Of a stretch of 64,000 bases of DNA, positions 1 to 64,000 are shown piece by piece; positions within the stretch are counted from its first letter, which is position 1, and every line of letters begins with the position of its first letter. The notes under the pieces are model-generated. The model was not told the DNA's origin, made no database searches, and worked only from the letters and a program-made list of their open reading frames with translations. The position numbers and the translations under genes are program-made. The stretch is from Paenibacillus sp. FSL H8-0537 (GTDB lineage: Bacteria; Bacillota; Bacilli; Paenibacillales; Paenibacillaceae): the NCBI RefSeq assembly GCF_038051995.1, contig NZ_CP150290.1, positions 5,198,001 through 5,262,000 on the forward strand, read 5' to 3'.

Positions 1-361
1 GCATATATGCGATGTATTGCATACTAGGATCGCGAATCGGAATAATGGCTATTGAGTAATTAGGATTTTCTATTATTTCCTTACCATCTAATATTACTTT
101 ATCCTCGGAATAAATTATTTTTTTTCCAACCTCTTGTTGTACCACATCTAGGTCAGGAGGAAATCTTTCATTTGTAGCTGCAACTTTACGAATTTCCCAT
201 TCACCATAAAATAATTTATATGCAGTATCATTAAATTTGGGAGTCCCTATCCCTGTACTTTCCTGGGTCTGTTCCTTATATTCTGAACATGAGGTAATAC
301 TCGAAAATGAAAAAATCAACAATACTGCTAACGTAATTATGCTAAAAATATTCTTCTGCAT
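1..361 (-). CDS. Partial putative lipoprotein, C-terminus cut by window edge
   Basis: The frame opens at an ATG at 359-361 behind an AAGGTAAGG ribosome site and stays open to base 1, so the 3' end lies outside the window. The first 20 or so residues are a lysine followed by a hydrophobic helix ending in SITSC, a lipobox, so the mature protein should be lipid-anchored on the outer face of the membrane. The visible mature part is acidic and contains GEWEIRKVAA. I do not recognise a family. It is the last visible member of the minus-strand island of small genes; a role as a membrane-attached immunity protein is possible but not shown. Confidence 0.7.
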   Translation of the reverse strand, partial: MQKNIFSIITLAVLLIFSFSSITSCSEYKEQTQESTGIGTPKFNDTAYKLFYGEWEIRKVAATNERFPPDLDVVQQEVGKKIIYSEDKVILDGKEIIENPNYSIAIIPIRDPSMQYIAYM

Positions 362-425
362 TTACCTTACCTTATCCTTTCTATTACTTAATAGAGTGCA
401 CATTCACATGTGGCAATTCCTTAGT

Positions 426-1004
426 TCAATTTTTATTACCGTTATCTATAATTTCACCAGTCTTAGGATCAACTATTGCCCAGTATTTTTTATTATTACT
501 TGAATCAATGAATTGGACACTCCAAACTTGGTACTTACCTAAATAGAAATTATAAGTTTGGCAAATAATTGTATCATAATTTAAATTCTTAATATTATTA
601 CCAGCTTTCAAGGCGTTATCGATAGCGACATTACTATCTACTGTCCAACTATCTATGTCAAGCTCTCCGGGATCTAGCTTACTGTCATCTCCTAAAACCC
701 TCATATCCTTTATTTTTTTCTCTTTTGTATTAATCTGAATTTGTGCAACAGTAGGATCATCACCTGTTTCTCTATTAGAGTATGTTAAGTTGACTTCACC
801 AACCATATTTTTGTCTAATATCATGAATATTTTACCCACTTGATAGTTTTCGCCTAGTGTAATAATTTGAGAATCAGAGTAATTTTTCAATTGGAAGGCG
901 GTGTTTAATCCCCCCGGTAACTCTGAATTTAATTGATAATTTGCTCTTCCACAGGATGTCAACAAACAAACAAGTAAAAGTACAATAGAGCTTCGATAGT
1001 TCAT
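426..1004 (-). CDS. Putative lipoprotein with PepSY-like C-terminus
   Basis: 192 residues. The ATG at 1004 follows AGGGTGATAAATCA, a good ribosome site. Residues 1-18 form a signal helix ending in LLTSC, a lipobox. The last 40 residues (WSVQFIDSSNNKKYWAIVD, then PKTGEII) resemble the beta strands of PepSY-type domains, in which a DPKTGEI turn is common. The protein is probably anchored outside the membrane. It is followed 64 bases later by another lipoprotein gene on the same strand. PepSY assignment is a resemblance only; the molecular function is unknown. Confidence 0.7.
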   Translation of the reverse strand: MNYRSSIVLLLVCLLTSCGRANYQLNSELPGGLNTAFQLKNYSDSQIITLGENYQVGKIFMILDKNMVGEVNLTYSNRETGDDPTVAQIQINTKEKKIKDMRVLGDDSKLDPGELDIDSWTVDSNVAIDNALKAGNNIKNLNYDTIICQTYNFYLGKYQVWSVQFIDSSNNKKYWAIVDPKTGEIIDNGNKN

Positions 1005-1065
1005 TGATTTATCACCCTAAATCTTCCATCGAAAATGGTATTATACGAATGAATCACATATTAAT

Positions 1066-1526
1066 TCAAATCGTCTCTAGCTCTGTAAACAAACAATTAA
1101 ATAACTTGGCTTGGCCAAACGGCAATAATTCGGTTTCAACATCTGGAACAATTCTATTGCAAAGTTCATGCGAAAGCTTCTTTTTGTTTAGCCTTTTCAT
1201 CAGACCATCAAGTATGCTTTCTACATAAACCATCTCTTCCATTTTTATAACTTCGTTAGAAAAAATCCATTTACCATCGACTATACTCGTTTCACGAAAA
1301 CAGCAAAAATAAACTTCTGTCAACGCACTCACATATAGGTCCAAATCAATTCTTTTACCCCCTAAAGATTTTATTAAAATGATATCATCATCAAGTATAT
1401 TTTGATTTTTCGAAATTAATATTTTGAATTGAATACAGTTATATTCATCTAAATTAGTGTAATTGATAGCAGGATATTGAGGAAAAAATCATATATTTCT
1501 TTAAAAAATCTATCCAACTGGTTCAC
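1066..1526 (-). pseudogene. Small hypothetical (possible immunity) gene with a one-base frameshift
   Basis: A GTG at 1526 lies 3 bases after the stop of the HEAT-repeat gene, inside GAGGTG, and gives MNQLDRFFKEIYDFF. That frame then runs out of phase in a run of six A (1483-1488 on the plus strand). Adding one base there joins it to an open frame (PQYPAINYTNLDEYN, later FKILISKNQN, IVDGKWIFSNEV and TELLPFGQAKLF) that runs to the stop at 1066, for about 150 residues. An intact start is lacking in the downstream frame except a weak TTG at 1344. It could be real decay of an unused gene or a homopolymer sequencing error. The product is cytoplasmic by composition and has no recognised family. Confidence 0.6.
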
Positions 1527-1528
1527 CT

Positions 1529-2014
1529 CTACATATTGAACAACTGCTGTGCTTCAATAAGAATTTCGTCCTGATTCGCTTCTAGCTTTTGGATTATGAT
1601 GCTGCTGCATGCCTTTTTCTCGCTTTCGGTAAGGCTATCGGCTATAGATTCTAATAGCGTGAAGGATTGAAATCTAACTTCTATGGCAGGACTGTCTAGG
1701 AGCCCCGTAATGACTTCAATATATGGACGATAATCAAGGTTTTCTAATGCATAAAGGAGTGTTCCTCTACTCTTTATCGTTTTAGGATGCTGTAGCATTT
1801 CAATTAGAGGTTTAACAGCCACATTATCAGCAATATCTGAAAGGGCAATCGCAATGACATTTCTTAATTTATTGCTCTCTGTTTGCTCTAACTGTTTTAA
1901 CAATACGGGCAAATACGCCCTATTTTTTGTTGCGCCTATATGCTCTATGAATGGAATAGCCTCTTCTATTTCTGCCTCTGTAATAAATGGATGCAAGTTA
2001 TGCAGTTGCAACAA
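1529..2014 (-). CDS. HEAT-repeat protein
   Basis: 161 residues built of about four helical HEAT repeats; the repeated core is of the type NKLRNVIAIALSDIADNVAV followed by PLIEML. No signal peptide is seen, so it is cytoplasmic. No ATG lies upstream in frame; TTG codons at 2014 and 2011 follow AGAGGTGAGG and one of them is the likely start. Short HEAT proteins bind other proteins and recur among immunity genes beside Rhs and other polymorphic toxins, which fits the location. The target is unknown. The next gene begins 3 bases after the stop, suggesting coupled translation. Confidence 0.75.
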   Translation of the reverse strand: MLQLHNLHPFITEAEIEEAIPFIEHIGATKNRAYLPVLLKQLEQTESNKLRNVIAIALSDIADNVAVKPLIEMLQHPKTIKSRGTLLYALENLDYRPYIEVITGLLDSPAIEVRFQSFTLLESIADSLTESEKKACSSIIIQKLEANQDEILIEAQQLFNM

Positions 2015-2098
2015 GCCTCACCTCTTATTTTATCTCTTGCTTGTAGACACTCAACCTCTATGAAAATTAAACCGTAATAATAGCATTCTAACTCTGAA

Positions 2099-2503
2099 TC
2101 ATTCAAATGATGTTGAGTAATAGTATGCATTTCCTGATAGTCTTTTTAATACTGATATACCTTCCATGTTTACCGAATTAGATGATGTGTACAAAATTCC
2201 ATAATGATCATCTACACTTCCACCAAGCATAAAAAAAATGTGATCATCTTCCTTTAATATTGATTTAATTTTCACTGTTTTATTATTCGTTTCTAATTCA
2301 AGCTCTTTAATAGTCTTGAAATCAGAATCCTCTAATATAACTAGATGATCGCTGATTTCAGCAGTGTGAAAATTCTCTGCTTTAATTAATTGATATACAT
2401 CGTCGAGAAAAGTAATTTCGTTTTTATAAGTTTCATTAGATGATGAACACCCCATTGAAAGTATAATTAAAAATAAACCAAATAATATTTTCAATCGCAA
2501 CAT
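2099..2503 (-). CDS. Small putative lipoprotein
   Basis: 134 residues from an ATG at 2503. Residues 1-19 form a signal helix ending in LSMGC, a lipobox, so the protein should be lipidated and extracytoplasmic. The mature part is acidic and carries SVDDHYGILYTSSN, which suggests a beta-rich fold, but no family is recognised. Its start overlaps the tail of a decayed gene remnant upstream. As with the other lipoproteins here, a role in neutralising a toxin at the envelope is only a guess from context. Confidence 0.7.
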   Translation of the reverse strand: MLRLKILFGLFLIILSMGCSSSNETYKNEITFLDDVYQLIKAENFHTAEISDHLVILEDSDFKTIKELELETNNKTVKIKSILKEDDHIFFMLGGSVDDHYGILYTSSNSVNMEGISVLKRLSGNAYYYSTSFE

Positions 2504-2620
2504 ATCCTGTTCAATCTCTCCTCAATTTCCTTGAATTCTGCTACTGAAGGCAAGCCTTCGTCTTATCTCTTTTCTAGCTCATTAATATTTCTGATCCTCC
2601 TTGAGTGTTTTAAAACTCAT
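2491..2620 (-). pseudogene. Remnant of a small gene with stop and frameshift
   Basis: From an ATG at 2620 behind an AAGCAAAT context, the sequence reads MSFKTLKEDQK, shifts frame, then reads INELEKR, an in-frame TAA, and DEGLPSVAEFKEIEERLNR before a stop at 2491. The last string looks like a genuine amphipathic C-terminus, so this is probably the worn remainder of a small cytoplasmic gene. The family is unknown. It overlaps the start of the following lipoprotein gene. Confidence 0.45.
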
Positions 2621-2645
2621 ATTTGCTTGATTGAACAACTTAAAA

Positions 2646-2917
2646 TTATATCTCTTCACTAAATGGCAGCGGTATCAAGTCCTTCTTCTCTTTTTTCCAC
2701 CAAAATGAGTTACCCCATAATAAATATCATTTGCCCATTCTTCAGGCAGCATATGAAACAACAAGCTCTCATCATCAAAACTATTCCCGAACCAATGTCT
2801 ATTTACCCGACCCAAGGCCTCATTATATGAATTGTTAAATAGTTTTACCATTTCATTAGTTACTTCATCACAGTACTGTTCAGCATTAATTGAGAGCTGA
2901 AAATGATACTTGTTCAA
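2646..2917 (-). pseudogene. Small hypothetical gene, frameshifted near its C-terminus
   Basis: The open frame begins MNKYHFQLSINAEQYCDEVT at 2917 and contains LLFHMLPEEWANDIYYG. It then meets a run of four C (2713-2716 on the plus strand). As written the frame ends in VTHFGGKKRRRT, which looks unnatural. One added base there would instead give NSFWWKKEKKDLIPLPF and a stop at 2646, a more convincing C-terminus. This is therefore likely a gene of about 90 residues broken by one base, or a sequencing error. Length, cytoplasmic character and position suggest an orphan immunity gene, but the family is not recognised. Confidence 0.55.
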
Positions 2918-3088
2918 AGTTTTATCTACTCTCCTTCACCAAAGCCTTAGACACAGAGAACCTAGCAGCAGATAAATTGACCTATCCAAATTTGAGGGAA
3001 ATGACATTTAAAAAAGTAAATGGGCTAAACGTATGGAGTTGTTACACACGCAAATTCCCTGTCCTAGGACTTCCACCTATATATTTAA

Positions 3089-3340
3089 TTATTTGTCTAT
3101 TAAATATCCTACTCCATCCAGTCTATCACGTTCTTCTAAATCCCAAGGCTCTATCGTTTTTACTGCACTCAATGGAATTAATAACCTTGTATCATCTTCA
3201 GCGTCAGAAGGTAATATGACTAAGACATTGTTAAAGTAATAATAATTAAGATATATCCCTATTACATATAAGTTATCGAGAAAAGTTATTTTTATACCTC
3301 GATTTAGATACCCCTTCATAAATATCTCTTGATTCCCCAT
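3089..3340 (-). CDS. Small hypothetical protein, possibly shortened by a frameshift
   Basis: 83 residues from an ATG at 3340 preceded by AAAGGGG. The sequence is beta-rich (IKITFLDNLYVIGIYLNYYY, later PLSAVKTIEPWDLEE) with no signal peptide. One added A just before the stop at 3089 would extend the protein by about 18 residues (IIKYIGGSPRTGNLRV) to 3042, so the present C-terminus may be premature. It sits among presumed immunity genes. No family is recognised. Confidence 0.55.
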   Translation of the reverse strand: MGNQEIFMKGYLNRGIKITFLDNLYVIGIYLNYYYFNNVLVILPSDAEDDTRLLIPLSAVKTIEPWDLEERDRLDGVGYLIDK

Positions 3341-3488
3341 GGTATATACCCCTTTTATTTATAACTAAACTCTGAAAAATAATTATTATATCTTAACATT
3401 CATTCCTGACTAAATACGAATGAAATATCAAAAAGCAGCTTCGTTCTCTTGATTTAATTTGTCTCCTTTATGGGTAGAGATATTATTA

Positions 3489-4046
3489 TCATTTCACCTC
3501 TACAAACAAACCCATATTTTCAATTGAGGGAATAATGGATTCTATCGATTTTAATGTGTGAACTCCCATTAAAAAATCATATCCAATAAATACTTTGAGT
3601 TCATTCTCATAAAAAACTTCCATACCTACATCTTCCCTCAACAAAAGTCTAATAATAGATTCAATTTGTTGAGCCGTATACTTCTTTCCGTTTTTTAAAT
3701 TATAATAGACGTCTTTAATATCTTTACTGCTATAATGCTTACTAAATCTGTTTGCCGTATGTTCAAAGACATTATCATTAAAATTTTTCCTAATATTATT
3801 AACTGTAAGGTACGGTATTTGTGTATAGTCCATGATCATCAGTACGGCATTCACGTAACTATCTTCCACTGACGTGTAACGTTCATTAGTTAAAATTTCA
3901 CCATTAAACGCTTTCCCTATATCACTAATTGCAATCCAGTCCTCTGGCATATACCTTCCTGCACGATCCCTTAGCTTTGGATCATACTTTGAAATTCGAT
4001 AATTTATCATCCAATCATCAATCCTATTCCACATCAATTGTGTCAA
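3489..4046 (-). CDS. Hypothetical cytoplasmic protein, possible immunity protein
   Basis: 185 residues if the TTG at 4046 is used; an ATG at 4034 (MWNRIDDW) is the likelier start, although neither has a clear ribosome site and translation may be coupled to the metallophosphoesterase gene, whose stop lies 1 base upstream of the TTG. The protein is mostly helical, with no signal peptide or membrane segment. Landmarks are RAGRYMPEDWIAISDIGKAF near the start and YDFLMGVHTLKSIESIIP near the end. I do not recognise it; size and context suit an immunity protein. Confidence 0.65.
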   Translation of the reverse strand: MTQLMWNRIDDWMINYRISKYDPKLRDRAGRYMPEDWIAISDIGKAFNGEILTNERYTSVEDSYVNAVLMIMDYTQIPYLTVNNIRKNFNDNVFEHTANRFSKHYSSKDIKDVYYNLKNGKKYTAQQIESIIRLLLREDVGMEVFYENELKVFIGYDFLMGVHTLKSIESIIPSIENMGLFVEVK

Positions 4047-4047
4047 A

Positions 4048-4749
4048 CTACGTTAATTTAATCATATCGTCATACAACAAATGTTGATGCTCTGGCAGCT
4101 CTTGATTATGATGAAAATGACCAAAAAACCATTTTTCATACTCAAGCTTACCTTTGATTTCATTGAAATAGTCATGCATCTGATCCTTGTCTACGTGATT
4201 TAACTTCTCGAAGTTCAAGGATAGCCACTTCAAAGCATCAGCTGAACATGTATGGGTAATAACATAGTCCACCTTCCATGAGCATTGCTCCAGGTTATGG
4301 AGCCCCTCTTCATATTCTGCAAAAGATGGCATTTCTCTCGGCCACCAAGAGATGTCAACCTTGCGATATGGTTTGTCATGGGAAGCTGCTCCGCCAAATG
4401 TAAAAAGCTTTTTCTCTTCGAGCTCAAAAATCTGTCCTCTCATTAAATGAATAATGCTTGGCGTAATTTTATGAATCTTGCCGCCCTTCCACTCCTCGAC
4501 CGGATAGGCTTCAAGAAGATTGAAATTTTCGTGGTTCCCATCGATAAATAAAGTAGTCCAAGGTTTATTCGTTAGCCAATTGAGCCAATACCTGTCTTCC
4601 CGATCCCCCGCCCATAGCAAACCAAAATCGCCAGCTATAATGACATAATCGTTTTTGGTCAGTGTTTTTCCAACAGGAAAATTTTTAGAGTTAAAACGTT
4701 TTCCAACGCTGATTGATCCGTGAATATCACCCGTTATGTATATGGACAT
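4048..4749 (-). CDS. Calcineurin-like metallophosphoesterase
   Basis: About 233 residues. The ATG at 4749 (MSIYITGDIHG) has GGAAAGG nine bases upstream; a longer frame exists but adds an atypical N-terminus. The metal-binding blocks of the family are visible in order: GDIHG, AGDFG, IDGNHEN, a histidine in VITHTCS, and GHFHHN. It should hydrolyse a phosphoester with two bound metal ions in the cytoplasm; the substrate cannot be read from sequence. It is an unusual enzyme to find inside a run of small immunity-like genes, and could be a passenger or could undo a nucleotide modification made by a toxin. Confidence 0.88.
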   Translation of the reverse strand: MSIYITGDIHGSISVGKRFNSKNFPVGKTLTKNDYVIIAGDFGLLWAGDREDRYWLNWLTNKPWTTLFIDGNHENFNLLEAYPVEEWKGGKIHKITPSIIHLMRGQIFELEEKKLFTFGGAASHDKPYRKVDISWWPREMPSFAEYEEGLHNLEQCSWKVDYVITHTCSADALKWLSLNFEKLNHVDKDQMHDYFNEIKGKLEYEKWFFGHFHHNQELPEHQHLLYDDMIKLT

Positions 4750-4822
4750 CCTACCCATCCTTTCCAAAAAAATTAGCCTCACTAACACACTGGCCACTAG
4801 TTTTTTTCATATAAGCAAACCG

Positions 4823-5743
4823 TTAGCTCATTGCTCTTGCTTTCTGAAATAGGGCTAGCTTTATTTTTCTGTCACTTTCAGATGCCGTAGGCTCTTCGAG
4901 TGCCTTTAGCCCATTTTCAGATATTGCTCCATGATCCAGTGCAAAATCTAAAGCATGGTATGCTCGTAAATGGAGTAGATTCACGACTTGATCGGCGTCC
5001 AGCTTCTCCCCAGACCTCACCTTTCCTCTACATTTGAAAGCTTCTGCTTCTTTAAGAAAAGCACTCCCGCTTAAAAATTGCTCCAGTTCCATCACTTGAG
5101 CCAGACTTAAGCTGTCTTTTTTCATCGCAGTAATTAGAATACTCTCTAAGCTAATGAACCCATTCGCTTTATATTCATACAGCATTTCATTAAAAAGCGG
5201 CTTAGCTATTTGCCCCTGCTCCACTATTTTTCCACCAAAAAAGGCGAAAACAATATGCTCCTTCACTTGAGGATGCATTTCAACCTTATCCCTAGCATTG
5301 TAAATGTTACTCAAGGCTTTAGGTGAAAGCCTTCCATGAAGCTCAAGCTGCTCATCTAGATCCATTTTTGCAAGTAATAGATTAATCGTTCCGATTAATT
5401 GATCATCTTCATTGTCATTCTCTAAATGGATTGCTTCTAAAAATGCAATTATGTTTACATCGTTACGATGCGCCTGTCCCCATTCATTAAACTTTACCCA
5501 AAACTTCTCATCAAAAATAGTTTCCTTGTCCAGCCCAAATGCTATACCTAGCTCTTTCCACTTTGCAAAATTAAATTCCTCTGGATATTTTCCCGACGAA
5601 TAAAGTTCAATAACTAAGCCTTCAAAGGCCATTTCATATTCATCATGCTCAAAATAATGTTTCACAGCTTCTAACTCTTCAGCAGAAAATAGGGCCTTCG
5701 ATAGACTTATAAATTGTTCTAACGCCTGTTTTTCTGAAGCCAT
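4823..5743 (-). CDS. MafI-like immunity domain protein with long helical extension
   Basis: 306 residues from the ATG at 5743 (MASEKQALEQF), which has a very good ribosome site, GGAGGGG, six bases upstream. The same frame is open 28 codons further to 5827, but that part (KQINNLIVGNSLADVEG) has a poorer site and may be left over from another gene. Residues 1-60 (SAEELEAVKHYFEHDEYEMA) resemble the helical MafI immunity family. The rest is helical with no recognised domain. No signal peptide is present. A role in neutralising a toxin in the cytoplasm is inferred from this resemblance and from the neighbours. Confidence 0.6.
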   Translation of the reverse strand: MASEKQALEQFISLSKALFSAEELEAVKHYFEHDEYEMAFEGLVIELYSSGKYPEEFNFAKWKELGIAFGLDKETIFDEKFWVKFNEWGQAHRNDVNIIAFLEAIHLENDNEDDQLIGTINLLLAKMDLDEQLELHGRLSPKALSNIYNARDKVEMHPQVKEHIVFAFFGGKIVEQGQIAKPLFNEMLYEYKANGFISLESILITAMKKDSLSLAQVMELEQFLSGSAFLKEAEAFKCRGKVRSGEKLDADQVVNLLHLRAYHALDFALDHGAISENGLKALEEPTASESDRKIKLALFQKARAMS

Positions 5744-5848
5744 AGATATCCCCTCCACGTCAGCAAGGCTATTACCAACGATAAGATTATTAATTTGCTT
5801 TACTTCAAGCTTCATCATGAGCAGCATACCATTCCCATAGTAATTGCA

Positions 5849-6193
5849 TTATTCGTCAAATTTATTGAGCCAATACATCGGTTTCTCTGTACTAGTCATG
5901 GATTTAAGTAAGTCTAATGTTTCTTTCTTTTTCAGTTTAATTGCTTCTTTCAGCTTTCCGGGAGCTACATCTCGTATATCTTCCAACATACAGCATTCCT
6001 CGAATAACTCAGTTATCGTCTTGTTCGCATCATTTTGTTTTAGAAGTTCTGCTACATATGGTCGGTAAAGATAGGCATATGCATCTTCAAACGTTAATGC
6101 ACCTTCAATCAAGGAATTAAGCATACCAAGATTTAATATACATAAAAACTTTTGAATTTCTTCTGAATGCTCCAGTTCAATTTTTAATTTCAA
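5849..6193 (-). CDS. DUF3969-like small protein
   Basis: 114 residues. The start is a TTG at 6193 behind AAGGAGTACTACA; there is no upstream ATG. The core (LNLGMLNSLIEGALTFEDA followed by YLYRPYV) resembles DUF3969, a family of about 110 residues found in Bacillales. It is helical and cytoplasmic. DUF3969 genes have no proven activity that I know of. Location among immunity-like genes suggests the same kind of role. Family assignment is from memory of the pattern and should be checked with a profile search. Confidence 0.65.
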   Translation of the reverse strand: MKLKIELEHSEEIQKFLCILNLGMLNSLIEGALTFEDAYAYLYRPYVAELLKQNDANKTITELFEECCMLEDIRDVAPGKLKEAIKLKKKETLDLLKSMTSTEKPMYWLNKFDE

Positions 6194-6292
6194 TGTAGTA
6201 CTCCTTTATTCGAGTATTCAAATTGACATATTTCCCTAAAAACCCAATTATCATAACTAAGCATACGTTTAATAGATTTTTTGTATTCTCTC

Positions 6293-6715
6293 CTACCCCA
6301 TTACACTTCTCAACCAGTCAGAATAGTATTTTGACTGTGCTTCTATACCAACAAACTCCAATTCCTCTTCACAGTCAAAAATATCGACTACATCTGCAAT
6401 TTTAGCTTTTTGACCCCAAATTAACTTATAGGCTTTTCTTCCATATCCCATGGAAAACTGCATTGTTGATGGATAAACATTTTTAGCAGCACCATTGCAT
6501 ACGATTTGAATGTTTTCTATTTCTAAAACTTCTCTTAGTGCTAAAAGTGCGGAAAAGAAATTTTCACCTTTAATGTTAACTATACGACCATTAATTTTCA
6601 TCTTAACGAGGACCATATCCTCATCATCAGGCGCTTCTTCATATAACATTAATTCTTCAGTAGTTTCCGTTTCTCTATTAAGTATTAACTTAACATACTT
6701 TATTTCGAATTCCAT
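6293..6715 (-). CDS. Conserved hypothetical protein
   Basis: 140 residues from an ATG at 6715 with a perfect AAGGAGGTAAGTA ribosome site. The central part, ENFFSALLALREVLEIENIQ followed by CNGAAKNVYPSTM and GYGRKAYKL, looks like a conserved family with an alpha/beta fold, which I think recurs as small proteins in Firmicutes. No signal peptide or membrane segment is seen. Function unknown. It stands in the immunity-like array and its strong ribosome site argues that this one is expressed. Confidence 0.7.
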   Translation of the reverse strand: MEFEIKYVKLILNRETETTEELMLYEEAPDDEDMVLVKMKINGRIVNIKGENFFSALLALREVLEIENIQIVCNGAAKNVYPSTMQFSMGYGRKAYKLIWGQKAKIADVVDIFDCEEELEFVGIEAQSKYYSDWLRSVMG

Positions 6716-6807
6716 TACTTACCTCCTTTGAATTTGATATTGCAATTATTATATTACTCTTAAAAATGGTGCTGTACGTTTCTTTGACCGTCACAAATTG
6801 GTTGAAC

Positions 6808-7200
6808 TTATCCGCTTGATTCATTCGGTTTGCTATACAACTCAAGTCTATTCGCTTCAAGGAATTGTACCGACGATTTGTCAACTGCACCAAAATAAAT
6901 AAAATTCTCACGGGCTTGGACAAGGGTCATGCCGTTCGGTGAACTATAGTATTGTGGATCTATGTTTTCATAATAAGTACATTGTATTTGTCATCCATTA
7001 CATACTCAGGCGGTTCATCAGAATTCAATATTTCATGCTTAAGCGAATCTGGTAAATGATTGAAAATAGCTTCTTCTTGAGCTATTCCCCACCAGTTTAA
7101 CAATACTTCATACCTCATTGTATTGTTCATAGTTTAAATCGTATTTTTGATAATATGGAGAATTGCTTCTTCACGTTTCAATATGTGACACATAAATCAT
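6808..7200 (-). pseudogene. Decayed small gene with a stop and two frame changes
   Basis: From an ATG at 7200, eight bases after the stop of the preceding pseudogene, the frame reads MIYVSHIET, meets TGA, then continues RSNSPYYQKYDLNYEQYNEV. It changes phase to LLNWWGIAQEEAIFNHLPDS and changes again to YYENIDPQYYSSPNGMTL and ARENFIYFGAVDKSS before a stop at 6808. Together these make one protein-like sequence of about 130 residues, broken in three places. The family is unknown; tyrosine-rich composition and location suggest a lost immunity gene. Three lesions make a sequencing error alone unlikely. Confidence 0.55.
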
Positions 7201-7207
7201 TTCTTAA

Positions 7208-7655
7208 CTAACGGTTATATGACTCCCATCGATCTTCCCCTACAAGATTTAGAATATTACAAAATTCATAAACTTCTATCATTCTTTTTGTTATCAAAAA
7301 GCCGTCTTCCTCAATTTCTTCTGCCGTTAAATCAGTCTCCTTTGATGACCAATAAATTATGGTGTCCACATGAATTTCCAGATCAGTTATAAGAATACTT
7401 CGAATCTCATTCCAAATCGTTTCTTCTTCCTTACATACTTGAAGCTCATCTTCGTATGAAGCCACAATAATAGCCATAAGAGCGTATTTTTCATCTACAT
7501 TCCAGTTAAATGATTTATAGCTTTGAATAAATTCTTGAAGCCTAGAGTGATCTGCAATTATATATTCCCAATCAATGTGATGAGTATCTGATAAATCAAA
7601 TTTTTCAATAAGTTTAAGTCTTGCCTCAGGAGTGACTCCAAGGATAATTATTCAT
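7208..7655 (-). pseudogene. Frameshifted copy of the immunity gene at 17952-18401
   Basis: This is a close paralogue of the intact 149-residue gene beside the full-length rhs. The last 89 residues match it almost residue for residue (DELQVCKEEET, LITKRMIEVYEFCNILNLVG). The ATG at 7655 and its AAAGGTGATCAA ribosome site are also conserved. After MNNYP the frame is lost, because one base is missing relative to the intact copy near 7640, and the true frame resumes at once (GVTPEARLKLIEKFDLSD-like codons). So this is an inactivated duplicate of a living immunity gene. A remnant of the matching toxin lies directly upstream. Confidence 0.85.
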
Positions 7656-7663
7656 TTGATCAC

Positions 7664-7795
7664 CTTTCTGCTACTATAGAATGATATATGAACCTGTAAT
7701 ACTATTACATTTTATAAAAAGATACATACTTTATCTACAATAAGCTTTTCTCCTGATTCAGAAATGAAGTCCCTTTTACATTACTTGCGGGCCTT
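7664..7795 (-). pseudogene. Remnant of the toxin tip of the full-length Rhs
   Basis: The DNA just upstream of the inactivated immunity copy aligns with the 3' end of the full-length rhs gene (18406-18540). Both contain a SNVxGxSFL reading, an AGGAGAAA block, a GATAA/GATAG block and the final CAGAAAGGTGAT junction. Here the reading frame is broken by missing bases and stops. It is therefore a worn copy of the last 35-45 codons of a toxin domain, still attached to its immunity gene. It overlaps the extended tail of the neighbouring immunity-like gene. Confidence 0.65.
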
Positions 7796-8247
7796 CTCCA
7801 ACCGTAACTGCCCTACATGATTAAGCTCATCAAAAGATAACTCTACTTTTTTTGAAAAGGATTTTCATCCAAGATGATGCATGATATTTTTTTTGCTGCT
7901 ATGAAAATAGGTGGGCTATCAAAATACTCAACATTTATTTTGAAAATATAATTTCCAATTTCTGTTCTGTATTTTTTGTTAACTTCTATTTCTTCATCTT
8001 TACTTGCTAATTCAATAAACACTTTGGACGTATCCGTGTGCCATAAAAATAAAGTAGAAACAAAATAGGGTTGGTCAAATACAATATCAATCGCATACTC
8101 ATTACTTTGATCTATACTTCCTGATAAAACAATTTGCCCTGCACTCATCATACAAAACTCAAAGTCCATCCATAAACATCGCTTTAAATACGCATTAATC
8201 TTTTCCACTTCTAAATTAACATCCTCTAAATTCATTACAAACACCAC
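7781..8247 (-). pseudogene. Immunity-like gene with one-base frameshift near its end
   Basis: A GTG at 8247 follows AGAGGAG by five bases; an ATG at 8235 is also possible. The open frame gives 134 residues (MNLEDVNLEVEKINAYLKRC, then beta-rich SGSIDQSNEYAIDIVFDQPY and ISCIILDENPFQKK). It stops at a run of seven T on the plus strand (7847-7853). One added base there continues it as VELSFDELNHVGQLRLEKAR to a stop at 7781, a natural-looking C-terminus. Either the gene has lost its last 20 residues or the homopolymer was miscounted. A small cytoplasmic immunity-type protein is likely; no family is named with confidence. Confidence 0.6.
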
Positions 8248-8384
8248 ATCATCTCCTCTGGTAAGTCTATGTGTGTATTTTTTGCACCAGTAACATTAAT
8301 ATAAGCATTTTCAGCCCCATTTTCATATATTTCTTTCAGGTCACTTACGTTGAGTTTACCGCCTACAGTAAGTTTGTAAATCAT
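8235..8384 (-). CDS. 49-codon ORF beginning MIYKLTVGG, possible gene fragment
   Basis: An ATG at 8384 opens MIYKLTVGGKLNVSDLKEIY, and the frame ends with HIDLPEEMMWCL at a TAA at 8235-8237 that overlaps the start of the next gene. The promoter-proximal DNA and the first nine codons are nearly repeated at 13014 (MIYRLIVGG). So this looks like a recombination junction: a shared beginning fused to a different end. It may be a small real gene or the stump of a larger one. No family is recognised. Confidence 0.4.
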   Translation of the reverse strand: MIYKLTVGGKLNVSDLKEIYENGAENAYINVTGAKNTHIDLPEEMMWCL

Positions 8385-8422
8385 TTTCACTCGTTACGGT
8401 ATAAAAAGCAGTCGAAGCAAAC

Positions 8423-8455
8423 AAGCTGACTCCCGTTAATTACCGAAGCCAGCTT
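8423..8455 (-). terminator. Hairpin terminator, seam copy 1
   Basis: On the minus strand AAGCTGGCTTC pairs imperfectly with GGGAGTCAGCTT around a short loop, followed by a TTGTTT tract. It lies downstream of the gene at 8529-8840. The same hairpin recurs at 13053 and 17838. Confidence 0.7.
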
Positions 8456-8528
8456 ATTGTGTAGTATTTGCAATTCCACTTAGAAGAGTTAGTAGCAGGC
8501 TTTCACATTCTCAAGGACTTAACCAATG

Positions 8529-8840
8529 CTAATTATTATTCATATTCATTAGCCTTCTCTGTTCATGCAACCACGCTTCTTCTCTCTTCACCCATTCTTC
8601 CGGGCCTAATTTTTCATCGGTCCAGAATACCGAGGAATCAATTGCATGACCATCTTTGTCTGTAGCAATTACAGATGTCCTACTTTTTCCAAAAACTAAA
8701 TTGGGACAAATTTGATTGCCTTCTTGGTTGTAGGTTAAACAATGCATACCTATGTTTCCCTTACAACATTTTGTATCAATATGTTCATCGTTGTCTTCAT
8801 AGAAACAGTTCGCCTCAATAACAATATGTTTCCATCCCAT
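8529..8840 (-). CDS. Cysteine-bearing small hypothetical protein
   Basis: 103 residues from an ATG at 8840 with GAGGAGCAGTATAAA in front. The N-terminal half carries several cysteines (TKCCKGNIGMHCLTYN, then QICPNL), a pattern that could bind a metal. The C-terminal half is charged (EEWVKREEAWLHEQRR). There is no signal peptide. Nothing is recognised. It sits between an immunity gene and terminator copy 1, so it may be the last gene of the cassette that begins with the toxin fragment at 9312-9510. Confidence 0.6.
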   Translation of the reverse strand: MGWKHIVIEANCFYEDNDEHIDTKCCKGNIGMHCLTYNQEGNQICPNLVFGKSRTSVIATDKDGHAIDSSVFWTDEKLGPEEWVKREEAWLHEQRRLMNMNNN

Positions 8841-8925
8841 TTTATACTGCTCCTCACAATCAATAAGCTATAGCATGATCTCCCAAGGTATGGAAAACCG
8901 TCAATATCTTATGGGTCTGTGCTGA

Positions 8926-9297
8926 CTAGACGCTCCTACCTAGTGCTCTATCAGCTTCTATTTGAAGTTGTATCGTTTTAGATCCCATGTATTTACGTGC
9001 AGTCTCTAGAATCGATCTGTCATTTCCGAGTATTTCCAACACCGTGACTGAAAAATTGTTCTTTAATTGAGTATCTTCGCTATTAGATACTTCTTCAAAA
9101 TAATTAAATATACTTTCTAGCAGATTGACGTTCCTTTCCTCGCTTAATAATTTAATTATTTTCGGCATGAATACTCTCTCAATTATGATAGTTTCTAGTA
9201 CCTCACCGTAATACTCGATTGATTCTCTATACTCATCTTCAGCCGACGGTAAGAAATTTAACATTATTCTAAAGAATTCTTCCGATTTTTTACTCAT
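8926..9297 (-). CDS. Probable immunity protein of the truncated toxin upstream
   Basis: 123 residues from the ATG at 9297, which has GAGGAG nine bases upstream; a TTG at 9306 is in frame but too close to that site. The protein is all helical (KIIKLLSEERNVNLLESIF, then VTVLEILGNDRSILETARKY), which I associate with DUF7674-type small proteins beside polymorphic toxins. It starts 14 bases after the stop of a toxin C-terminal fragment, the standard toxin-immunity order. It should act in the cytoplasm by binding that toxin. The gene is intact while its toxin is not. Confidence 0.7.
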   Translation of the reverse strand: MSKKSEEFFRIMLNFLPSAEDEYRESIEYYGEVLETIIIERVFMPKIIKLLSEERNVNLLESIFNYFEEVSNSEDTQLKNNFSVTVLEILGNDRSILETARKYMGSKTIQLQIEADRALGRSV

Positions 9298-9311
9298 ATC
9301 CACCAACTCCT

Positions 9312-9515
9312 CTATTTAAACAGTCTTATTGCCATTTCTAAATCATCTGCTAAAGCATCAAGTATATCTAAGTCATTAAGGCTAAGTTTCCCGGATTTCG
9401 ATAGCTTATTTAATCCACTTAACTGGTTCTGAGCTTTTTGTAGATGTTTTGAAGAACCCTCGTAAAACTCCTTTGTAAGTATAGCAGCAGTTCCACCATC
9501 TCCAACCTTTGCAGT
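9312..9515 (-). pseudogene. C-terminal fragment of a polymorphic toxin, cut by IS3 remnant
   Basis: An open frame with no start reads TAKVGDGGTAAILTKEFYEG, then LNKLSKSGKLSLNDLD and ADDLEMAIRLFK to a TAG at 9312. The GGTAxI start and the helical KSGKLxxxDLxIxxxLxxDL tail match what I recall as polymorphic toxin type 28 tips of Rhs and CdiA-like proteins. Upstream the frame ends abruptly where an IS3-type transposase fragment on the other strand begins. The rest of the parent rhs gene is gone, so this is an orphan tip with its immunity gene. Confidence 0.6.
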
Positions 9516-9520
9516 AGATC

Positions 9521-9866
9521 ATTATCGCAGGTGAAGATCGCTTTTTCTTCATTCAGTCTTTCATCGATGTGTACGATCGTTCCATTGTTTCCTATCATAT
9601 TGGGCGCAGCTGTGTGGCTAAAGATGTGGTTCGGACGCTGCAGCAAGCTCTGCTGAAACGGCAGCTATTTGATGCGCCTACAAAAGCCAGTCGTGCGCTC
9701 AGATAATGAGTCACAATTCGTTTCGGAGGCCTATGAGGCGGTTACCAAATTCATGATCTTCTATAATGAACGAAGAATTCATTCGAGTATTAAAGATCGG
9801 GCTCCTGCTGATTTTTACAAGCAGAACCTGATTCAACCCATTCCAATTAAATCCGTCAGATTGTAG
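9521..9866 (+). mobile_element. IS3-family transposase (OrfB) remnant
   Basis: Plus strand, unlike its neighbours. From 9524 one frame reads IAGEDRFFFIQSFIDVYDRS and later LQQALLKRQLF, the first half of an IS3-type DDE integrase core. It shifts near 9665 to RLQKPVVRSDNESQFVS, then jumps to EAYEAVTKFMIFYNERRIHS and ends with DRAPADFYKQN. About 45 residues normally found between FVS and EAYEAV, including the catalytic glutamate, are missing. So the element has lost its 5' end, one frame and an internal piece and cannot transpose. Bases 9895-9930 (TGTCCAAATTTAAGGGG) may be its right end. It was probably involved in breaking the toxin gene next to it. Confidence 0.85.
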
Positions 9867-9994
9867 TTTGAAAAGCTATGAAAGAAAGAGATAGAGAGAC
9901 CATGTGTCCAAATTTAAGGGGTTAATCCGCTATATACGTTATTTGTGTCATTGGTTGAATGATGAACTAATTCGGCACTGGGTAGCCCCTTACC

Positions 9995-10034
9995 GAAAAA
10001 AGAAACCTTGAAAGGCACAAGGCCAATCAAGGTT
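9995..10034 (-). terminator. Terminator after the Rhs copy 3 immunity gene
   Basis: Minus strand AACCTTGA and TCAAGGTT pair over a 15-base loop and are followed by TCTTTTTT. It closes the cassette rhs fragment plus immunity gene at 10053-12892. The remaining bases between 9867 and 9994 show nothing else. Confidence 0.75.
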
Positions 10035-10052
10035 TTACACTTAAATACAAAG

Positions 10053-10376
10053 CTACCCTAACCATAAAACGGTATCATCTGTTTTAAATGCTACAGGCAA
10101 TTCTTTAATAAGCAAATTAATCCTAGAGACCATATACTCTAAATCATTATTCTGAAGATTAGATTGAGCCCATACTCTCAACTTTTCTAGCTCCAGAAGT
10201 GTTGGCTCCAACTGCTCTTTTCTTAATTCTATTCCGTTCTGAATCCAAAAAATACCCAACTCCTCAATAGCAGGTTGCCAAAACTTTGTAAAGAATTCTT
10301 CACGGGATATTGGAATTTCAAAACCTAGTTCAAATGAATCATCCTCTTGATTCATTCTAAACACACTAACAGACAT
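10053..10376 (-). CDS. Probable immunity protein for Rhs copy 3
   Basis: 107 residues. Its ATG shares a base with the TAA of the rhs gene (TAATG), the tight coupling expected of a toxin and its antidote. The protein is helical and acidic (REEFFTKFWQPAIEELGIFW, then ELEKLRVWAQSNLQ), without a signal peptide, so it acts in the cytoplasm. It is unlike the immunity proteins of the other two rhs copies, as expected because each tip is different. No family is recognised. A good terminator follows. Confidence 0.8.
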   Translation of the reverse strand: MSVSVFRMNQEDDSFELGFEIPISREEFFTKFWQPAIEELGIFWIQNGIELRKEQLEPTLLELEKLRVWAQSNLQNNDLEYMVSRINLLIKELPVAFKTDDTVLWLG

Positions 10377-12892
10377 TATGAGCCTCCAAACTGAGCTGTA
10401 AAATTATAGCTCGGATATTTGATTTTTAATTGATCGATCTCATTTTGAACCGCTTTTCTTAAAGCAGGAGTATCAGCATTTATCCTAAAAACATAGTTAT
10501 TTATGCTCTGAATATCGCTGACCGATGGGACACTTTTACTCCCATTTGTTGTAGGTCTTGTTGAAGAAGCGTTCTGAATGGTATCAATTCTATTCACCGT
10601 TTTATTATAAATCTGTTTTTTAGCCCATTGTTGTTCTGTTTGTGGAACCGTCGGATTCGACATGTATAAACCAGAAGCATTCTTATCCTCAAAAATAGTC
10701 TTACTATTTAAATCAATTTCATCTAATTCCGTTAACTTATTGTTGGGACCGACAACTTCAACTTCATTAAATTTACCCGTCCCCTCAGACTTACATTTAT
10801 CCGTATTTGTATTATGCACCCAAATACCAAGATCACTAACAAAGTAGGTATGGAAATCTTCTACTTCAAAATTATATACGGTTACCTTTTCCTTCAAACT
10901 AACAATTTCAATGTTATCAATGGTTAAAAGGTCTCCATTACTTTTTTGAAGCTTGTCTCCTTCCTCTAGATCTTCTGCAAGCACCCAACCCTTTCCTTCT
11001 ACCCAAAACGGATGATTGAATGTCGTTTCAATAATTTGACCGCTAACTGACAACTTATAAATCTCATCCCGTTGGTTCCTAAACAGGTTCAAGACTTCCT
11101 TATAAACTTGTTCACCTGTCTCTTCATTCTTAGAAAGAACCATATCTCCAACTTCAATGTCTTCAATATTCTTCTCCCCTTCGTCTGTCAAAACCTTCGT
11201 CCCCGCTGTGAAGCAGTTGCAGATCTTGCCTTTTTGTACGATTTCTCCTTTCTTATTTACATATATCGGAGAGGTTTTAGTTACTCCGATTTTGGTTCCT
11301 CCAATTGTAATCAAACTTATTGCTGCTGCTATCGGATCATGCTCTGCATTATATTGAGCATTCGCGTCAGAAACTGACATATTTAATTTACTAGATTGGA
11401 ACGAGATTTGAAAAACAGCTACCATACTATCAGTTACATAGTGTGAACTGTCAATTTTCTTCAAATCCGCTTTGCTCAAGAGATACCCTTTTTCTTCATC
11501 AGCTTGATTCTTATACATGGTATCCAATATGAAAATAGCTTCTGTTGTCGTGTATGGCCTATCCTTTGCATTTTTACTTGTTGGCTCTCCACTATTTTTA
11601 ATTATATCTTGTACGACGATTGATTCTTGCTCTGAGAGCTTGTAAGAAAATTGATTACTTGATGGAGTAAAGACTGTTATCGACGATTTATGACCATTTT
11701 TCGTTATAGATTTGGTTATAGAGGTCGTAATTTCCGTCCGACCAATCGTTGTTGTGACACTCGTCTTTGTCCCGCTATCCATATTTGTAATTGCAACGGT
11801 GCTTGGTTTGCCTGCTGTAATCCCCACACTATTAATGAGAGTGGCCCACTGCGTGGCGCTCATTCCCCCTAGTCCTGTTTTACCTTTAGCACTTTCTGCT
11901 GCTGCTGAAAGAACCGTTGAAATAGCACTACTTTGAAATGCTAAGGGACTTATCACCGTTTTATCGCTCGAAACGGGAAGTCTTCTAATTCGCTCTGCTT
12001 CATCTGTAATGGCTTTCTTTTCTTCTTTTGATGTAGTGGCATAATACTGATTCGTTAATGCTATAATTTGTCCCTGTGCTACTACATTGAGAGTAGCATC
12101 AGTGGCAACATACTGACCCGTCGGGTCCCAATAAATCAACGGATTATTAAGCACATACGTATACCGATTCAGCGACAACGGCTCATTCGCCCGCCCTTTA
12201 TACGTATCCTCAGATATAAACCGTCCTACATACGGATCATAATAACGCGCCCGCAGGTAATACAAGCCTACTTCCGCATCGTAAAACTCTCCCGAGTAGC
12301 GAATGGTGCTTTCATACAACTCAATCGTCAGCGTCGGACTGCCGAATACATCGTAGTCATATTGGTTCTCGATCGTTCCCTGCTCATCCACTGTCTGCAC
12401 AACGTCCCCATGGCCGTTGAACAGGAAATACGACAGCTTGTCCGCTTGGTCGATTCGGGCGATATAGTTTATGCCCTTCACATAGCGCACACTGACCGCA
12501 TCCGCTTTATCCGTCTCCAAAATGACGTATTGACGGTCATACAAGTAGTTCGTTACCTGCTCTGAGTAGCCGTCGGCCGAGCTGCGAACCGTTTTCTGCG
12601 TCCGAAGATCGTCCCCGTCATAGGTGTATTCCACCGTCGAGCGCTCTCCGCCCTGAACATTAATCGCTTGCGTCAGACGGTTGAACCCGTCAAAGGTATT
12701 GTTCACCTTCTCCAGCAGGCTGCTTATTTCCTCGGTCTGCGCATCTCCATATGGATTCGCTCCCGTTACCTGATTCATCCCTTGGCTATTCGGACGCAAA
12801 TAGCTGGTCTGCTGGCGCACTTCATTCCCGTTGTTGTCAAACAGCGAAATGACCTTCTTCTCCAGCACCTCTTCGCCCGCTGCATCCTTCAT
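10376..12892 (-). CDS. 5'-truncated Rhs copy 3 with Hint domain and nuclease-like tip
   Basis: 838 codons. Residues 1-250 match the end of the YD-repeat shell of the full-length protein, including RYYDPYVGRFISEDTYKG and the DPTG at about 255. A pre-toxin segment unlike the other copies follows (255-555). A Hint domain (about 557-690) runs from CNCFTAGTKVL through TFNHPF to IWVHN, the cysteine and final His-Asn expected for self-cleavage. The tip (693-838) has LTELDEIDLNSKTIFEDKNA, an acidic residue plus EDK arrangement like PD-(D/E)xK nucleases. The homologous DNA continues upstream to about 12975, but with two small indels that break the frame, and there is no signal peptide, so this is an orphan module rather than a secreted toxin. 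Confidence 0.85.
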   Translation of the reverse strand: MKDAAGEEVLEKKVISLFDNNGNEVRQQTSYLRPNSQGMNQVTGANPYGDAQTEEISSLLEKVNNTFDGFNRLTQAINVQGGERSTVEYTYDGDDLRTQKTVRSSADGYSEQVTNYLYDRQYVILETDKADAVSVRYVKGINYIARIDQADKLSYFLFNGHGDVVQTVDEQGTIENQYDYDVFGSPTLTIELYESTIRYSGEFYDAEVGLYYLRARYYDPYVGRFISEDTYKGRANEPLSLNRYTYVLNNPLIYWDPTGQYVATDATLNVVAQGQIIALTNQYYATTSKEEKKAITDEAERIRRLPVSSDKTVISPLAFQSSAISTVLSAAAESAKGKTGLGGMSATQWATLINSVGITAGKPSTVAITNMDSGTKTSVTTTIGRTEITTSITKSITKNGHKSSITVFTPSSNQFSYKLSEQESIVVQDIIKNSGEPTSKNAKDRPYTTTEAIFILDTMYKNQADEEKGYLLSKADLKKIDSSHYVTDSMVAVFQISFQSSKLNMSVSDANAQYNAEHDPIAAAISLITIGGTKIGVTKTSPIYVNKKGEIVQKGKICNCFTAGTKVLTDEGEKNIEDIEVGDMVLSKNEETGEQVYKEVLNLFRNQRDEIYKLSVSGQIIETTFNHPFWVEGKGWVLAEDLEEGDKLQKSNGDLLTIDNIEIVSLKEKVTVYNFEVEDFHTYFVSDLGIWVHNTNTDKCKSEGTGKFNEVEVVGPNNKLTELDEIDLNSKTIFEDKNASGLYMSNPTVPQTEQQWAKKQIYNKTVNRIDTIQNASSTRPTTNGSKSVPSVSDIQSINNYVFRINADTPALRKAVQNEIDQLKIKYPSYNFTAQFGGS

Positions 12893-13052
12893 TTGCTCCG
12901 TCAGCTGCAGCAGCTCGATCGAATTCGAATAGATATTCGCTGCGCTTCACGATATACGTCATCGCTTTGTTAATCGGAGATGGGTTCACCGCCTACAATA
13001 AGTCTATAAATCATTATCACTCGTTACTGAATAAAAAGCAGTACAAGTAAAC

Positions 13053-13085
13053 AAGCTGACTCCAGTTGCTTACCGGAGCCAGCTT
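13053..13085 (-). terminator. Hairpin terminator, seam copy 2
   Basis: Minus strand AAGCTGGCTCCGG pairs with CTGGAGTCAGCTT around TAAGCAA, followed by TTGTTTACTTG. It closes the copy 2 rhs and immunity cassette. The downstream 70 bases, through the ATG at 13014 (MIYRLIVGG), nearly repeat those after seam copy 1. Confidence 0.75.
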
Positions 13086-13227
13086 GTTTAGGTGCTTTTT
13101 CAATGTCTACTAAATGGGTGCTTGACCATAAACCTCATAAAACTCTTTTCTTTTTTTAAATTATATTATAAAGAGTTCGGTTGCTCCATCAAAAAATCAA
13201 GACTACATAATAGACACTTTAGGCAGT

Positions 13228-13746
13228 CTATTGTCCGTCTTCCATTTTTATTTCTCTCCACCCCCCGCTCTTTTTTTCGTATGTTATAAAACTATTATTC
13301 GAATGAATATCTGTAATTATCTTAGTTACATCTGACATATTACATCCCTTTTTCACATCAATTTGATCATGTAGAAATAAAATAAATAAGGAGGTCAAAT
13401 CATCAACATCCGATAAATATACACCTAAAAGTTCATTGTATTCAGCACTAAAAAACAAACATAAATGCTCTACTTTGATTAGTATATTATCTTTGCGTTC
13501 GATCAATCCATCATAACTAGCAAATAAATTGAAATCATCCAAATCAAAAATTCTATTCGGTGTAATTAACGGATTCATGCCTCTTATAAAGATACCTGTT
13601 ACATCACCATTAATCTTTTCAAGAAAAATAACATGATCTAATCTTTCATTATCCTCCTCATCATGCAAATAAATAATATTCGAAATTTCTTCTTGTTGAA
13701 AAAAATAATCAAACTTTTTTGTCATCGATAAAATATAATTATTCAT
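13228..13746 (-). CDS. Probable immunity protein for Rhs copy 2
   Basis: 172 residues from the ATG at 13746, which follows GAGGGTGACC; a GTG at 13758 overlaps the rhs stop and would add four residues. The protein has no signal peptide and alternates acidic helices and strands (SNIIYLHDEEDNERLDHVIF, DLTSLFILFLHDQIDV). It directly follows the tip of Rhs copy 2 and precedes terminator copy 2, the standard place of the antidote. No known family is recognised. It should bind the cognate tip in the cytoplasm. Confidence 0.8.
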   Translation of the reverse strand: MNNYILSMTKKFDYFFQQEEISNIIYLHDEEDNERLDHVIFLEKINGDVTGIFIRGMNPLITPNRIFDLDDFNLFASYDGLIERKDNILIKVEHLCLFFSAEYNELLGVYLSDVDDLTSLFILFLHDQIDVKKGCNMSDVTKIITDIHSNNSFITYEKKSGGWREIKMEDGQ

Positions 13747-13757
13747 GGTCACCCTCA

Positions 13758-16700
13758 CTATTTAATTAAATCTAATTCTGATTGTAACTTACTTGATAAA
13801 CGACCGCCTTTTTTGTTTAAGAAGGTCAATATTTCGTTTGTAGCCCTATTAACAAGAACAACTGCATCTCCCTTAACATAAGCATCTACAGATTCGATTG
13901 TATTCCATGTAAAAGGCTTCGAATTAGCGAGATTTTGTGGTTCTACAATTGAAACAATGAAATTTTTCATTCCTTCTTTGTCTCCTTTTTTAACTGGAGT
14001 ACCTAAATCTCTTGAAGTTTCATAGATATCTTGAGCGTGCTTTTTCAGTTTTGTATCGAAATTCGCACTAAAACAAAAATTGGTATTATGCACCCAAATC
14101 CCAAGGTCACTGACGAAGTAGGTATGGAATTCATCGACCGTCATGTTGTAAACAGTTACCTGCTTGTGCAACAGTTCGATGCTGTCTATTTTGAGTGTAA
14201 TACCATCGCTCTGAACAAGCAAGTCTCCAACCTTGAGGTCTTTAACAAACGTCCATCCTTTACCCTCCACATAGAACGGGTGGTTAAAGGTAGATTCAAT
14301 CGTCTGTCCGCCCACATGAATCTTATAAATCTCATCCGTCTCATGATTGAACGTAGCGGTGACCTCTCTGTACGCTACCTCACCAGTCTCTTCATTCTTC
14401 GAAAGAACCTTATCTCCGACTTCAATGTCTTCGATATTCTTCTCTCCTTCGTCTGTTAACACCTTTGTTCCTGCTGTAAAGCAATTACAGCCTCCTGCAT
14501 TGGTTCTCCCCGGCTTGAATTTTGCTTTTCCTTTGGATATCGCCATTCCCATTCCCGGCATACTGGATTCCATGATTTCCATGGATATATTTGCTGTTGC
14601 CGCTATATTCCCATGGTTTTCTATATCTGCGTATAGTAATGCTTCCCTTGAGAAAAATGCCTCTATCCCTTGCTGCAAGCCTCCTGTATTGCCAATTGTC
14701 TGCAAATAGGCCTGAAAATCTGCTTCTGTCGCTCCCTTATAGGTGCTCATATATACTTTTCTTAACGAGTCAGTCTCTTGCTTCGTTAAAGCTCCAGCTC
14801 CTCTTGTCATCACTTCGCTGGAATACATATCTGCCGCTAGTGCGCCTTCTCTACGCGTGTTGTAATAGAAATAATAATCATCATCGATATTAAATGAACT
14901 GTCTTCCCTTCGATTAATCAATAAAGCCATTGCTGCATCAGATTCACTCATCGCTGATCCCATTTGGGTATCTAAATTCTTGACAAAGAGCTCATCTTTT
15001 CCAGTCATTCCTTTACCCGTCAATAAATTAATACTATCTCTCTTATCTGTAGATAAATCCAGTACAGACACTTTGTTTCTTATTACTTGCGGTTGTTGAC
15101 TTCCATATGTTTTCTCAATATAGACAGACGCTCCGATTATTCCGTCTCCCACGAATGTTTTAACCGTAGCTGTGGTCCTTACTGGTCCGCCCGTTACAGA
15201 ACTTACACTTTTCGATATGGACTGTGTCATCCATTTATCGTAAGTCTCGTTATCAACCATAATTCTTCCGTTTACAACGGAATAGCCCTTCGCCTTCTCT
15301 TTCGACTTGTCTGCGTTCTTGGTATCTAATTGAATAGAGATACCTGTCACCAATCTAACTGTCGTTATCCCTGTTTTGGAATCATACGATAACTGGGCAT
15401 CCGTCGCCTTCACCAAGTCCCGTAAAGCCACTTCAACCATCCCTGTTGGGTCTAAATAAATCAACGGATTATTAAGCACATACGTATACCGATTCAGCGA
15501 CAACGGCTCATTCGCTCGCCCTTTATACGTATCCTCAGATATAAACCGCCCTACATACGGATCGTAATAACGCGCCCGCAGGTAGTACAAGCCTACTTCC
15601 GCATCGTAAAACTCTCCCGAGTAGCGAATCGTGCTTTCATACAGCTCAATCGTCAGCGTCGGACTACCAAATACATCATAGTCATACTGGTTCTCAATCG
15701 TTCCCTGCTCATCTACTGTCTGCACAACGTCACCATGGCCGTTGAATAGGAAATACGACAGCTTGTCCGCCTGGTCAATTCGGGCAATATAGTTAATGCC
15801 CTTCACATAGCGCACACTGACCGCGTCCGCTTTGTCCGTCTCCAGAATGACGTATTGACGGTCATACAAGTAGTTCGTTACTTGCTCTGCGTAGCCGTCG
15901 GCTAAGCTGCGTACCGTTTTCTGCGTCCGAAGATCGTCCCCGTCATACGCGTATTCAACGGTCGAGCGCTCTCCGCCCTGCACATTAATCGCTTGTGTCA
16001 GACGGTTGAAGCCGTCAAAGGTGTTGTTCACTTTTTCTAGCAGGCTGCTAATTTCTTCGGTCTGTTCATCTCCGTAGGGATTCGCTCCCGTTACCTGATT
16101 CATCCCTCGGCTGTGCGGACGCAAATAGCTCGTCTGCTGGCGCACTTCATTCCCGTTGTTGTCGAATAGGGAAATGACCTTCTTCTCCAGCACTTCTTCT
16201 CCTGCTGCATTCTTCATTTGCTCTGTCAGCTGCAGCAGCTCATTCGCATTCGAATATAGATATTCGCTGCGCTTCACGATATACGTCAGCTCGGTTTTGC
16301 TGATCGGATCGGTATAGCCAGTCGGCTGCTCCGACGTATACGTCTCCAGCATCGACTCCCGATTCCCGCTGCGGTCATACGTGAAGACCGTCGTTTTGCC
16401 CGGCGCTTCCGCTTTTACGATACGGCCAACCTCATCATACCCATAATTCGTCGCTCCGTAGCTGTCCGTTTTCGTTAGCTGGTTGCCCGATAAGTCATAC
16501 GTGTAGCTGTATTCAGATAATACAGCACCGTCCGCTTTCGTATTGACCAACTTCAACAGCTGGCTGTTGCGGTCGAACGTGTAGCTTTCCTTCACGCCAC
16601 CCGCGTAAGCAATGGACGTACGGTTCCCGTTCTCATCGTAGCTGTAGGATGTCGTTTTCCCTTGTGCCGTAACGGTACTCATTCGGCTCGATTTGTCATA

Positions 16701-17762
16701 CGTGTAGTTGGTCATAAAGCCCGTTTTATCTTTCAGGCTTTTCACATTACCTACCGCATCATACGTGTACGTGAGCTGGGTCTTTCCATCCTTCGCAACT
16801 TCCAGCAATCGATTGTTTCCATCATACTGGTAGCTGCTTTGACCGCTGCCATCGTTCATGGAAGCACGGTTCCCGACTTCGTCATACGTATACTGAATCC
16901 GGTCCTCGGTTTCAGCCACCGCTTTTTCAACCAAAAGTCCCCGATTGTCGTAGCTATATCGCGTGTGGTTGCCATTGCGATCCGTCAGCTCTGCCGTTTG
17001 CAGCGCCAGATCATAGCGGTAGGACATCGCTTGATTGTTCGGATTAATGACCTGCGTCACCAAACCAAATGCCCCATAACGATAGCGGGTGACCTTCCCT
17101 CTGCCGTCTGTCATATCTAGCTGGTTGCCGAGTAAATCGTAGCCATACGTAACACTGACGCCGAGCGGATCGGTTACGCTCAGCAAGCGTCCCGCTTGAT
17201 CATACGCATACGTATGGGTAACCCCAAGCGTATTCGTTTCGGAGATTCTCTCTCCTGCTGCATTGTATTGATACTTATTCATTTTATTTTGCAAAGCGGC
17301 TTCTGGCTCTGCCTGAGCAATCAGGCGGTTCGCCAAGTCATAGCTGTATACCGTTCCATAGCGCTGCGCATCCGTTGCTGCTGATGCATAGCCTTTGGCA
17401 TCGATCACTTTAACCAAATTATCTGCTGCATCATACACATTTCGCGTCACGATAAGGTTGTACGGGTCTTTAACCGTCACCAGACGGTTAAGCTTGTCGT
17501 ACGCATAGGTCATGCGATGGCCAGCGGCATTCGCTTCGGCTATTTTGTTGCCTGCCAAGTCATAGCTGAAGGTCGCCTTATGCCCTTCTCCATCGGTTAC
17601 GGCTGCTACACGGTTAAGCTCGTCATAGGCGTACTTCGTCACATAGCCGCGCTCATTTGTTTCTTCCGCTACATTCCCATTTTCATCATACGCAAATCGT
17701 TTGACCGCATCCTGCCCGTTCACCTTGCGGCTCGTCTGCACCAGACGGTTCATTACACTCAT
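13758..17762 (-). CDS. 5'-truncated Rhs copy 2 with Hint domain and distinct toxin tip
   Basis: About 1334 codons from an ATG at 17762; a TTG at 17789 is in frame. Homology to the full-length rhs begins at MNRL.QTSRKVNGQDAV and covers some 770 residues of YD repeats, the SEDTYKGRANEP core end and DPTG. The shared pre-toxin region and a Hint domain (CNCFTAGT to IWVHN) follow. The middle of the Hint domain (EVTATFNHETDEIYKIHVGG) differs from the other copies. The last 105 residues (DTKLKKHAQDIYETSRDLGT, then DAVVLVNRATNEILTFLNK) form a tip resembling BECR-type RNases in its strand pattern; this is inference. There is no signal peptide, so this is an orphan module behind a terminator. Confidence 0.85.
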   Translation of the reverse strand: MSVMNRLVQTSRKVNGQDAVKRFAYDENGNVAEETNERGYVTKYAYDELNRVAAVTDGEGHKATFSYDLAGNKIAEANAAGHRMTYAYDKLNRLVTVKDPYNLIVTRNVYDAADNLVKVIDAKGYASAATDAQRYGTVYSYDLANRLIAQAEPEAALQNKMNKYQYNAAGERISETNTLGVTHTYAYDQAGRLLSVTDPLGVSVTYGYDLLGNQLDMTDGRGKVTRYRYGAFGLVTQVINPNNQAMSYRYDLALQTAELTDRNGNHTRYSYDNRGLLVEKAVAETEDRIQYTYDEVGNRASMNDGSGQSSYQYDGNNRLLEVAKDGKTQLTYTYDAVGNVKSLKDKTGFMTNYTYDKSSRMSTVTAQGKTTSYSYDENGNRTSIAYAGGVKESYTFDRNSQLLKLVNTKADGAVLSEYSYTYDLSGNQLTKTDSYGATNYGYDEVGRIVKAEAPGKTTVFTYDRSGNRESMLETYTSEQPTGYTDPISKTELTYIVKRSEYLYSNANELLQLTEQMKNAAGEEVLEKKVISLFDNNGNEVRQQTSYLRPHSRGMNQVTGANPYGDEQTEEISSLLEKVNNTFDGFNRLTQAINVQGGERSTVEYAYDGDDLRTQKTVRSLADGYAEQVTNYLYDRQYVILETDKADAVSVRYVKGINYIARIDQADKLSYFLFNGHGDVVQTVDEQGTIENQYDYDVFGSPTLTIELYESTIRYSGEFYDAEVGLYYLRARYYDPYVGRFISEDTYKGRANEPLSLNRYTYVLNNPLIYLDPTGMVEVALRDLVKATDAQLSYDSKTGITTVRLVTGISIQLDTKNADKSKEKAKGYSVVNGRIMVDNETYDKWMTQSISKSVSSVTGGPVRTTATVKTFVGDGIIGASVYIEKTYGSQQPQVIRNKVSVLDLSTDKRDSINLLTGKGMTGKDELFVKNLDTQMGSAMSESDAAMALLINRREDSSFNIDDDYYFYYNTRREGALAADMYSSEVMTRGAGALTKQETDSLRKVYMSTYKGATEADFQAYLQTIGNTGGLQQGIEAFFSREALLYADIENHGNIAATANISMEIMESSMPGMGMAISKGKAKFKPGRTNAGGCNCFTAGTKVLTDEGEKNIEDIEVGDKVLSKNEETGEVAYREVTATFNHETDEIYKIHVGGQTIESTFNHPFYVEGKGWTFVKDLKVGDLLVQSDGITLKIDSIELLHKQVTVYNMTVDEFHTYFVSDLGIWVHNTNFCFSANFDTKLKKHAQDIYETSRDLGTPVKKGDKEGMKNFIVSIVEPQNLANSKPFTWNTIESVDAYVKGDAVVLVNRATNEILTFLNKKGGRLSSKLQSELDLIK

Positions 17763-17837
17763 TGAAGATCCAAAAAAACATCTATGCAACTCTAGTGATT
17801 TGTAACACTAATTACTTATGGTGCGGTATAAGCTAAA

Positions 17838-17872
17838 CAAGCCGATTCCGGTTAGGTACCGAAGTCAGCTTG
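17838..17872 (-). terminator. Hairpin terminator, seam copy 3
   Basis: Minus strand CAAGCTGACTTCGGT pairs with ACCGGAATCGGCTTG around a four-base loop, followed by TTTAG. The U tract is short, so readthrough into Rhs copy 2 is possible. It closes the main rhs operon. Confidence 0.65.
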
Positions 17873-17951
17873 TTGGCTAGATGTATTATCAATACCCACT
17901 AAATGGGGAATTGAAAACTAATAAATGAAAGATTCCTACTTATTTTATTTG

Positions 17952-18401
17952 CTAGCTGTTATATGACTCCCATCGATTTTCACCTACAAGATTTAGAATA
18001 TTGCAAAATTCATAAACTTCTATCATTCTTTTTGTTATCAGATATCCGTCTTCCTCAATTTCTTCTGGGGTTAAATCAGTCTCCTTTAATGACCAATAAA
18101 TTATGGTATCAATATGAATTTCCAAATCTGTTATAAGTATACTCCTAATCTCATCCCACATCGTTTCTTCTTCCTTACATACTTGAAGTTCATCATCATA
18201 TGAAGCCACAATAATAGCCATAAGAGCATATTTTTCATCTATATTCCAATTAAATGACTTATAGCTTTGAATAAATTCTTGAAGCTTAGTATGATCTGCA
18301 ACTATATATTCCCAATCAATGTGATGAGTATCAGATAAATCAAATTTTTCAATAAGTTTAAGTCTTGCTTCAGGAGTGACTCCTATCGGATATTTATTCA
18401 T
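17952..18401 (-). CDS. Immunity protein of the full-length Rhs
   Basis: 149 residues from an ATG at 18401, four bases after the rhs stop, with AAAGGTGATTAA as ribosome site inside the rhs end. The protein is helical and acidic (ARLKLIEKFDLSDTHHIDWE, LITKRMIEVYEFCNILNLVG) and cytoplasmic. Its position as the next gene after the toxin tip marks it as the antidote. A frameshifted paralogue with a remnant of the same tip lies at 7208-7795, which supports that toxin tip and antidote travel together. No named family is recognised. Confidence 0.85.
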   Translation of the reverse strand: MNKYPIGVTPEARLKLIEKFDLSDTHHIDWEYIVADHTKLQEFIQSYKSFNWNIDEKYALMAIIVASYDDELQVCKEEETMWDEIRSILITDLEIHIDTIIYWSLKETDLTPEEIEEDGYLITKRMIEVYEFCNILNLVGENRWESYNS

Positions 18402-18405
18402 TTAA

Positions 18406-21400
18406 TCACCTTTCTGGTACTGTAGAATAATTACTATTGTAAGGATATGCACTGGCTATACTATTGTCATCTTTAACAACAATAATTGCTCTATCTGCAA
18501 CAACCCTTTCTCCTGTTTTCAAGAATGAGCTCCCCCCAACATTACTCGGTAATTCTACATCATATACTCCAGGTCCTTTTTTCGCGACTTCTGATATTAG
18601 CTTCGCTGCATCTTTTTGATTATTCCATCTTCCAATCTGAACCTTATCTTTAGCAGCCCTAGATTTTAATGCATCATCAGACATATGTGAGCCGTGTTTT
18701 GAGTAAGCATGTCTATAGGTAGGTAAACTATTAGGTTTATCCCAATTCCATTTTGAATATGAGTCAGGGAGTTTAATATTCCCCGTCCCCCCAGGTGTAC
18801 AACCATTCGTGTTTGTATTATGCACCCATATGCCGAGATCACTAACAAAGTAGGTATGGAAATCTTCTACTTCAAAATTATATACGGTTACCTCTTCCTT
18901 CAAACTAACAATCTCGATGTTATCAATTGTTAAAAGGTCCCCGCTACTATTCTGAAGTTGTTCTCCTGCTTCTAGATCTTCTGCAAGCACCCAGCCTTTA
19001 CCTACTATCCAAAATGGATGATTAAATGTTGTCTCGATGATTTGCCCATCTATAGAAAGTTTATAAATCACGTCTCGTTCATTACGGAACAGATTTAAAA
19101 CTTCCTTATACGTAATCTCTCCTGTCTCATCATTCTTTGAAAGAACCCTATCTCCGACTTCGATGTTTTCAATTGGCTTCTCTCCCTCGTCTGTCAACAC
19201 CTTTGTTCCTGCTGTAAAGCAATTGCAGCCAGCTACAATAGACCTCCCCGGCTTGAATTTTGCTCTCCCTTTAGATATCCCTAATCCCATTCCCGGCATA
19301 CTGGATTCCATAATTTCCATGGACATAACTGCGGACGCTGCTATAATTCCATGGTTTTCTATATCTGCGTACATTAACGCTTCCCTTGAGAAAAATGCCT
19401 CTATACCTTGCTTCAAGCCTTCTGTATTGTCTATTGTCTGCAAATAGGCCTGAAAATCTGCTTCTGTCGCTCCCTTATAAGTACTCATAAATACTTTTCT
19501 TAAATCATTTGTTTCTTGCTTCGATAAAGCTCCAGCTCCTCTTATCATGACTTCACCGGAATACATATCTGCCGCTAGTGCGCCTTCTCTTTTTGTGCCG
19601 TAGTAGGAATAATATTGATCATCACTCAACGTATAATGATCGTATATAAACTTGTTAAATGAACTATTTTCCCTCCGATTGATCAATAAAGCCAATGCTG
19701 CATTAGCTTCACTCATCACTGCTCCCAATTCGGCATATAAATTTTTGACAAAGAGCTCATCTTTTCCAGTCATTCCTTTGCCCGTCAATAAATTTATACT
19801 ATCTTTCTTATCTGTAGATAAATCTAGTACAGACACTTTGTTTCTTATTACTTGTGGTTTTTGACTTCCATATGTTTTCGTAATATAGACAGACGCTCCG
19901 ATTATTCCGTCTCCCACGAATGTTTTAACCGTAGCTGTGGTCGTTACTGGTCCGCCCGTTACAGAACTTACACTTTTCGTTGTGGTTTGTGTCATCCATT
20001 TATCGTATTGCTCATTATCAATGATAATTCTTCCATCTATCACGGAATATCCCTTGGCTATCTGATCGTCTTTGTTCTTCGTTTCTAATTGAATAGAGAT
20101 ACCTGTTGTCAATCTAACTGTCGTTATCCCTGTTTTGGAATCATAGGATATCTTCGTATCCGTCGCCTTCGCTATATCCCGTAAAGATACTGTTATCATT
20201 CCTGTTGGATCTAAATAAATCAACGGATTATTCAGCACATACGTATACCGATTCAGCGACAACGGCTCATTAGCTCGCCCTTTATACGTATCCTCAGATA
20301 TAAATCGCCCCACATACGGATCATAATAACGCGTCCGCAGGTAATACAAGCCTACTTCCGCATCGTAAAATTCTCCCGAGTAGCGAATCGTGCTTTCATA
20401 CAGCTCAATCGTCAGCGTTGGGCTACCGAATACATCGTAGTCATACTGATTCTCGATCGTTCCCTGCTCATCCACCGTCTGAACAACGTCCCCATGGCCG
20501 TTGAACAGGAAATACGACAGCTTGTCCGCCTGGTCGATTCGGGCGATATAGTTTATGCCCTTCACATAACGCACACTGACCGCGTCTGCTTTATCCGTCT
20601 CCAAAATCACGTATTGACGGTCATACAAGTAGTTCGTCACCTGCTCCGCGTAGCCGTCTGCCGAGCTGCGAACCGTTTTCTGTGTCCGAAGATCGTCTCC
20701 GTCATACGCGTATTCAACCGTCGAGCGTTCCCCGCCCTGCACATTGATCGCTTGCGTCAGACGGTTGAAGCCGTCAAAGGTGTTGTTCACCTTCTCCAGC
20801 AAGCTGCTTATTTCTTCGGTCTGCTCATCCCCGTAAGGATTCGCTCCCGTTACCTGGTTCATCCCTCGGCTATGCGGACGCAAATAGCTGGTTTGCTGAC
20901 GCACTTCATTCCCGTTGTTGTCGAATAGGGAAATGACCTTCTTCTCCAGCATCTCTTCGCCCGCTGCATCCTTCATCTGCTCTGTCAGCTGAAGCAGCTC
21001 GTTCGCATTCGAATACATATATTCGCTGCGCTTCACGATATATGTCAGCTCCGCTTTACTGATCGGATCGGTATAGCCTGTCGGCTGCTCCGACGTATAC
21101 GTCTCCAGCATCGACTCCCGATTGCCACTACGGTCATACGTGAAGACCGTCGTTTTGCCCGGGGCTTCCGCTTTTACGATACGGCCGACTTCATCATACC
21201 CGTAATTCGTCGCTCCGTAGCTGTCCGTTTTTGTCAGCTGATTGCCCGACAAGTCATACGTATAGCTGTATTCAGATAATACAGCACCGTCCGCCTTCGT
21301 ATTAACCAACTTCAGCAGCTGGCTATTGCGGTCGAAGGTGTAACTTTCCTTCACGCCACCCGCATAAGCGATGGATGTACGGTTCCCGTTCTCATCATAG

Positions 21401-24400
21401 CTATAGGATGTCGTCTTCCCTTGCGCCGTTACCGTACTCATTCGGCTCGATTTATCATACGTATAGCTGGTCATAAAGCCCGTTTTATCCTTCAGGCTCT
21501 TCACATTGCCTACCACATCATACGTATACGTGAGCTGGACTTTCCCATCCTTGGCGACTTCCAGCAAACGATTGTTTCCATCATGCACGTAGCTGCTTTG
21601 GCCGCTGCCATCAGTCATGGAAGCACGATTCTCGGCTTCATCATACGTATACTGAATCCGATCCTCAGTTTCAGCCACCGCTTTTTCGACCAGCAGTCCT
21701 CGATTGTCATAGCTATACCGTGTGTGGTTGCCATTGCGATCCGTCAGCTCTGCCGTTTGCAGCGCCAGATCGTAGCGGTAGGACATCGCTTGATTGTTCG
21801 AATTGATGACCTGCGTCACCAGACCAAATGCCCCATAGCGATAGCGGGTGACTTTCCCTCTGCCATCCGTCATATCTAGCTGGTTGCCGAGTAAATCGTA
21901 ACCATAGGTCACGCTGACGCCAAGCGGATCGGTTACGCTCAGCAAGCGTCCCGCTTGATCATAGGCATACGTATGGGTAGCCCCAAGCGCATTCGTTTCA
22001 GAGATTCGATCTCCTGCTGCATTGTATTGATACTTGTTGAATTTATTTTGCAATGCAGCTTCTGGCTCTGCCTGGGTAATTAGGCGATTCGCCAGATCAT
22101 AGCTGTACACCGTTCCATAGCGCTGTGCATCCGTCGCTGCCGATGCATAGCCTTTCGCATCCATGACTTTAATGAGATTGTCTGCTGCATCATAAACATT
22201 ACGAGTCACAATGATGTTGTACGGGTCTTTAACCGTCACCAGACGATTGAGCTTATCGTATGCATAGGTCATACGGTTCCCATTTGCATTCGCTTCGGCA
22301 ATTTTGTTGCCCGCCAAGTCATAGCTGAAGGTCGCCTTATGCCCTTCTCCATCTGTAACGGCCGCTACGCGGTTAAGCTCATCATAGGCGTATTTCGTCA
22401 CATAACCGCGCTCATTGGTTTCTTCCGCAACATTCCCATTTTCATCATACGTAAAAAGTTTGACCGCATCCTGTCCATTTACCTTGCGGCTCGTTTGAGC
22501 AAGGCGATTCATCGCATCATACGTATGGGTCGTCGTGTATTGGCTTCTGCCCGCTGTATCTGTTGCAGCATACATAAAGGCTCTCGGATCAATTTCCTTG
22601 ACCACATTGCCGAGCACATCATACACGTACCCTGTTATGATCTGCAGCTTACCCGGATTTTCCTGATCTTGCAGAAGCTCCGTATGAGCCGAGCTATCTA
22701 AATAAATATGCTCCGCATCCACCAGCTTCACGCTTTGCATCACTCTGTCCTGACTGTCGTACACAAAACGCTCCACATCATAAATCGATGTATCACGAAG
22801 CGTTGCCGTTTCCGTCACATTGCCGTTCTTATCGTATTCATGAATCGTCAATGCGCCGCTATTGTCCGATTCGCTTTTCAATAAATTATTCAGGTAATAG
22901 GCATAGGTTGTCTCGCGTAAAAAGGCTTCATCCTTCGAGCTGCTGAGGCTCTCTTTAATGAGATTGCCAGCCGCATCGTAAGCATAGCTTTCTACTGCGT
23001 ACACGAGATTGCCGCTGCTGTCTTGCTCCAACGGCGATTTCGTTTCAATCAGCTTCTTGTTGGCATCGTAGGCATATAGCGAAATGCTGCCGCGCTTATC
23101 TTTAAGCGATACGAGATTGCCAGCAAGATCATATTTAGACTCCGTGCGCTGAAGCAGCGCATCCGTCACCAGCTTCACTTGCCCAAAGGCATTATACGCT
23201 GTCGTCGTCTTATTGCCGAGCTGATTTGTCTCCGCAGTTACACGTCCCAGCTTGTCATATTCATAAGACGTCTCTCCGCCATCAGCATAGGTGATTGAGC
23301 GAACTAGACGATCAGGATAATAAGCATATTCCGTAATCATGCCACGAGCATCTGTTGATTTCGTCACATTTCCAAGCACATTGTAAACAAATATACTAGA
23401 ATGCTGCAGCGCATCCGTCTGCTTAATTAATTGACCAAGGCCATCATAAACGTAGCTCATGCCCATAGAAGCTTCTATATCTCCGGTATACTGCAAGCCA
23501 TCTACCGTTTTGATTATTCGACCGTTCACATCGTAGGCGATGTATTCCATCCCTTTGCCTTCTGGCGAGGTCGTAGTAGTAAGGCGATTCATCGCATCAT
23601 ACGTATACGATAATCCCTTTATGGACTTGACTGTGCCATCACGATCCAGAGAAGCCGTATACTGATTCGGCAAAATCTCTTTGATTACATTGCCGTTAGC
23701 GTCATAAATATAACGGGTAACGGCTTCCGTTCCATCCGCTGCCAGTTGTTTTGTACGAATGACGCGATCCAGCTCATCATAGTCATAGCGAGTAAGCAGA
23801 CCTAGCGGATTTTTTTCTTCAACTAAATTGCCTTTCTCATCATAGGTATAGGTGGTTGCTGCTCCAAGCGGATCGATTTGCTTAACGATGCGGTTATCCA
23901 AGTCGTAAGCCAGCTTGGTTACATAACCTTTCGGATCCGTCTGGCTCACGACATTGCCGGATTTATCATAGTCATAAACCGTTGTCGCCAGCACACGATC
24001 GTAGTAGGTATCATCTACCCCGGCATCCGCAAGCTCAGCCTGCACAAGCTCATCCATTTTCACCAATAACGACTCCGAAAGCTTACGGGATTGAACATCA
24101 TACGCATAACGCGTGATGTCATAGTCGCCGCTCGCTACCTTCGTCCGCTTCAGCGTAATATTGCCAGCCTCGTCATATTGCTGCAGCGTTTCTCGGCCAT
24201 TTGGTCCGCTAACGCTAAGCACACGCCCAGCTTTATCGTAGCTATTCGTGATTTTATCGCCAGCAGATGTCTTGGTTCCTTCTGCGCCTGACTTCGGCTG
24301 TTTATAGCTGAAGGTTTCACTGCTGAGCAGGCGATTCGCTTCATCATACTGATACTCCGTCAGCTTATACTGAGTTGAGGTCGAATTAGACGAGATGTAA

Positions 24401-27400
24401 GCTTGCTCAGCAATCAGATTGCTGCTGGAATCATAGCGATAATAAGAGGCTTGCCCCGCCTGATCCACCTTCTCGATTAATTCACCTTTAGCGGAATACG
24501 ACATGCGTTCCACGGTTCCATCCGGATGCTCCATCCGGTAAGGCTTCTCAAACACATTGTTCCTTACGGTCGTTACATTGCCGTTCTGATCCTTCTTGCT
24601 AACCAGCGTCTTGCCCGTAAGGTCATAGTTATAGCTTTCCTTGCTGCCATCCGGATAAGCCTTCTCCTTCAACAGCCCATTTAAATAATAGCTGTACGAC
24701 GTTTTGCGTCCCAAGGCATCCGTTTCCGAAATGACATTTCCCAAAGCATCATACACATATTGGTTGGTGTAATGAGCTGTGCCTTTGCTATCATTGTCCG
24801 CGCCAGTCTGCGCAGAAATGACAGCAATGACTCTATCATTGGCATCATATTGATAGGCCGTTCCATTCGATTTCGATGGATTTGCGGCTGTATAGCCTTC
24901 GCCTTTCCCTTCCTTATTGACGTTGCCACGCTCATCATATTGCTTGAACATCACGACCTCTTTGACTTTTCCGTCAAAGGAGCTGGCGGTTGTCATGCGG
25001 TTCAGCGCATCATATTCATAAAGCGTTCCTGGCGCATCTTCGAGAGCCAAGGCAGAATATCTGCCGTCGCTTTCTTTAATGACCTTGCCATTTGCATCAT
25101 AAGCATACCGGCTTCGATTGCCGAGAGCATCGCTCTTCGTTGCCATACGGCCAAGCCCATCATAAGTTATCGTTTGCGTAAGGTCGGTTCCTTGCACCGT
25201 TAGTGTTTCTGTTAAAAGCTGGCCAAGCTTGTCATAGCGATACACGGTACGTTTTCCATTGGCCTTGCCGCCGAAAGGCTCCGCCTTCTCGATGACCTGA
25301 TTGCGGTAATTATATGTAAACAATATCGTATCGTAGCCGTCTCCATTAAATACCTGCTGCTTAATAACATTGCCCGCAAGATCCCGGTCATACAGCATGC
25401 GGTAGCTTCCATGCTCTTCCGTCTTACTGCCATTTTTCTCTTTAAAAGTGCCTTCTTCCTTCGTCACCTGACCCGCAAAATTATAGGTGAACAGCTGCTG
25501 CTTAAAGCTGGTTTCAGCTGCATCCGTATAATACGTCCCGGTGAGCTTATTGCCGTTAAGATCATAGGCATACCGAACATGCGCCGTTCTCGAACCATCA
25601 AGCTTGGCGTATTCATCCGTCACCCGGTTCATCGCATCGTAGGTATAGCTTACATCGCTAGCTACGACACCCGCCGTTCCTATTAATTTGCCCATTCTTG
25701 TTCGAATCGGATTTCCCGCTGAATCATAGTTGTGACGAGTATACGTATAGTCCGCCTCACCCTTGGTATAAATACGCTGCTCCGCTACGCGTCCAAGAGC
25801 ATCATAAATAACCTCCGTAACCTTTTTCCCCGGATCTTGCTGGAGCTTTAATTGATCAAGCGCATTGTAGGCGTATGAAGTCTCATTGCCTAATGCATCC
25901 TTCTTCTCTATTAACCGCCCCATGTTGTCATAGCTGTACGCTGTCAAACCGTTTTTGCCATCGGTTTCACGCAGCAAATTGCCCATAAAATCATATTCAT
26001 AGCTTGTGGTATACACCTGCTTATGATCTGGCGTCGTCTCTACCTTAACTGGACGATTTAATAGATCATAATAGAACGTAGTGGAATAACCCTCTTCATT
26101 CGTCAAAACAACGACAAGCGGGGTATCGCTATTGCCTGTGTACTTATATTGAAGCGTCAACTCCCCTTTATTGACCTTATCCTGTTCATAAGAGGAACGT
26201 TTAGTCAGGAGGTAATTGCTATCATACTCCAGGCGGAAGCTATGGCCGTTCGCATCAACTTCCTTCGTTTTCAGTCCAAGAGCATCGTACTCATAAGCTT
26301 GTAAAACATGCCACTTTCCGCTGTCCTCCACAGCCGCTTTAAGCAAATTACCCATGATGTCATATTCATATTGGAATCGATTTTTATTCGGATCGGTATA
26401 TTGAATGCTTAAATTGGCGTAAGGGTTTTCGATATAACTGTACCCTTTTACACCCTTATCCGGCTCGGTCGTTTGCGTAACCCGTCCCAGCTTGTCATAG
26501 GTATAGCTTGTTTGCTCCTTATTAGGATTAACATCAAGCTTGCGGTTGCCCGTATTAAAGTCATACGCATACGATTTGGCTGCAACCTCGCCATCCGCGC
26601 TGCCAGACTGCTTGGTCACATAGGCACCCAACATGTCTATGCCGTTCGCATCCACACCATATTCAAACTGGGTGACGAAGCTTTGTCCACCAGCGCTTGA
26701 GGCCTGGCGCGTCATATTGCCGTAAGCGTCGTATTGATAGTCCGTCACAGTCCAGCTATCCTCTGACTGGGCATTCATCTTCGTTTCCCTTGTCACGTTT
26801 CCTTTCGAGTCGATGGCATACAGAATTTGGCTTACGGAATTTTTATCCTTCTTCCATGTCTTTGATGCCAAAACATGAAACTTGTCATAGGCATATGCAT
26901 AAACAACCAAATGATCATTGTTTACGGGATAGCCCTGACTATCTCGCTCTGCTTCCGGCCCCGTATAATTCGTTAGGTTGCCATATTCATCGTATCGATA
27001 GTTTTCGATGCGCTTTACAGGCGTTTCATTCGATTGACCATTCGTTGTCTGGTAAATCAGCGTTTCCTGCTTTTTCACCAGCTTCAGCTCGTCGCGCTCG
27101 CTCGATACGACCTCCTTATGATCCTTCCCGGTATTTTCGGTCAAAATCAGCTGATGCAAGCCATCAAAGGTATATTTCATTTTATTGCCGATTGCATCGG
27201 TCGTTTCCGTGTAATAGCGAAACTTATCCTTCAAATACGTATGGTCATTTGGGTTATAGTTATCGGTTTTGTAGCCGTCAGCCTCGTTCGTATAGCTGTA
27301 TACGGTTTTATTTTTTACCTCGGTGGTAAAACGATCCTCAAACTTGGCTTTGGATGCATCGTAATCCTTCTTGATCAGCTCGCGCTTCTCAAAAATTTTA

Positions 27401-28632
27401 CGGTACTGCATGCTGCCCTCGCTGAGGCCCTTCGTAAACGTATTATAGATGTAGCGAGTGATATGATTGGTAGGAACATAATCCACCTGCATTAAATTTT
27501 CATAGCGATTGTAGACGCCATAATGGGTGCCATTCACAAACGTAAAGCCAAGCTCAGGCTGCTCATACCAAAAATGATATTTCGGACTGCCATCCACATC
27601 AAATACGCGCTGCAGCCTTGTCCGCACCACATGCTTGGAATCATTGACCAGCACAGCCGATTTGTCATACACGAGCTTATTCTCTCCAGGCAGGTTGACG
27701 ATAACCTGAAACTGCCCTTGCAGGTCGCCGGAATCCACATGATTCGGATTTTGCGTCGCTTTGTAGGTTTCATTTTTCCCATACGCCGGGCTTGTGATTG
27801 CTCCTACTTTAAACTGATCATTTTCTTTATAATCGATGGTCGTGATACGCCCAACGGTATCGACGATTTTGGAAATCAATTTTTTATGCGTCGTTTTGCC
27901 ATCTACGGTATAGTCTAGTATTTTGTGCTGGAACGTAATCGTATTGCCATAACGATCGACAATGCCGAGAATCGCGCCATCTAAGGAGAAAAATGTTTTC
28001 TTGCCTTCCTTATCGGTCATCACATATTTGGAGCTGCCATCCGTTTGCCCATTATTAAACTCTGTCGTTTCACGAATGACGACATCTTTTACCGTCTGAC
28101 CTTCCGGCAGCATGACGGGAAGACCATCCTGTGATGCATTTTTCAAACGGTAAATATCGCCGCTCTCGGTATGTAGAAATTTATGGCTCGTACCATCTTC
28201 ATTTTTGCGAATTTCCATGCTAGGAAACGAGAAACGCATCCCAATCCCCAAATTATAACGATCCTCATAGAAAGAAGAGGATTCATCCACTGGCTCCACA
28301 TAGTCTACCCATGCGCCATTAACATACTTGACATTCATTTGCTGCACATTGGAAATACCACTCTGATAAATCCGTTTAATTTCCAAATTCAATCCATTGC
28401 GCCCAGGGAGCACATAATCGGTCTGCGTTAGACTCAGCTCTCCGCTTTGCGGGTTGATGTATTCGGCACTTTTATTGTTGTTCAAATAAACAGGGGACAG
28501 CATTGTATTGTAATTTTTCTGCGGCCCTATTAAGTTGTTCATCTGCTCTTCCAATGTTTCCGCATAGGCTAATGGAGCAGAAAGCATAGATATAAATAAG
28601 ATAAATAAGGACGTCTTAAGCCAACGTTTCAC
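18406..28632 (-). CDS. Full-length secreted Rhs/WapA-like YD-repeat protein with C-terminal toxin
   Basis: 3408 codons from a GTG at 28632 with TTGGAGGTG six bases upstream. Residues 1-24 are a signal peptide ending in APLAYA, so the protein is exported. An N-terminal domain (about 25-450) precedes some 2300 residues of YD repeats of the type YxYDxxGNxxxxTD, which fold into a closed shell around the toxin. RYYDPYVGRFISEDTYKG and DPTG (about 2805) close the shell. A pre-toxin segment (2810-3130) and a Hint domain (3135-3271) follow. The toxin tip (3273-3408) contains YRHAYSKHGSHM, QIGRWNNQKDAAKLI and ADRAIIVVKDD, a pattern I associate with BECR-fold RNases. It is last but one in the riboswitch-headed operon and probably delivers the tip to neighbouring cells by contact. 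Confidence 0.93.
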   Translation of the reverse strand: MKRWLKTSLFILFISMLSAPLAYAETLEEQMNNLIGPQKNYNTMLSPVYLNNNKSAEYINPQSGELSLTQTDYVLPGRNGLNLEIKRIYQSGISNVQQMNVKYVNGAWVDYVEPVDESSSFYEDRYNLGIGMRFSFPSMEIRKNEDGTSHKFLHTESGDIYRLKNASQDGLPVMLPEGQTVKDVVIRETTEFNNGQTDGSSKYVMTDKEGKKTFFSLDGAILGIVDRYGNTITFQHKILDYTVDGKTTHKKLISKIVDTVGRITTIDYKENDQFKVGAITSPAYGKNETYKATQNPNHVDSGDLQGQFQVIVNLPGENKLVYDKSAVLVNDSKHVVRTRLQRVFDVDGSPKYHFWYEQPELGFTFVNGTHYGVYNRYENLMQVDYVPTNHITRYIYNTFTKGLSEGSMQYRKIFEKRELIKKDYDASKAKFEDRFTTEVKNKTVYSYTNEADGYKTDNYNPNDHTYLKDKFRYYTETTDAIGNKMKYTFDGLHQLILTENTGKDHKEVVSSERDELKLVKKQETLIYQTTNGQSNETPVKRIENYRYDEYGNLTNYTGPEAERDSQGYPVNNDHLVVYAYAYDKFHVLASKTWKKDKNSVSQILYAIDSKGNVTRETKMNAQSEDSWTVTDYQYDAYGNMTRQASSAGGQSFVTQFEYGVDANGIDMLGAYVTKQSGSADGEVAAKSYAYDFNTGNRKLDVNPNKEQTSYTYDKLGRVTQTTEPDKGVKGYSYIENPYANLSIQYTDPNKNRFQYEYDIMGNLLKAAVEDSGKWHVLQAYEYDALGLKTKEVDANGHSFRLEYDSNYLLTKRSSYEQDKVNKGELTLQYKYTGNSDTPLVVVLTNEEGYSTTFYYDLLNRPVKVETTPDHKQVYTTSYEYDFMGNLLRETDGKNGLTAYSYDNMGRLIEKKDALGNETSYAYNALDQLKLQQDPGKKVTEVIYDALGRVAEQRIYTKGEADYTYTRHNYDSAGNPIRTRMGKLIGTAGVVASDVSYTYDAMNRVTDEYAKLDGSRTAHVRYAYDLNGNKLTGTYYTDAAETSFKQQLFTYNFAGQVTKEEGTFKEKNGSKTEEHGSYRMLYDRDLAGNVIKQQVFNGDGYDTILFTYNYRNQVIEKAEPFGGKANGKRTVYRYDKLGQLLTETLTVQGTDLTQTITYDGLGRMATKSDALGNRSRYAYDANGKVIKESDGRYSALALEDAPGTLYEYDALNRMTTASSFDGKVKEVVMFKQYDERGNVNKEGKGEGYTAANPSKSNGTAYQYDANDRVIAVISAQTGADNDSKGTAHYTNQYVYDALGNVISETDALGRKTSYSYYLNGLLKEKAYPDGSKESYNYDLTGKTLVSKKDQNGNVTTVRNNVFEKPYRMEHPDGTVERMSYSAKGELIEKVDQAGQASYYRYDSSSNLIAEQAYISSNSTSTQYKLTEYQYDEANRLLSSETFSYKQPKSGAEGTKTSAGDKITNSYDKAGRVLSVSGPNGRETLQQYDEAGNITLKRTKVASGDYDITRYAYDVQSRKLSESLLVKMDELVQAELADAGVDDTYYDRVLATTVYDYDKSGNVVSQTDPKGYVTKLAYDLDNRIVKQIDPLGAATTYTYDEKGNLVEEKNPLGLLTRYDYDELDRVIRTKQLAADGTEAVTRYIYDANGNVIKEILPNQYTASLDRDGTVKSIKGLSYTYDAMNRLTTTTSPEGKGMEYIAYDVNGRIIKTVDGLQYTGDIEASMGMSYVYDGLGQLIKQTDALQHSSIFVYNVLGNVTKSTDARGMITEYAYYPDRLVRSITYADGGETSYEYDKLGRVTAETNQLGNKTTTAYNAFGQVKLVTDALLQRTESKYDLAGNLVSLKDKRGSISLYAYDANKKLIETKSPLEQDSSGNLVYAVESYAYDAAGNLIKESLSSSKDEAFLRETTYAYYLNNLLKSESDNSGALTIHEYDKNGNVTETATLRDTSIYDVERFVYDSQDRVMQSVKLVDAEHIYLDSSAHTELLQDQENPGKLQIITGYVYDVLGNVVKEIDPRAFMYAATDTAGRSQYTTTHTYDAMNRLAQTSRKVNGQDAVKLFTYDENGNVAEETNERGYVTKYAYDELNRVAAVTDGEGHKATFSYDLAGNKIAEANANGNRMTYAYDKLNRLVTVKDPYNIIVTRNVYDAADNLIKVMDAKGYASAATDAQRYGTVYSYDLANRLITQAEPEAALQNKFNKYQYNAAGDRISETNALGATHTYAYDQAGRLLSVTDPLGVSVTYGYDLLGNQLDMTDGRGKVTRYRYGAFGLVTQVINSNNQAMSYRYDLALQTAELTDRNGNHTRYSYDNRGLLVEKAVAETEDRIQYTYDEAENRASMTDGSGQSSYVHDGNNRLLEVAKDGKVQLTYTYDVVGNVKSLKDKTGFMTSYTYDKSSRMSTVTAQGKTTSYSYDENGNRTSIAYAGGVKESYTFDRNSQLLKLVNTKADGAVLSEYSYTYDLSGNQLTKTDSYGATNYGYDEVGRIVKAEAPGKTTVFTYDRSGNRESMLETYTSEQPTGYTDPISKAELTYIVKRSEYMYSNANELLQLTEQMKDAAGEEMLEKKVISLFDNNGNEVRQQTSYLRPHSRGMNQVTGANPYGDEQTEEISSLLEKVNNTFDGFNRLTQAINVQGGERSTVEYAYDGDDLRTQKTVRSSADGYAEQVTNYLYDRQYVILETDKADAVSVRYVKGINYIARIDQADKLSYFLFNGHGDVVQTVDEQGTIENQYDYDVFGSPTLTIELYESTIRYSGEFYDAEVGLYYLRTRYYDPYVGRFISEDTYKGRANEPLSLNRYTYVLNNPLIYLDPTGMITVSLRDIAKATDTKISYDSKTGITTVRLTTGISIQLETKNKDDQIAKGYSVIDGRIIIDNEQYDKWMTQTTTKSVSSVTGGPVTTTATVKTFVGDGIIGASVYITKTYGSQKPQVIRNKVSVLDLSTDKKDSINLLTGKGMTGKDELFVKNLYAELGAVMSEANAALALLINRRENSSFNKFIYDHYTLSDDQYYSYYGTKREGALAADMYSGEVMIRGAGALSKQETNDLRKVFMSTYKGATEADFQAYLQTIDNTEGLKQGIEAFFSREALMYADIENHGIIAASAVMSMEIMESSMPGMGLGISKGRAKFKPGRSIVAGCNCFTAGTKVLTDEGEKPIENIEVGDRVLSKNDETGEITYKEVLNLFRNERDVIYKLSIDGQIIETTFNHPFWIVGKGWVLAEDLEAGEQLQNSSGDLLTIDNIEIVSLKEEVTVYNFEVEDFHTYFVSDLGIWVHNTNTNGCTPGGTGNIKLPDSYSKWNWDKPNSLPTYRHAYSKHGSHMSDDALKSRAAKDKVQIGRWNNQKDAAKLISEVAKKGPGVYDVELPSNVGGSSFLKTGERVVADRAIIVVKDDNSIASAYPYNSNYSTVPER

Positions 28633-28689
28633 CCTTGCACCTCCAAGAAGTTTAACTGCATTTGTGGATTGTTATGCTTGCGAAAACGA

Positions 28690-29541
28690 TTAATTGTATT
28701 TGTCTGTGTATGCTTTCGCCATAATCGCTTCATCAGAGGTTCCTGCTTTTTTCTTCGTTATGACAGACTCTGGCGTTAACCCAAGCTTCTGAGCTAGTAC
28801 AAAGGCTTCTGCTACCTGCTGCTCTGTAAACTTTCCTTTTTGAACATATTTACTCAGCTGCTCCTTCGTTATTTGCAGGCGCGGCAAGCTGAGTGAGCCA
28901 TTCAAAATATCAAGAGAGGCTGAAATCTCCTGCCAGCCTTTGTTTGCCTCAAGCTTTTCCTTCAATAGATCTTCCATCGCTGCCCCGGATACAAAAGAGA
29001 GCGTATCTGCAATCATAATGTCATCTGAGCTAAGCTTCGGATTGCTCATCCATTGCTCCAGCTCATCTCCCCCGAAAGCTCTGGGAACGAACGCTTTATG
29101 GCTGGAATGATACTGTTTCATGACGGTCTCCCAATCATTCCCCCTCGAGCGCTCTAAAGCTAGCTGCTCCAAATCTTGCATTTTTCCATAGTTTTGGTAT
29201 AAAAACTCGTAAGCAATAAGCAAATCAGGCAAGCTGCTGCCTGCTGCTGCCAGACGGTCAAGCTCCTTTTGGAATTTCTCATCCACTTGCAGCGTCTTCA
29301 CCATGCTTTCATAGTTAGCAAGGTTGCGAGCATAAGTGGCCCCATCCGCTTCTTTAATTTGATCCAATGCCGTTTGCGATAGCGACAGGGTTGCAGCATT
29401 TTGGAAGGTCTTATTGGTATTGACTGTCGTTTTCTGATCAGTCCATGCATTTTTCGCAAGCACGCTTCCAAGCTGCAGCACTGTGCCAAGTGCAAGTATG
29501 ACAACTAAGGATTTTGTCATTTTATTAAATTTATATTTCAT
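28690..29541 (-). CDS. Secreted helical protein of unknown function
   Basis: 283 residues from an ATG at 29541. Residues 1-29 form a signal peptide with a hydrophobic core (SLVVILALGTVLQLGSVLA), and cleavage after VLA is likely. The mature part is helical, with QITKEQLSKYVQKGKFTEQQ near the end, a pattern of short helical hairpins also seen in the next protein upstream. It lies 58 bases before the rhs gene and 14 bases after the 317-residue gene, so the three are surely cotranscribed. I do not recognise it. It may help export, fold or display the Rhs protein. Confidence 0.75.
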   Translation of the reverse strand: MKYKFNKMTKSLVVILALGTVLQLGSVLAKNAWTDQKTTVNTNKTFQNAATLSLSQTALDQIKEADGATYARNLANYESMVKTLQVDEKFQKELDRLAAAGSSLPDLLIAYEFLYQNYGKMQDLEQLALERSRGNDWETVMKQYHSSHKAFVPRAFGGDELEQWMSNPKLSSDDIMIADTLSFVSGAAMEDLLKEKLEANKGWQEISASLDILNGSLSLPRLQITKEQLSKYVQKGKFTEQQVAEAFVLAQKLGLTPESVITKKKAGTSDEAIMAKAYTDKYN

Positions 29542-29554
29542 CGGTAGTCCGCCT

Positions 29555-30508
29555 TTACGGTCGATTTGGGTTAATAGCCTCTAGTTCCTTCATGACATCA
29601 GCCGCTGGGTTGCCAGGCCTAATATCCTCTATAACCGGCAAAGGAACATCGGGTAAAATGTTGTCACCCTTGCTGTCTTTTACATCTATCGATGCTGTCG
29701 TTCCCTGCGTCGTTGTCGTCAAATGATCTTTTATACGCGTGTTGTTTTTCTGAATCTGCTCCAGCAGCGCAAGCTCAACACCAGACATTGTAATCATTTC
29801 ATGGGAAGGGCTGATCATCCGCTTCTCATCTCTTGCTTTTATATAAGCCTCTTGATCAGAAATATATAGGTTCAAATCCAATTCCAATTGCAAAGCCATT
29901 AAATATTCATCCAATACAGCTTCCGCGCTGCCTACTTTGCCTTCCAGCAAAAGCATGAAATACACAGCGTCGGCAACGTTGAATTGCTGAAGCAGCTTCT
30001 CATAGCGCTCCTGCTGGTCCTCCTCTTTCTTGTCTATGCTTGCCGTGGGAACCTCTACAGCAGGGGCAGGCTGATTGCCGCCCCCCAGCTCCTTCAGTTG
30101 AAATTGCAGTCGTTCTGCAAGCATTTTCGCCTCTAAAATAGCCTCATTCTGAAAGCCTTGTGCCTGAAGCTTGCTCGTCACTTCATCCATTCCTGACTCT
30201 GCGAGCAGCCCGCTGCGCTTGCTGCGGTCCTCGTCGTTTGCTGCAAGCTTGGTTGACTTCAACTGCTCAAGCACTTCATTCCAAGAAAGTCCCGTGTCTT
30301 TCAGCTTCATAATTTCCTCTGCCTTGACACCTGTCATATTGGAAATATCTGCGGCCATCATGCTGTCGCTCTTCATTTCAACGGCAGCTTCTTCTTTATT
30401 TGGATTGATTAAATTGTTATCTAGCAGCAATACAAAGGTTTCCGTGATTAAAGCGATGACAACAACAATCGCTACCCATTTGTAATGCTTTTTTAGAAAA
30501 TGCCTCAC
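29555..30508 (-). CDS. Membrane-anchored extracytoplasmic protein of unknown function
   Basis: 317 residues from an ATG at 30508 with a GGAG eight bases upstream. A basic start (HFLKKHYK) is followed by one membrane helix (WVAIVVVIALITETFVLLL) with no cleavage site, so the remaining 285 residues should lie outside. They include NMTGVKAEEIMKLKDTG followed by SWNEVLEQLK, a helical motif repeated in looser form in the secreted protein next door, and a proline-rich tail. A hexamer repeat lies directly upstream of its ribosome site. Function unknown; it could be a membrane dock for the exported proteins of this operon. Confidence 0.75.
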   Translation of the reverse strand: MRHFLKKHYKWVAIVVVIALITETFVLLLDNNLINPNKEEAAVEMKSDSMMAADISNMTGVKAEEIMKLKDTGLSWNEVLEQLKSTKLAANDEDRSKRSGLLAESGMDEVTSKLQAQGFQNEAILEAKMLAERLQFQLKELGGGNQPAPAVEVPTASIDKKEEDQQERYEKLLQQFNVADAVYFMLLLEGKVGSAEAVLDEYLMALQLELDLNLYISDQEAYIKARDEKRMISPSHEMITMSGVELALLEQIQKNNTRIKDHLTTTTQGTTASIDVKDSKGDNILPDVPLPVIEDIRPGNPAADVMKELEAINPNRP

Positions 30509-30520
30509 ATACTCAGCTCC

Positions 30521-30550
30521 ATTTCCATTTCCATTTCCATTTCCGTTTCC
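30521..30550 (-). repeat. GGAAAT hexamer repeat in front of an operon gene
   Basis: Minus strand carries one GGAAAC followed by four perfect GGAAAT units, placed between the stop of the fibronectin gene at 30553 and the ribosome site of the gene starting at 30508. Loss or gain of units would change the spacing between the two genes and the purine content near the ribosome site, but not a reading frame. Confidence 0.8.
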
Positions 30551-30552
30551 TG

Positions 30553-33500
30553 TTAAACCTTTACGTCAATCATCGTTTGACCTGTTATTTTAGATTTGAA
30601 GATGATCGTCGTCACTTCACCCGACCATGATGTGCCCGGCACAATGTTTTGGCTTTTCTTAAAGGTGATGCGTCCCGGTGTGTAAGTGCCCTCCAGATTG
30701 GAGCCTGCTATTTTACCGGACTGCGTGTCCAGCGCTGGCGTGAAATCATACAAATCCACGACCTCCAGCGCTGATGCATCATACGTAACGACATACGTTA
30801 ACTCACTGAAATCCTGCACATTGCTGCCCAGCAGCGACAAATCAAACGTCTTCCCTTTTACACCGTTGACGATATACGAAGGGCTCGTTGTGCTCTTCAC
30901 AATTGCCGGGCTCCATACCGTCACGCCTGCTTCATTCTTGGCGCGCACGCGGTACGTATGCGAGGTACCGGACTCCAAGCCTGTATCCGTATAGGTAGTT
31001 GATGTGCCCGTTGATGCTACGGTCTGGCCATCTACTTCAATGTCGTATCCGCTTGCTCCCTCTACCTGATCCCAGCGCAGCTCAATGCTGTTGTTATTCG
31101 CTATTGCATTTACTTCAATATTCCCTTGGAGGGAGTCAGGAAGGGTGGACAACGACAATACGGCGATCCAGTTCGCTGGTGCCCCTTGTTGTTTCAAGCG
31201 GATTTTGTACGTATGAAATTCATTCGCCCCGAGCCCTCCATGATGATAGATCGTGTCCAGCCCGTTATCGGTTAGAACGCCATCTACTTCCACCTCATAG
31301 TGCGCATCAAATGCCACCGTTTCCCATGATACAGTGATTGATCGATTCGTCACGACAGCCGCTACGTTCGTTAGGGCCAAATCCGATGCTTGTTGATTAG
31401 GTAAAGCGGTAAGGGTCACCTTGCTGCCCCATTCACTATGACCGCTTATGTTCACCGCCCGAACCCGGTAAGAATAGGCTTTATTGGATATTAGTCCTGT
31501 ATGTGCATATTGATTGGTTGTAACGTTCATTATCGTTGAACCGTCAATCTCAATCTCGTAGCTTTCCGCATGCGGTACTTTATACCAGGTCAGCGTGTTG
31601 CCGTCCGCTTCGGCTGTAGCGATGAGATTCGTAGGTATGGCAGGCTTTTCAGGATGCGTGACCGTTTCGAGCGGCTCGCTCCACGCGCTTTTGCCACCCG
31701 CGTTCGTCGCTCTTATGCGATACGTATGCGGACTTAGCGCCTCCAGCTCCTTATGAAGATAGCTCGTGCGATTGGCATTATCCAAAATCAAGCCGTCTAC
31801 CTCAATTTCATAACCTGTAGCTCCCGCAACGGGCTCCCAGCTCACGGCCATCTCATGTATCGCCGGCTCTGCTGATAAAGTGCCTGGCTTTTGTGGAGGA
31901 TAGGGCAGCGTTTGTGAGGTAATCAAGGCGCTCCATTCGCTGATCCCACCTATATTTTTTGCCCGTATCCGGTACGTATGCTGTGTTTCTGGTTCAAGTC
32001 CAGCATGTACATAGCGGAGCGCACTTCCTGCATCTAATACAACACCATCTACTTCAATGTCGTAGCTATCTGCTCTAGCGACGATTCCCCAAGTGATCGT
32101 CTGTTCCTTCTGGGATGGTGCAACCTCTATTTCCAGCGGAATCGTAGGCGGGTCTGGCAGTGTAAAGGCAGCGAGCAGCGGACTCCAGCTTCCCGCTCCA
32201 CTTCCATTTTTGACTCGTACCCGGTACGTATGTCTCGTATTTGGCGTGAGCGAGCTATGGAGATACGTGTTCGAAGCGCCATTGTTAATGACCACTCCAT
32301 CGACTTCAATCTCATATGTGACGGTGCCGCCAATTGCGGGCCATGAAATCCGCAAGTAACGCTGGGATGCTTCTGGCGTTAGCGTTGCTGGCGGGCTTGC
32401 CAAGGTTTCTCCGTTCCTTGTGCTGCTCCAAGCTGTTTCCTCTCCTAGTGCATTTTTAGCTTTTGCCTGGTACACGAGTGTTGTATTGGATGCTAATCCA
32501 ATAACTCGTATTTTCTTATTCGTCGGGGTAAACCATGCGGCCGTGCTGCTTAACCCTCCTGAACCATTCACATACTGAGCGCCAGCTTTTAACTGGTACT
32601 GTGTTCCGGTCGGATTTCCATCTTGAAATGTGACCTCAAGGCTGCTTTCATTGGCTTGTCCTAGTACGAAAGATGGGCTTTGCGCCTTTGTTTGAATGCT
32701 TTTCGTTTGTGATCCAATATGTCCTACTGCATCTCTCGCTTCAAATTTCACAGTGTAATTCGTATTTGGGATAAGGCTCGTCGCGGTATGCGTACCCGTC
32801 GCCAGCCAGTCCGTTGCACTTGTCCCTATTGTGAAACGATGTGGCAGAGCATGCAAGCCTGATATTGCATCCGTTGCTGTTCCCGTTACTTGGATAGTCG
32901 TATCCGTTGCTGTTGCCTGAAATACGCCAACTGCTGGAGCATTCTTGTCCACTTGAAAAGCTACCGTTTCCTGAATCGTTTGTGCCCCATCGTTCACTGT
33001 AAATTTCATCGTATGCGGGCCCTCACTCAATGATTGGACATTGAGCGCATTAAAGTTTACTTGCTGTGCTGTCGCTGTATTAGAAATGACTTTTGTATCT
33101 CTTGGTGTGCTCTCTGCATCTATAAAATAGGAAAGACTAAGATTACCGCTTGCTGAGCCCGTTACGCTTACTGTCGGAATCAAAGATTGCAAATCACTAA
33201 CCATTTGACCGGAAGTAGGTGTCAAAATGCTTTGCTTCATGGCCGTTTGAATCGTGAAAATAGGGCTATACGCATATTCTCCCCACATTCCGTTATCATT
33301 CGCCGATATTCTAACCATCGCTTGATTAGAGGGCCTGTATCTATTTAAATTTAATAAATATTCCCCTTCATGACTGACCTGCCAGGCTGGCACCGTTTCG
33401 ACATCATCCCACGAATATCCCCCATCTAGTGAGATTTCTATTTTCACCGTACTGGGGGTTATCGTTAACAAAGGTTGAACCTTCCATGTCAAAAGCATAG

Positions 33501-34035
33501 TTCCCTTATAAACCTCGTTATATCGAGGTCTACTTATTAATACAGGATCATTAGCTGGTTTATAGGTTTTATACACATGTATGGAGCCCATATTTTGTCC
33601 ATAGCATCCTACTTTTGTTATCTTGATATCCCTAGTAGCACCTCCAGGAACACCTTCTATATCCAAAAAAGGTTCGTTATAAAAACCTTTCAATATAGCA
33701 TATGAACCGCCAAATATTGCCGGGACGAAGCTTATTTCATATCCGCATCCTAATGGTAAATTGTTTTTATTGCTTGTAAATTCAAGTCTCGTATGATAAA
33801 CCCCGTACCGAGAATGATTAATATCAAAAATCAAGTTCTCTTTTCCATCCAAGTAGGAACCAGGGACGTTGGAAGAATAAAAATTCTGTTCTCCAAAATT
33901 ATGACTTGCCACATACGACCAGTTAGGGTTTTTAAGTCCATTATCCGGAGTAATGCTTGCTGCAAAAACACCAGCATTTTGCCCTATGAGCGTTACCAGG
34001 AAAAAATATAAGGTTAGTACTGTAATTTTTCTCAT
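30553..34035 (-). CDS. Secreted fibronectin type III repeat protein
   Basis: 1160 residues from the ATG at 34035, which has GGGGGA seven bases upstream; a GTG at 34050 is in frame but less likely. Residues 1-25 are a signal peptide ending in GVFA. An N-terminal domain (about 30-260) contains GGYSWDDVETVPAWQVSHEG. A region with Ig-like domains and then about six fibronectin III domains follows, each with the signature EIEVDGVV and HTYRVRAKN. The last 100 residues (LTYVVTYDASALEVVDLYDF, then GRITFKKSQ) resemble a cohesin-like beta domain. It has no sortase or SLH anchor. It is probably a surface adhesin or scaffold, cotranscribed with the PA14 protein 21 bases upstream. Confidence 0.85.
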   Translation of the reverse strand: MRKITVLTLYFFLVTLIGQNAGVFAASITPDNGLKNPNWSYVASHNFGEQNFYSSNVPGSYLDGKENLIFDINHSRYGVYHTRLEFTSNKNNLPLGCGYEISFVPAIFGGSYAILKGFYNEPFLDIEGVPGGATRDIKITKVGCYGQNMGSIHVYKTYKPANDPVLISRPRYNEVYKGTMLLTWKVQPLLTITPSTVKIEISLDGGYSWDDVETVPAWQVSHEGEYLLNLNRYRPSNQAMVRISANDNGMWGEYAYSPIFTIQTAMKQSILTPTSGQMVSDLQSLIPTVSVTGSASGNLSLSYFIDAESTPRDTKVISNTATAQQVNFNALNVQSLSEGPHTMKFTVNDGAQTIQETVAFQVDKNAPAVGVFQATATDTTIQVTGTATDAISGLHALPHRFTIGTSATDWLATGTHTATSLIPNTNYTVKFEARDAVGHIGSQTKSIQTKAQSPSFVLGQANESSLEVTFQDGNPTGTQYQLKAGAQYVNGSGGLSSTAAWFTPTNKKIRVIGLASNTTLVYQAKAKNALGEETAWSSTRNGETLASPPATLTPEASQRYLRISWPAIGGTVTYEIEVDGVVINNGASNTYLHSSLTPNTRHTYRVRVKNGSGAGSWSPLLAAFTLPDPPTIPLEIEVAPSQKEQTITWGIVARADSYDIEVDGVVLDAGSALRYVHAGLEPETQHTYRIRAKNIGGISEWSALITSQTLPYPPQKPGTLSAEPAIHEMAVSWEPVAGATGYEIEVDGLILDNANRTSYLHKELEALSPHTYRIRATNAGGKSAWSEPLETVTHPEKPAIPTNLIATAEADGNTLTWYKVPHAESYEIEIDGSTIMNVTTNQYAHTGLISNKAYSYRVRAVNISGHSEWGSKVTLTALPNQQASDLALTNVAAVVTNRSITVSWETVAFDAHYEVEVDGVLTDNGLDTIYHHGGLGANEFHTYKIRLKQQGAPANWIAVLSLSTLPDSLQGNIEVNAIANNNSIELRWDQVEGASGYDIEVDGQTVASTGTSTTYTDTGLESGTSHTYRVRAKNEAGVTVWSPAIVKSTTSPSYIVNGVKGKTFDLSLLGSNVQDFSELTYVVTYDASALEVVDLYDFTPALDTQSGKIAGSNLEGTYTPGRITFKKSQNIVPGTSWSGEVTTIIFKSKITGQTMIDVKV

Positions 34036-34055
34036 TGAACTGTCCCCCACATATG

Positions 34056-37000
34056 CTATTCCACAATATAAGTAATTTTTGAGTAGTCATTCGTTTTCGC
34101 TAGAAACTCAATGCTGTTCACTATCGTTTTGTCGGCATTAATAACCTCAAACACGATTTCTCCAGGCACGAATTTCCGCACCATCATATTGGTACCTTGA
34201 ATTAAACCAGTTCCCAGCTCTATTTCTGGCGTCATGCCACTAAGATCTAGAACCTCTACTTCAGAAGGCTGATAAGTTACTGTAATCGTTCTTTGTGTTA
34301 CACCCTGCTTCTTAGGAGCAGCAACAACTACATTGAACTTATTGTCTTTGCCTGGGTTAACAATAATTTCAGGTATTGTATTTTTCTCTACTTTTTCAGA
34401 CCATTCGCTAGAGCTGCTCCCCGAATGGGATCTAACCCGATAAACATGTCGTGTATTGGATTTCAGCCCCTGATGTACATAGCTGACCCCTGAAATACCT
34501 TCAATAAGTGTCCCATCAACTTCAAGATCATAGCTTGCCGCTCCTGTTACCGAAGTCCACTCGACGGTAATTTGATTTGTCTTTGCTACCGTAGAAATAA
34601 TTTCCGGTACCCCAGCTGAGCTTATAGCTGTAACCGCTTGACTCCATTCTCCTAGAGCGCTGCTCGATTTTGCTCTCACCCGGTACACATGCTTTGATCC
34701 CGGAGTAAGCTGTGAGTGTACGTATCGGGTCAAATTTCCGTTATCTACGACTCTTCCATCTACTTCAACGTCATAACCATTTGCACCGACAACACTTTCC
34801 CACTCTATGGAAATACTCGTGCTTGCCGAGAGAACTTTATGAATAACGGGAATACCCAGTCCCGTGCTTGCTCTAACCGTATCGCTCCAATCACCGGTCA
34901 AATCATTATTTTTCGCTCTTACGCGGTAAACATGGAGCGAATTAGGTGCCAGCCCTGCATGTGTATAGCTAGTCCCATTTGAAACCTCTACTAGCACGCC
35001 ATCAACAGCGATTTCATAGCTAGTAGCTCCACTGACACTATCCCAGGAAATCGTAATCGCATCATTTGTTGATGCCGCCTTCACATTTTGCACCTTGCCA
35101 AGTGATGTTGCTTGTGTAATGATCTCGCTCCAAGGGCCATTCCCCCCTGCATTTCTAGCTCTAATCCGGTAAGTATGCTCCGTAAACGGCAGCAAATCCT
35201 TATGAACATACGTTAAATTCAAGCCATTATTTACAATCAGCCCGTCCACTTCGATATCATAGCCAACTGCTCCAATTACTTGATCCCAGGTTACAGTAAT
35301 AGCTGTGCCCGTAGCTGTAGTGCGTATATTCGAAGGTACTCCCGAAAGTGTTGTACGTGTAATGGAATGGCTCCATTGTCCAATGATGCCATTATTTTTG
35401 GCGCGTACCCGGTACGTATGCTCGCCGCTCTGTTCTAAATTTGAGTGCAAATAACTTGTACTGAGGCCATTATCTACAACATTTCCATCCACCTCGATGT
35501 CGTAGCCAGTTGCCCCAGAAACCTCATCCCACTCTACTGATATACTGGAGGTGCCAGCTACTGCATGCAGATTTTTCGGGACGGAAGGCAATGTAGCCGC
35601 CGTAACTTTCTCGCTCCAATTACTTGCTCCATTGCTATTTTTCGAACGAATTCGGTACGTATGCGATGTGTTAGGCTCTAACTGGTCATGCAAATATTCC
35701 GTTCCCGTTATATTGCTTTTAACTGCGCCATCCACCTCAAGATCATAGAAGTCCGCACCAGAAATAGAATCCCAAGTAATATGAATAGACTTATCCGTTG
35801 CAGTTGTATTCAGTACACCAGAGGTTCCTGGAAGCGTAGATTTCACAAGTATCGGGCTCCATTGCCCCGGACCGCTTGTATTCACCGCTCTTATTCGGTA
35901 GGTTCGCTGGATGTTTGAACTCAGATTTTCTTCAAAATAACGATTCACGTTGCCAATGTTAACGACCGTATTGTAGGTTTCCACCTCATAGCCAGTAGCG
36001 CCTCTCACATTTTCCCAAGTCAAGGTTACGGAATCGCTTGTCGATTGCAGCTTAATATCCTCGGGTACGTCCGGCAAAGTCCAAACCTCCGATACAGAAG
36101 ACCATTCGCCCTTCAAATCGCCGCTCGTCGCTCTGACTCTGTAATAATGCACCGTGCCGGATGGCAGCGGTTCATGAATAAATTCATTATGAATGCCCAT
36201 TGGATAAATGCTGCCGTCTGTTTCAACCTCGTACCCATCTGCATTAAATGCAGTAGTCCAACCGACCTTCACCGCATTTTCAGTTGGAATTGTCTGAATG
36301 GCGGGAGTTGCAAACGGAGATAGCTGACTAGCTGGCACAACCTCTTTCACTCCAGAAGCGCTTTGCCATAATAAAATAGCCTTTGGCGAACCATTACGGC
36401 TAACATATTCCATTTGAATGTCAACCTTTTGACCAGCTTCTAGTGCAATAGAGCCAGTAAATAATTTATTTCCTTGCGCTGCCCACTCATCGATAATTAG
36501 AGTCCCATTCACATATAATTTGACTCCGCCATTAACATCAGCCTCAAACGTATAGTTCTCTGCATAATAAGGCTGGATTTGTCCGGTCCATCTGACAGAA
36601 AACCGTCCATCATTTAGGCCTGTTGAAGATACAGGAGCCTTGCCTTGCAATGCAGGCTGCTCTAGCACCGTCATTTTTTCACCATCCAAATTTTCCTCTG
36701 TAAAATATTCCGCCTTTAATCCTGCCGCCAAATATTTCAGCTTTGTTTCCCCTTCAGTACCAACTCCGATATTAATAATCGGTTTCTGATTAGCTGTAAT
36801 GCCGCCTCCGATGGCAACGATGCCTCCAGTCTCAATATTCAAGTGATTGTTAACATGCATATCGCCTTGAATAAATAAATCTCCACGTTTTACAGAAATA
36901 TTGGCTTGCTGATTATTGGAAACCAGACTGCCAACTACCATTTCCTCATCAATATTCATATTTACATTTGTATTAATATGAAGACTTCCAGGCACAATAA

Positions 37001-38174
37001 CTCTTCCCGCTTGTACATGAAGCAGGCCGCTATTATAAGTAAGGCTTCCAGCTATGAAATTATCCGCAATCGAGACGCTAGAATTATTATTCAAGTGCAA
37101 GGAACCTTTGACCCATAAATTCCCTCCCATTGTCCGAGTGGAATCATTCGGTTTTTTAATATCTATAGTCAGCTCGGTGTTCGCATTCATGCTTCCATTG
37201 ACGACCAAAGTTCCATAAACCGTAATGGACAGCTTATTGTTCGTATTAATCCCCTCTGCAATGACATAAACCGGTTTTGTAGGCGAGCCCAATGTCAATG
37301 AGGAATCTAAATTTAAATGGCCCACCGTTACAGCGACCATATCACTGCTGCTGTTATTGATTGCTGCCTCCAGACCTGAGGCACTGCAGTTATTGCAGGA
37401 GATAAATGACGGATTGGATGCCGCCAGACTGCTTTCGAGTGAAGCCATTTCTGCATTCATATACCGGCTAATTTCCGGATTCAAATCGCCTACCCGAATA
37501 AAGGGCAGCGCATTATGCTCATTATTTTGATTGCCAGAAATAATAATTTTATTGCCCTGCAGCTTGTTTTGCTCCGCTGGATTTCCAATTTGCGGCTTTG
37601 GAATCGTTTGAATAATAGGCTCTAGAGATTTAATCTCGATATACTGAATAGCGGTTGTATCTTCGCTGCTGCCTGCATGGAGCGTCAGTTTCCCGTCAGC
37701 AATGACAACCCCCTTATGGAAAGTCACTTGCCCGCCAGCTGGCAGCTCTGTATTCTCCCAAAAAGTGTTTCCCTCGACATTAAGCGTATTATTGCTTTCA
37801 TATACAGAGCTTCCGACACTGACCTTCACGTTATATCTGCCATTCGGCAGCTCAATCTCCCATTCGCCCCCTTCTTGCACTTGAATAGAAGAGTTTAGAA
37901 GCGGAGCATCGTAGGTGCTTCCCGTAACCGTAGACTGCGTATGATCCATATTCCAACCATAGAAGTATCCATTATGTGGACCATACTCATCCCCATGGTC
38001 GGCCAAATAGCCATCTGCTGCTAAAGCATCAGCTGCTTTAAACTGAATATTAACGCCTCGAAATGCCGTGGCAGCCTCCGTAGAATCGCTCCAGATCGAA
38101 GGCAAGAACAAATGAATGATTAATGACAAGCACAATACTCTTATTACACCTTGCTTAATCTGACTAAAATACAT
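34056..38174 (-). CDS. Secreted malectin-like/PA14/fibronectin III surface protein
   Basis: 1372 residues from the ATG at 38174, with AGAGGAGG nine bases upstream; the open frame extends upstream through the riboswitch platform and is not coding there. A signal peptide (VLCLSLIIHLFLPS) is followed by a malectin-like carbohydrate-binding domain (ADGYLADHGDEYG, NGYFYGWN). Next comes a repetitive beta-solenoid of GSLHLNNNSSV-type strands, then a PA14 domain (RWTGQIQPYYAENYTFEADV, VKLYVNGTLIIDEW). About nine fibronectin III repeats with EIEVDG and HTYRVRAKN signatures follow, and a cohesin-like end. It is probably a glycan-binding adhesin or matrix protein. It is the first gene after the cyclic di-GMP riboswitch. 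Confidence 0.88.
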   Translation of the reverse strand: MYFSQIKQGVIRVLCLSLIIHLFLPSIWSDSTEAATAFRGVNIQFKAADALAADGYLADHGDEYGPHNGYFYGWNMDHTQSTVTGSTYDAPLLNSSIQVQEGGEWEIELPNGRYNVKVSVGSSVYESNNTLNVEGNTFWENTELPAGGQVTFHKGVVIADGKLTLHAGSSEDTTAIQYIEIKSLEPIIQTIPKPQIGNPAEQNKLQGNKIIISGNQNNEHNALPFIRVGDLNPEISRYMNAEMASLESSLAASNPSFISCNNCSASGLEAAINNSSSDMVAVTVGHLNLDSSLTLGSPTKPVYVIAEGINTNNKLSITVYGTLVVNGSMNANTELTIDIKKPNDSTRTMGGNLWVKGSLHLNNNSSVSIADNFIAGSLTYNSGLLHVQAGRVIVPGSLHINTNVNMNIDEEMVVGSLVSNNQQANISVKRGDLFIQGDMHVNNHLNIETGGIVAIGGGITANQKPIINIGVGTEGETKLKYLAAGLKAEYFTEENLDGEKMTVLEQPALQGKAPVSSTGLNDGRFSVRWTGQIQPYYAENYTFEADVNGGVKLYVNGTLIIDEWAAQGNKLFTGSIALEAGQKVDIQMEYVSRNGSPKAILLWQSASGVKEVVPASQLSPFATPAIQTIPTENAVKVGWTTAFNADGYEVETDGSIYPMGIHNEFIHEPLPSGTVHYYRVRATSGDLKGEWSSVSEVWTLPDVPEDIKLQSTSDSVTLTWENVRGATGYEVETYNTVVNIGNVNRYFEENLSSNIQRTYRIRAVNTSGPGQWSPILVKSTLPGTSGVLNTTATDKSIHITWDSISGADFYDLEVDGAVKSNITGTEYLHDQLEPNTSHTYRIRSKNSNGASNWSEKVTAATLPSVPKNLHAVAGTSSISVEWDEVSGATGYDIEVDGNVVDNGLSTSYLHSNLEQSGEHTYRVRAKNNGIIGQWSHSITRTTLSGVPSNIRTTATGTAITVTWDQVIGAVGYDIEVDGLIVNNGLNLTYVHKDLLPFTEHTYRIRARNAGGNGPWSEIITQATSLGKVQNVKAASTNDAITISWDSVSGATSYEIAVDGVLVEVSNGTSYTHAGLAPNSLHVYRVRAKNNDLTGDWSDTVRASTGLGIPVIHKVLSASTSISIEWESVVGANGYDVEVDGRVVDNGNLTRYVHSQLTPGSKHVYRVRAKSSSALGEWSQAVTAISSAGVPEIISTVAKTNQITVEWTSVTGAASYDLEVDGTLIEGISGVSYVHQGLKSNTRHVYRVRSHSGSSSSEWSEKVEKNTIPEIIVNPGKDNKFNVVVAAPKKQGVTQRTITVTYQPSEVEVLDLSGMTPEIELGTGLIQGTNMMVRKFVPGEIVFEVINADKTIVNSIEFLAKTNDYSKITYIVE

Positions 38175-38195
38175 TTGAATATCCTCCTCTATTAA

Positions 38196-38226
38196 GAAAA
38201 ACGGCTGTCGCCACCCTCTGGCGGCA
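38196..38226 (-). terminator. Riboswitch expression-platform terminator
   Basis: Minus strand GCCGCCA and TGGCGAC pair with one mismatch around GAGGG and are followed by AGCCGTTTTTC. It stands between the aptamer and the ribosome site of the first gene. Its 3' arm and the GACAGCCG after it resemble the 3' arm of the aptamer, so a ligand-dependent choice between folds is plausible. Confidence 0.6.
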
Positions 38227-38250
38227 AATAAAAAAGACCCATTTACTTTT

Positions 38251-38340
38251 GGCGGCCCGGCTGTCATACGGCAACCATAATGATGGTTTTCCGTGAAGAC
38301 CCGTGGCTTTGCGTCCCTGTCTTTCGATCAGGTTTGCCTT
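38251..38340 (-). promoter_or_regulatory. Class I cyclic di-GMP riboswitch (GEMM-I)
   Basis: On the minus strand the conserved blocks of the GEMM-I aptamer occur in order: GGCAAACC (38338-38331), GAAA, GGGACGCAAAGCCACGGGTC, a second stem whose loop ends in ATGGTTGCCG, and a closing CAGCCGGGCC. The GCAAAG core and the tetraloop-receptor pair are intact. It binds cyclic di-GMP and controls the gene that follows. Here that gene begins an operon of adhesin-like proteins and an Rhs toxin. Whether the ligand turns expression on or off cannot be settled by eye. Confidence 0.93.
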
Positions 38341-38545
38341 TTTCAATTTCAATGGGCTTGTTGATTTTTAAACCAACCTTTGAAATAATAGTTCTTTGTA
38401 CTTAGTATATCGGTTGGATATTTGAAATTTTATACTACATAAGTCATAAAAATAAATATTTTTATTTATCTCCAGTTAATCCTATTTGAACTCACAATAA
38501 TCTTCCTTTTCATCTGTTATCTATATCCTAAGTCTTACTATCAAC
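38341..38545 (-). other. Intergenic leader and promoter region of the riboswitch operon
   Basis: No gene is seen. The AT-rich minus strand contains TATACT at about 38398-38403, a possible -10 element, but the -35 match (AAAATT-like) is weak. Transcription should start between here and the aptamer. Confidence 0.3.
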
Positions 38546-38580
38546 AAAAAAATGCCCAACCCGCAAATCCGCAGGCTGGA
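38546..38580 (-). terminator. Terminator after the class II aldolase gene
   Basis: Minus strand CCAGCCTGC pairs, with one G-T and one mismatch, with GCGGGTTGG around GATTT and is followed by GCATTTTTTTG. It separates the aldolase-like gene from the riboswitch operon on the same strand. Confidence 0.75.
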
Positions 38581-38645
38581 CATCTACCATCATATTTAAG
38601 TTCACTTCCCTATTAATTTAGGTGAAATGATTCAGGCCAATTGAC

Positions 38646-39926
38646 CTACTTCAACCCAAAAGCCTGCTCCAGCTCCGCAATCCTCGACTGCTCCATATGC
38701 ACAATAGCGCCAATGTTTTTCGCTGAAATGGTTGCTTTCGCGCTGTATTCGGCGACCTCTAGGCGGTCGAAGGCGTTCAGCAGGCTTTGCCCAGTGACGA
38801 TGACGCAGTCATTTTCGGCAATGACGATGGGTGTGTTCTCCTGAAAAAGCTGTGCCGCCGCCTGCGGCTTCGTATACAAATCTCCATACGGGAGCTTAGG
38901 AATATTCCGCAGCAAAATATAGCTTTCCGGAATCGTCCGCGAATCCAGCAGCACCTCCGTCACCGCAAACGCCATAATGTTGGGCGGATGGGCAATAATA
39001 ACCGAGTTCACATGCGGCTGCGTCTCATAAATATGCTGGTGAAACTGCACCGAGCGGCTAGGCACCTTGCCCACCTCCTTCTTCCCGCCGTCGATGCGTA
39101 CGAGATCTGCTGGCTCCACATATTTACGGTCCTGATCATACGGCGTAATAATGAAGGAATTTTCACCGACCCGATGGGAAAAGGTCCCCTGTGTGCTCGT
39201 AAACAGCCGCTGATCGTAAGAACGCTTAATGAGCTTGCACATCTCCCGGCGTGCTTCCTTCTCCTCACTGCTGTAAAAGTCCGGTACGAACGCCTCCAGC
39301 AGCACCTCCCTCGTATCCGCCAGCTGTTCGGCCGCCAGCGTTACTGGCGTCCCAATCCGATTCGCCTGTATCTCCATCCGCGCGCAATATTCCAGCGTCT
39401 CGAATCTTTGAAAGGCTTCAAATAAATCGCGGCCGCCTACCACGACGCCGTGGTTTTCCAGCATAATCGTGTTCAAGCCTTCGCTGAATACATCCGCTAT
39501 ATTTTCACCCAGCTCCGCGCTTCCCGGCAAGCCGTATTTCGCCATGCCCACCTCGCCGCAGATCAAATAGTCATTCGGCAGCAGACGGACATTTGGCACT
39601 TTACGCACCATGCTGAACGCCACAAGCGCCGGTGGATGTGCATGAACAACCGCCCGAATATCCGGCCTTCTGCGATAAATCATCTGATGGAACGGGTATT
39701 CGCTCGATGGCCGGTGATTGCCTGCAATCGTACCGTCAGCCTTCACACAAACGATGTCCTGTCGCGTCAGCTCACCCTTATCAATACCCGCCGGCGTAAT
39801 CCACAGATCGCCATTATCATCCAAAATCGATAAATTGCCGCCTGAAGTCGTCGTCATGCCATAACCGTAAATGCGCTCCATCATCATGACCAGCTGATCG
39901 GAAGGATGTAATAAGGTGAATTCCAT
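38646..39926 (-). CDS. Tandem class II aldolase/adducin-domain protein
   Basis: 426 residues from the ATG at 39926 with AAGGGGG eight bases upstream. Two class II aldolase (AraD/FucA-type) domains lie in tandem. The first (about 1-210) has the zinc and substrate residues SGGNLSI, HAHPP and ENHGVV. The second (about 225-426) keeps the fold (TQGTFSHRV, IAHPP, ENDCVIV) but has lost two of the three zinc histidines, so it is probably structural. The enzyme should cleave or epimerise a phosphorylated or free sugar acid; the substrate is unknown. It stands next to malic enzyme but has its own promoter space and terminator. Confidence 0.85.
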   Translation of the reverse strand: MEFTLLHPSDQLVMMMERIYGYGMTTTSGGNLSILDDNGDLWITPAGIDKGELTRQDIVCVKADGTIAGNHRPSSEYPFHQMIYRRRPDIRAVVHAHPPALVAFSMVRKVPNVRLLPNDYLICGEVGMAKYGLPGSAELGENIADVFSEGLNTIMLENHGVVVGGRDLFEAFQRFETLEYCARMEIQANRIGTPVTLAAEQLADTREVLLEAFVPDFYSSEEKEARREMCKLIKRSYDQRLFTSTQGTFSHRVGENSFIITPYDQDRKYVEPADLVRIDGGKKEVGKVPSRSVQFHQHIYETQPHVNSVIIAHPPNIMAFAVTEVLLDSRTIPESYILLRNIPKLPYGDLYTKPQAAAQLFQENTPIVIAENDCVIVTGQSLLNAFDRLEVAEYSAKATISAKNIGAIVHMEQSRIAELEQAFGLK

Positions 39927-40029
39927 TCGCGTGTCCCCCTTTTTCTCGTTCAATATCTTTGTTTATATTGTATTACTTTTGTTTGTTTTTGAAAGTGACT
40001 TTTTTTACATTTCCTTTCCTATATTTCAA

Positions 40030-40071
40030 AAAAAAGAATGCCTCAGGCCCATAGCTAGCCCCGAAGCATTC
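40030..40071 (-). terminator. Terminator after the malic enzyme gene
   Basis: Minus strand GAATGCTTCGGGGC pairs imperfectly with GGCCTGAGGCATTC around TAGCTATG, followed by TTTTTTTTG. Confidence 0.8.
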
Positions 40072-40141
40072 CCACTTTTCAATCTATATTCAAATCTAAA
40101 TATTTTTTTGTCCCCTATCCAGCACCCACGCCATATGCAAA

Positions 40142-41560
40142 CTACAGCTTGCGCTCCCGTCTGCGGGCAACGCCCGAAGCATAAGCCGCTTCAATGACCG
40201 CCTCTTTGACACGATCTGCCACATGCGGATTAAATATGCTCGGAATGATGTAATATTCATTCAGCTCATCCTCGGTAACCACCGCAGCAATGGCCTCGGC
40301 GGCAGCCAGCTTCATCTCCTCTGTCACCCGCGACGCCCGGCAGTCCAATACGCCGCGGAACAATCCGGGGAAGCATAATACATTATTGATCTGGTTCGGA
40401 TAATCCGACCGTCCCGTCGCAATGACGCGCACAAGGCCTTCCGCTTCCTCCGGCGTTATTTCCGGTGTTGGATTCGCCATTGCGAACACAATGGCATCCT
40501 TCGCCATTTTGCGAACATCATCCGCCTTCAGCACGCCTGGCCCCGATACGCCGATAAAAATATCTGCGCCCGCAATGACTTCACTCAGCTTGCCCTGCTC
40601 CCGGTTCGGATTCGTATGCTCCGCATACCAGCTCCACGCTTCATGCGCGTAGCTGTTGCCAGCGACGAGTGCGCCGTCACGATCAACCCCGATGATGTTC
40701 CGTACACCTGCTGCTAGCAAAATCTTCGTGCAGGCAATACCTGCCGCCCCAACGCCGCACAGTACAACCTTGCAATCCGCAAGCTGCTTGCCAGCAAGCT
40801 TGACCGCATTAATAAGACCTGCGAGCAGCACGACCGCTGTACCATGCTGGTCATCGTGGAATACCGGAATGTCCAGCTCCTCAATGAGACGCCTCTCAAT
40901 TTCGAAGCAGCGCGGCGACGAAATATCTTCGAGATTAATACCACCGAAAGTGGGGGCAATACGCTTAATGGTCGCAATGATTTCTTCCGTATCCTGAGTA
41001 TCGAGGCAGATCGGGAAAGCATCGACTCCTGCGAGCTGCTTGAACAGCATCGCCTTGCCCTCCATGACCGGCATCGCTGCGAGCGGGCCAATATTGCCAA
41101 GCCCTAATACGGCTGTTCCGTCCGATACGACGGCTATCGTATTTCTTTTTATCGTGAGCGAGTGTGCCCGCTTCGGGCTTTCATGTATCGCCATGCAAAT
41201 ATTTGCCACGCCCGGCGTGTACACCCGCGACAAATCATCGCGTGTTTTAATCATCATTTTCGGTGTTACTTCGATTTTGCCGCCAAGATGCATAAGGAAG
41301 GTCTGGTCTGATACCTGCAGCACCTTTACGCCTGGCGACTTATTTAATACGCTTACAATTAGTTCTTTGCGCTGCGTATCCGTAATATTGACCGTCACAT
41401 CACGAATCGTCGATGTTTTGCTTGTCCCGCTTACGTCTACAGCTACAATGTCGCCGCCCGCTTCACCAATTGCCGTAGCAATTCGGCCAAAGGTTGACGT
41501 TTCCTTGTCCATTTCCAAACGCAATACGATATTCGTGCTTCCCGTTGCTGGCACCGCCAT
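40142..41560 (-). CDS. Malic enzyme with N-terminal ACT domain
   Basis: 472 residues from the ATG at 41560, ten bases after AAGGGAG; a GTG at 41569 is in frame. Residues 5-80 (TFGRIATAIGEAGGDIVAVD) form an ACT regulatory domain. The catalytic part follows with the tyrosine of SRVYTPGVA, the lysine of MEGKAML, the metal ligands in FHDDQHGTAVV, and a dinucleotide fold GVGAAGIACTKILLAAG. The enzyme converts malate to pyruvate and CO2 with NAD(P). ACT-bearing malic enzymes are common in Bacillales (YtsJ-like). Beside dicarboxylate uptake and sensing genes it should serve growth on malate or related acids. A weak cre-like TGCAAACGCTTTAG lies just upstream. Confidence 0.92.
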   Translation of the reverse strand: MAVPATGSTNIVLRLEMDKETSTFGRIATAIGEAGGDIVAVDVSGTSKTSTIRDVTVNITDTQRKELIVSVLNKSPGVKVLQVSDQTFLMHLGGKIEVTPKMMIKTRDDLSRVYTPGVANICMAIHESPKRAHSLTIKRNTIAVVSDGTAVLGLGNIGPLAAMPVMEGKAMLFKQLAGVDAFPICLDTQDTEEIIATIKRIAPTFGGINLEDISSPRCFEIERRLIEELDIPVFHDDQHGTAVVLLAGLINAVKLAGKQLADCKVVLCGVGAAGIACTKILLAAGVRNIIGVDRDGALVAGNSYAHEAWSWYAEHTNPNREQGKLSEVIAGADIFIGVSGPGVLKADDVRKMAKDAIVFAMANPTPEITPEEAEGLVRVIATGRSDYPNQINNVLCFPGLFRGVLDCRASRVTEEMKLAAAEAIAAVVTEDELNEYYIIPSIFNPHVADRVKEAVIEAAYASGVARRRERKL

Positions 41561-41664
41561 CCTGACCACACTCCCTTTGCAAACGCTTTAGCGCTTGCTA
41601 TTTGCCTTCATGATAACGGTTACATGAAAACGTGGGAAGCTTTTGACCATATTGTTGGTTTTGG

Positions 41665-42522
41665 TCATTTTGGTCTTTGCTGCAATACGTAGCGATTGAT
41701 TGGACGCCCAACCCCGCCATAGTTGATTTCCAGCATCACATAACCGCTCTTCTCCAAAAAATCCAAGTAGCGCCTCGCCGTTACTCTGGCTATACCGATT
41801 CCCTCGGCTGCTTCCTCCGCCGAAACTCCGCCCTCCAAGCGATGCATGACGTCGACGATTTGCCGCAGAGTAACGGCATTCAGCCCTTTCGGCAGGCTGC
41901 TTTGCTGCTCATCCAGTCCAGCAAAACCAATTTGCCTTGCTTGTCCTGCTGGCCCAGCCTTTCCGACTATCCCTCCTGGCCCTGTTTGTTCAGCCTGTCC
42001 AGCTTCCTGCTGCCCATTACCATGCTTCTGCCCCTGCACCCCGTTTTCCCCACTGAGCAGCATTCGATCCAGCTCCTCTTGGGTGACAGCCTTTTCTTCT
42101 GCCAAACCTTCATGGCGGTCGCGGTAACGCTCCAAGGTCTGGCGAATCCGCTCCAGCTTGAAGGGCTTAATAATATAATCCATCGCGCCCCCGCGCAGCA
42201 TTTCGCGAATCGTCTCCGGATCTTTCGCCGCCGTTACGACAATAACGTCAACGGGCATTGCCGCTGAGCGCAGCTCCCGCAGCGCCGCCAAGCCGTCTAG
42301 TGCTGGCATAAATACATCGAGAAACACCAAATCCGGCGCAAGCTCCCGGATGAGGCGCAAGCCCTCCAGCCCATTCCCCGCAATGCCCACGACCTGAAAA
42401 CCGTCTACTTGCTCAACAAACTGGCGATTAACCTCCTGCACCATGGGATCATCTTCAATAAGCACCACTTTGAAAAAGCTTCCGTCCTGTCCTTTGCTCA
42501 TGTCCTCCGCTTTCACGTTCAT
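41665..42522 (-). CDS. dctR: DctR/CitB-family response regulator
   Basis: 285 residues; 279 if the internal ATG (MSKGQDGS) is used. A receiver domain occupies residues 18-135, with the acidic pair in LIEDDPMV and the phosphorylated aspartate in FLDVFMP at about 69. A helix-turn-helix region lies at 210-275 (AEEAAEGIGIARVTARRYLD). The linker between them is unusually long and made of Gly, Gln and Ala (QGQKHGNGQQEAGQAEQTG). Its start overlaps the sensor kinase end by four bases (ATGA), so the pair is cotranslated. It should activate the dicarboxylate transporter genes on the other strand. The symbol follows the B. subtilis dctB-dctS-dctR-dctP arrangement. Confidence 0.88.
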   Translation of the reverse strand: MNVKAEDMSKGQDGSFFKVVLIEDDPMVQEVNRQFVEQVDGFQVVGIAGNGLEGLRLIRELAPDLVFLDVFMPALDGLAALRELRSAAMPVDVIVVTAAKDPETIREMLRGGAMDYIIKPFKLERIRQTLERYRDRHEGLAEEKAVTQEELDRMLLSGENGVQGQKHGNGQQEAGQAEQTGPGGIVGKAGPAGQARQIGFAGLDEQQSSLPKGLNAVTLRQIVDVMHRLEGGVSAEEAAEGIGIARVTARRYLDFLEKSGYVMLEINYGGVGRPINRYVLQQRPK

Positions 42523-44111
42523 CCGCCAGCCCCTCCCATCGGAAATGTTAGCTCAATAGCCGTACCGCTTCCTAGCTCCGACTGAATACGCAGCACCCCA
42601 TCGCCCTTATCGACGATACTGCCAACCAAATACAGTCCAATGCCGCGATTATCACTGCCTTTCGTCGTAAAACCCCGTTCAAGCACACGCGACTGCACCT
42701 CAATCGTCATGCCGCAGCCATTATCTTCAACAAGAATGGACAGCAGCTCTTCATTCTGCTCCATACTAACATAAATTTCCTTTTCGTGACGCACTACTTG
42801 CGCCAGCGCATCAAAAGCATTTTCAATCAAATTGCCGATAAGCAGCACCATATCATGCTGATCCAGCATGACGGGGAATTGCTTTACCTCCATATGAGGA
42901 TCAAGCTTAACCTGAATGCCCAGCTCCTTGCCCCGGCTGATTTTGCCAAGCAGCAGGCCCGCTAGGCTGTCATCCGCAATATGCTGATGCAGAAACTGCG
43001 TCAGCTCCTCCTGCTGGCCGGAAATATCATATACATATTGCAGTGCCTGCTCTTTTTTATCCAGTTGAAGCAGTCCAGCAATCGTGTGCAGCTTGTTGCT
43101 ATGCTCATGATTTTGCACCCGCAGCGCATCGACGAACTCTCGCACACCCGTCAATTCCTCTGCCATACGTGTCACCTCGGTACGATCTTGAAAAATCGCA
43201 ATCGCTCCGATCATCTTTCCCTGCTCACGAATCGGAATGCGGTTGCTCCAAATCAGCGTATTGCCCACTCGCAGCTCCTGATTGAACACAGGGCGCTCCA
43301 GCTCCATAATTTCCGGCAGCCTTGTATCCGGCAGTACCTCGCGAATCGGCAAACCGACTACGTCACGGGATACGCTGAAAATCTGCTTCGCCCGCTCATT
43401 AAAAATCGTAATCAGCTCAAGGCGATCAATCGCAATGACTCCTTCATGCATCGCCTGAAAGGCCGCCGAACGCTCCCCATACATGCGCGCAATTTCATGC
43501 GGCTCCAAATTGTACATTTGCCGTTTAATATGCCGGGCAAGCAGCGCTGAACCGAATATCCCAAACAATAAAGCAATCAGCAGCGTAAGCACAATCGAGC
43601 TTTTCTGCTCCTCAATAAGCTTCGCCAGCCCGGGCAGCAGCCCGCCCGCCACGACAACACCTACCTGCTCATGCGCCTCATTCATAACCGGGACATATGC
43701 GCGCAGGGCAACGCCCGACTCCCCCTTCACCTTCGACATGTAGGTGTGCTCGGCAAACGCCGCATCCGCATCCGATGAAACAAACTTGCCGCCGATCCTC
43801 GACGCCAATGGATGCGATAGCCTCGTCCGGTTCATGTCCAGCACGACGACATAGGCCACATTATTAATAATACGGATATTGTCCGCTACAGGCGCAATCC
43901 AGCTTGCGCTATCTGGTTCATTGATCTGATTTTTAATGCTAGGCAGCTCGGCAACGGTACGGGCCGTAATCAGCAGCCGCTGTTTAAGCTCGTCCTCCTT
44001 CATGCGGGTGACGCTCCCAATGACGACAATGCCACCAATAAGCAGCGAAAGAAGAACGAGTCCGAATGACAGCAATATCATTTTCCAATAAATTCGCAGA
44101 CGGCTGAGCAT
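42519..44111 (-). CDS. dctS: DctS/DcuS-like C4-dicarboxylate sensor histidine kinase
   Basis: 530 residues. One membrane helix at 11-31, an extracytoplasmic sensor domain (32-168) and a second helix (170-192) are followed by a PAS domain (215-320, EGVIAIDRLELITIFNERA). The kinase core has the phospho-acceptor histidine in NHEHSNKLH at about 336, the N box NLIENAFDA (427), DNGCGM (464) and RGIGLYLV. This layout is that of the CitA/DcuS group, which senses C4-dicarboxylates or citrate outside the cell. The sensor region NNVAYVVVLDMNRTRLSHP is typical of that group. It phosphorylates the overlapping DctR-like regulator. Confidence 0.92.
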   Translation of the reverse strand: MLSRLRIYWKMILLSFGLVLLSLLIGGIVVIGSVTRMKEDELKQRLLITARTVAELPSIKNQINEPDSASWIAPVADNIRIINNVAYVVVLDMNRTRLSHPLASRIGGKFVSSDADAAFAEHTYMSKVKGESGVALRAYVPVMNEAHEQVGVVVAGGLLPGLAKLIEEQKSSIVLTLLIALLFGIFGSALLARHIKRQMYNLEPHEIARMYGERSAAFQAMHEGVIAIDRLELITIFNERAKQIFSVSRDVVGLPIREVLPDTRLPEIMELERPVFNQELRVGNTLIWSNRIPIREQGKMIGAIAIFQDRTEVTRMAEELTGVREFVDALRVQNHEHSNKLHTIAGLLQLDKKEQALQYVYDISGQQEELTQFLHQHIADDSLAGLLLGKISRGKELGIQVKLDPHMEVKQFPVMLDQHDMVLLIGNLIENAFDALAQVVRHEKEIYVSMEQNEELLSILVEDNGCGMTIEVQSRVLERGFTTKGSDNRGIGLYLVGSIVDKGDGVLRIQSELGSGTAIELTFPMGGAGG

Positions 44112-44225
44112 CGCTTCTCCTCCCTGTTGCTTCGTTTACGTTTTTTCTCTATTGTGAAATAATAAGGGTAAAATAGCAACTGCGGCAAACGCTGCTAATC
44201 TGGCAGGAAAGGGAGTGGATTAAAA

Positions 44226-45266
44226 ATGAAAACCGCAATCGGTATGATCAGCTTTATTGCTGTAGGCTTGCTGGCTGCCATTTTGTTCGGCTTTCGTCCC
44301 GAGGCGACTCGTACCCTGCCCTTTGATGAAGAACAGACGGGGCTGAAGGAGAGAATCGTCATTAAGTTCAGCCATGTGGTCGCGGAAAATACACCGAAAG
44401 GACTGGCGGCGACCCATTTCGCCAAGCTCGTCAAGGAAAAGACGAATGACGCCGTTGAAATTCAAATATTTCCAAACGGCATGCTGTATACCGAGGATAC
44501 CGAGGTCGCGGCACTCAAACGTGGAGATATCCAAATGATCTCCCCCTCCTTTTCCAATCTAAGCGCCGTTGATCCCGCATGGCTCGTCATGGATCTGCCC
44601 TTTGCTTTTACCGATCAGCAAGCAGTGGATAAGGCGCTTGCTGGCGAGCTTGGCACGCTTTTAGCTGCAGCGATGGAGAAGCATCATATAAAAAGCGTTG
44701 CCTTTTGGAGCAACGGCTTCAAGCAAATGACGAACAGCATTCGTCCACTGCGGGTTCCCGAAGATTTTGCAGGTCTGAAATTCCGCATGCTGCCGAGCGA
44801 TGTCGTCATCAGCCAATTTCAAGCGCTTGGCGCCACTACAGCGAAAATCCCCTTCAACCAAGTATTTGCAAGCTTAAAAAAAGGCATCGTCAATGGACAG
44901 GAAAACACAATATCCAACATTTTTACGAAGCAGCTGTTCCAGACGCAGCATTATATGACAATTAGCAATCATGGCTATCTCGGCTATGGGGTAATGTTTA
45001 ATGAAAGCTTCTGGGACGGGCTCCCCCCGGACATTCAGGCCGAGCTGCAAAGCGCGCTTGCAGACACGACCGAGTGGATGAAGCAAAATACAGCCGCGAT
45101 GCAGGAGCAGCAGCTTCGTCAGCTCAAGCAATCCAAGGATATTGACATTCATATGCTAACCCCGCAGGAGCGGGAGCAATGGGTGCAAGCTTTTTTGCCG
45201 ATTTACGACCAATACCGCGACATTATCGGGGAACCGCTGATGAAGGAAATCGCGCGACCGAAATAA
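44226..45266 (+). CDS. dctB: DctB-like TRAP-type dicarboxylate-binding protein
   Basis: 346 residues from an ATG at 44226 with AGGAAAGGGAG in front. Residues 1-27 form an uncleaved or cleaved signal helix (GMISFIAVGLLAAILFG). The mature part is a DctP-type solute-binding fold, with FSHVVAENTPKGLAATHF, VEIQIFPNGMLY, GLKFRMLPSD, and VNGQENTISN. TRAP membrane subunits are absent. In B. subtilis such a protein, next to dctS and dctR, acts as a cosensor for the kinase rather than as a transport subunit, and the same order is seen here. It is divergent from dctS and followed by the symporter. Confidence 0.9.
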   Translation: MKTAIGMISFIAVGLLAAILFGFRPEATRTLPFDEEQTGLKERIVIKFSHVVAENTPKGLAATHFAKLVKEKTNDAVEIQIFPNGMLYTEDTEVAALKRGDIQMISPSFSNLSAVDPAWLVMDLPFAFTDQQAVDKALAGELGTLLAAAMEKHHIKSVAFWSNGFKQMTNSIRPLRVPEDFAGLKFRMLPSDVVISQFQALGATTAKIPFNQVFASLKKGIVNGQENTISNIFTKQLFQTQHYMTISNHGYLGYGVMFNESFWDGLPPDIQAELQSALADTTEWMKQNTAAMQEQQLRQLKQSKDIDIHMLTPQEREQWVQAFLPIYDQYRDIIGEPLMKEIARPK

Positions 45267-45338
45267 CCAAAACGAACAATATGACCGTATGCTTGTGACA
45301 GAGGCTCTCCTTCTTTTACAATGAGGACGCAAACGAAA

Positions 45339-45352
45339 TTAAAGCGTTTTCA
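45339..45352. promoter_or_regulatory. Probable catabolite-responsive element (cre)
   Basis: The minus-strand reading TGAAAACGCTTTAA differs from the cre consensus TGWAARCGYTWNCW at one position. It lies 30 bases before the ATG of the dicarboxylate symporter gene, where CcpA binding would repress expression during growth on preferred sugars. Confidence 0.65.
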
Positions 45353-45381
45353 TTTTGATAAAAGAAAGTGGGGCCCTCCTC

Positions 45382-46710
45382 ATGAAGCTGAAATTCAACC
45401 TAAAAAACCTAACCGTCCAAGTCGTGTGTGCTATCATTATTGGTATTTTATTCGGCCATTATTTCCCGGAGCTTGGCGAGAAAATGAAAGTGCTTGCCGA
45501 TGGATTCATTAAGCTGATCAAAATGGTTATTGCACCCATCGTCTTTTTCACCGTTGTAAACGGCATTGCCAATATGGGCGATATGAAAAAAGTCGGCCGC
45601 ATCGGCGGCAAGGCGCTGCTCTATTTTGAAATTGTGACGACGCTAGCGCTTGCGATCGGCCTCCTCGTCGTCAATTTGGTGAAGCCGGGCGCAGGCATTG
45701 ATGCCAGCAAAGCCAGCGGCGACATTACAAAGTACACCGACGCTGCTGCTCAGTCCAGCCACAGCATGGTGGATTTTATACTCGGCATTATTCCGGATAA
45801 CGTCATTTCGGCTATGGCTGGCGGCGATTTGCTGCCGATACTCTTATTTGCGATTTTGTTCGGCTTGTCGCTTACGGCGATGGGAGAATCGGCAAAACCG
45901 GTTACCCAGCTGTTTGACAAGCTGTCGCATGGCTTTTTCGGCATCGTCAATATGATTATGAAGCTATCACCACTTGCTGCTTTCGGAGCGATGTCCTACA
46001 CAATCGGCAAGTTCGGCATTGGCTCGCTGACCTCGCTGGGCAAGCTGATGGGCTCCGTCTATATTACGATGGCGCTGTTCATCATCATTGTGCTCGGCTC
46101 GATTGCCCGCTTTTATGGCTTTAGCATTTTCAGCTTTATCCGTTATATCAAGGATGAGATTTTCCTCGTGCTCGGCACTTCGTCCTCCGAATCGGCGCTG
46201 CCGCGCATGATGGATAAGCTTGAAAAATACGGCTGCTCCAAGCCGGTCGTTGGGCTCGTCGTTCCAACTGGGTACTCGTTCAATCTCGACGGTACGGCGA
46301 TTTATTTGTCCATGGCCGCGATGTTCGTCGCCCAGGCATCCGGCGTTGAGATGTCGCTCTGGCAGCAGCTTACGCTGCTTGGCGTACTGATGCTGACGTC
46401 CAAGGGAGCCGCAGGCGTTACGGGCTCCGGGTTTATTACGCTGGCAGCGACGCTTGCCGCTTTCCCGAGCATTCCTGTTGCTGGCATGGCTCTGCTGCTC
46501 GGCGTTGACCGCTTCATGTCCGAGGCCCGCGCCATCACGAACCTGATCGGCAACGGTGTAGCAACCGTCGTCGTCGCCAAGATGGAAAATGAATTTCATC
46601 CGGGCGGCGCGCCGGATGCGGCTGCAGCTTCGAAAGTCGAGCCTGCTGCTGCTACTGCAAGCACAAGTCTCGCTGGAACTCTCGTTAAGCCTGCTGCGGA
46701 GCAGTCTTAA
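45382..46710 (+). CDS. dctP: C4-dicarboxylate:cation symporter (DAACS family)
   Basis: 442 residues from the ATG at 45382; a TTG at 45355 is in frame but upstream of the GTGGGG ribosome site. It is an integral membrane protein with about eight helices and two re-entrant loops. The family signatures are clear: the serine-rich [28 protein letters not shown] and the [13 protein letters not shown] loop that binds substrate and sodium or protons. It imports succinate, fumarate and malate. The symbol follows the B. subtilis dct cluster; DctA is the name of the E. coli homologue. The C-terminus is an Ala-rich tail. It follows dctB and a probable cre site, and a strong terminator ends the unit. Confidence 0.93.
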
Positions 46711-46743
46711 GCTGGACACAACTAGCTTACGTAGTAAAACATT

Positions 46744-46785
46744 AAAAGCTCAGTTCCCTTTCTTAGCGGGGACTGAGCTTTTTCA
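46744..46785 (+). terminator. Terminator after the symporter gene
   Basis: AAAAGCTCAGTTCCC pairs with GGGGACTGAGCTTTTT around TTTCTTAGC, giving a strong stem followed directly by a T tract on the plus strand. Confidence 0.9.
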
Positions 46786-46796
46786 ATTAGACAAAG

Positions 46797-46852
46797 GAAA
46801 ACTCCCCTTCAAGTAGCGGTTTATTTATTAAACCTGTCTACTTGAAGGGGAG
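46797..46852 (-). terminator. Terminator after the lipase gene
   Basis: A perfect 15-base inverted repeat, CTCCCCTTCAAGTAG at 46802-46816 and its complement at 46838-46852, is followed on the minus strand by TTTTCC. It closes the convergent gene at 46883-48382. Confidence 0.8.
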
Positions 46853-46882
46853 CATATCAAAATCGGTAGTCTGTTCCGTAAT

Positions 46883-48382
46883 TTATAGCGAGGTTACGAA
46901 CTTCACCTCCGGAAAGCTGCTATCCGGTCCTTTCATTAAGATTCCGCCTTGATTTTTCAGATACTTATCGAAGAAATCCAGCATATAGGCATTGATAACG
47001 GAGCTCGCTCTTTCGGGCGCAATCTTTCCTGTAATGCCCAGCATTTTGAAAATAGGAGAAATGAACTGTACGTCGGCAAAATTCAAATGCTCCGTATTTT
47101 CGATATAGAGGACTTGTCCCCCTTCGTTGACCGTTTCGCGCATCCGTTCAAGCTCCAACTTTTTATCTTCCGTTACTTGATCCTCCCACTCTCTTGTTGA
47201 GCCCATACGGTTAAGCTCTGCATCCGTGTAGACCCGGTTATCCATCACCATTTTTAATTTTTCGGAATAGCTTTCCGAGTTGATGAACAAAAACGGCTTT
47301 CGCAGACCCTCTCTGTCGCGCAGTCGATAAAGCCCTCCATCAAGGTCTATACCAACCGCGATTCGCGGATCGTAAGAAGCGTCATAGGCCGTCGCTCCGC
47401 CGATGGAATGACCGAATACCCCGACATGACCGAGATCAATTCTCCCTTTTAGATGACTCGAAATCTGCCCCGATTCGATGAGCTCGAATTGGTCCAGCGC
47501 AAACGACACATCGTCGGTTAAAACTTTTCCCAACTTGTCGCGATTTCCTCTACTTGTCCGGTAATCTTGGTCGGGCGAGAATAAGTCGTTGGTTGTGCTG
47601 GTCGTGATTCGACCGTCCGGAAACTCGGTTGCAAATGTATTGTAGGTGTGGTCGATCACTGCCACGATATATCCGTGACTCGCGAGATTTTCGGCTTGCG
47701 ACGTGTGGAGGAACCTGGAAGAGCCGTTGCCGGGATTCGCAAGGATCAGCGGGTATGAAGTCTGTGCCGAAGAAACTTCGGCCCCCGAATAAGCATGACT
47801 GGATACGTACTTCAGGTGTTGAAAAGTAAACCCGGGAAGGCCATAGTTCGCGGCCATATAACGTAAAATCTGGGTATCGGGAATAAAGGGAGCGTTCTGG
47901 CCAGTGCCAGCTTGAGCAGGATACCATATCTGAACCATCAATTCTCTTTTACCATCTCTGGCTTCGTCGAAAATCTCCTCCCTATTTGTATCCACGAAAT
48001 GAAAAGTTTGCGTTCCCACCTTAAATTCGCCTTTCGGTTCAGGTAGTTTAAATACAGGAAAAGCATACATAAGACCCGCTGTTACGACCAGCATTATCGC
48101 TATAGCGGTATAAGCTGAGCCCAACATGAATCGCGGGATTTTTTTTAGGCCGGTTTTTTTAAAATAGCTATAACCTGAAATGGCTAAAAAAATGACCGTA
48201 ATGCAATATGGGAAAAATAGCTGAACTCTGTATCCTTCCACCGTCCAATGAATGACCAGTAAAAGTGTGGCGATCCCGCTTGCAACGATTACTGGAATTC
48301 TACGCCGTCCCTTTTTTAATAGGACTGTTAATGCAAACAAGCCGATGTTTGATAAAAGAAGCAACAGTTCAAATAGCCTCAT
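46883..48382 (-). CDS. Membrane-anchored PAF-acetylhydrolase-like esterase
   Basis: 499 residues. The first 115 residues contain three to four membrane helices (LFELLLLLSNIGLFALTVLL; FFPYCITVIFLAISGYSYF). The rest is an alpha/beta hydrolase with the nucleophile serine in FGHSIGGATAYDA (about 325), an acidic residue in GIDLDGG (about 348) and a histidine in TEHLNFADVQF near the end. This arrangement matches plasma PAF-acetylhydrolase type II enzymes, which remove short acyl chains from esters. The natural substrate is unknown. It stands alone, with its own terminator; the promoter region 48383-48604 has nothing else visible. Confidence 0.85.
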   Translation of the reverse strand: MRLFELLLLLSNIGLFALTVLLKKGRRRIPVIVASGIATLLLVIHWTVEGYRVQLFFPYCITVIFLAISGYSYFKKTGLKKIPRFMLGSAYTAIAIMLVVTAGLMYAFPVFKLPEPKGEFKVGTQTFHFVDTNREEIFDEARDGKRELMVQIWYPAQAGTGQNAPFIPDTQILRYMAANYGLPGFTFQHLKYVSSHAYSGAEVSSAQTSYPLILANPGNGSSRFLHTSQAENLASHGYIVAVIDHTYNTFATEFPDGRITTSTTNDLFSPDQDYRTSRGNRDKLGKVLTDDVSFALDQFELIESGQISSHLKGRIDLGHVGVFGHSIGGATAYDASYDPRIAVGIDLDGGLYRLRDREGLRKPFLFINSESYSEKLKMVMDNRVYTDAELNRMGSTREWEDQVTEDKKLELERMRETVNEGGQVLYIENTEHLNFADVQFISPIFKMLGITGKIAPERASSVINAYMLDFFDKYLKNQGGILMKGPDSSFPEVKFVTSL

Positions 48383-48604
48383 CTCGATTCTCCTTTGAAA
48401 AAATTTCTATTTTCGTTTGTTCTAATCTTATCCTGCCAGGCTGGCCTAAGCCATCGATTTGCCTTACATCTACCTTACAATTTTGTAATTCGATCCTGCG
48501 GTATTGGAGGACTCGTAAATCGGTTTCTTTTCAGCTTGAAAGATTACAACTTAAGGCTATGATAGATTTCAACGTAACCTAAATCACGAGCTAATTAACA
48601 ACTT

Positions 48605-48880
48605 TTAAAATTCAATCAGAAAAATCTTCTCAGTTGGTTTTAACATATCCTCTATTAAAATAGTCGATTGAGGAATGTCTTCTTTTTTCATATCTTCTAA
48701 GTACAATTCAAGTGCCTCTTTTGCCCCAATACACACCGGAATAACGAAATGAGCACCAGATATATCCCTAACATCTATAATATCGCCATGTCCATTAAAC
48801 GAATAGTATCCTTTAGTAACTGTCGCATTATCTTGCATGATAAAGCTCGTTTTGAAATTAATCTGATTTAATGAAAGCAA
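48605..48880 (-). CDS. Small hypothetical protein with an Rhs-like motif
   Basis: 91 residues if the TTG at 48880 is used, or 77 from the ATG at 48838 (MQDNATVTKGYYSFNGHGDI); neither has a strong ribosome site. The stretch GYYSFNGHGDIIDVRDISG is oddly close to the FNGHGDVVQTVDEQG of the Rhs shell in this window, but the rest (CIGAKEALELYLEDMKKED) is different and helical. It may be a small unrelated protein or a fragment of a recombined rhs cassette. No family is recognised. Confidence 0.5.
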   Translation of the reverse strand: MLSLNQINFKTSFIMQDNATVTKGYYSFNGHGDIIDVRDISGAHFVIPVCIGAKEALELYLEDMKKEDIPQSTILIEDMLKPTEKIFLIEF

Positions 48881-48986
48881 TTATTTATCCTACTCAAAAT
48901 GGATTTGGCAACCGCCGTGCATAGAATTATCCCTTCCAACCGTGGTATAGTGATAGCAGCAGTGAACAAGCAGGGGGTATTTAAGC

Positions 48987-49949
48987 ATGTCTAGGAAGCA
49001 AAATGAAGGCGGCAAGCCGCGTAAAGCCGCAGAGGCCAAGCAATTCACGGTCAAGGAGCCGTCGGAGCTGCTGGCTTTTTTATTGATCCACTTGGCGAGC
49101 ATGGGACGCAATTCGGTAAAATCGGTTTTGGCGCGCGGACAAGTATCGGTGAATAAGCGCGTACAAACGAAATATAATTTCCCGCTCGAGGTCGGGCAGA
49201 CGGTTTCCATAAATACGGAAAAAGCGGTAGAAGCGCCGCCGCTTATGGGACTCACCATTTTACATGAGGACGATGCCATTATCGTCGTGCAGAAGGATGC
49301 GGGGCTGCTGTCCATCGCTTCCACCAAGGATGAGATGGAGGTTACCGCTTACCGCCAGCTGACGGCGCATGTCCGAACCTTCGATCCGAAAAATCGGATT
49401 TTCGTCGTGCATCGCCTGGACCGTGACACCTCGGGTGTCATGATGTTTGCCAAAACCGAGAAGGTGCAGCAATCGCTCCAAAACAACTGGCAGGAAGCCG
49501 TCAAGGAGCGCTCCTATGTAGCACTTGTAGAAGGCAAAGTACGCAAGCCCGAAGGCACGATCCAATCGTGGCTCAAGGAAAGCAGCACACTGAAAATGTA
49601 CTCCAGCTCCCATCCGAATGATGGACAGCATGCTGTGACCCACTACAAGCTGATTCAAGCTAACGACAGCTTCTCCTTATTGGAGGTGCATTTGGAGACT
49701 GGCCGCAAAAATCAGATCCGCGTCCACATGGAGGACATCGGCCATCCCATTACCGGGGATAAAAAATATGGAGCGCGGCTTAAGCCAATTGGCAGGCTTG
49801 GTCTGCATGCGCGCGTGCTTTCTTTCGAGCATCCGCTGACCGGCAAGCTGCTCCGTTTTGATACGGGCATTCCCAAGCTGTTTCTTAATCCGTTTAAAAA
49901 TGCTGCTCCAGCCCCGCAGGCTGGGCAAGCACCAAGAAAACAGCGCTAA
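48987..49949 (+). CDS. RluA-family RNA pseudouridine synthase
   Basis: 320 residues from an ATG at 48987 with GGGGG nine bases upstream. An N-terminal S4-like RNA-binding domain (30-80, NSVKSVLARGQVSVNKRV) precedes the catalytic domain, with the aspartate motif HRLDRDTSGVMMFAKT at about 150 and the RKNQIRVHMEDIGHPITGD block near the end. It isomerises uridine to pseudouridine in rRNA or tRNA. The family (RluA/RluC/RluD) is sure; the exact target base is not. The lysine-rich start and the PQAGQAPRKQR tail are typical extensions. Confidence 0.93.
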   Translation: MSRKQNEGGKPRKAAEAKQFTVKEPSELLAFLLIHLASMGRNSVKSVLARGQVSVNKRVQTKYNFPLEVGQTVSINTEKAVEAPPLMGLTILHEDDAIIVVQKDAGLLSIASTKDEMEVTAYRQLTAHVRTFDPKNRIFVVHRLDRDTSGVMMFAKTEKVQQSLQNNWQEAVKERSYVALVEGKVRKPEGTIQSWLKESSTLKMYSSSHPNDGQHAVTHYKLIQANDSFSLLEVHLETGRKNQIRVHMEDIGHPITGDKKYGARLKPIGRLGLHARVLSFEHPLTGKLLRFDTGIPKLFLNPFKNAAPAPQAGQAPRKQR

Positions 49950-49978
49950 AGCTGCATAAGCAGCTTTATGCCAACTAT

Positions 49979-50010
49979 AAAAGGGAGCATCCGAAGATGC
50001 CCCCTTTTTT
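49979..50010. terminator. Terminator between convergent genes
   Basis: AAAGGGAGCATC pairs with GATGCCCCCTTT around CGAA, followed by TTTTTT on the plus strand. It ends the pseudouridine synthase gene and may also stop the opposite PepSY gene. Confidence 0.85.
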
Positions 50011-50062
50011 GTAATTCAATCGCTTTATTTTCAAAATAATTGCGCTCGCTTGCTACGATTGC

Positions 50063-50710
50063 TTAATCCTCATCATAACGATCATCGTCATCGTAGTCAT
50101 CATCGTCGTTGTCGTAATCTTTATCCACGGACAGCACTTTTCCCGTTGCTGCGTCAACTTCCACTTCGGCTTTACCGCCAGTAATGCGCAGATCAACCTC
50201 GTAAATGATTCTGCCGTCATCACGATCACGCTGAACCTTGACTACTGTACCTCCAACTTTCGCAACTGCAATAGCTCCAGCCTGTTCAGCCGTCTTTAAG
50301 ACTGTCGTTCCCGTGCTAGTTGATGGACTCGCAGCTGGCTGATTCACTGTCCCTGCGTTTGATGCTGTTCCCGCTGGTGCTGTCGTCGCCTGAGCTGCAC
50401 GGCGATCGTCGTCATCATCATCGCTGTCATAAATGCCTAACAGCTTGCCGCTGTAAGCATCGATGTGCACATCGACTTCATCCTTATAAGCTCCGCGCTC
50501 GACCTCCACCTCGTAAAAGATGCCTGTTTGATTCCGCTCCAGGTCTACACCGTCAATTCGGCCCTCTACATGCTTCAAGGCGACCTTTTTCGCTTCGGCT
50601 TTGCCGATCAAGGTTTTCGTATTTGAAGCAGCCGTTGCTGCACCGCCCATTGCGCCGAGTGCCAACGTAACCGATACAACGCCAATCCAGATTTTTTTAT
50701 TCATCATCAT
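50063..50710 (-). CDS. Secreted double PepSY protein with Asp-rich tail
   Basis: 215 residues. Three ATG codons follow GGGAGGAACAAG; the first gives six-base spacing. Residues 4-28 form a signal peptide ending in GAATAA. Two PepSY domains follow: 35-95 (AKKVALKHVEGRIDGVDLER, HIDAYSGKLLGIYD) and 138-200 (DGRIIYEVDLRITGG, DAATGKVLSVD). They are joined by a Thr/Ala/Pro linker. Aspartate clusters end the first domain and the protein, which could bind calcium or other cations. PepSY proteins are thought to inhibit peptidases or occur at the wall. The next gene upstream is a related PepSY protein. Confidence 0.85.
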   Translation of the reverse strand: MMMNKKIWIGVVSVTLALGAMGGAATAASNTKTLIGKAEAKKVALKHVEGRIDGVDLERNQTGIFYEVEVERGAYKDEVDVHIDAYSGKLLGIYDSDDDDDDRRAAQATTAPAGTASNAGTVNQPAASPSTSTGTTVLKTAEQAGAIAVAKVGGTVVKVQRDRDDGRIIYEVDLRITGGKAEVEVDAATGKVLSVDKDYDNDDDDYDDDDRYDED

Positions 50711-50836
50711 CTTGTTCCTCCCATTTTCAAATGTCTCTCGCTTGTCTCACCCTTACTTTACCTGCGGCAAATGAGATGACCATAACAGCAACATTAGAAT
50801 TTGATGATAAAAAGCTGAGTCTGCGCTCATTTAACC

Positions 50837-51589
50837 TTAATCGTCCTCTTGATCATCGTCCTCGTCCCATGTGATTGACATGATGGCTCCCGTTACAGCA
50901 TGAATCTGCACCGTAGCCTCACGGCCGTCTGGCGTATCGATTTCGACTAAATAATATCGGCTGCGGTCGGAGCTTTTCAGCTCGGTATCCTCCACCTTGC
51001 CTTTTACCTGCTTGAGCGCGATCGCTTCCGCTTCATCTGGAGATATGCCCTGTTTGGCAGGTGACGCCGCTGGCAGTTTCCCTCCATTGCCATCACTTGG
51101 CTTAGTGGTTGGCTTCGAGCTTGGATTAGAATTTGGATTAGTGCTTGCATTTGGTGCTGGGCTTAAGCTTTGCTCTGGGCTCGGCGTTGCCACCGGGCTC
51201 TGAACGGGCGTCGGCTCTGCCGCTGGCGTCGCAGTTGTCGCATCTGTAGGCTCGTTTGCTGAGGAAGCAGGAGGCGATTCTCCAGCAGCAGGCAGCTCGC
51301 CATCTATAAGCTTTATGGAAACGATGCCTCCGCCTTTCGCATCAACAGCCACATCGTACATGCCCTTTTCAGACTGCAGCTTAACTTCGTAGACGCCGTC
51401 GCCCAGCTTTGCGCTAACAATTTTCCCAACATATTGCTGAAGAACCTGCTCGCTCGCCTGCTCCTCCGTAATGGAAGGCCGGGCGTCAGCCACAGATTGC
51501 CACCATAATCCTCCACCAATACAGATAATGACCACACAAGCTATCGTTATGCCAAGCACCAGTCTCGCTTGCTTTTGTCGCATCTTCAC
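50837..51589 (-). CDS. Membrane-anchored double PepSY protein
   Basis: 250 residues from an ATG near 51589 (MKMRQKQARLVLGITIAC). One membrane helix (residues 8-30) anchors it, with the rest outside. The first PepSY domain (35-95: ITEEQASEQVLQQYVGKIVS) and second (178-245: SPDEAEAIALKQVKGKVEDT, HAVTGAIMSITW) are separated by about 75 residues rich in Pro, Ser and Thr, a wall-spanning linker. The end is acidic like that of its neighbour. Both genes probably arose by duplication. The nearby HK/RR pair recalls the B. subtilis ykoGH-ykoI arrangement of sensor and PepSY protein, but ilvD lies between. Confidence 0.85.
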   Translation of the reverse strand: MKMRQKQARLVLGITIACVVIICIGGGLWWQSVADARPSITEEQASEQVLQQYVGKIVSAKLGDGVYEVKLQSEKGMYDVAVDAKGGGIVSIKLIDGELPAAGESPPASSANEPTDATTATPAAEPTPVQSPVATPSPEQSLSPAPNASTNPNSNPSSKPTTKPSDGNGGKLPAASPAKQGISPDEAEAIALKQVKGKVEDTELKSSDRSRYYLVEIDTPDGREATVQIHAVTGAIMSITWDEDDDQEDD

Positions 51590-51720
51590 ACCCCATTTAT
51601 ATCAGAAACATGCCTTTCAAGCTCGCTGCTTGAAAGGCATGCTGTATGACAACCTATTATATAACCTGTAGATTAGAATTTGGTGAGAACGAAAACTGCA
51701 CGTCGATTCAAGTCCATGCT

Positions 51721-51772
51721 CTCTACTCTACTCTACCCTACCCTGCCCTGCCCTGCCCTGCCCTGCCCTGCC
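51721..51772 (+). repeat. Pentanucleotide repeat beyond ilvD
   Basis: Three CTCTA units, one CCCTA and six CCCTG units stand in a row between the PepSY gene start and the ilvD stop. It is non-coding; the CTCTA to CCCTA to CCCTG series suggests slippage with point changes. Confidence 0.9.
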
Positions 51773-51791
51773 AAAGCCTAGTCTATACTGA

Positions 51792-53483
51792 TTACAAATC
51801 CAGATCAGTTACCGCGCCTTGCGAAGCCGAGGATACGAGCCTCGCATATTTGCCTAATACGCCTGTTCTTACTTTCAGCGGCGGCTGCACCCACTTCGCA
51901 AGCCTCGATTCAAATTCCTCAGCCGAAATTTCCATGTTCATTTCCTGCGTCTCGCTGTCTATTGTAATGATATCGCCCTCTTGCAGCAAGCCGATTGGAC
52001 CGCCCACTTGAGCCTCAGGCGTGACGTGTCCCACAACAAAGCCATGCGAGCCGCCCGAGAAGCGTCCATCGGTCATAAGCGCCACTTCGCCGCCAAGTCC
52101 TTTCCCGCTAATCATCGCGGTAATGGACAGCATTTCCGGCATGCCGGGTCCGCCCTTAGGTCCGACATATCGAATGACGAGCACATCGCCTTTTTTAATA
52201 TCATCGCGCGCTATCGCATCGGCAGCCTCTTGCTCGCTGTCATATACACGGGCTGGGCCGCTAAAACGCATCTTTTTAAGGCCCGACATTTTAGCGACTG
52301 CCCCATCAGGAGCCAAATTGCCTTTCAAAACAACCAAAGGTCCTGTTGGCTTTAATGGCTGCTCGAAGGAACGAATGACATCCTGTCCGCTTTCCAGCGG
52401 CTCGGCGTCCGCCAAGTTTTCCGCAAGCGTTTTGCCCGTTACGGTCAAGCAGTCTCCGTGCAGCAGCCCTTTCTCAAGCAGCAGCTTCATCACGCCCGGC
52501 ACACCGCCGATATTGTTCAAATCCTGCATGACATATTTGCCGCTTGGCTTCAAATCGGCCAGATGGGGAACGCGGCTGCGCACCCGTTCAAAATCATCCA
52601 GCGTTAGCTTCACGCCAGCCGAATGCGCGATCGCCAGCAGATGAAGCAGCGCATTCGTTGAACCACCAAGCGCCATGACGACGGTGATCGCATTTTCAAA
52701 AGCTTTCAGCGTCATAATATCGCGGGGGCGAATATTTTTTCTTAGCAGCTCGATTACCGCTTTGCCCGCTTCCGAACATTCCACCGATTTATTTGGTGCA
52801 ATGGCTGGCGTAGAGGAGGAGCCAGGGAGCGCCATGCCCATTGCTTCTGCCGCCGAAGCCATCGTATTCGCCGTGTACATTCCGCCGCATGCGCCAGCGC
52901 CTGGACAAACGCTGCATTCTACCTCATGCAGCTCCTCATCCGTCAGCTGCCCTTCCTGATATTTCCCGACTGCTTCAAAAGCCGTAACGATATCAACATC
53001 CTTGCCATGCAGCTTCCCTGGCTGGATCGTGCCGCCATATACATAAACAGATGGAAGGTTCATCCGGCCAATGGCCATAAGGCAAGCCGGGGTATTTTTG
53101 TCACAGCCGCCAATCGCCACGAGTCCGTCAAAACGCTCAGCATTCACAACCAGCTCAATGGAATCGGCAATCGTTTCCCGGCTCGGCAGCGAGAACAGCA
53201 TCCCCTCATGTCCCATCGAAATGCCATCCGACACCGTAATGGTGTTAAAAATAAGCGGAGCCCCACCATGCTGCTTGACCCCAGCCTTCGCCTCACGCGC
53301 CAGCTGATCAATATGAATATTGCAAGGGGTTACTTCGCTCCATGTGCTGGCCACGCCAACCATCGGCTTTTTGAAATCCTCATCCTGAAAGCCTACCGCC
53401 CGCAGCATGGCCCGGTTCGGCATTCGGTTTACCCCTTCGCTTATATCCTTGCTGCGTCCACGCAAATCTTCCTTCTCGGACAT
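51792..53483 (-). CDS. ilvD: Dihydroxy-acid dehydratase
   Basis: 563 residues from the ATG at 53483 ([20 protein letters not shown]), ten bases after GAGGGG; ATGs at 53489 and 53501 are in frame. It dehydrates 2,3-dihydroxy-isovalerate and 2,3-dihydroxy-3-methylvalerate, the last common step before valine, leucine and isoleucine. Iron-sulphur and metal-binding motifs are present: [30 protein letters not shown] and the C-terminal [16 protein letters not shown]. Length is that of the family. The GntR-type gene 25 bases upstream is in the same direction and may be its regulator. Other branched-chain genes are not in the window. Confidence 0.96.
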
Positions 53484-53507
53484 GTTCATCCATCCCCTCA
53501 TTGTTGG

Positions 53508-54173
53508 TTAAATAATGGCATAAAGCTCACGCATAGGGCGCAGTAAATTTTGCTTCATCATAGCTGCCGCCCGTTCAGGGTCGCCAGCCTCCATAGCTTC
53601 AATAATTGCCTGATGTTCCTCGACTGATACATGCGTCGCCTGAACAGGCTGTTTTAGAAACACATATTTAAAGCGGCGAATATGTACCTGGAGTGAGGCG
53701 CTGTAAGAGGCCAGGTATTCATTATCTGCGGCTTCCACGATCACATTGTGAAACTGCTCGTCGAGTTCCATGGCCTGAAAGGGCAGCCCCTGTTCAATCG
53801 CCGCTGCAAACTCGGCATTCAGCTGCTTTAGCTGTTCAATTTGTTCGGGTACAATGACACTGGCAGCCATCTCTGCTGCTAATGTGTGCAAGGAAGCCAG
53901 CGTCGAATACATTTTCAAAATATCGGATTTCTCCAAGCTTTTGACCTTCGTATAGTTGCCCGGATGCACCTCCACGAGCTTCTGCACCTCAAGAATTTGC
54001 AAGGCTTCACGGACAGGCGTCCTGCTGACTCCTAAAGCTTCCGCGAGCTCTGCATCGCCAATCTTCTCGCCGGGAAGCAGCGTACCGTCAATAATCCATC
54101 GCTGAATTTGAGAAAGCGCTCGTTCTTTCGCTGAAATTTTAATCGGTGTTGTAAAATGGCTCGGAATAGGCAT
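53508..54173 (-). CDS. GntR-family (FCD/FadR type) transcription regulator
   Basis: 221 residues from the ATG at 54173, eight bases after AAAGGAAG; the ATG at 54179 is too close to that site. A winged helix domain (10-75) carries GEKIGDAELAEALGVSRTPV, and an all-helical FCD ligand domain (80-215) has the metal-binding aspartate and histidines (MELDEQFHNVIVEAA, VEEHQAIIEAMEAGD). Such proteins bind small organic acids and act as repressors. It is the first gene of an apparent gntR-ilvD unit. A palindrome in its promoter may be its own operator. The ligand is unknown. Confidence 0.9.
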   Translation of the reverse strand: MPIPSHFTTPIKISAKERALSQIQRWIIDGTLLPGEKIGDAELAEALGVSRTPVREALQILEVQKLVEVHPGNYTKVKSLEKSDILKMYSTLASLHTLAAEMAASVIVPEQIEQLKQLNAEFAAAIEQGLPFQAMELDEQFHNVIVEAADNEYLASYSASLQVHIRRFKYVFLKQPVQATHVSVEEHQAIIEAMEAGDPERAAAMMKQNLLRPMRELYAII

Positions 54174-54210
54174 ACGCATCTTCCTTTCTTGTATGTAATA
54201 TATCGCATAT

Positions 54211-54222
54211 ATATACGTATAT
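54211..54222. promoter_or_regulatory. Palindrome, candidate GntR operator
   Basis: ATATACGTATAT is a perfect 12-base palindrome inside a longer AT alternation (TATATCGCATATATATACGT), about 40 bases before the gntR start. This is where an autoregulatory operator would lie. The assignment rests on position and symmetry only. Confidence 0.4.
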
Positions 54223-54249
54223 CAATCTTTTTTTTATCCATTCCTGTAA

Positions 54250-54288
54250 AAAAAGAAAGCAGCCCTCTGGACTACTTCGGGCTGCTTC
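54250..54288 (-). terminator. Terminator after the sensor kinase gene
   Basis: Minus strand GAAGCAGCCC pairs with GGGCTGCTTTC around a 13-base loop and is followed by TTTTTTT. It separates the HK/RR pair from gntR. Confidence 0.88.
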
Positions 54289-54307
54289 AATCATCGTATA
54301 GCTGCTA

Positions 54308-55753
54308 TTATCCTGCTTCCGTTCTTTTCAGTCTAATCGTCGCCGTCGTTCCGACGTCCTCCTCGCTTGCAAGCGCTAGGCTAGCGCCAATAGCTGCGGC
54401 GATTTCCTTCGCCAAAGCGAGCCCAAGCCCAGCACCGCCAACGTCATGGCGGCTTCTTGCCTCATCGACCCGGTAAAAGCGGTCGAATACTTTAGACAGC
54501 GCGGCCTGCGGAATGCCGATGCCTCGGTCAATGACCCGGATCTCGCTGTAATCGCTGCTCGCGCCAATTTCCAGCGTAATCGCAGCGCTGCTGTATTTGC
54601 GCGCATTATCCAGCAGAATAAACAGCAATTGGCGCAGCTTATTCGCATCTGCATACCCATAAATGCCCGGCTGCCCGCCTTCGCTGCTTACCTCCAAATT
54701 CGATGCGTTCGCCGCTGCTTCCATGTCCGCCCCGGCAGGCTTGCCCTCGCTGCTGGCAAGCCGCACCTGAATATCCCGTCCATACGCCTTCTGAAAGGCT
54801 TTGGACGACTCACTGGCTAGCTGCGTCAGATCAACGCTTTCCATCGTCAGGTTCCACTGCTCCTTGTTGCGGGCCAGCAGCAGCAATTGTTCGGTCATCT
54901 CCTTCATCCGCACCGCTTCGGAGTGAATCGCATCTATCGATTCGACGAACAGGTCAGGGCGATCCAGCCCCCGGCGCTTCAATAAGCTGGCGTAGCTTTC
55001 AATGACTGTAAGCGGCGTTTTCAGCTCATGGGAGGCATTGGAAACAAATTGCTCCTGCTTCTCAAAATTCGTCTCCAGCAAGGCGATCATATCGTTGAAG
55101 GTCGCTCCCATTTCCGCAAGCTCATCCTGCGACTTGCCTTCCGGCTTGATTTTTATGAAGGTCCCGCTGCGCTGGATCGCCCGCATCGTATGCGTCATAT
55201 GGGCGATGGGACGCACGATGATGCTTCCGAGCAGGCGCCCCGAAGCAATAACAGGAATCATTGCGATGCCTGTTACCGCCAGCAATACAATTTGCAGCAC
55301 CTTCAACTGGTCTGCCGTGTCCTGCACGCTTTCCGTCACCTGAATATTGACGACTGCGCCATCTGTCCAAATGACCGGAATCGATACAAGGGCATAGCTG
55401 TTTCCCTTATAATCAATGCTTTCAATCCGCTTCTTCTCTGCATAGACAGCTTCTCGCTCGCTGAGCTGCTGCTCGCCTGGCGCAGTAACCAGCAGCTTGT
55501 CCGCTCCTTCAGCTGTCACCATGCGCAGCATGCCGTTCAGTGGCACATACGCACGTAGCAAATCTGCTGTCGGAACCGTCCCGGCCGACTTCAGCATGCC
55601 TGCGGAAATTTTCAAAGCTTCCGCCTCTACCCGCTCCATTTGACTCGTAATCGTCAATTTGCTGAAGAGCGCATAGACGGACAAATTCATAGCTACGAGC
55701 AAAACAGCGAATAAAGCAGAGGAATAAAGATGAATCCGGCTGCGCAGCTTCAT
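54308..55753 (-). CDS. Sensor histidine kinase (HAMP, HisKA)
   Basis: 481 residues. A helix at 10-30 and another near 150-175 enclose an extracytoplasmic sensor region of about 120 residues. A HAMP segment (175-230) leads to the HisKA box SNASHELKTPLTVIESYASL with its histidine near 245. The ATPase part has LLDNARKYSSAAI, DRGIGIP and GLGLALAKEI. About 35 extra residues rich in Ala, Gly and Ser lie before the ATP-binding N box. The start overlaps the response regulator by four bases. It resembles YkoH-type kinases of Bacillales; the stimulus is unknown. Confidence 0.92.
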   Translation of the reverse strand: MKLRSRIHLYSSALFAVLLVAMNLSVYALFSKLTITSQMERVEAEALKISAGMLKSAGTVPTADLLRAYVPLNGMLRMVTAEGADKLLVTAPGEQQLSEREAVYAEKKRIESIDYKGNSYALVSIPVIWTDGAVVNIQVTESVQDTADQLKVLQIVLLAVTGIAMIPVIASGRLLGSIIVRPIAHMTHTMRAIQRSGTFIKIKPEGKSQDELAEMGATFNDMIALLETNFEKQEQFVSNASHELKTPLTVIESYASLLKRRGLDRPDLFVESIDAIHSEAVRMKEMTEQLLLLARNKEQWNLTMESVDLTQLASESSKAFQKAYGRDIQVRLASSEGKPAGADMEAAANASNLEVSSEGGQPGIYGYADANKLRQLLFILLDNARKYSSAAITLEIGASSDYSEIRVIDRGIGIPQAALSKVFDRFYRVDEARSRHDVGGAGLGLALAKEIAAAIGASLALASEEDVGTTATIRLKRTEAG

Positions 55754-56457
55754 TGCGCTTCCTTGAGCACGTAGCCGACTCCGCGCACCGTATGAATCAG
55801 CTCGCTGGCAAAGCCTGTATCCACCTTTTTGCGCACATAGCGAATATATACATCGACAACGTTCGTGTCGCCGTAGTAGTCATAACCCCAAACTGCCTCA
55901 ACAATTTGCTCGCGTCCCAGCACTTGGCGCTGATGCTTCAGCAAATAGCTGAGCAAATCAAATTCGCGCGGCGTCAGCTCGATGCTTTTGCCCGAGCGAA
56001 TAACCTCGCGCGTCGTTTCATTCAGCTTTAAATCGCCGGCCAGCAGCCATGTCTCATCCACTAGCCCTGCGCTTGCTGCCTCCGCTGGAACAAGGCGCTG
56101 TCTAAGCGCTGCTCGAATTCTTGCCAGCAGCTCCTCAATTTGAAACGGCTTCGTCATATAATCGTTAGCGCCAAGATCAAGCCCCGACACCTTGTCCTCT
56201 ACGGAGCTTTTCGCTGTCAGCAAAATAATAGGCGTAGCCGCGTCAGCCGCCCGGATTCGCCGCAATATTTCGATGCCGCTTATTCCCGGAAGCATAACGT
56301 CAAGCAAGACTAGATCCCATTCGCCCGTGCGGTACAGCTCAAGCGCCTGCAAGCCATCATTTGCCTTAGAAACGCGATAGCCCTCCGCCTCCAGTTCAAT
56401 TTCCAGCACCCGGGCGATCTTTTGCTCGTCCTCTACAATCAATATGGACTCATTCAT
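55750..56457 (-). CDS. OmpR-family response regulator
   Basis: 235 residues from the ATG at 56457 (MNESILIVEDEQKIARVLEI) with GGGAGGG six bases upstream; the frame opens earlier but without a site. A receiver domain (3-118) has the acidic pair VEDE, the phospho-aspartate in DLVLLDVMLPG and the lysine in TKPFQIEELLARI. The winged-helix output domain (135-232) has TPREFDLLSYLLKHQRQV and VVDVYIRYVRKKVD. It binds DNA as a dimer and should regulate with the overlapping kinase. Possible targets are the PepSY genes nearby, by analogy only. Confidence 0.93.
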   Translation of the reverse strand: MNESILIVEDEQKIARVLEIELEAEGYRVSKANDGLQALELYRTGEWDLVLLDVMLPGISGIEILRRIRAADAATPIILLTAKSSVEDKVSGLDLGANDYMTKPFQIEELLARIRAALRQRLVPAEAASAGLVDETWLLAGDLKLNETTREVIRSGKSIELTPREFDLLSYLLKHQRQVLGREQIVEAVWGYDYYGDTNVVDVYIRYVRKKVDTGFASELIHTVRGVGYVLKEAQ

Positions 56458-56690
56458 TGCTGTCCCTCCCTGTCTCTCCGCTCTTGCCCACATGCTCAAG
56501 CCAGCATGTATGATTACGTTTATATTAGGCTATTTGTGGCAGGAGAAGCAACAACCCCGCCAAGCCGCAAGCTCAAATACCCAATTAGCGACTTATTATT
56601 CCAATAAACAGGAGGAATGCTGTTTCAAATTTCGACAAAACGATTAATAATAGCTACAAGCTTGTATATTTATGCGAGGGGGTCCATGTG

Positions 56691-56786
56691 ATGAAGCTCC
56701 GCCGTTATTTGGCACAACTTGTAATCGCTATTTCCGTCCTGCCGCCTAAAGGCGACAATACCGACAAAGCACATAAATCGAGCTAA
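56691..56786 (+). CDS. Candidate 31-residue peptide gene
   Basis: An ATG at 56691 follows GAGGGGG by eight bases. The frame reads MKLRRYLAQLVIAISVLPPK then a polar end (GDNTDKAHKSS) and a TAA. A basic start, a short hydrophobic core and a polar tail are the layout of small secreted or membrane peptides such as Phr-type signals. No Rap-like gene is next to it. It lies in the 390-base interval between the response regulator and the DUF6509 gene, which otherwise shows nothing. Confidence 0.45.
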   Translation: MKLRRYLAQLVIAISVLPPKGDNTDKAHKSS

Positions 56787-56871
56787 TACATCCAGCTAAT
56801 ACATAGGAAAGCCTGCCTTGGCTAAGCAACTCTGCTATAATGGAAGGAAAACCACATCAAAGGATGATACG

Positions 56872-57168
56872 ATGATTGAAATTTCCAGCTATAGCGTGCA
56901 ATATATTAAAGACCCTTTCGGCATTTTAACCGGAAAACGCTACGAGTTTATAATCGATATTGAAGCAGCCGAGGACGACGATATTTATTCGCCTAAAGGG
57001 CTTTATGTACGTGCCGTATTTGCCAAGGATGGCGAGCAAGCCAAAATTGCCAAGCACGAAATTATCGAGCGCGAGACGGAGCGCATTTTGGATTTTGAGC
57101 TGGAAGACGAGGAAGAGCAGCTTGTGCTAGCCTTCTGCCTGGAGCATTGGCACGAAGCTGAGGAATAG
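56872..57168 (+). CDS. DUF6509 family protein
   Basis: 98 residues from the ATG at 56872 with AAAGGATGATACG in front; a frame from 56818 lacks a site. The opening IEISSYSVQYIKDPFGILTG and then KRYEFIIDIE and KGLYVRAVF match DUF6509, a small Bacillales family of unknown role. It is very acidic at the end (FELEDEEEQLVLAFC), cytoplasmic and alone in its unit. A long hairpin after it serves as terminator. Confidence 0.85.
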   Translation: MIEISSYSVQYIKDPFGILTGKRYEFIIDIEAAEDDDIYSPKGLYVRAVFAKDGEQAKIAKHEIIERETERILDFELEDEEEQLVLAFCLEHWHEAEE

Positions 57169-57183
57169 AGGTCGGATGAAAAA

Positions 57184-57229
57184 TAGGGCTGGTCCGCAAG
57201 CATAAACATCTGCTTGCGAGCCAGCCCTT
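57184..57229. terminator. Bidirectional hairpin between DUF6509 and xyloglucanase genes
   Basis: AGGGCTGGTCCGCAAGCA pairs with TGCTTGCGAGCCAGCCCT around TAAACATC with one mismatch. On the minus strand it is followed by ATTTTTC, so it best terminates the xyloglucanase gene and may also stop the opposite gene. Confidence 0.8.
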
Positions 57230-57235
57230 CGTCTA

Positions 57236-60160
57236 TTACTCCGTTTTTGCAGCTTGCGAGAATAGCGTATGGAGCCTATAGATGACGACCGTCGCATCCG
57301 CACGGTTAGTCGGCTTAGCCGCGCCGAAGCTGCCGTCAGGCTTGCCCTTCATTAACCCCGCTTGTGCTGCGAGCGTTACGGCATCCTTCGCATAAGCAGC
57401 AATGGTGTCGCTATCGCTGAATACAGGCACGCTGCCCGCAGGCAGTTCTGGCAGCGGCTGGCCTGTCGCCTTCCACCCGCTCGCCAGCAGGACTGCCATG
57501 TCCTGCCTGGTTATCGGCTGGTTCGGCTCGAATAGGCTGCCTTCTCCGCCGCTTCCTTGGGCCAGAAGCGCTATTATGCCCGCTTTCTCAGCTGCGGCAA
57601 TATATGGCGCATACCAGGCGCTTGCAGGCACATCCGCAAAGCTTGACTCACCTTCTGGTGTCAATCCCAGCGTGCCAACGAGCAGCTTGACGAACTCCGC
57701 TCTAGTGACCTGTGCAGCCGGCTGGAACAACGTTTCATTTTTCCCCGTTACAACGCCCTTGCCATATAAAAAAGCAATCGCCTGCTGCGCTTCCGCATAC
57801 ACGCCGCCCAAATCCGTGAACTCGTAGCTGATGTCATCCTTTAATTCGCCAACGACAATACCCAGCCCATTCGTCGCCATATAGACACGACCGTACACTC
57901 TTGGATCGCCTGTAATCGCCGTATTGGCGGAACCAAATTGATGCTGGTCATCGTTGATGCGAACCCAGCTTTTGCCGAGATTCTTCGAGCGGAAAATACC
58001 AAATGTGCCGCCAATTTTCGCGTAGGAATAAAGCGTTACATTCGTTTTTCCCGGTGCTGCCTTGCCAAAACCAATCGTTGCCGCTTCCTCTACGCCTGCA
58101 AGCTTCGTAAACGTCATGCCGGCATCGGTCGAATGCCATAAGCCGTAGGCGCTATCGACCTTTTTGTTGTCTTTTGCCCCAGCGATCCAAATGTCGCCTT
58201 CTTTGCCCGGCATCGCCTTGAAATTGCTTGTTATCACTTGCGGCAAGCCTGTCGCCTTCGATGCGGTGAACGTCGCTCCGCCATCTTTGCTGACATAGAA
58301 TACGCCTGCGGCAAAGCCGTAGAAAAGCTTCGGATTTACCCGATCCGCCGACACACGCGCCTTCTCTGGCAAACCTTTGGACGCCGTCCACGTTTTTCCT
58401 AAATCGGTGGAGAAGCTGACCGGACGTGCCGCCAACTCATCCGCGCTGCTCGGGCTCCATACAATTGCACCACCATCTGCGCTTACAGCAGCAAAGCCGC
58501 CGCTGGTTTTGTCCTCCTCTGCCGCTGTCCATGCATTCGCTGCTGGCGTCCACGTTTTTCCATTGTCTGTGGAAATGCCCATTCTCGCCGCTGTCCCTTC
58601 CGCATGGCCGACACGCACGACGATATCTGGATTCAGCTCGGCAAAATCAATATCCGTGCTCGTTCCGATATACGGGCCTGTGATCATCTCCGGCGCTTGG
58701 TCAAGGCTTTCATGGCGGAAGCCGCCAATATCGCCCATCGCGCTCAGCAGCGGCGCCCCTGACGGCGGGCTGATGAGGCCAAGCACAGATGTTTCTTCGA
58801 TACCGTCTGCCATGACGGTAATTGCAACCTTTTTGTCTTCATCAAAATCCGTTAAGTTGTTCGCCCCGAACAGCGTAGCGCCTGTGCCGTACATCATATT
58901 GTCCGAATTAAACGGATCAATCTCTAAATCGCCAATCATCCAGCCAAGCTTAGGCGCGATTTCGGGAAGCTCTTTTTTCTCGCCCCAGTCCAGCCAAGGT
59001 GAATCCGCATATTCGATCGTGAAACGATTTTCCCGGCTTGGATTTTTTGAAAAATCAAGCGTCCAGAACGGCTCCCACGTCGCGCCGCCATTCGTGCTGC
59101 GGTAAATAACATCATCTGGCCACCACTTGTTCATCGTCGCTACCATTAGCGTATTCGGCTGCCGCGCATCTACGGCCAGTCCGCCATATGGATTGTCCGT
59201 ATTTCCGGTAGGACTAATATCGGTCCAGACGCCTGTTACCGTATCCAGCTTCCATACCGCGCCTTTGCCGCCATCATAGGGACCGACAAATTCATTATAG
59301 GTAACATATAGATGGCCTTTGCCGTCCAGAACCCCATGATGCGGCACAAAGCCTTGCTTCGGCTGCCCCGCTACAGCTTCCCATGTACCCCCGCCGTCCG
59401 TGCTGCGGTATATGCTTTGCTCATTGTCAGCCACGCCCACATAAATCGTTTGGGACTTCTTGCCCTTCGAGCCCGTCGCTTGATCGAACGTAATCCAAGC
59501 CACGCCAACGATATCGTCAAAATAATCCTTTACGTTGCCGCTCGCTGTAAAGCTGTCTACTTTGCTCCAGGTTTCACCGTAATCCGTACTGCGCCACAAG
59601 CCATTGCCGCTGCGTGCTCCGAGATACAAAATCCGATTGTCGTTCGGATCAATGACCAGTCGCTCGCCCATCGAGCGCCCCGGCATATTGCCGCCAAGCT
59701 TGAACGGCAGCACCGTACGCTGCCAGCTGTTTCCTTTGTCAGTCGAGCGCAAAATCATGCCCGGCGTATCTGTCCAATCGTTCGTGTAGGTGCCTACCGC
59801 CGCATAAACCCGGTTCGTCTCCACAGGGTCGGTCGCGATGCTTTCCACACCCAGCATGCTCCATTCCTCGAAGCCCACAAAATCCAAGAGCTGAATCCAG
59901 CTTTGCGTCGCGGGATCAAAGCGATAAGCGCCGCCAATATCTGTCCGCGCGTAAATCAAATCCTTCTCTGAAGGATTATACACAATGCCGGGAACAAATC
60001 CGCCACCTACGACCTTCGCTCTGCCCCAATCGTAGGCGGGCAGCTGCGTAGCTGGTTTGCTGCTGTTAGTGTCCTCCGCTTGCGCTGCCGCTGCGCTTCC
60101 AACTAGCGAAGCTGTTAATGCCGCTGCTGTCAGCAGGCTGCCAAATTTTCGAATAACCAA
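57236..60160 (-). CDS. GH74 xyloglucanase with C-terminal SLH domains
   Basis: About 974 residues. A TTG at 60160 has AAAGGGTGG eight bases upstream and gives a signal peptide (SLLTAAALTASLVGSAAAA); a GTG at 60172 is in frame. Residues 35-770 form the two seven-bladed propellers of family GH74, with the conserved ARTDIGGAYRF opening and many Asp-box turns such as RSTDKGNSW, RSTDYGETW and RSTNGGATW. It cuts the glucan backbone of plant xyloglucan outside the cell. The last 190 residues hold three SLH domains (LGGVYAEAQQAIAFLYGKGV, FADVPASAWYAPYI, FSDSDTIAAYAKDA) that anchor it to the wall. SLH on GH74 enzymes fits a Paenibacillus-type host. Confidence 0.93.
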   Translation of the reverse strand: MVIRKFGSLLTAAALTASLVGSAAAAQAEDTNSSKPATQLPAYDWGRAKVVGGGFVPGIVYNPSEKDLIYARTDIGGAYRFDPATQSWIQLLDFVGFEEWSMLGVESIATDPVETNRVYAAVGTYTNDWTDTPGMILRSTDKGNSWQRTVLPFKLGGNMPGRSMGERLVIDPNDNRILYLGARSGNGLWRSTDYGETWSKVDSFTASGNVKDYFDDIVGVAWITFDQATGSKGKKSQTIYVGVADNEQSIYRSTDGGGTWEAVAGQPKQGFVPHHGVLDGKGHLYVTYNEFVGPYDGGKGAVWKLDTVTGVWTDISPTGNTDNPYGGLAVDARQPNTLMVATMNKWWPDDVIYRSTNGGATWEPFWTLDFSKNPSRENRFTIEYADSPWLDWGEKKELPEIAPKLGWMIGDLEIDPFNSDNMMYGTGATLFGANNLTDFDEDKKVAITVMADGIEETSVLGLISPPSGAPLLSAMGDIGGFRHESLDQAPEMITGPYIGTSTDIDFAELNPDIVVRVGHAEGTAARMGISTDNGKTWTPAANAWTAAEEDKTSGGFAAVSADGGAIVWSPSSADELAARPVSFSTDLGKTWTASKGLPEKARVSADRVNPKLFYGFAAGVFYVSKDGGATFTASKATGLPQVITSNFKAMPGKEGDIWIAGAKDNKKVDSAYGLWHSTDAGMTFTKLAGVEEAATIGFGKAAPGKTNVTLYSYAKIGGTFGIFRSKNLGKSWVRINDDQHQFGSANTAITGDPRVYGRVYMATNGLGIVVGELKDDISYEFTDLGGVYAEAQQAIAFLYGKGVVTGKNETLFQPAAQVTRAEFVKLLVGTLGLTPEGESSFADVPASAWYAPYIAAAEKAGIIALLAQGSGGEGSLFEPNQPITRQDMAVLLASGWKATGQPLPELPAGSVPVFSDSDTIAAYAKDAVTLAAQAGLMKGKPDGSFGAAKPTNRADATVVIYRLHTLFSQAAKTE

Positions 60161-60627
60161 TATAAATTCCACCCTTTCAATTTAAGGTTCCTACTTCTGT
60201 AAGCGCGAACATTTGTGAGGATCGAAATTTGCATGCGCTCGCTTCGTTATCTAAACTATTTTACTCTATTTCGGGCCGGTATTTATACCCTTATAATTAG
60301 TTTTTATATCATGGTAAAATCAGAGGGATATTATGGTAGATTGCACATTGATAGGGTCAGGCGCGATTGTCGCTACTGCGAGAAAGGCCCCGCTTCCGGC
60401 CGCTGTTGTTTTCCGATTTCTCTATTTATTCCTCGCTGAGGAGGAAATCTGAAAACAATAGTCCATGCCAATGATGCTTTCCTCCGGAAAGCTTTAGGCG
60501 TGCGCTGAGCATATGCTTACGAAGCGGCTTTCATTCGGAAAGCTAGGCTCCTCCAGTTCCAACCTTTCTCTCCGCCGCTCCCCTGCACCTTCCTTCTCTC
60601 CGTTCAACTACAATAAAGAAAAAGGAA

Positions 60628-60662
60628 AAAACCATCCGTCAGTAAAATAAACCTACTGACGG
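60628..60662 (-). terminator. Hairpin terminator in the non-coding interval
   Basis: CCGTCAGTA at 60636-60644 and TACTGACGG at 60654-60662 form a perfect stem, followed on the minus strand by ATGGTTTTTTCC. No minus-strand gene directly upstream of it is visible, so it may end an RNA gene or a leaderless remnant. Confidence 0.65.
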
Positions 60663-61187
60663 ACAGTCTTTCCCTCTTAAACCTTCAGAAGGTTACGCTG
60701 TTAGACTCTATCCACTTTTTACTTTATGCTCTAACTTATCTACTAATCTACTAATTTAGATTTTTAGGGCGTATATGCAAACATAAGCAAGCCAGATCCT
60801 GATCGAATTTAGCGTCAAATGCTTTCCCTCACCTACTGGGAATATCCCCGCATGAATGTGAGCATATGTACCGAAAGGAAGTCTCATGTTTTTCGTTTCA
60901 GTGGTTTACTCCCATACAAAGCTAGGCTTCGCGGACACAGCAGCCGCTATGACAACAGAATCAAAGGTTATGCCATAGGCTGCGGACTCAGGAGCCGCTA
61001 ATGCGCTGTCTTTAGCCATTTTGAAGGGTTGAGGAGAGCGATAGCGGTTTTCCTGTCCCCTTACGGCCCAAAATCGATTCAAATTGTAGAATAGCGGAAA
61101 CTCAGTCCTCAAAAAAAAGGGAGCCCCAGAACTGCATGCTCTTAGCAACATTTGCGTGCTCCGGCTTGCATATACACCCTAGAGCTT

Positions 61188-61277
61188 GCAGCTCTTGTAG
61201 CTCTTGTAGCTCTTGTAGCTCTTGTAGCTCTTGCAGCTCTTGCAGCTCTTGTAGCTCTTGTAGCTCTTGTAGCTCTT
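61188..61277 (+). repeat. Nine-base minisatellite (GYAGCTCTT)10
   Basis: Ten units of nine bases in exact register; three read GCAGCTCTT and seven GTAGCTCTT. The order of variants (C T T T T C C T T T) shows growth by duplication. It has no unique spacers and is not CRISPR. The nine-base period would keep any frame open, but no real gene is seen across it. Confidence 0.92.
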
Positions 61278-61300
61278 CTTCCCAACTCTGCCCCTAAACC

Positions 61301-61336
61301 GTCAACTCCGGAGGAACAAGGTACACCGGAGTTGAC
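61301..61336. terminator. Inverted repeat after the glutaredoxin gene
   Basis: GTCAACTCCGG and CCGGAGTTGAC are perfect arms 14 bases apart, 31 bases beyond the glutaredoxin stop. No T tract follows, so it would be a poor intrinsic terminator; it may stabilise the mRNA end. Confidence 0.5.
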
Positions 61337-61367
61337 GAACAGTGGGCTTCATACGATTTAGAAGCCC

Positions 61368-61637
61368 TTAGCCTGCTACTGGGGCAGGTGAGATCAGGGC
61401 TTTGATTTTCTCCAAATCCCAATCCGTAACGGCGGTGTAGACGCCGTCGCTGCCGATTTCTACTACTGGCACGTGGCGGATGCCGTATTTAGCTTCAAGA
61501 ACGTCTCGCAAATAATCTTTGCCTTCAATATCAATATTTTCATAGGGTTGGTTGTTTTGCTCCAAAAATTGTTTAACTGTGCCACAATACTGGCAGCCTG
61601 TTTTACTCCATACAATGACCTTTTTTGCTGCGGACAT
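61368..61637 (-). CDS. Glutaredoxin-family protein (NrdH-like)
   Basis: 89 residues from the ATG at 61637, which has a near perfect AAGGAGGGTATAACC in front; an upstream in-frame start has no site. The redox motif WSKTGCQYC with CxxC lies at residues 10-18 and the thioredoxin-fold cis-proline in RHVPVVEIG near 54. It should reduce disulphides or ribonucleotide reductase in the cytoplasm. The short length fits NrdH or YruB-like glutaredoxins. It follows the ABC transporter gene by 34 bases, but the link looks incidental. Confidence 0.9.
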   Translation of the reverse strand: MSAAKKVIVWSKTGCQYCGTVKQFLEQNNQPYENIDIEGKDYLRDVLEAKYGIRHVPVVEIGSDGVYTAVTDWDLEKIKALISPAPVAG

Positions 61638-61671
61638 GGTTATACCCTCCTTTATAAATGTCAACCTACTA

Positions 61672-63729
61672 TCAACCTAATACATAGTGGCAAGCGGCAT
61701 AATGCTCGCTGCCAATGAGCTGCAGTTCGGGCTCCGCCTCCCTGCAGCGATCCGTTGCCATAGGGCAGCGCGTATGAAAACGGCAGCCGGACGGCGGATT
61801 GGCCGGAGAAGGGATTTCTCCTTCAATCGCGCGAAATGTTCGCGTTCGCCCGGGGCCGGGCTGGGGAATGGAAGCAATTAACCCTTGCGTATACGGATGC
61901 GCTGGGCGGAGAAACAGCTCTTCGCTGGGCGCAATTTCGACCAGCTTGCCCAAATACATGACACCGATCCGGTCGGAAATATGTCTGACGATATTCAGCC
62001 CATGGGCGATAAACAAATAGGTCAGATTCATTTTTTGCTGCAAATGCTGCATGAGATTGACGATCTGTGCCTGAACCGACACATCAAGCGCCGATACCGC
62101 TTCATCCGCAAGAATAAAGCTTGGATTAAGCGCTATGGCGCGGCCAATGCCAATACGCTGGCGCTGCCCGCCGGAAAGTTCATGCGGATAGCGGCTGTAC
62201 CAGTCTGCCTTCAGTCCGACTAGCTCCATCAGCTCCTCTACGCGTGCTTTTCTTTCCTTGCTGCCAGACTTGTCATGGACACGCAGCGGCTCGCCGATAA
62301 TGTCGCCGATACGCCAGCGCGGATTAACCGAGCCATACGGGTCCTGAAAAACAATTTGCATATCGCGCCGCGCCTGCCGCAGCTCTGAGCTGCTTTGCCC
62401 GGTCAGCTCCCTGCCCTGAAACTTAACGCTACCAGCTGTCGCCTGCTCCAATTGCAAAATCACCCGACCAAGCGTCGATTTGCCGCTGCCAGACTCCCCA
62501 ACGAGGCCAAAGGTTTCCCCTTGTTTAATGGAAAACGTAACATTGTCCACCGCTCTGACCTGCGGGCCCGAACGATGAAGCAAACCTCTCTGAATCGGAT
62601 AAAATTTGCTTAGTCCGCTTACCTCGAACAGATTTCCGCCTTGCTGACCAGCTTCTTGGGGAGACCCAATCGGAAACTCTGTTCTAAGGGCATCTGTCAG
62701 CGTTACTGCGCTAGTGCTTTTGTCAGTGCTTGTTCCAGCAGCCCACTCCTCGGATTGAACGAGCTGCTCGGCATGCCAGCATGCGGTCAGTCGCTTGCCA
62801 AGCGCAAGCAGCGGCGGGCTTACGCTGCGGCAGCTATCCGTGGCATATGAGCAGCGCGGGTGAAAGCGGCAGCCGGGCGGCAGCTCCGACAGGCTTGGGA
62901 TCGAGCCCTCGATGGAATGAAGCTTGACGCTGCGGTCGCTGTCCATCGTCGTAATCGATTGCAGCAGTCCTCTCGTATACGGATGATACGGCTGCTCGAA
63001 CAGCTCCGCCGCCGTCGCTTGCTCAACAACCTGCCCGGCATACATGACGATAATGCGATCCGCCATCTCGGCGGCAATGCCCATATCATGGGTCACTAGC
63101 AAAATCCCCATATTAAATTCTTCTTTAAGCTCTTGCAGCAAATGGAGAATTTGCGCCTGGATCGTCACATCCAGAGCCGTCGTTGGCTCATCCGCTATAA
63201 GCAGCTCCGGACCGCAAGCGAGCGCCATTGCGATCATAGCCCGCTGCAGCATGCCTCCTGACAGCTCGCCAGGATACTGCTTCATCCGCGCCTCCGGCTC
63301 AGGAATGCCGACGCGGTGCAGCAAATGGACAGCCCGCTCCCATGCCGCACTCTTTTTGCCGCGCTTATGGCGCTCGATGACCTCGGTAATTTGGCTCCCG
63401 ATTGTAAAAATCGGATCAAACGCCGCCATCGGCTCTTGGAAAACCATCGCCATCCGCTTGCCGCGCAGCGCGCGCAGCTCCTTCTCCGGCATCGCTACAA
63501 GATCCGCATCGCCAAGCCGTATGCTGCCTCCGGCAATAACGCCATTCTCATAGTCGATCAGGCGCATAATGGCTTTGGACGTAATCGTTTTGCCGCTGCC
63601 GGATTCGCCAACGAGACATACCGTTTCCCCAGGCGCAATATGAAGCGAAACGTCTGTAATTGCCCTTAGCAAGCCCCGTTTCGTCTTAAAATCAACCGTT
63701 AGATGCTCCATCGTGAGCAATTGGCTCAT
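61672..63729 (-). CDS. Peptide ABC transporter, fused DppD-DppF-type double ATPase
   Basis: 685 residues from an ATG at 63729 with GGAGGAAGCGAA. Two complete ATPase halves lie in tandem. The first (1-330) has GESGSGKT, LSGGMLQRAMIA and LLIADEPTTALD; the second (370-685) has GESGSGKS, LSGGQRQRIGIG and FILADEAVSALD. Each ends with the cysteine-bearing oligopeptide element (PPGCRFHPRCSYATDSC and PSGCRFHTRCPMATDRC), typical of DppD/DppF and OppD/OppF subunits and able to bind an iron-sulphur cluster. The fusion of the two subunits in one chain is also known from other bacteria. It powers import of peptides or nickel. The permease gene precedes it. Confidence 0.94.
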   Translation of the reverse strand: MSQLLTMEHLTVDFKTKRGLLRAITDVSLHIAPGETVCLVGESGSGKTITSKAIMRLIDYENGVIAGGSIRLGDADLVAMPEKELRALRGKRMAMVFQEPMAAFDPIFTIGSQITEVIERHKRGKKSAAWERAVHLLHRVGIPEPEARMKQYPGELSGGMLQRAMIAMALACGPELLIADEPTTALDVTIQAQILHLLQELKEEFNMGILLVTHDMGIAAEMADRIIVMYAGQVVEQATAAELFEQPYHPYTRGLLQSITTMDSDRSVKLHSIEGSIPSLSELPPGCRFHPRCSYATDSCRSVSPPLLALGKRLTACWHAEQLVQSEEWAAGTSTDKSTSAVTLTDALRTEFPIGSPQEAGQQGGNLFEVSGLSKFYPIQRGLLHRSGPQVRAVDNVTFSIKQGETFGLVGESGSGKSTLGRVILQLEQATAGSVKFQGRELTGQSSSELRQARRDMQIVFQDPYGSVNPRWRIGDIIGEPLRVHDKSGSKERKARVEELMELVGLKADWYSRYPHELSGGQRQRIGIGRAIALNPSFILADEAVSALDVSVQAQIVNLMQHLQQKMNLTYLFIAHGLNIVRHISDRIGVMYLGKLVEIAPSEELFLRPAHPYTQGLIASIPQPGPGRTRTFRAIEGEIPSPANPPSGCRFHTRCPMATDRCREAEPELQLIGSEHYAACHYVLG

Positions 63730-63774
63730 TTCGCTTCCTCCTTCCGCCTATTAAGCACGGCGTTCTATGCTGTC

Positions 63775-64000
63775 TTATGCTCGGCTTTGCTTCGGATCTA
63801 ATTGATCGCGAACCTTGTCACCCAATATGTTGATGGAAAGAACAAACAGCGTGATGGCAAGGCCCGGAAAGGTGCAGATCCACCAGGCTACGGTCAAATA
63901 GCCGCGGCCCTGAGAGAGCAGCGCTCCCCAGTCCGGAATTTCTTTTATCGTGCCAAGCCCTAGAAAGTTAAGGCCTGCTCCGGTCAAAATCGCCGTGCCA
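63775..64000 (-). CDS. Peptide ABC transporter permease (DppC-type), C-terminal part
   Basis: The frame is open from the window edge to a stop at 63775, about 75 residues. It contains the end of a permease domain, with GAGLNFLGLG and PDWGALLSQGRGYLTVAWW, then a last membrane helix (FPGLAITLFVLSINILGDKV) and the short cytoplasmic tail RDQLDPKQ that is typical of OppC/DppC proteins. The upstream part lies outside the window. It is 45 bases before the ATPase gene and belongs to the same operon. Confidence 0.9.
   Translation of the reverse strand, partial: GTAILTGAGLNFLGLGTIKEIPDWGALLSQGRGYLTVAWWICTFPGLAITLFVLSINILGDKVRDQLDPKQSRA

Follow-up and report, generated by a model that had tools for sequence, protein, structure and literature searches.

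A predicted cyclic di-GMP riboswitch heads a conserved Rhs toxin operon in Paenibacillaceae and probably switches it off

A class I cyclic di-GMP (GEMM-I) aptamer was located on the minus strand of a 64,000-nt stretch of the Paenibacillus sp. FSL H8-0537 genome (hereafter the window), at the head of a gene set that ends in an Rhs toxin gene and its candidate immunity gene (Table 1), and the link between riboswitch and toxin operon is real, conserved and specific. The best explanation as a whole, which we hold to be probable, is a terminating OFF riboswitch over a toxin operon, namely that a class I cyclic di-GMP riboswitch would control, by transcription termination, one operon that encodes a pair of giant surface proteins with fn3 domains, a pair of mutually related helical proteins anchored in the membrane, an Rhs toxin of ~3,400 residues and an immunity protein. 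The aptamer is predicted to be the loop of its own terminator: with cyclic di-GMP bound, helix P1 would be locked, and the outer helix P0 would zip up against a U tract and make RNA polymerase stop; at low cyclic di-GMP, P0 would close poorly over the ~100-nt loop and the operon would be read. The helper proteins may export or display the Rhs toxin.

Table 1. Features of the riboswitch-headed operon and its surroundings, in window positions
Feature	Position	Strand	Basis
SigD-like promoter match TAAA-N14-ACCGATAT (tentative)	38407..38432	-	pattern search in own genome
P0 5′ strand GCCCAUU, extends P1	38351..38357	-	fold, alignment, duplex, pair counts
c-di-GMP-I (GEMM-I) aptamer	38247..38347	-	RF03167 66.6 bits; RF01051 71.6 bits
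P0 3′ strand AAUGGGU (38243-38237), then C, U6 tract (38235-38230): predicted terminator	38230..38243	-	
Gene 1: exported protein of 1372 aa, PA14 and fn3 domains	34056..38174	-	Pfam; ATG, spacing
Gene 2: exported protein, fn3 domains	30553..34035	-	Pfam
Gene 3 (p317): 317 aa, N-terminal hydrophobic helix, helical, no family found	29555..30508	-	
Gene 4 (p283): 283 aa, N-terminal hydrophobic helix, helical-repeat fold, related to p317 by profile	28690..29541	-	
Gene 5: Rhs protein of 3408 aa, RHS repeats and PT-HINT module, C-terminal tail without family	18406..28632	-	
Gene 6: candidate immunity gene by position, 149 aa, no family above cut-off	17952..18401	-	
Hairpin 3′ of candidate immunity gene, possible operon terminator	17836..17875 (approximate ends)	-	
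Orphan Rhs C-terminal cassette, PT-HINT, different tail	13758..17789	-	Pfam; 89% DNA identity to rhs over 3406 nt
Candidate immunity ORF of first orphan cassette	13228-13758		
Second orphan Rhs C-terminal cassette	10376..12892	-	ORFs, DNA identity
Candidate immunity ORF overlapping second orphan cassette	10053-10376		

Scanning the window with cmscan returned a single RNA at the gathering level, assigned to RF03167 (c-di-GMP-I-GGC; 38347-38247, minus strand, 66.6 bits against a cut-off of 59, E 1.5e-13), with one same-clan match of lower score omitted from the output. A whole-genome search with RF01051 scored the same site at 71.6 bits against a cut-off of 35, one of six matches in the genome (7.0 Mb, single contig); the GEMM-I aptamer read on the minus strand by the first-pass annotation was thereby confirmed. 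At a variant position, the window carries A (GACGC-A-AAGCC) in place of the G of the RF03167 consensus; we take this A to be the canonical cyclic di-GMP contact, and A occupies the second variant position of that model in the window and in all 15 aligned leaders, despite the window's score above the RF03167 cut-off. Identity with RF03167, whose ‘GGC’ presumably denotes three contact residues, was rejected on account of this A. All 15 aligned leaders also agree in GGCAAAC, in GACGCAAAG and in the C that follows the P3 3′ strand, and the invariant G, A and C are presumed to be ligand contacts. This RNA is predicted to bind cyclic di-GMP; the 20 GGDEF domains found above cut-off in the genome bear on this only indirectly. 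That it is a variant RNA, responding to a different cyclic dinucleotide or no longer to any ligand, seems very unlikely: the Rfam family listed for the window is indeed the variant RF03167, but the RF01051 score, the invariance of the presumed contacts and the conservation over six genera, which argues for function, all speak against it. Bc1 of B. thuringiensis is reported to bind cyclic di-GMP, yet its downstream genes are unresponsive (PMC11218506), a precedent on the side of such a variant.

The aptamer lies 72 nt before gene 1, and the predicted terminator helix with its U tract makes up an expression platform in the 5′ leader. Taking ATG as the start codon of genes 1 and 2, the intergenic gaps that follow are 20, 44, 13, 57 and 4 nt, at most one base off the 21, 45, 14, 58 and 4 given at first pass, and the terminator hairpin then noticed in the leader corresponds to the predicted helix 38357-38351/38243-38237 with its C and U6. 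Upstream, a terminator-like 16-pair hairpin (38585-38550) sets an Aldolase_II gene apart from the operon; at the other end, an 81-nt piece around the closing hairpin (17875-17836) folds at −29 kcal/mol (z −4.65). A consensus scan for terminators on the minus strand gave none in the gaps between genes and seven candidates within the operon genes (stems of 5-7 pairs), and the 21 candidates in 28000-39000, both strands pooled, exceed the 9.9 of the shuffles (sd 3.2). An absence of internal terminators, as noted at first pass, therefore cannot be claimed. As for the promoter, the SigD-like match before the aptamer is common to the window and only G002 among 21 leaders; the pattern had been picked after reading the window, and a SigD promoter was dropped as a claim, as the pattern has 33 matches in the genome versus 27 for its reversed control, i.e. 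no enrichment. In its favour, another SigD-like match immediately precedes the aptamer at 4825273, upstream of a gene that reads as a chemotaxis receptor.

The conservation of this arrangement was followed through p283, the gene before rhs. At genus level 3 of 51 genomes contain it and at family level 19 of 394, the latter spread over 6 of the 19 genera drawn. All 19 were searched with RF01051, and 16 had enough upstream contig, those of G058, G296 and G349 ending too early. In 15 of the 16 testable genomes an aptamer was found at the operon head, on the same strand and about 8.5-9.4 kb upstream of p283, and in G113 it is the only one in the genome; with ~6 aptamers per 7 Mb, we calculate that any one operon would have an aptamer on its own strand in the preceding 500 nt with a chance of about 2 in 10,000. 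In the remaining genome, G320, the initial part of gene 1 shows no homology and an aptamer is lacking there, and in Cohnella fermenti (G058) gene 1 lies on another contig, with an aptamer, and was not counted as an operon. The gene order fn3PA14, fn3B, p317, p283, Rhs is kept in the 18 other p283 genomes as far as the contigs reach, and the flanking ORFs, compared only with the window's proteins, vary between genera (the family maps display ORFs below 150 aa, and the named-locus maps those below 130 aa, only with a blastp match).

A p283 alignment, applied to named genomes through two peptide patterns, yielded 22 loci, 11 of them new and 11 on contigs that match those of the family set in length and were counted once; the window's operon proteins are 93-95% identical to those of Paenibacillus algorifonticola XJ259 (L126). 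The gene order was kept in nine of the 11 new loci (L134 has two fn3B genes), the others being L146, with no recognisable fn3 genes, and L147, which starts inside a diverged fn3 gene. Nine new loci had a readable head (all except L135 and L147), of which five carry an aptamer, i.e. those of P. solanacearum, P. allorhizosphaerae, P. mesophilus, a Bacillaceae MAG (50.7 bits) and a Clostridiaceae MAG (81.1 bits); none was found at the heads in two Clostridiaceae MAGs, a Ruminiclostridium MAG and Clostridium cibarium. L142 was scored as lacking it, with 90 bases upstream in the locus and no match in its whole genome. When the readable heads were pooled, an aptamer was present at 18 of 19 in Paenibacillaceae, 1 of 1 in Bacillaceae and 1 of 5 in Clostridia. 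The aptamer at the head of an Rhs toxin operon, as first observed, is not a peculiarity of this genome but recurs in many related bacteria. Its absence in G320 and in four of the five clostridial operons was counted against the best explanation.

The association also distinguishes between Rhs proteins. Matches to the first 350 Rhs residues occur in 74 of 388 family genomes and fall into two distinct groups, one of 18 loci with 59-100% identity, each in a p283 genome (the nineteenth, G296, does not appear among them), and another with at most 41% identity, the shorter loci of which we take to be WapA-type. Ten loci of the latter group reside in p283 genomes, and none of these ten has an aptamer within 300 kb on its own contig, some of the contigs being short draft pieces. 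The N-terminal region of the window's Rhs protein does not group with the shorter Rhs loci of this bacterial family.

Conceivably, the riboswitch is limited to the first surface-protein genes, and rhs with the immunity gene follows its own promoter, inside gene 4 or in the 57-nt gap, leaving cyclic di-GMP little effect on the toxin. Gene 4 does contain promoter-like matches (29134-29107), as do other parts of the minus strand, but they are no commoner than in shuffles (20 versus 21.3 and 24 versus 21.5); moreover, the gap before rhs is short in every family map (25-69 nt), and the five-gene unit keeps the aptamer at its head even where the neighbouring genes differ, which makes a separate rhs promoter rather improbable. 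Spacing and conservation suggest co-transcription from the leader through rhs.

The expression platform is predicted to be built around helix P0, which prolongs P1, encloses the whole aptamer and ends at a run of U6-U9, with cognate duplexes formed in 15 of 15 leaders; it also appears in the RNAalifold consensus of the leaders. In the alignment, 88% of the P0 cells are paired and seven double-sided changes were counted versus 2.1 in shuffles (1 of 500 shuffles reached as many), and every measure drops when the partners are slid by 1 to 3 columns. A permutation test was performed with 12 representatives, one per sequence group and of our own choice, drawn from 19 leaders, four of which lie beyond the aligned 15; 78 of 200,000 permutations, uncorrected for relatedness, pair as well as the cognates do, following 414 of 40,320 in an earlier test with eight representatives. 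Counting against P0, the cognate strand is the best partner in 5 of the 12 representatives and ranks eighth in G061. The minimum-energy fold pairs the bases before the U tract with bases 5′ of the core in 13 of 15 leaders (G287 in another register), and those of G055 and G061 lack P0; in the window, P0 is present in the best fold of 38372-38226 and absent from that of 38394-38180, which has 22 nt more upstream and 46 more downstream. The folds without P0 slightly lower the odds of the best explanation. No conserved antiterminator was found across the leaders, and an upstream hairpin that would sequester the P0 5′ strand was rejected in this role (mean pairing 0.41 versus 0.46 in shuffles, 19 leaders). 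The nested design is absent from two of the named loci: L132 has no U tract seen beside its aptamer, and the Clostridiaceae aptamer of L145 is followed by a separate hairpin, so its switch differs.

Since P0 continues P1, which ligand binding stabilises, and by prediction uses no nucleotide of the aptamer core, an OFF logic follows: the ligand-bound RNA and a terminator whose stem prolongs P1 of the aptamer itself can coexist. Ligand binding should build the terminator, and cyclic di-GMP should hence turn the operon OFF and link the toxin to motile cells, in which the signal is low; provided that the switch works, we regard this direction, predicted from the folds, as quite likely. High cyclic di-GMP is usually the sessile signal, and the coupling of toxin display to the sessile state that was proposed at first pass is probably wrong, as high cyclic di-GMP should shut the operon. 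It would be right for an ON switch, in which, without ligand, the 3′ strands of P3 and P0 form a local hairpin at the U tract that terminates, and cyclic di-GMP keeps P3 within the aptamer and allows read-through, with toxin production in sessile cells. Such a hairpin is predicted at −7.6 or −7.7 kcal/mol in 8 of 15 leaders and at −4.9 to −6.1 in five more; yet it reaches only −2.0 kcal/mol in G040 and G207, falls short of the U tract in G055, and in six of the eight leaders where it is strong has two bases between stem and U tract. Furthermore, P0 would terminate even with the aptamer folded, and the covariation resides in P0, not in the local hairpin, so that an ON switch appears unlikely. 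As described in PMC9262584, other GEMM-I switches such as pilM are ON, and aptamer and terminator are mutually exclusive in pilM, whereas in the OFF switch Cd1 of Clostridioides difficile the two can coexist.

The Rhs protein resembles polymorphic toxins: it carries 19 stretches of RHS repeats (PF05593, Pfam) and a PT-HINT pretoxin processing module (PF07591, E 1.5e-30), its N-terminus reads as a signal peptide, its C-terminal tail has no assigned family, and a small gene follows 4 nt downstream. In the mapped relatives, homology ends before the tail. The toxin tail and the candidate immunity protein matched no NCBIfam family and none over the Pfam cut-off. The nearest solved relatives of the protein are Rhs cores, followed by teneurin-like proteins (two solved chains matched). 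Downstream of the operon, both orphan cassettes resemble portions of rhs, at 82-92% DNA identity.

Among the partners, Pfam recognised PA14 and fn3 domains in gene 1 and fn3 domains in gene 2, and the cohesin-like tails guessed from reading both were discarded, as no PDB sequence matched below E 0.1. Genes 3 and 4 matched no family and are constant members of the operon; their products are mutually related (hhalign probability 95.6% over 85 columns). The structure model of p283 is good (mean pLDDT 83.6) and gave no Foldseek match in the PDB at E 0.001, the only match of its profile being a designed helical barrel (E 5e-7), and the model of p317 is poor (pTM 0.45). As they constantly accompany this Rhs subfamily, genes 3 and 4 are suggested to export, anchor or present the Rhs protein.

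If true, the proposed mechanism would connect the main lifestyle signal of bacteria to a contact toxin directly through RNA in Gram-positive bacteria, without a regulator protein, and an aptamer nested as the loop of its terminator would be a simple OFF design. To our knowledge, how Gram-positive bacteria present Rhs toxins is poorly understood, and the conserved operon points to four candidate helper genes. Going further, we tentatively propose, with rather more doubt than confidence, a hitherto undescribed Gram-positive toxin-display system, in which the long Rhs subfamily with fn3 and helical partners as apparatus and a nested-terminator OFF switch would form a weapon worn by motile or dispersing cells and put away in the biofilm. 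Among the papers listed in open-access literature searches, titles and abstract starts gave no Rhs or WapA toxin under a riboswitch, in line with the remark in the first-pass annotation that no such case was known to it, and no paper in the open-access collection searched contains ‘GEMM’, ‘Rhs’ and ‘riboswitch’ together as whole words.

Among known switches, Cd1 acts on flagellar genes, whereas a toxin operon would be the target here. According to PMC9262584, Cd1 belongs to the same aptamer class and its aptamer and terminator can coexist, as is predicted here, but its terminator is separate and downstream of the aptamer, whereas that of the window has a stem that encloses the aptamer; a Cd1-type separate downstream hairpin with an antiterminator was not encountered in the window's leader. 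With the Gram-positive Rhs/WapA toxins the operon shares RHS repeats, PT-HINT, an apparently variable tail, an adjacent small gene and orphan cassettes; it differs in that its long subfamily (at least 59% identity over the first 350 residues, versus at most 41% for WapA-like loci) always comes with four conserved exported partners. Bacterial teneurin-like proteins likewise have a YD-shell, variable toxin tails and immunity genes, and the window's Rhs protein matches two solved teneurin-like chains, but its best solved matches are Rhs cores; the accessible text of PMC13018210 describes no four-gene partner set, and its main text does not contain the word ‘riboswitch’. The nearest functional precedent is TfoY of Vibrio, which, according to PMC6618264 (where a conflicting study is also cited), is made at low cyclic di-GMP and induces the T6SS. 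In both cases, a low level of cyclic di-GMP would pair a contact weapon with motility; TfoY does so indirectly, as a regulator protein (PMC6618264), whereas the window's riboswitch would act on the toxin operon itself. Each part is of a known kind; the novelty lies in how the parts are combined, in partner genes that are always present and in a terminator that encloses the aptamer.

The window aptamer was assigned by cmscan to the variant family RF03167, and despite this listing it carries the canonical A; more bits were given to it by RF01051 in the genome search than by RF03167 in cmscan. The genes behind the other aptamers of the same genome, named by reading, comprise two putative chemotaxis receptors, an exopolysaccharide gene cluster, which is preceded by tandem aptamers, and surface-protein genes. 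A helix like P0, which extends P1 and encloses the aptamer, may also form in the leader at 5642155 (predicted at -6.5 kcal/mol), with a U tract nearby.

Aptamers, operon variants and features downstream of the toxin gene
Feature	Location	Strand	Remark
Window aptamer	window 38347-38247
Other aptamers of the window's genome	L074-L077: 2588566, 5642155, 256752, 4825273
Clostridiaceae MAG aptamer	L145:1157-1290
G320 operon	L131:2100-5513
fn3B pair, P. mesophilus	L134:2101-8885
Two orphan Rhs cassettes	window 1-13758		downstream of toxin gene
Row of small ORFs, immunity-gene-like	window 1-13758	minus	downstream of toxin gene

Among relatives, the same operon in a Clostridiaceae MAG (L145) carries an 81.1-bit aptamer, and the hairpin downstream of it, with a U8 tract, is a different one; therefore, there may have been more than one occasion on which the link between aptamer and operon arose or was rebuilt. 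The sole Paenibacillaceae operon without an aptamer is that of genome G320, in which the first third of gene 1 is different; the ORF preceding this gene resembles, by reading, a response regulator. As for other variants, reading of the P. algorifonticola leader (L069) revealed a partial, degenerate second aptamer upstream of the intact one and an insertion downstream of it, and the P. mesophilus operon contains two fn3B genes.

The motif TGTC[GA]AA was present within 170 nt upstream of the aptamer in 14 of 35 loci of the genus (L001-L035), against an expectation of about 2% per locus, calculated by arithmetic rather than from shuffles and for loci that are related; many of the motif-bearing loci precede genes reading as chemotaxis receptors. 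Among the 21 leaders of Rhs operons, it was found in those of genomes G040, G055 and G061, in locus L149 and in the Clostridiaceae MAG. We take TGTC[GA]AA to be similar to the Spo0A box.
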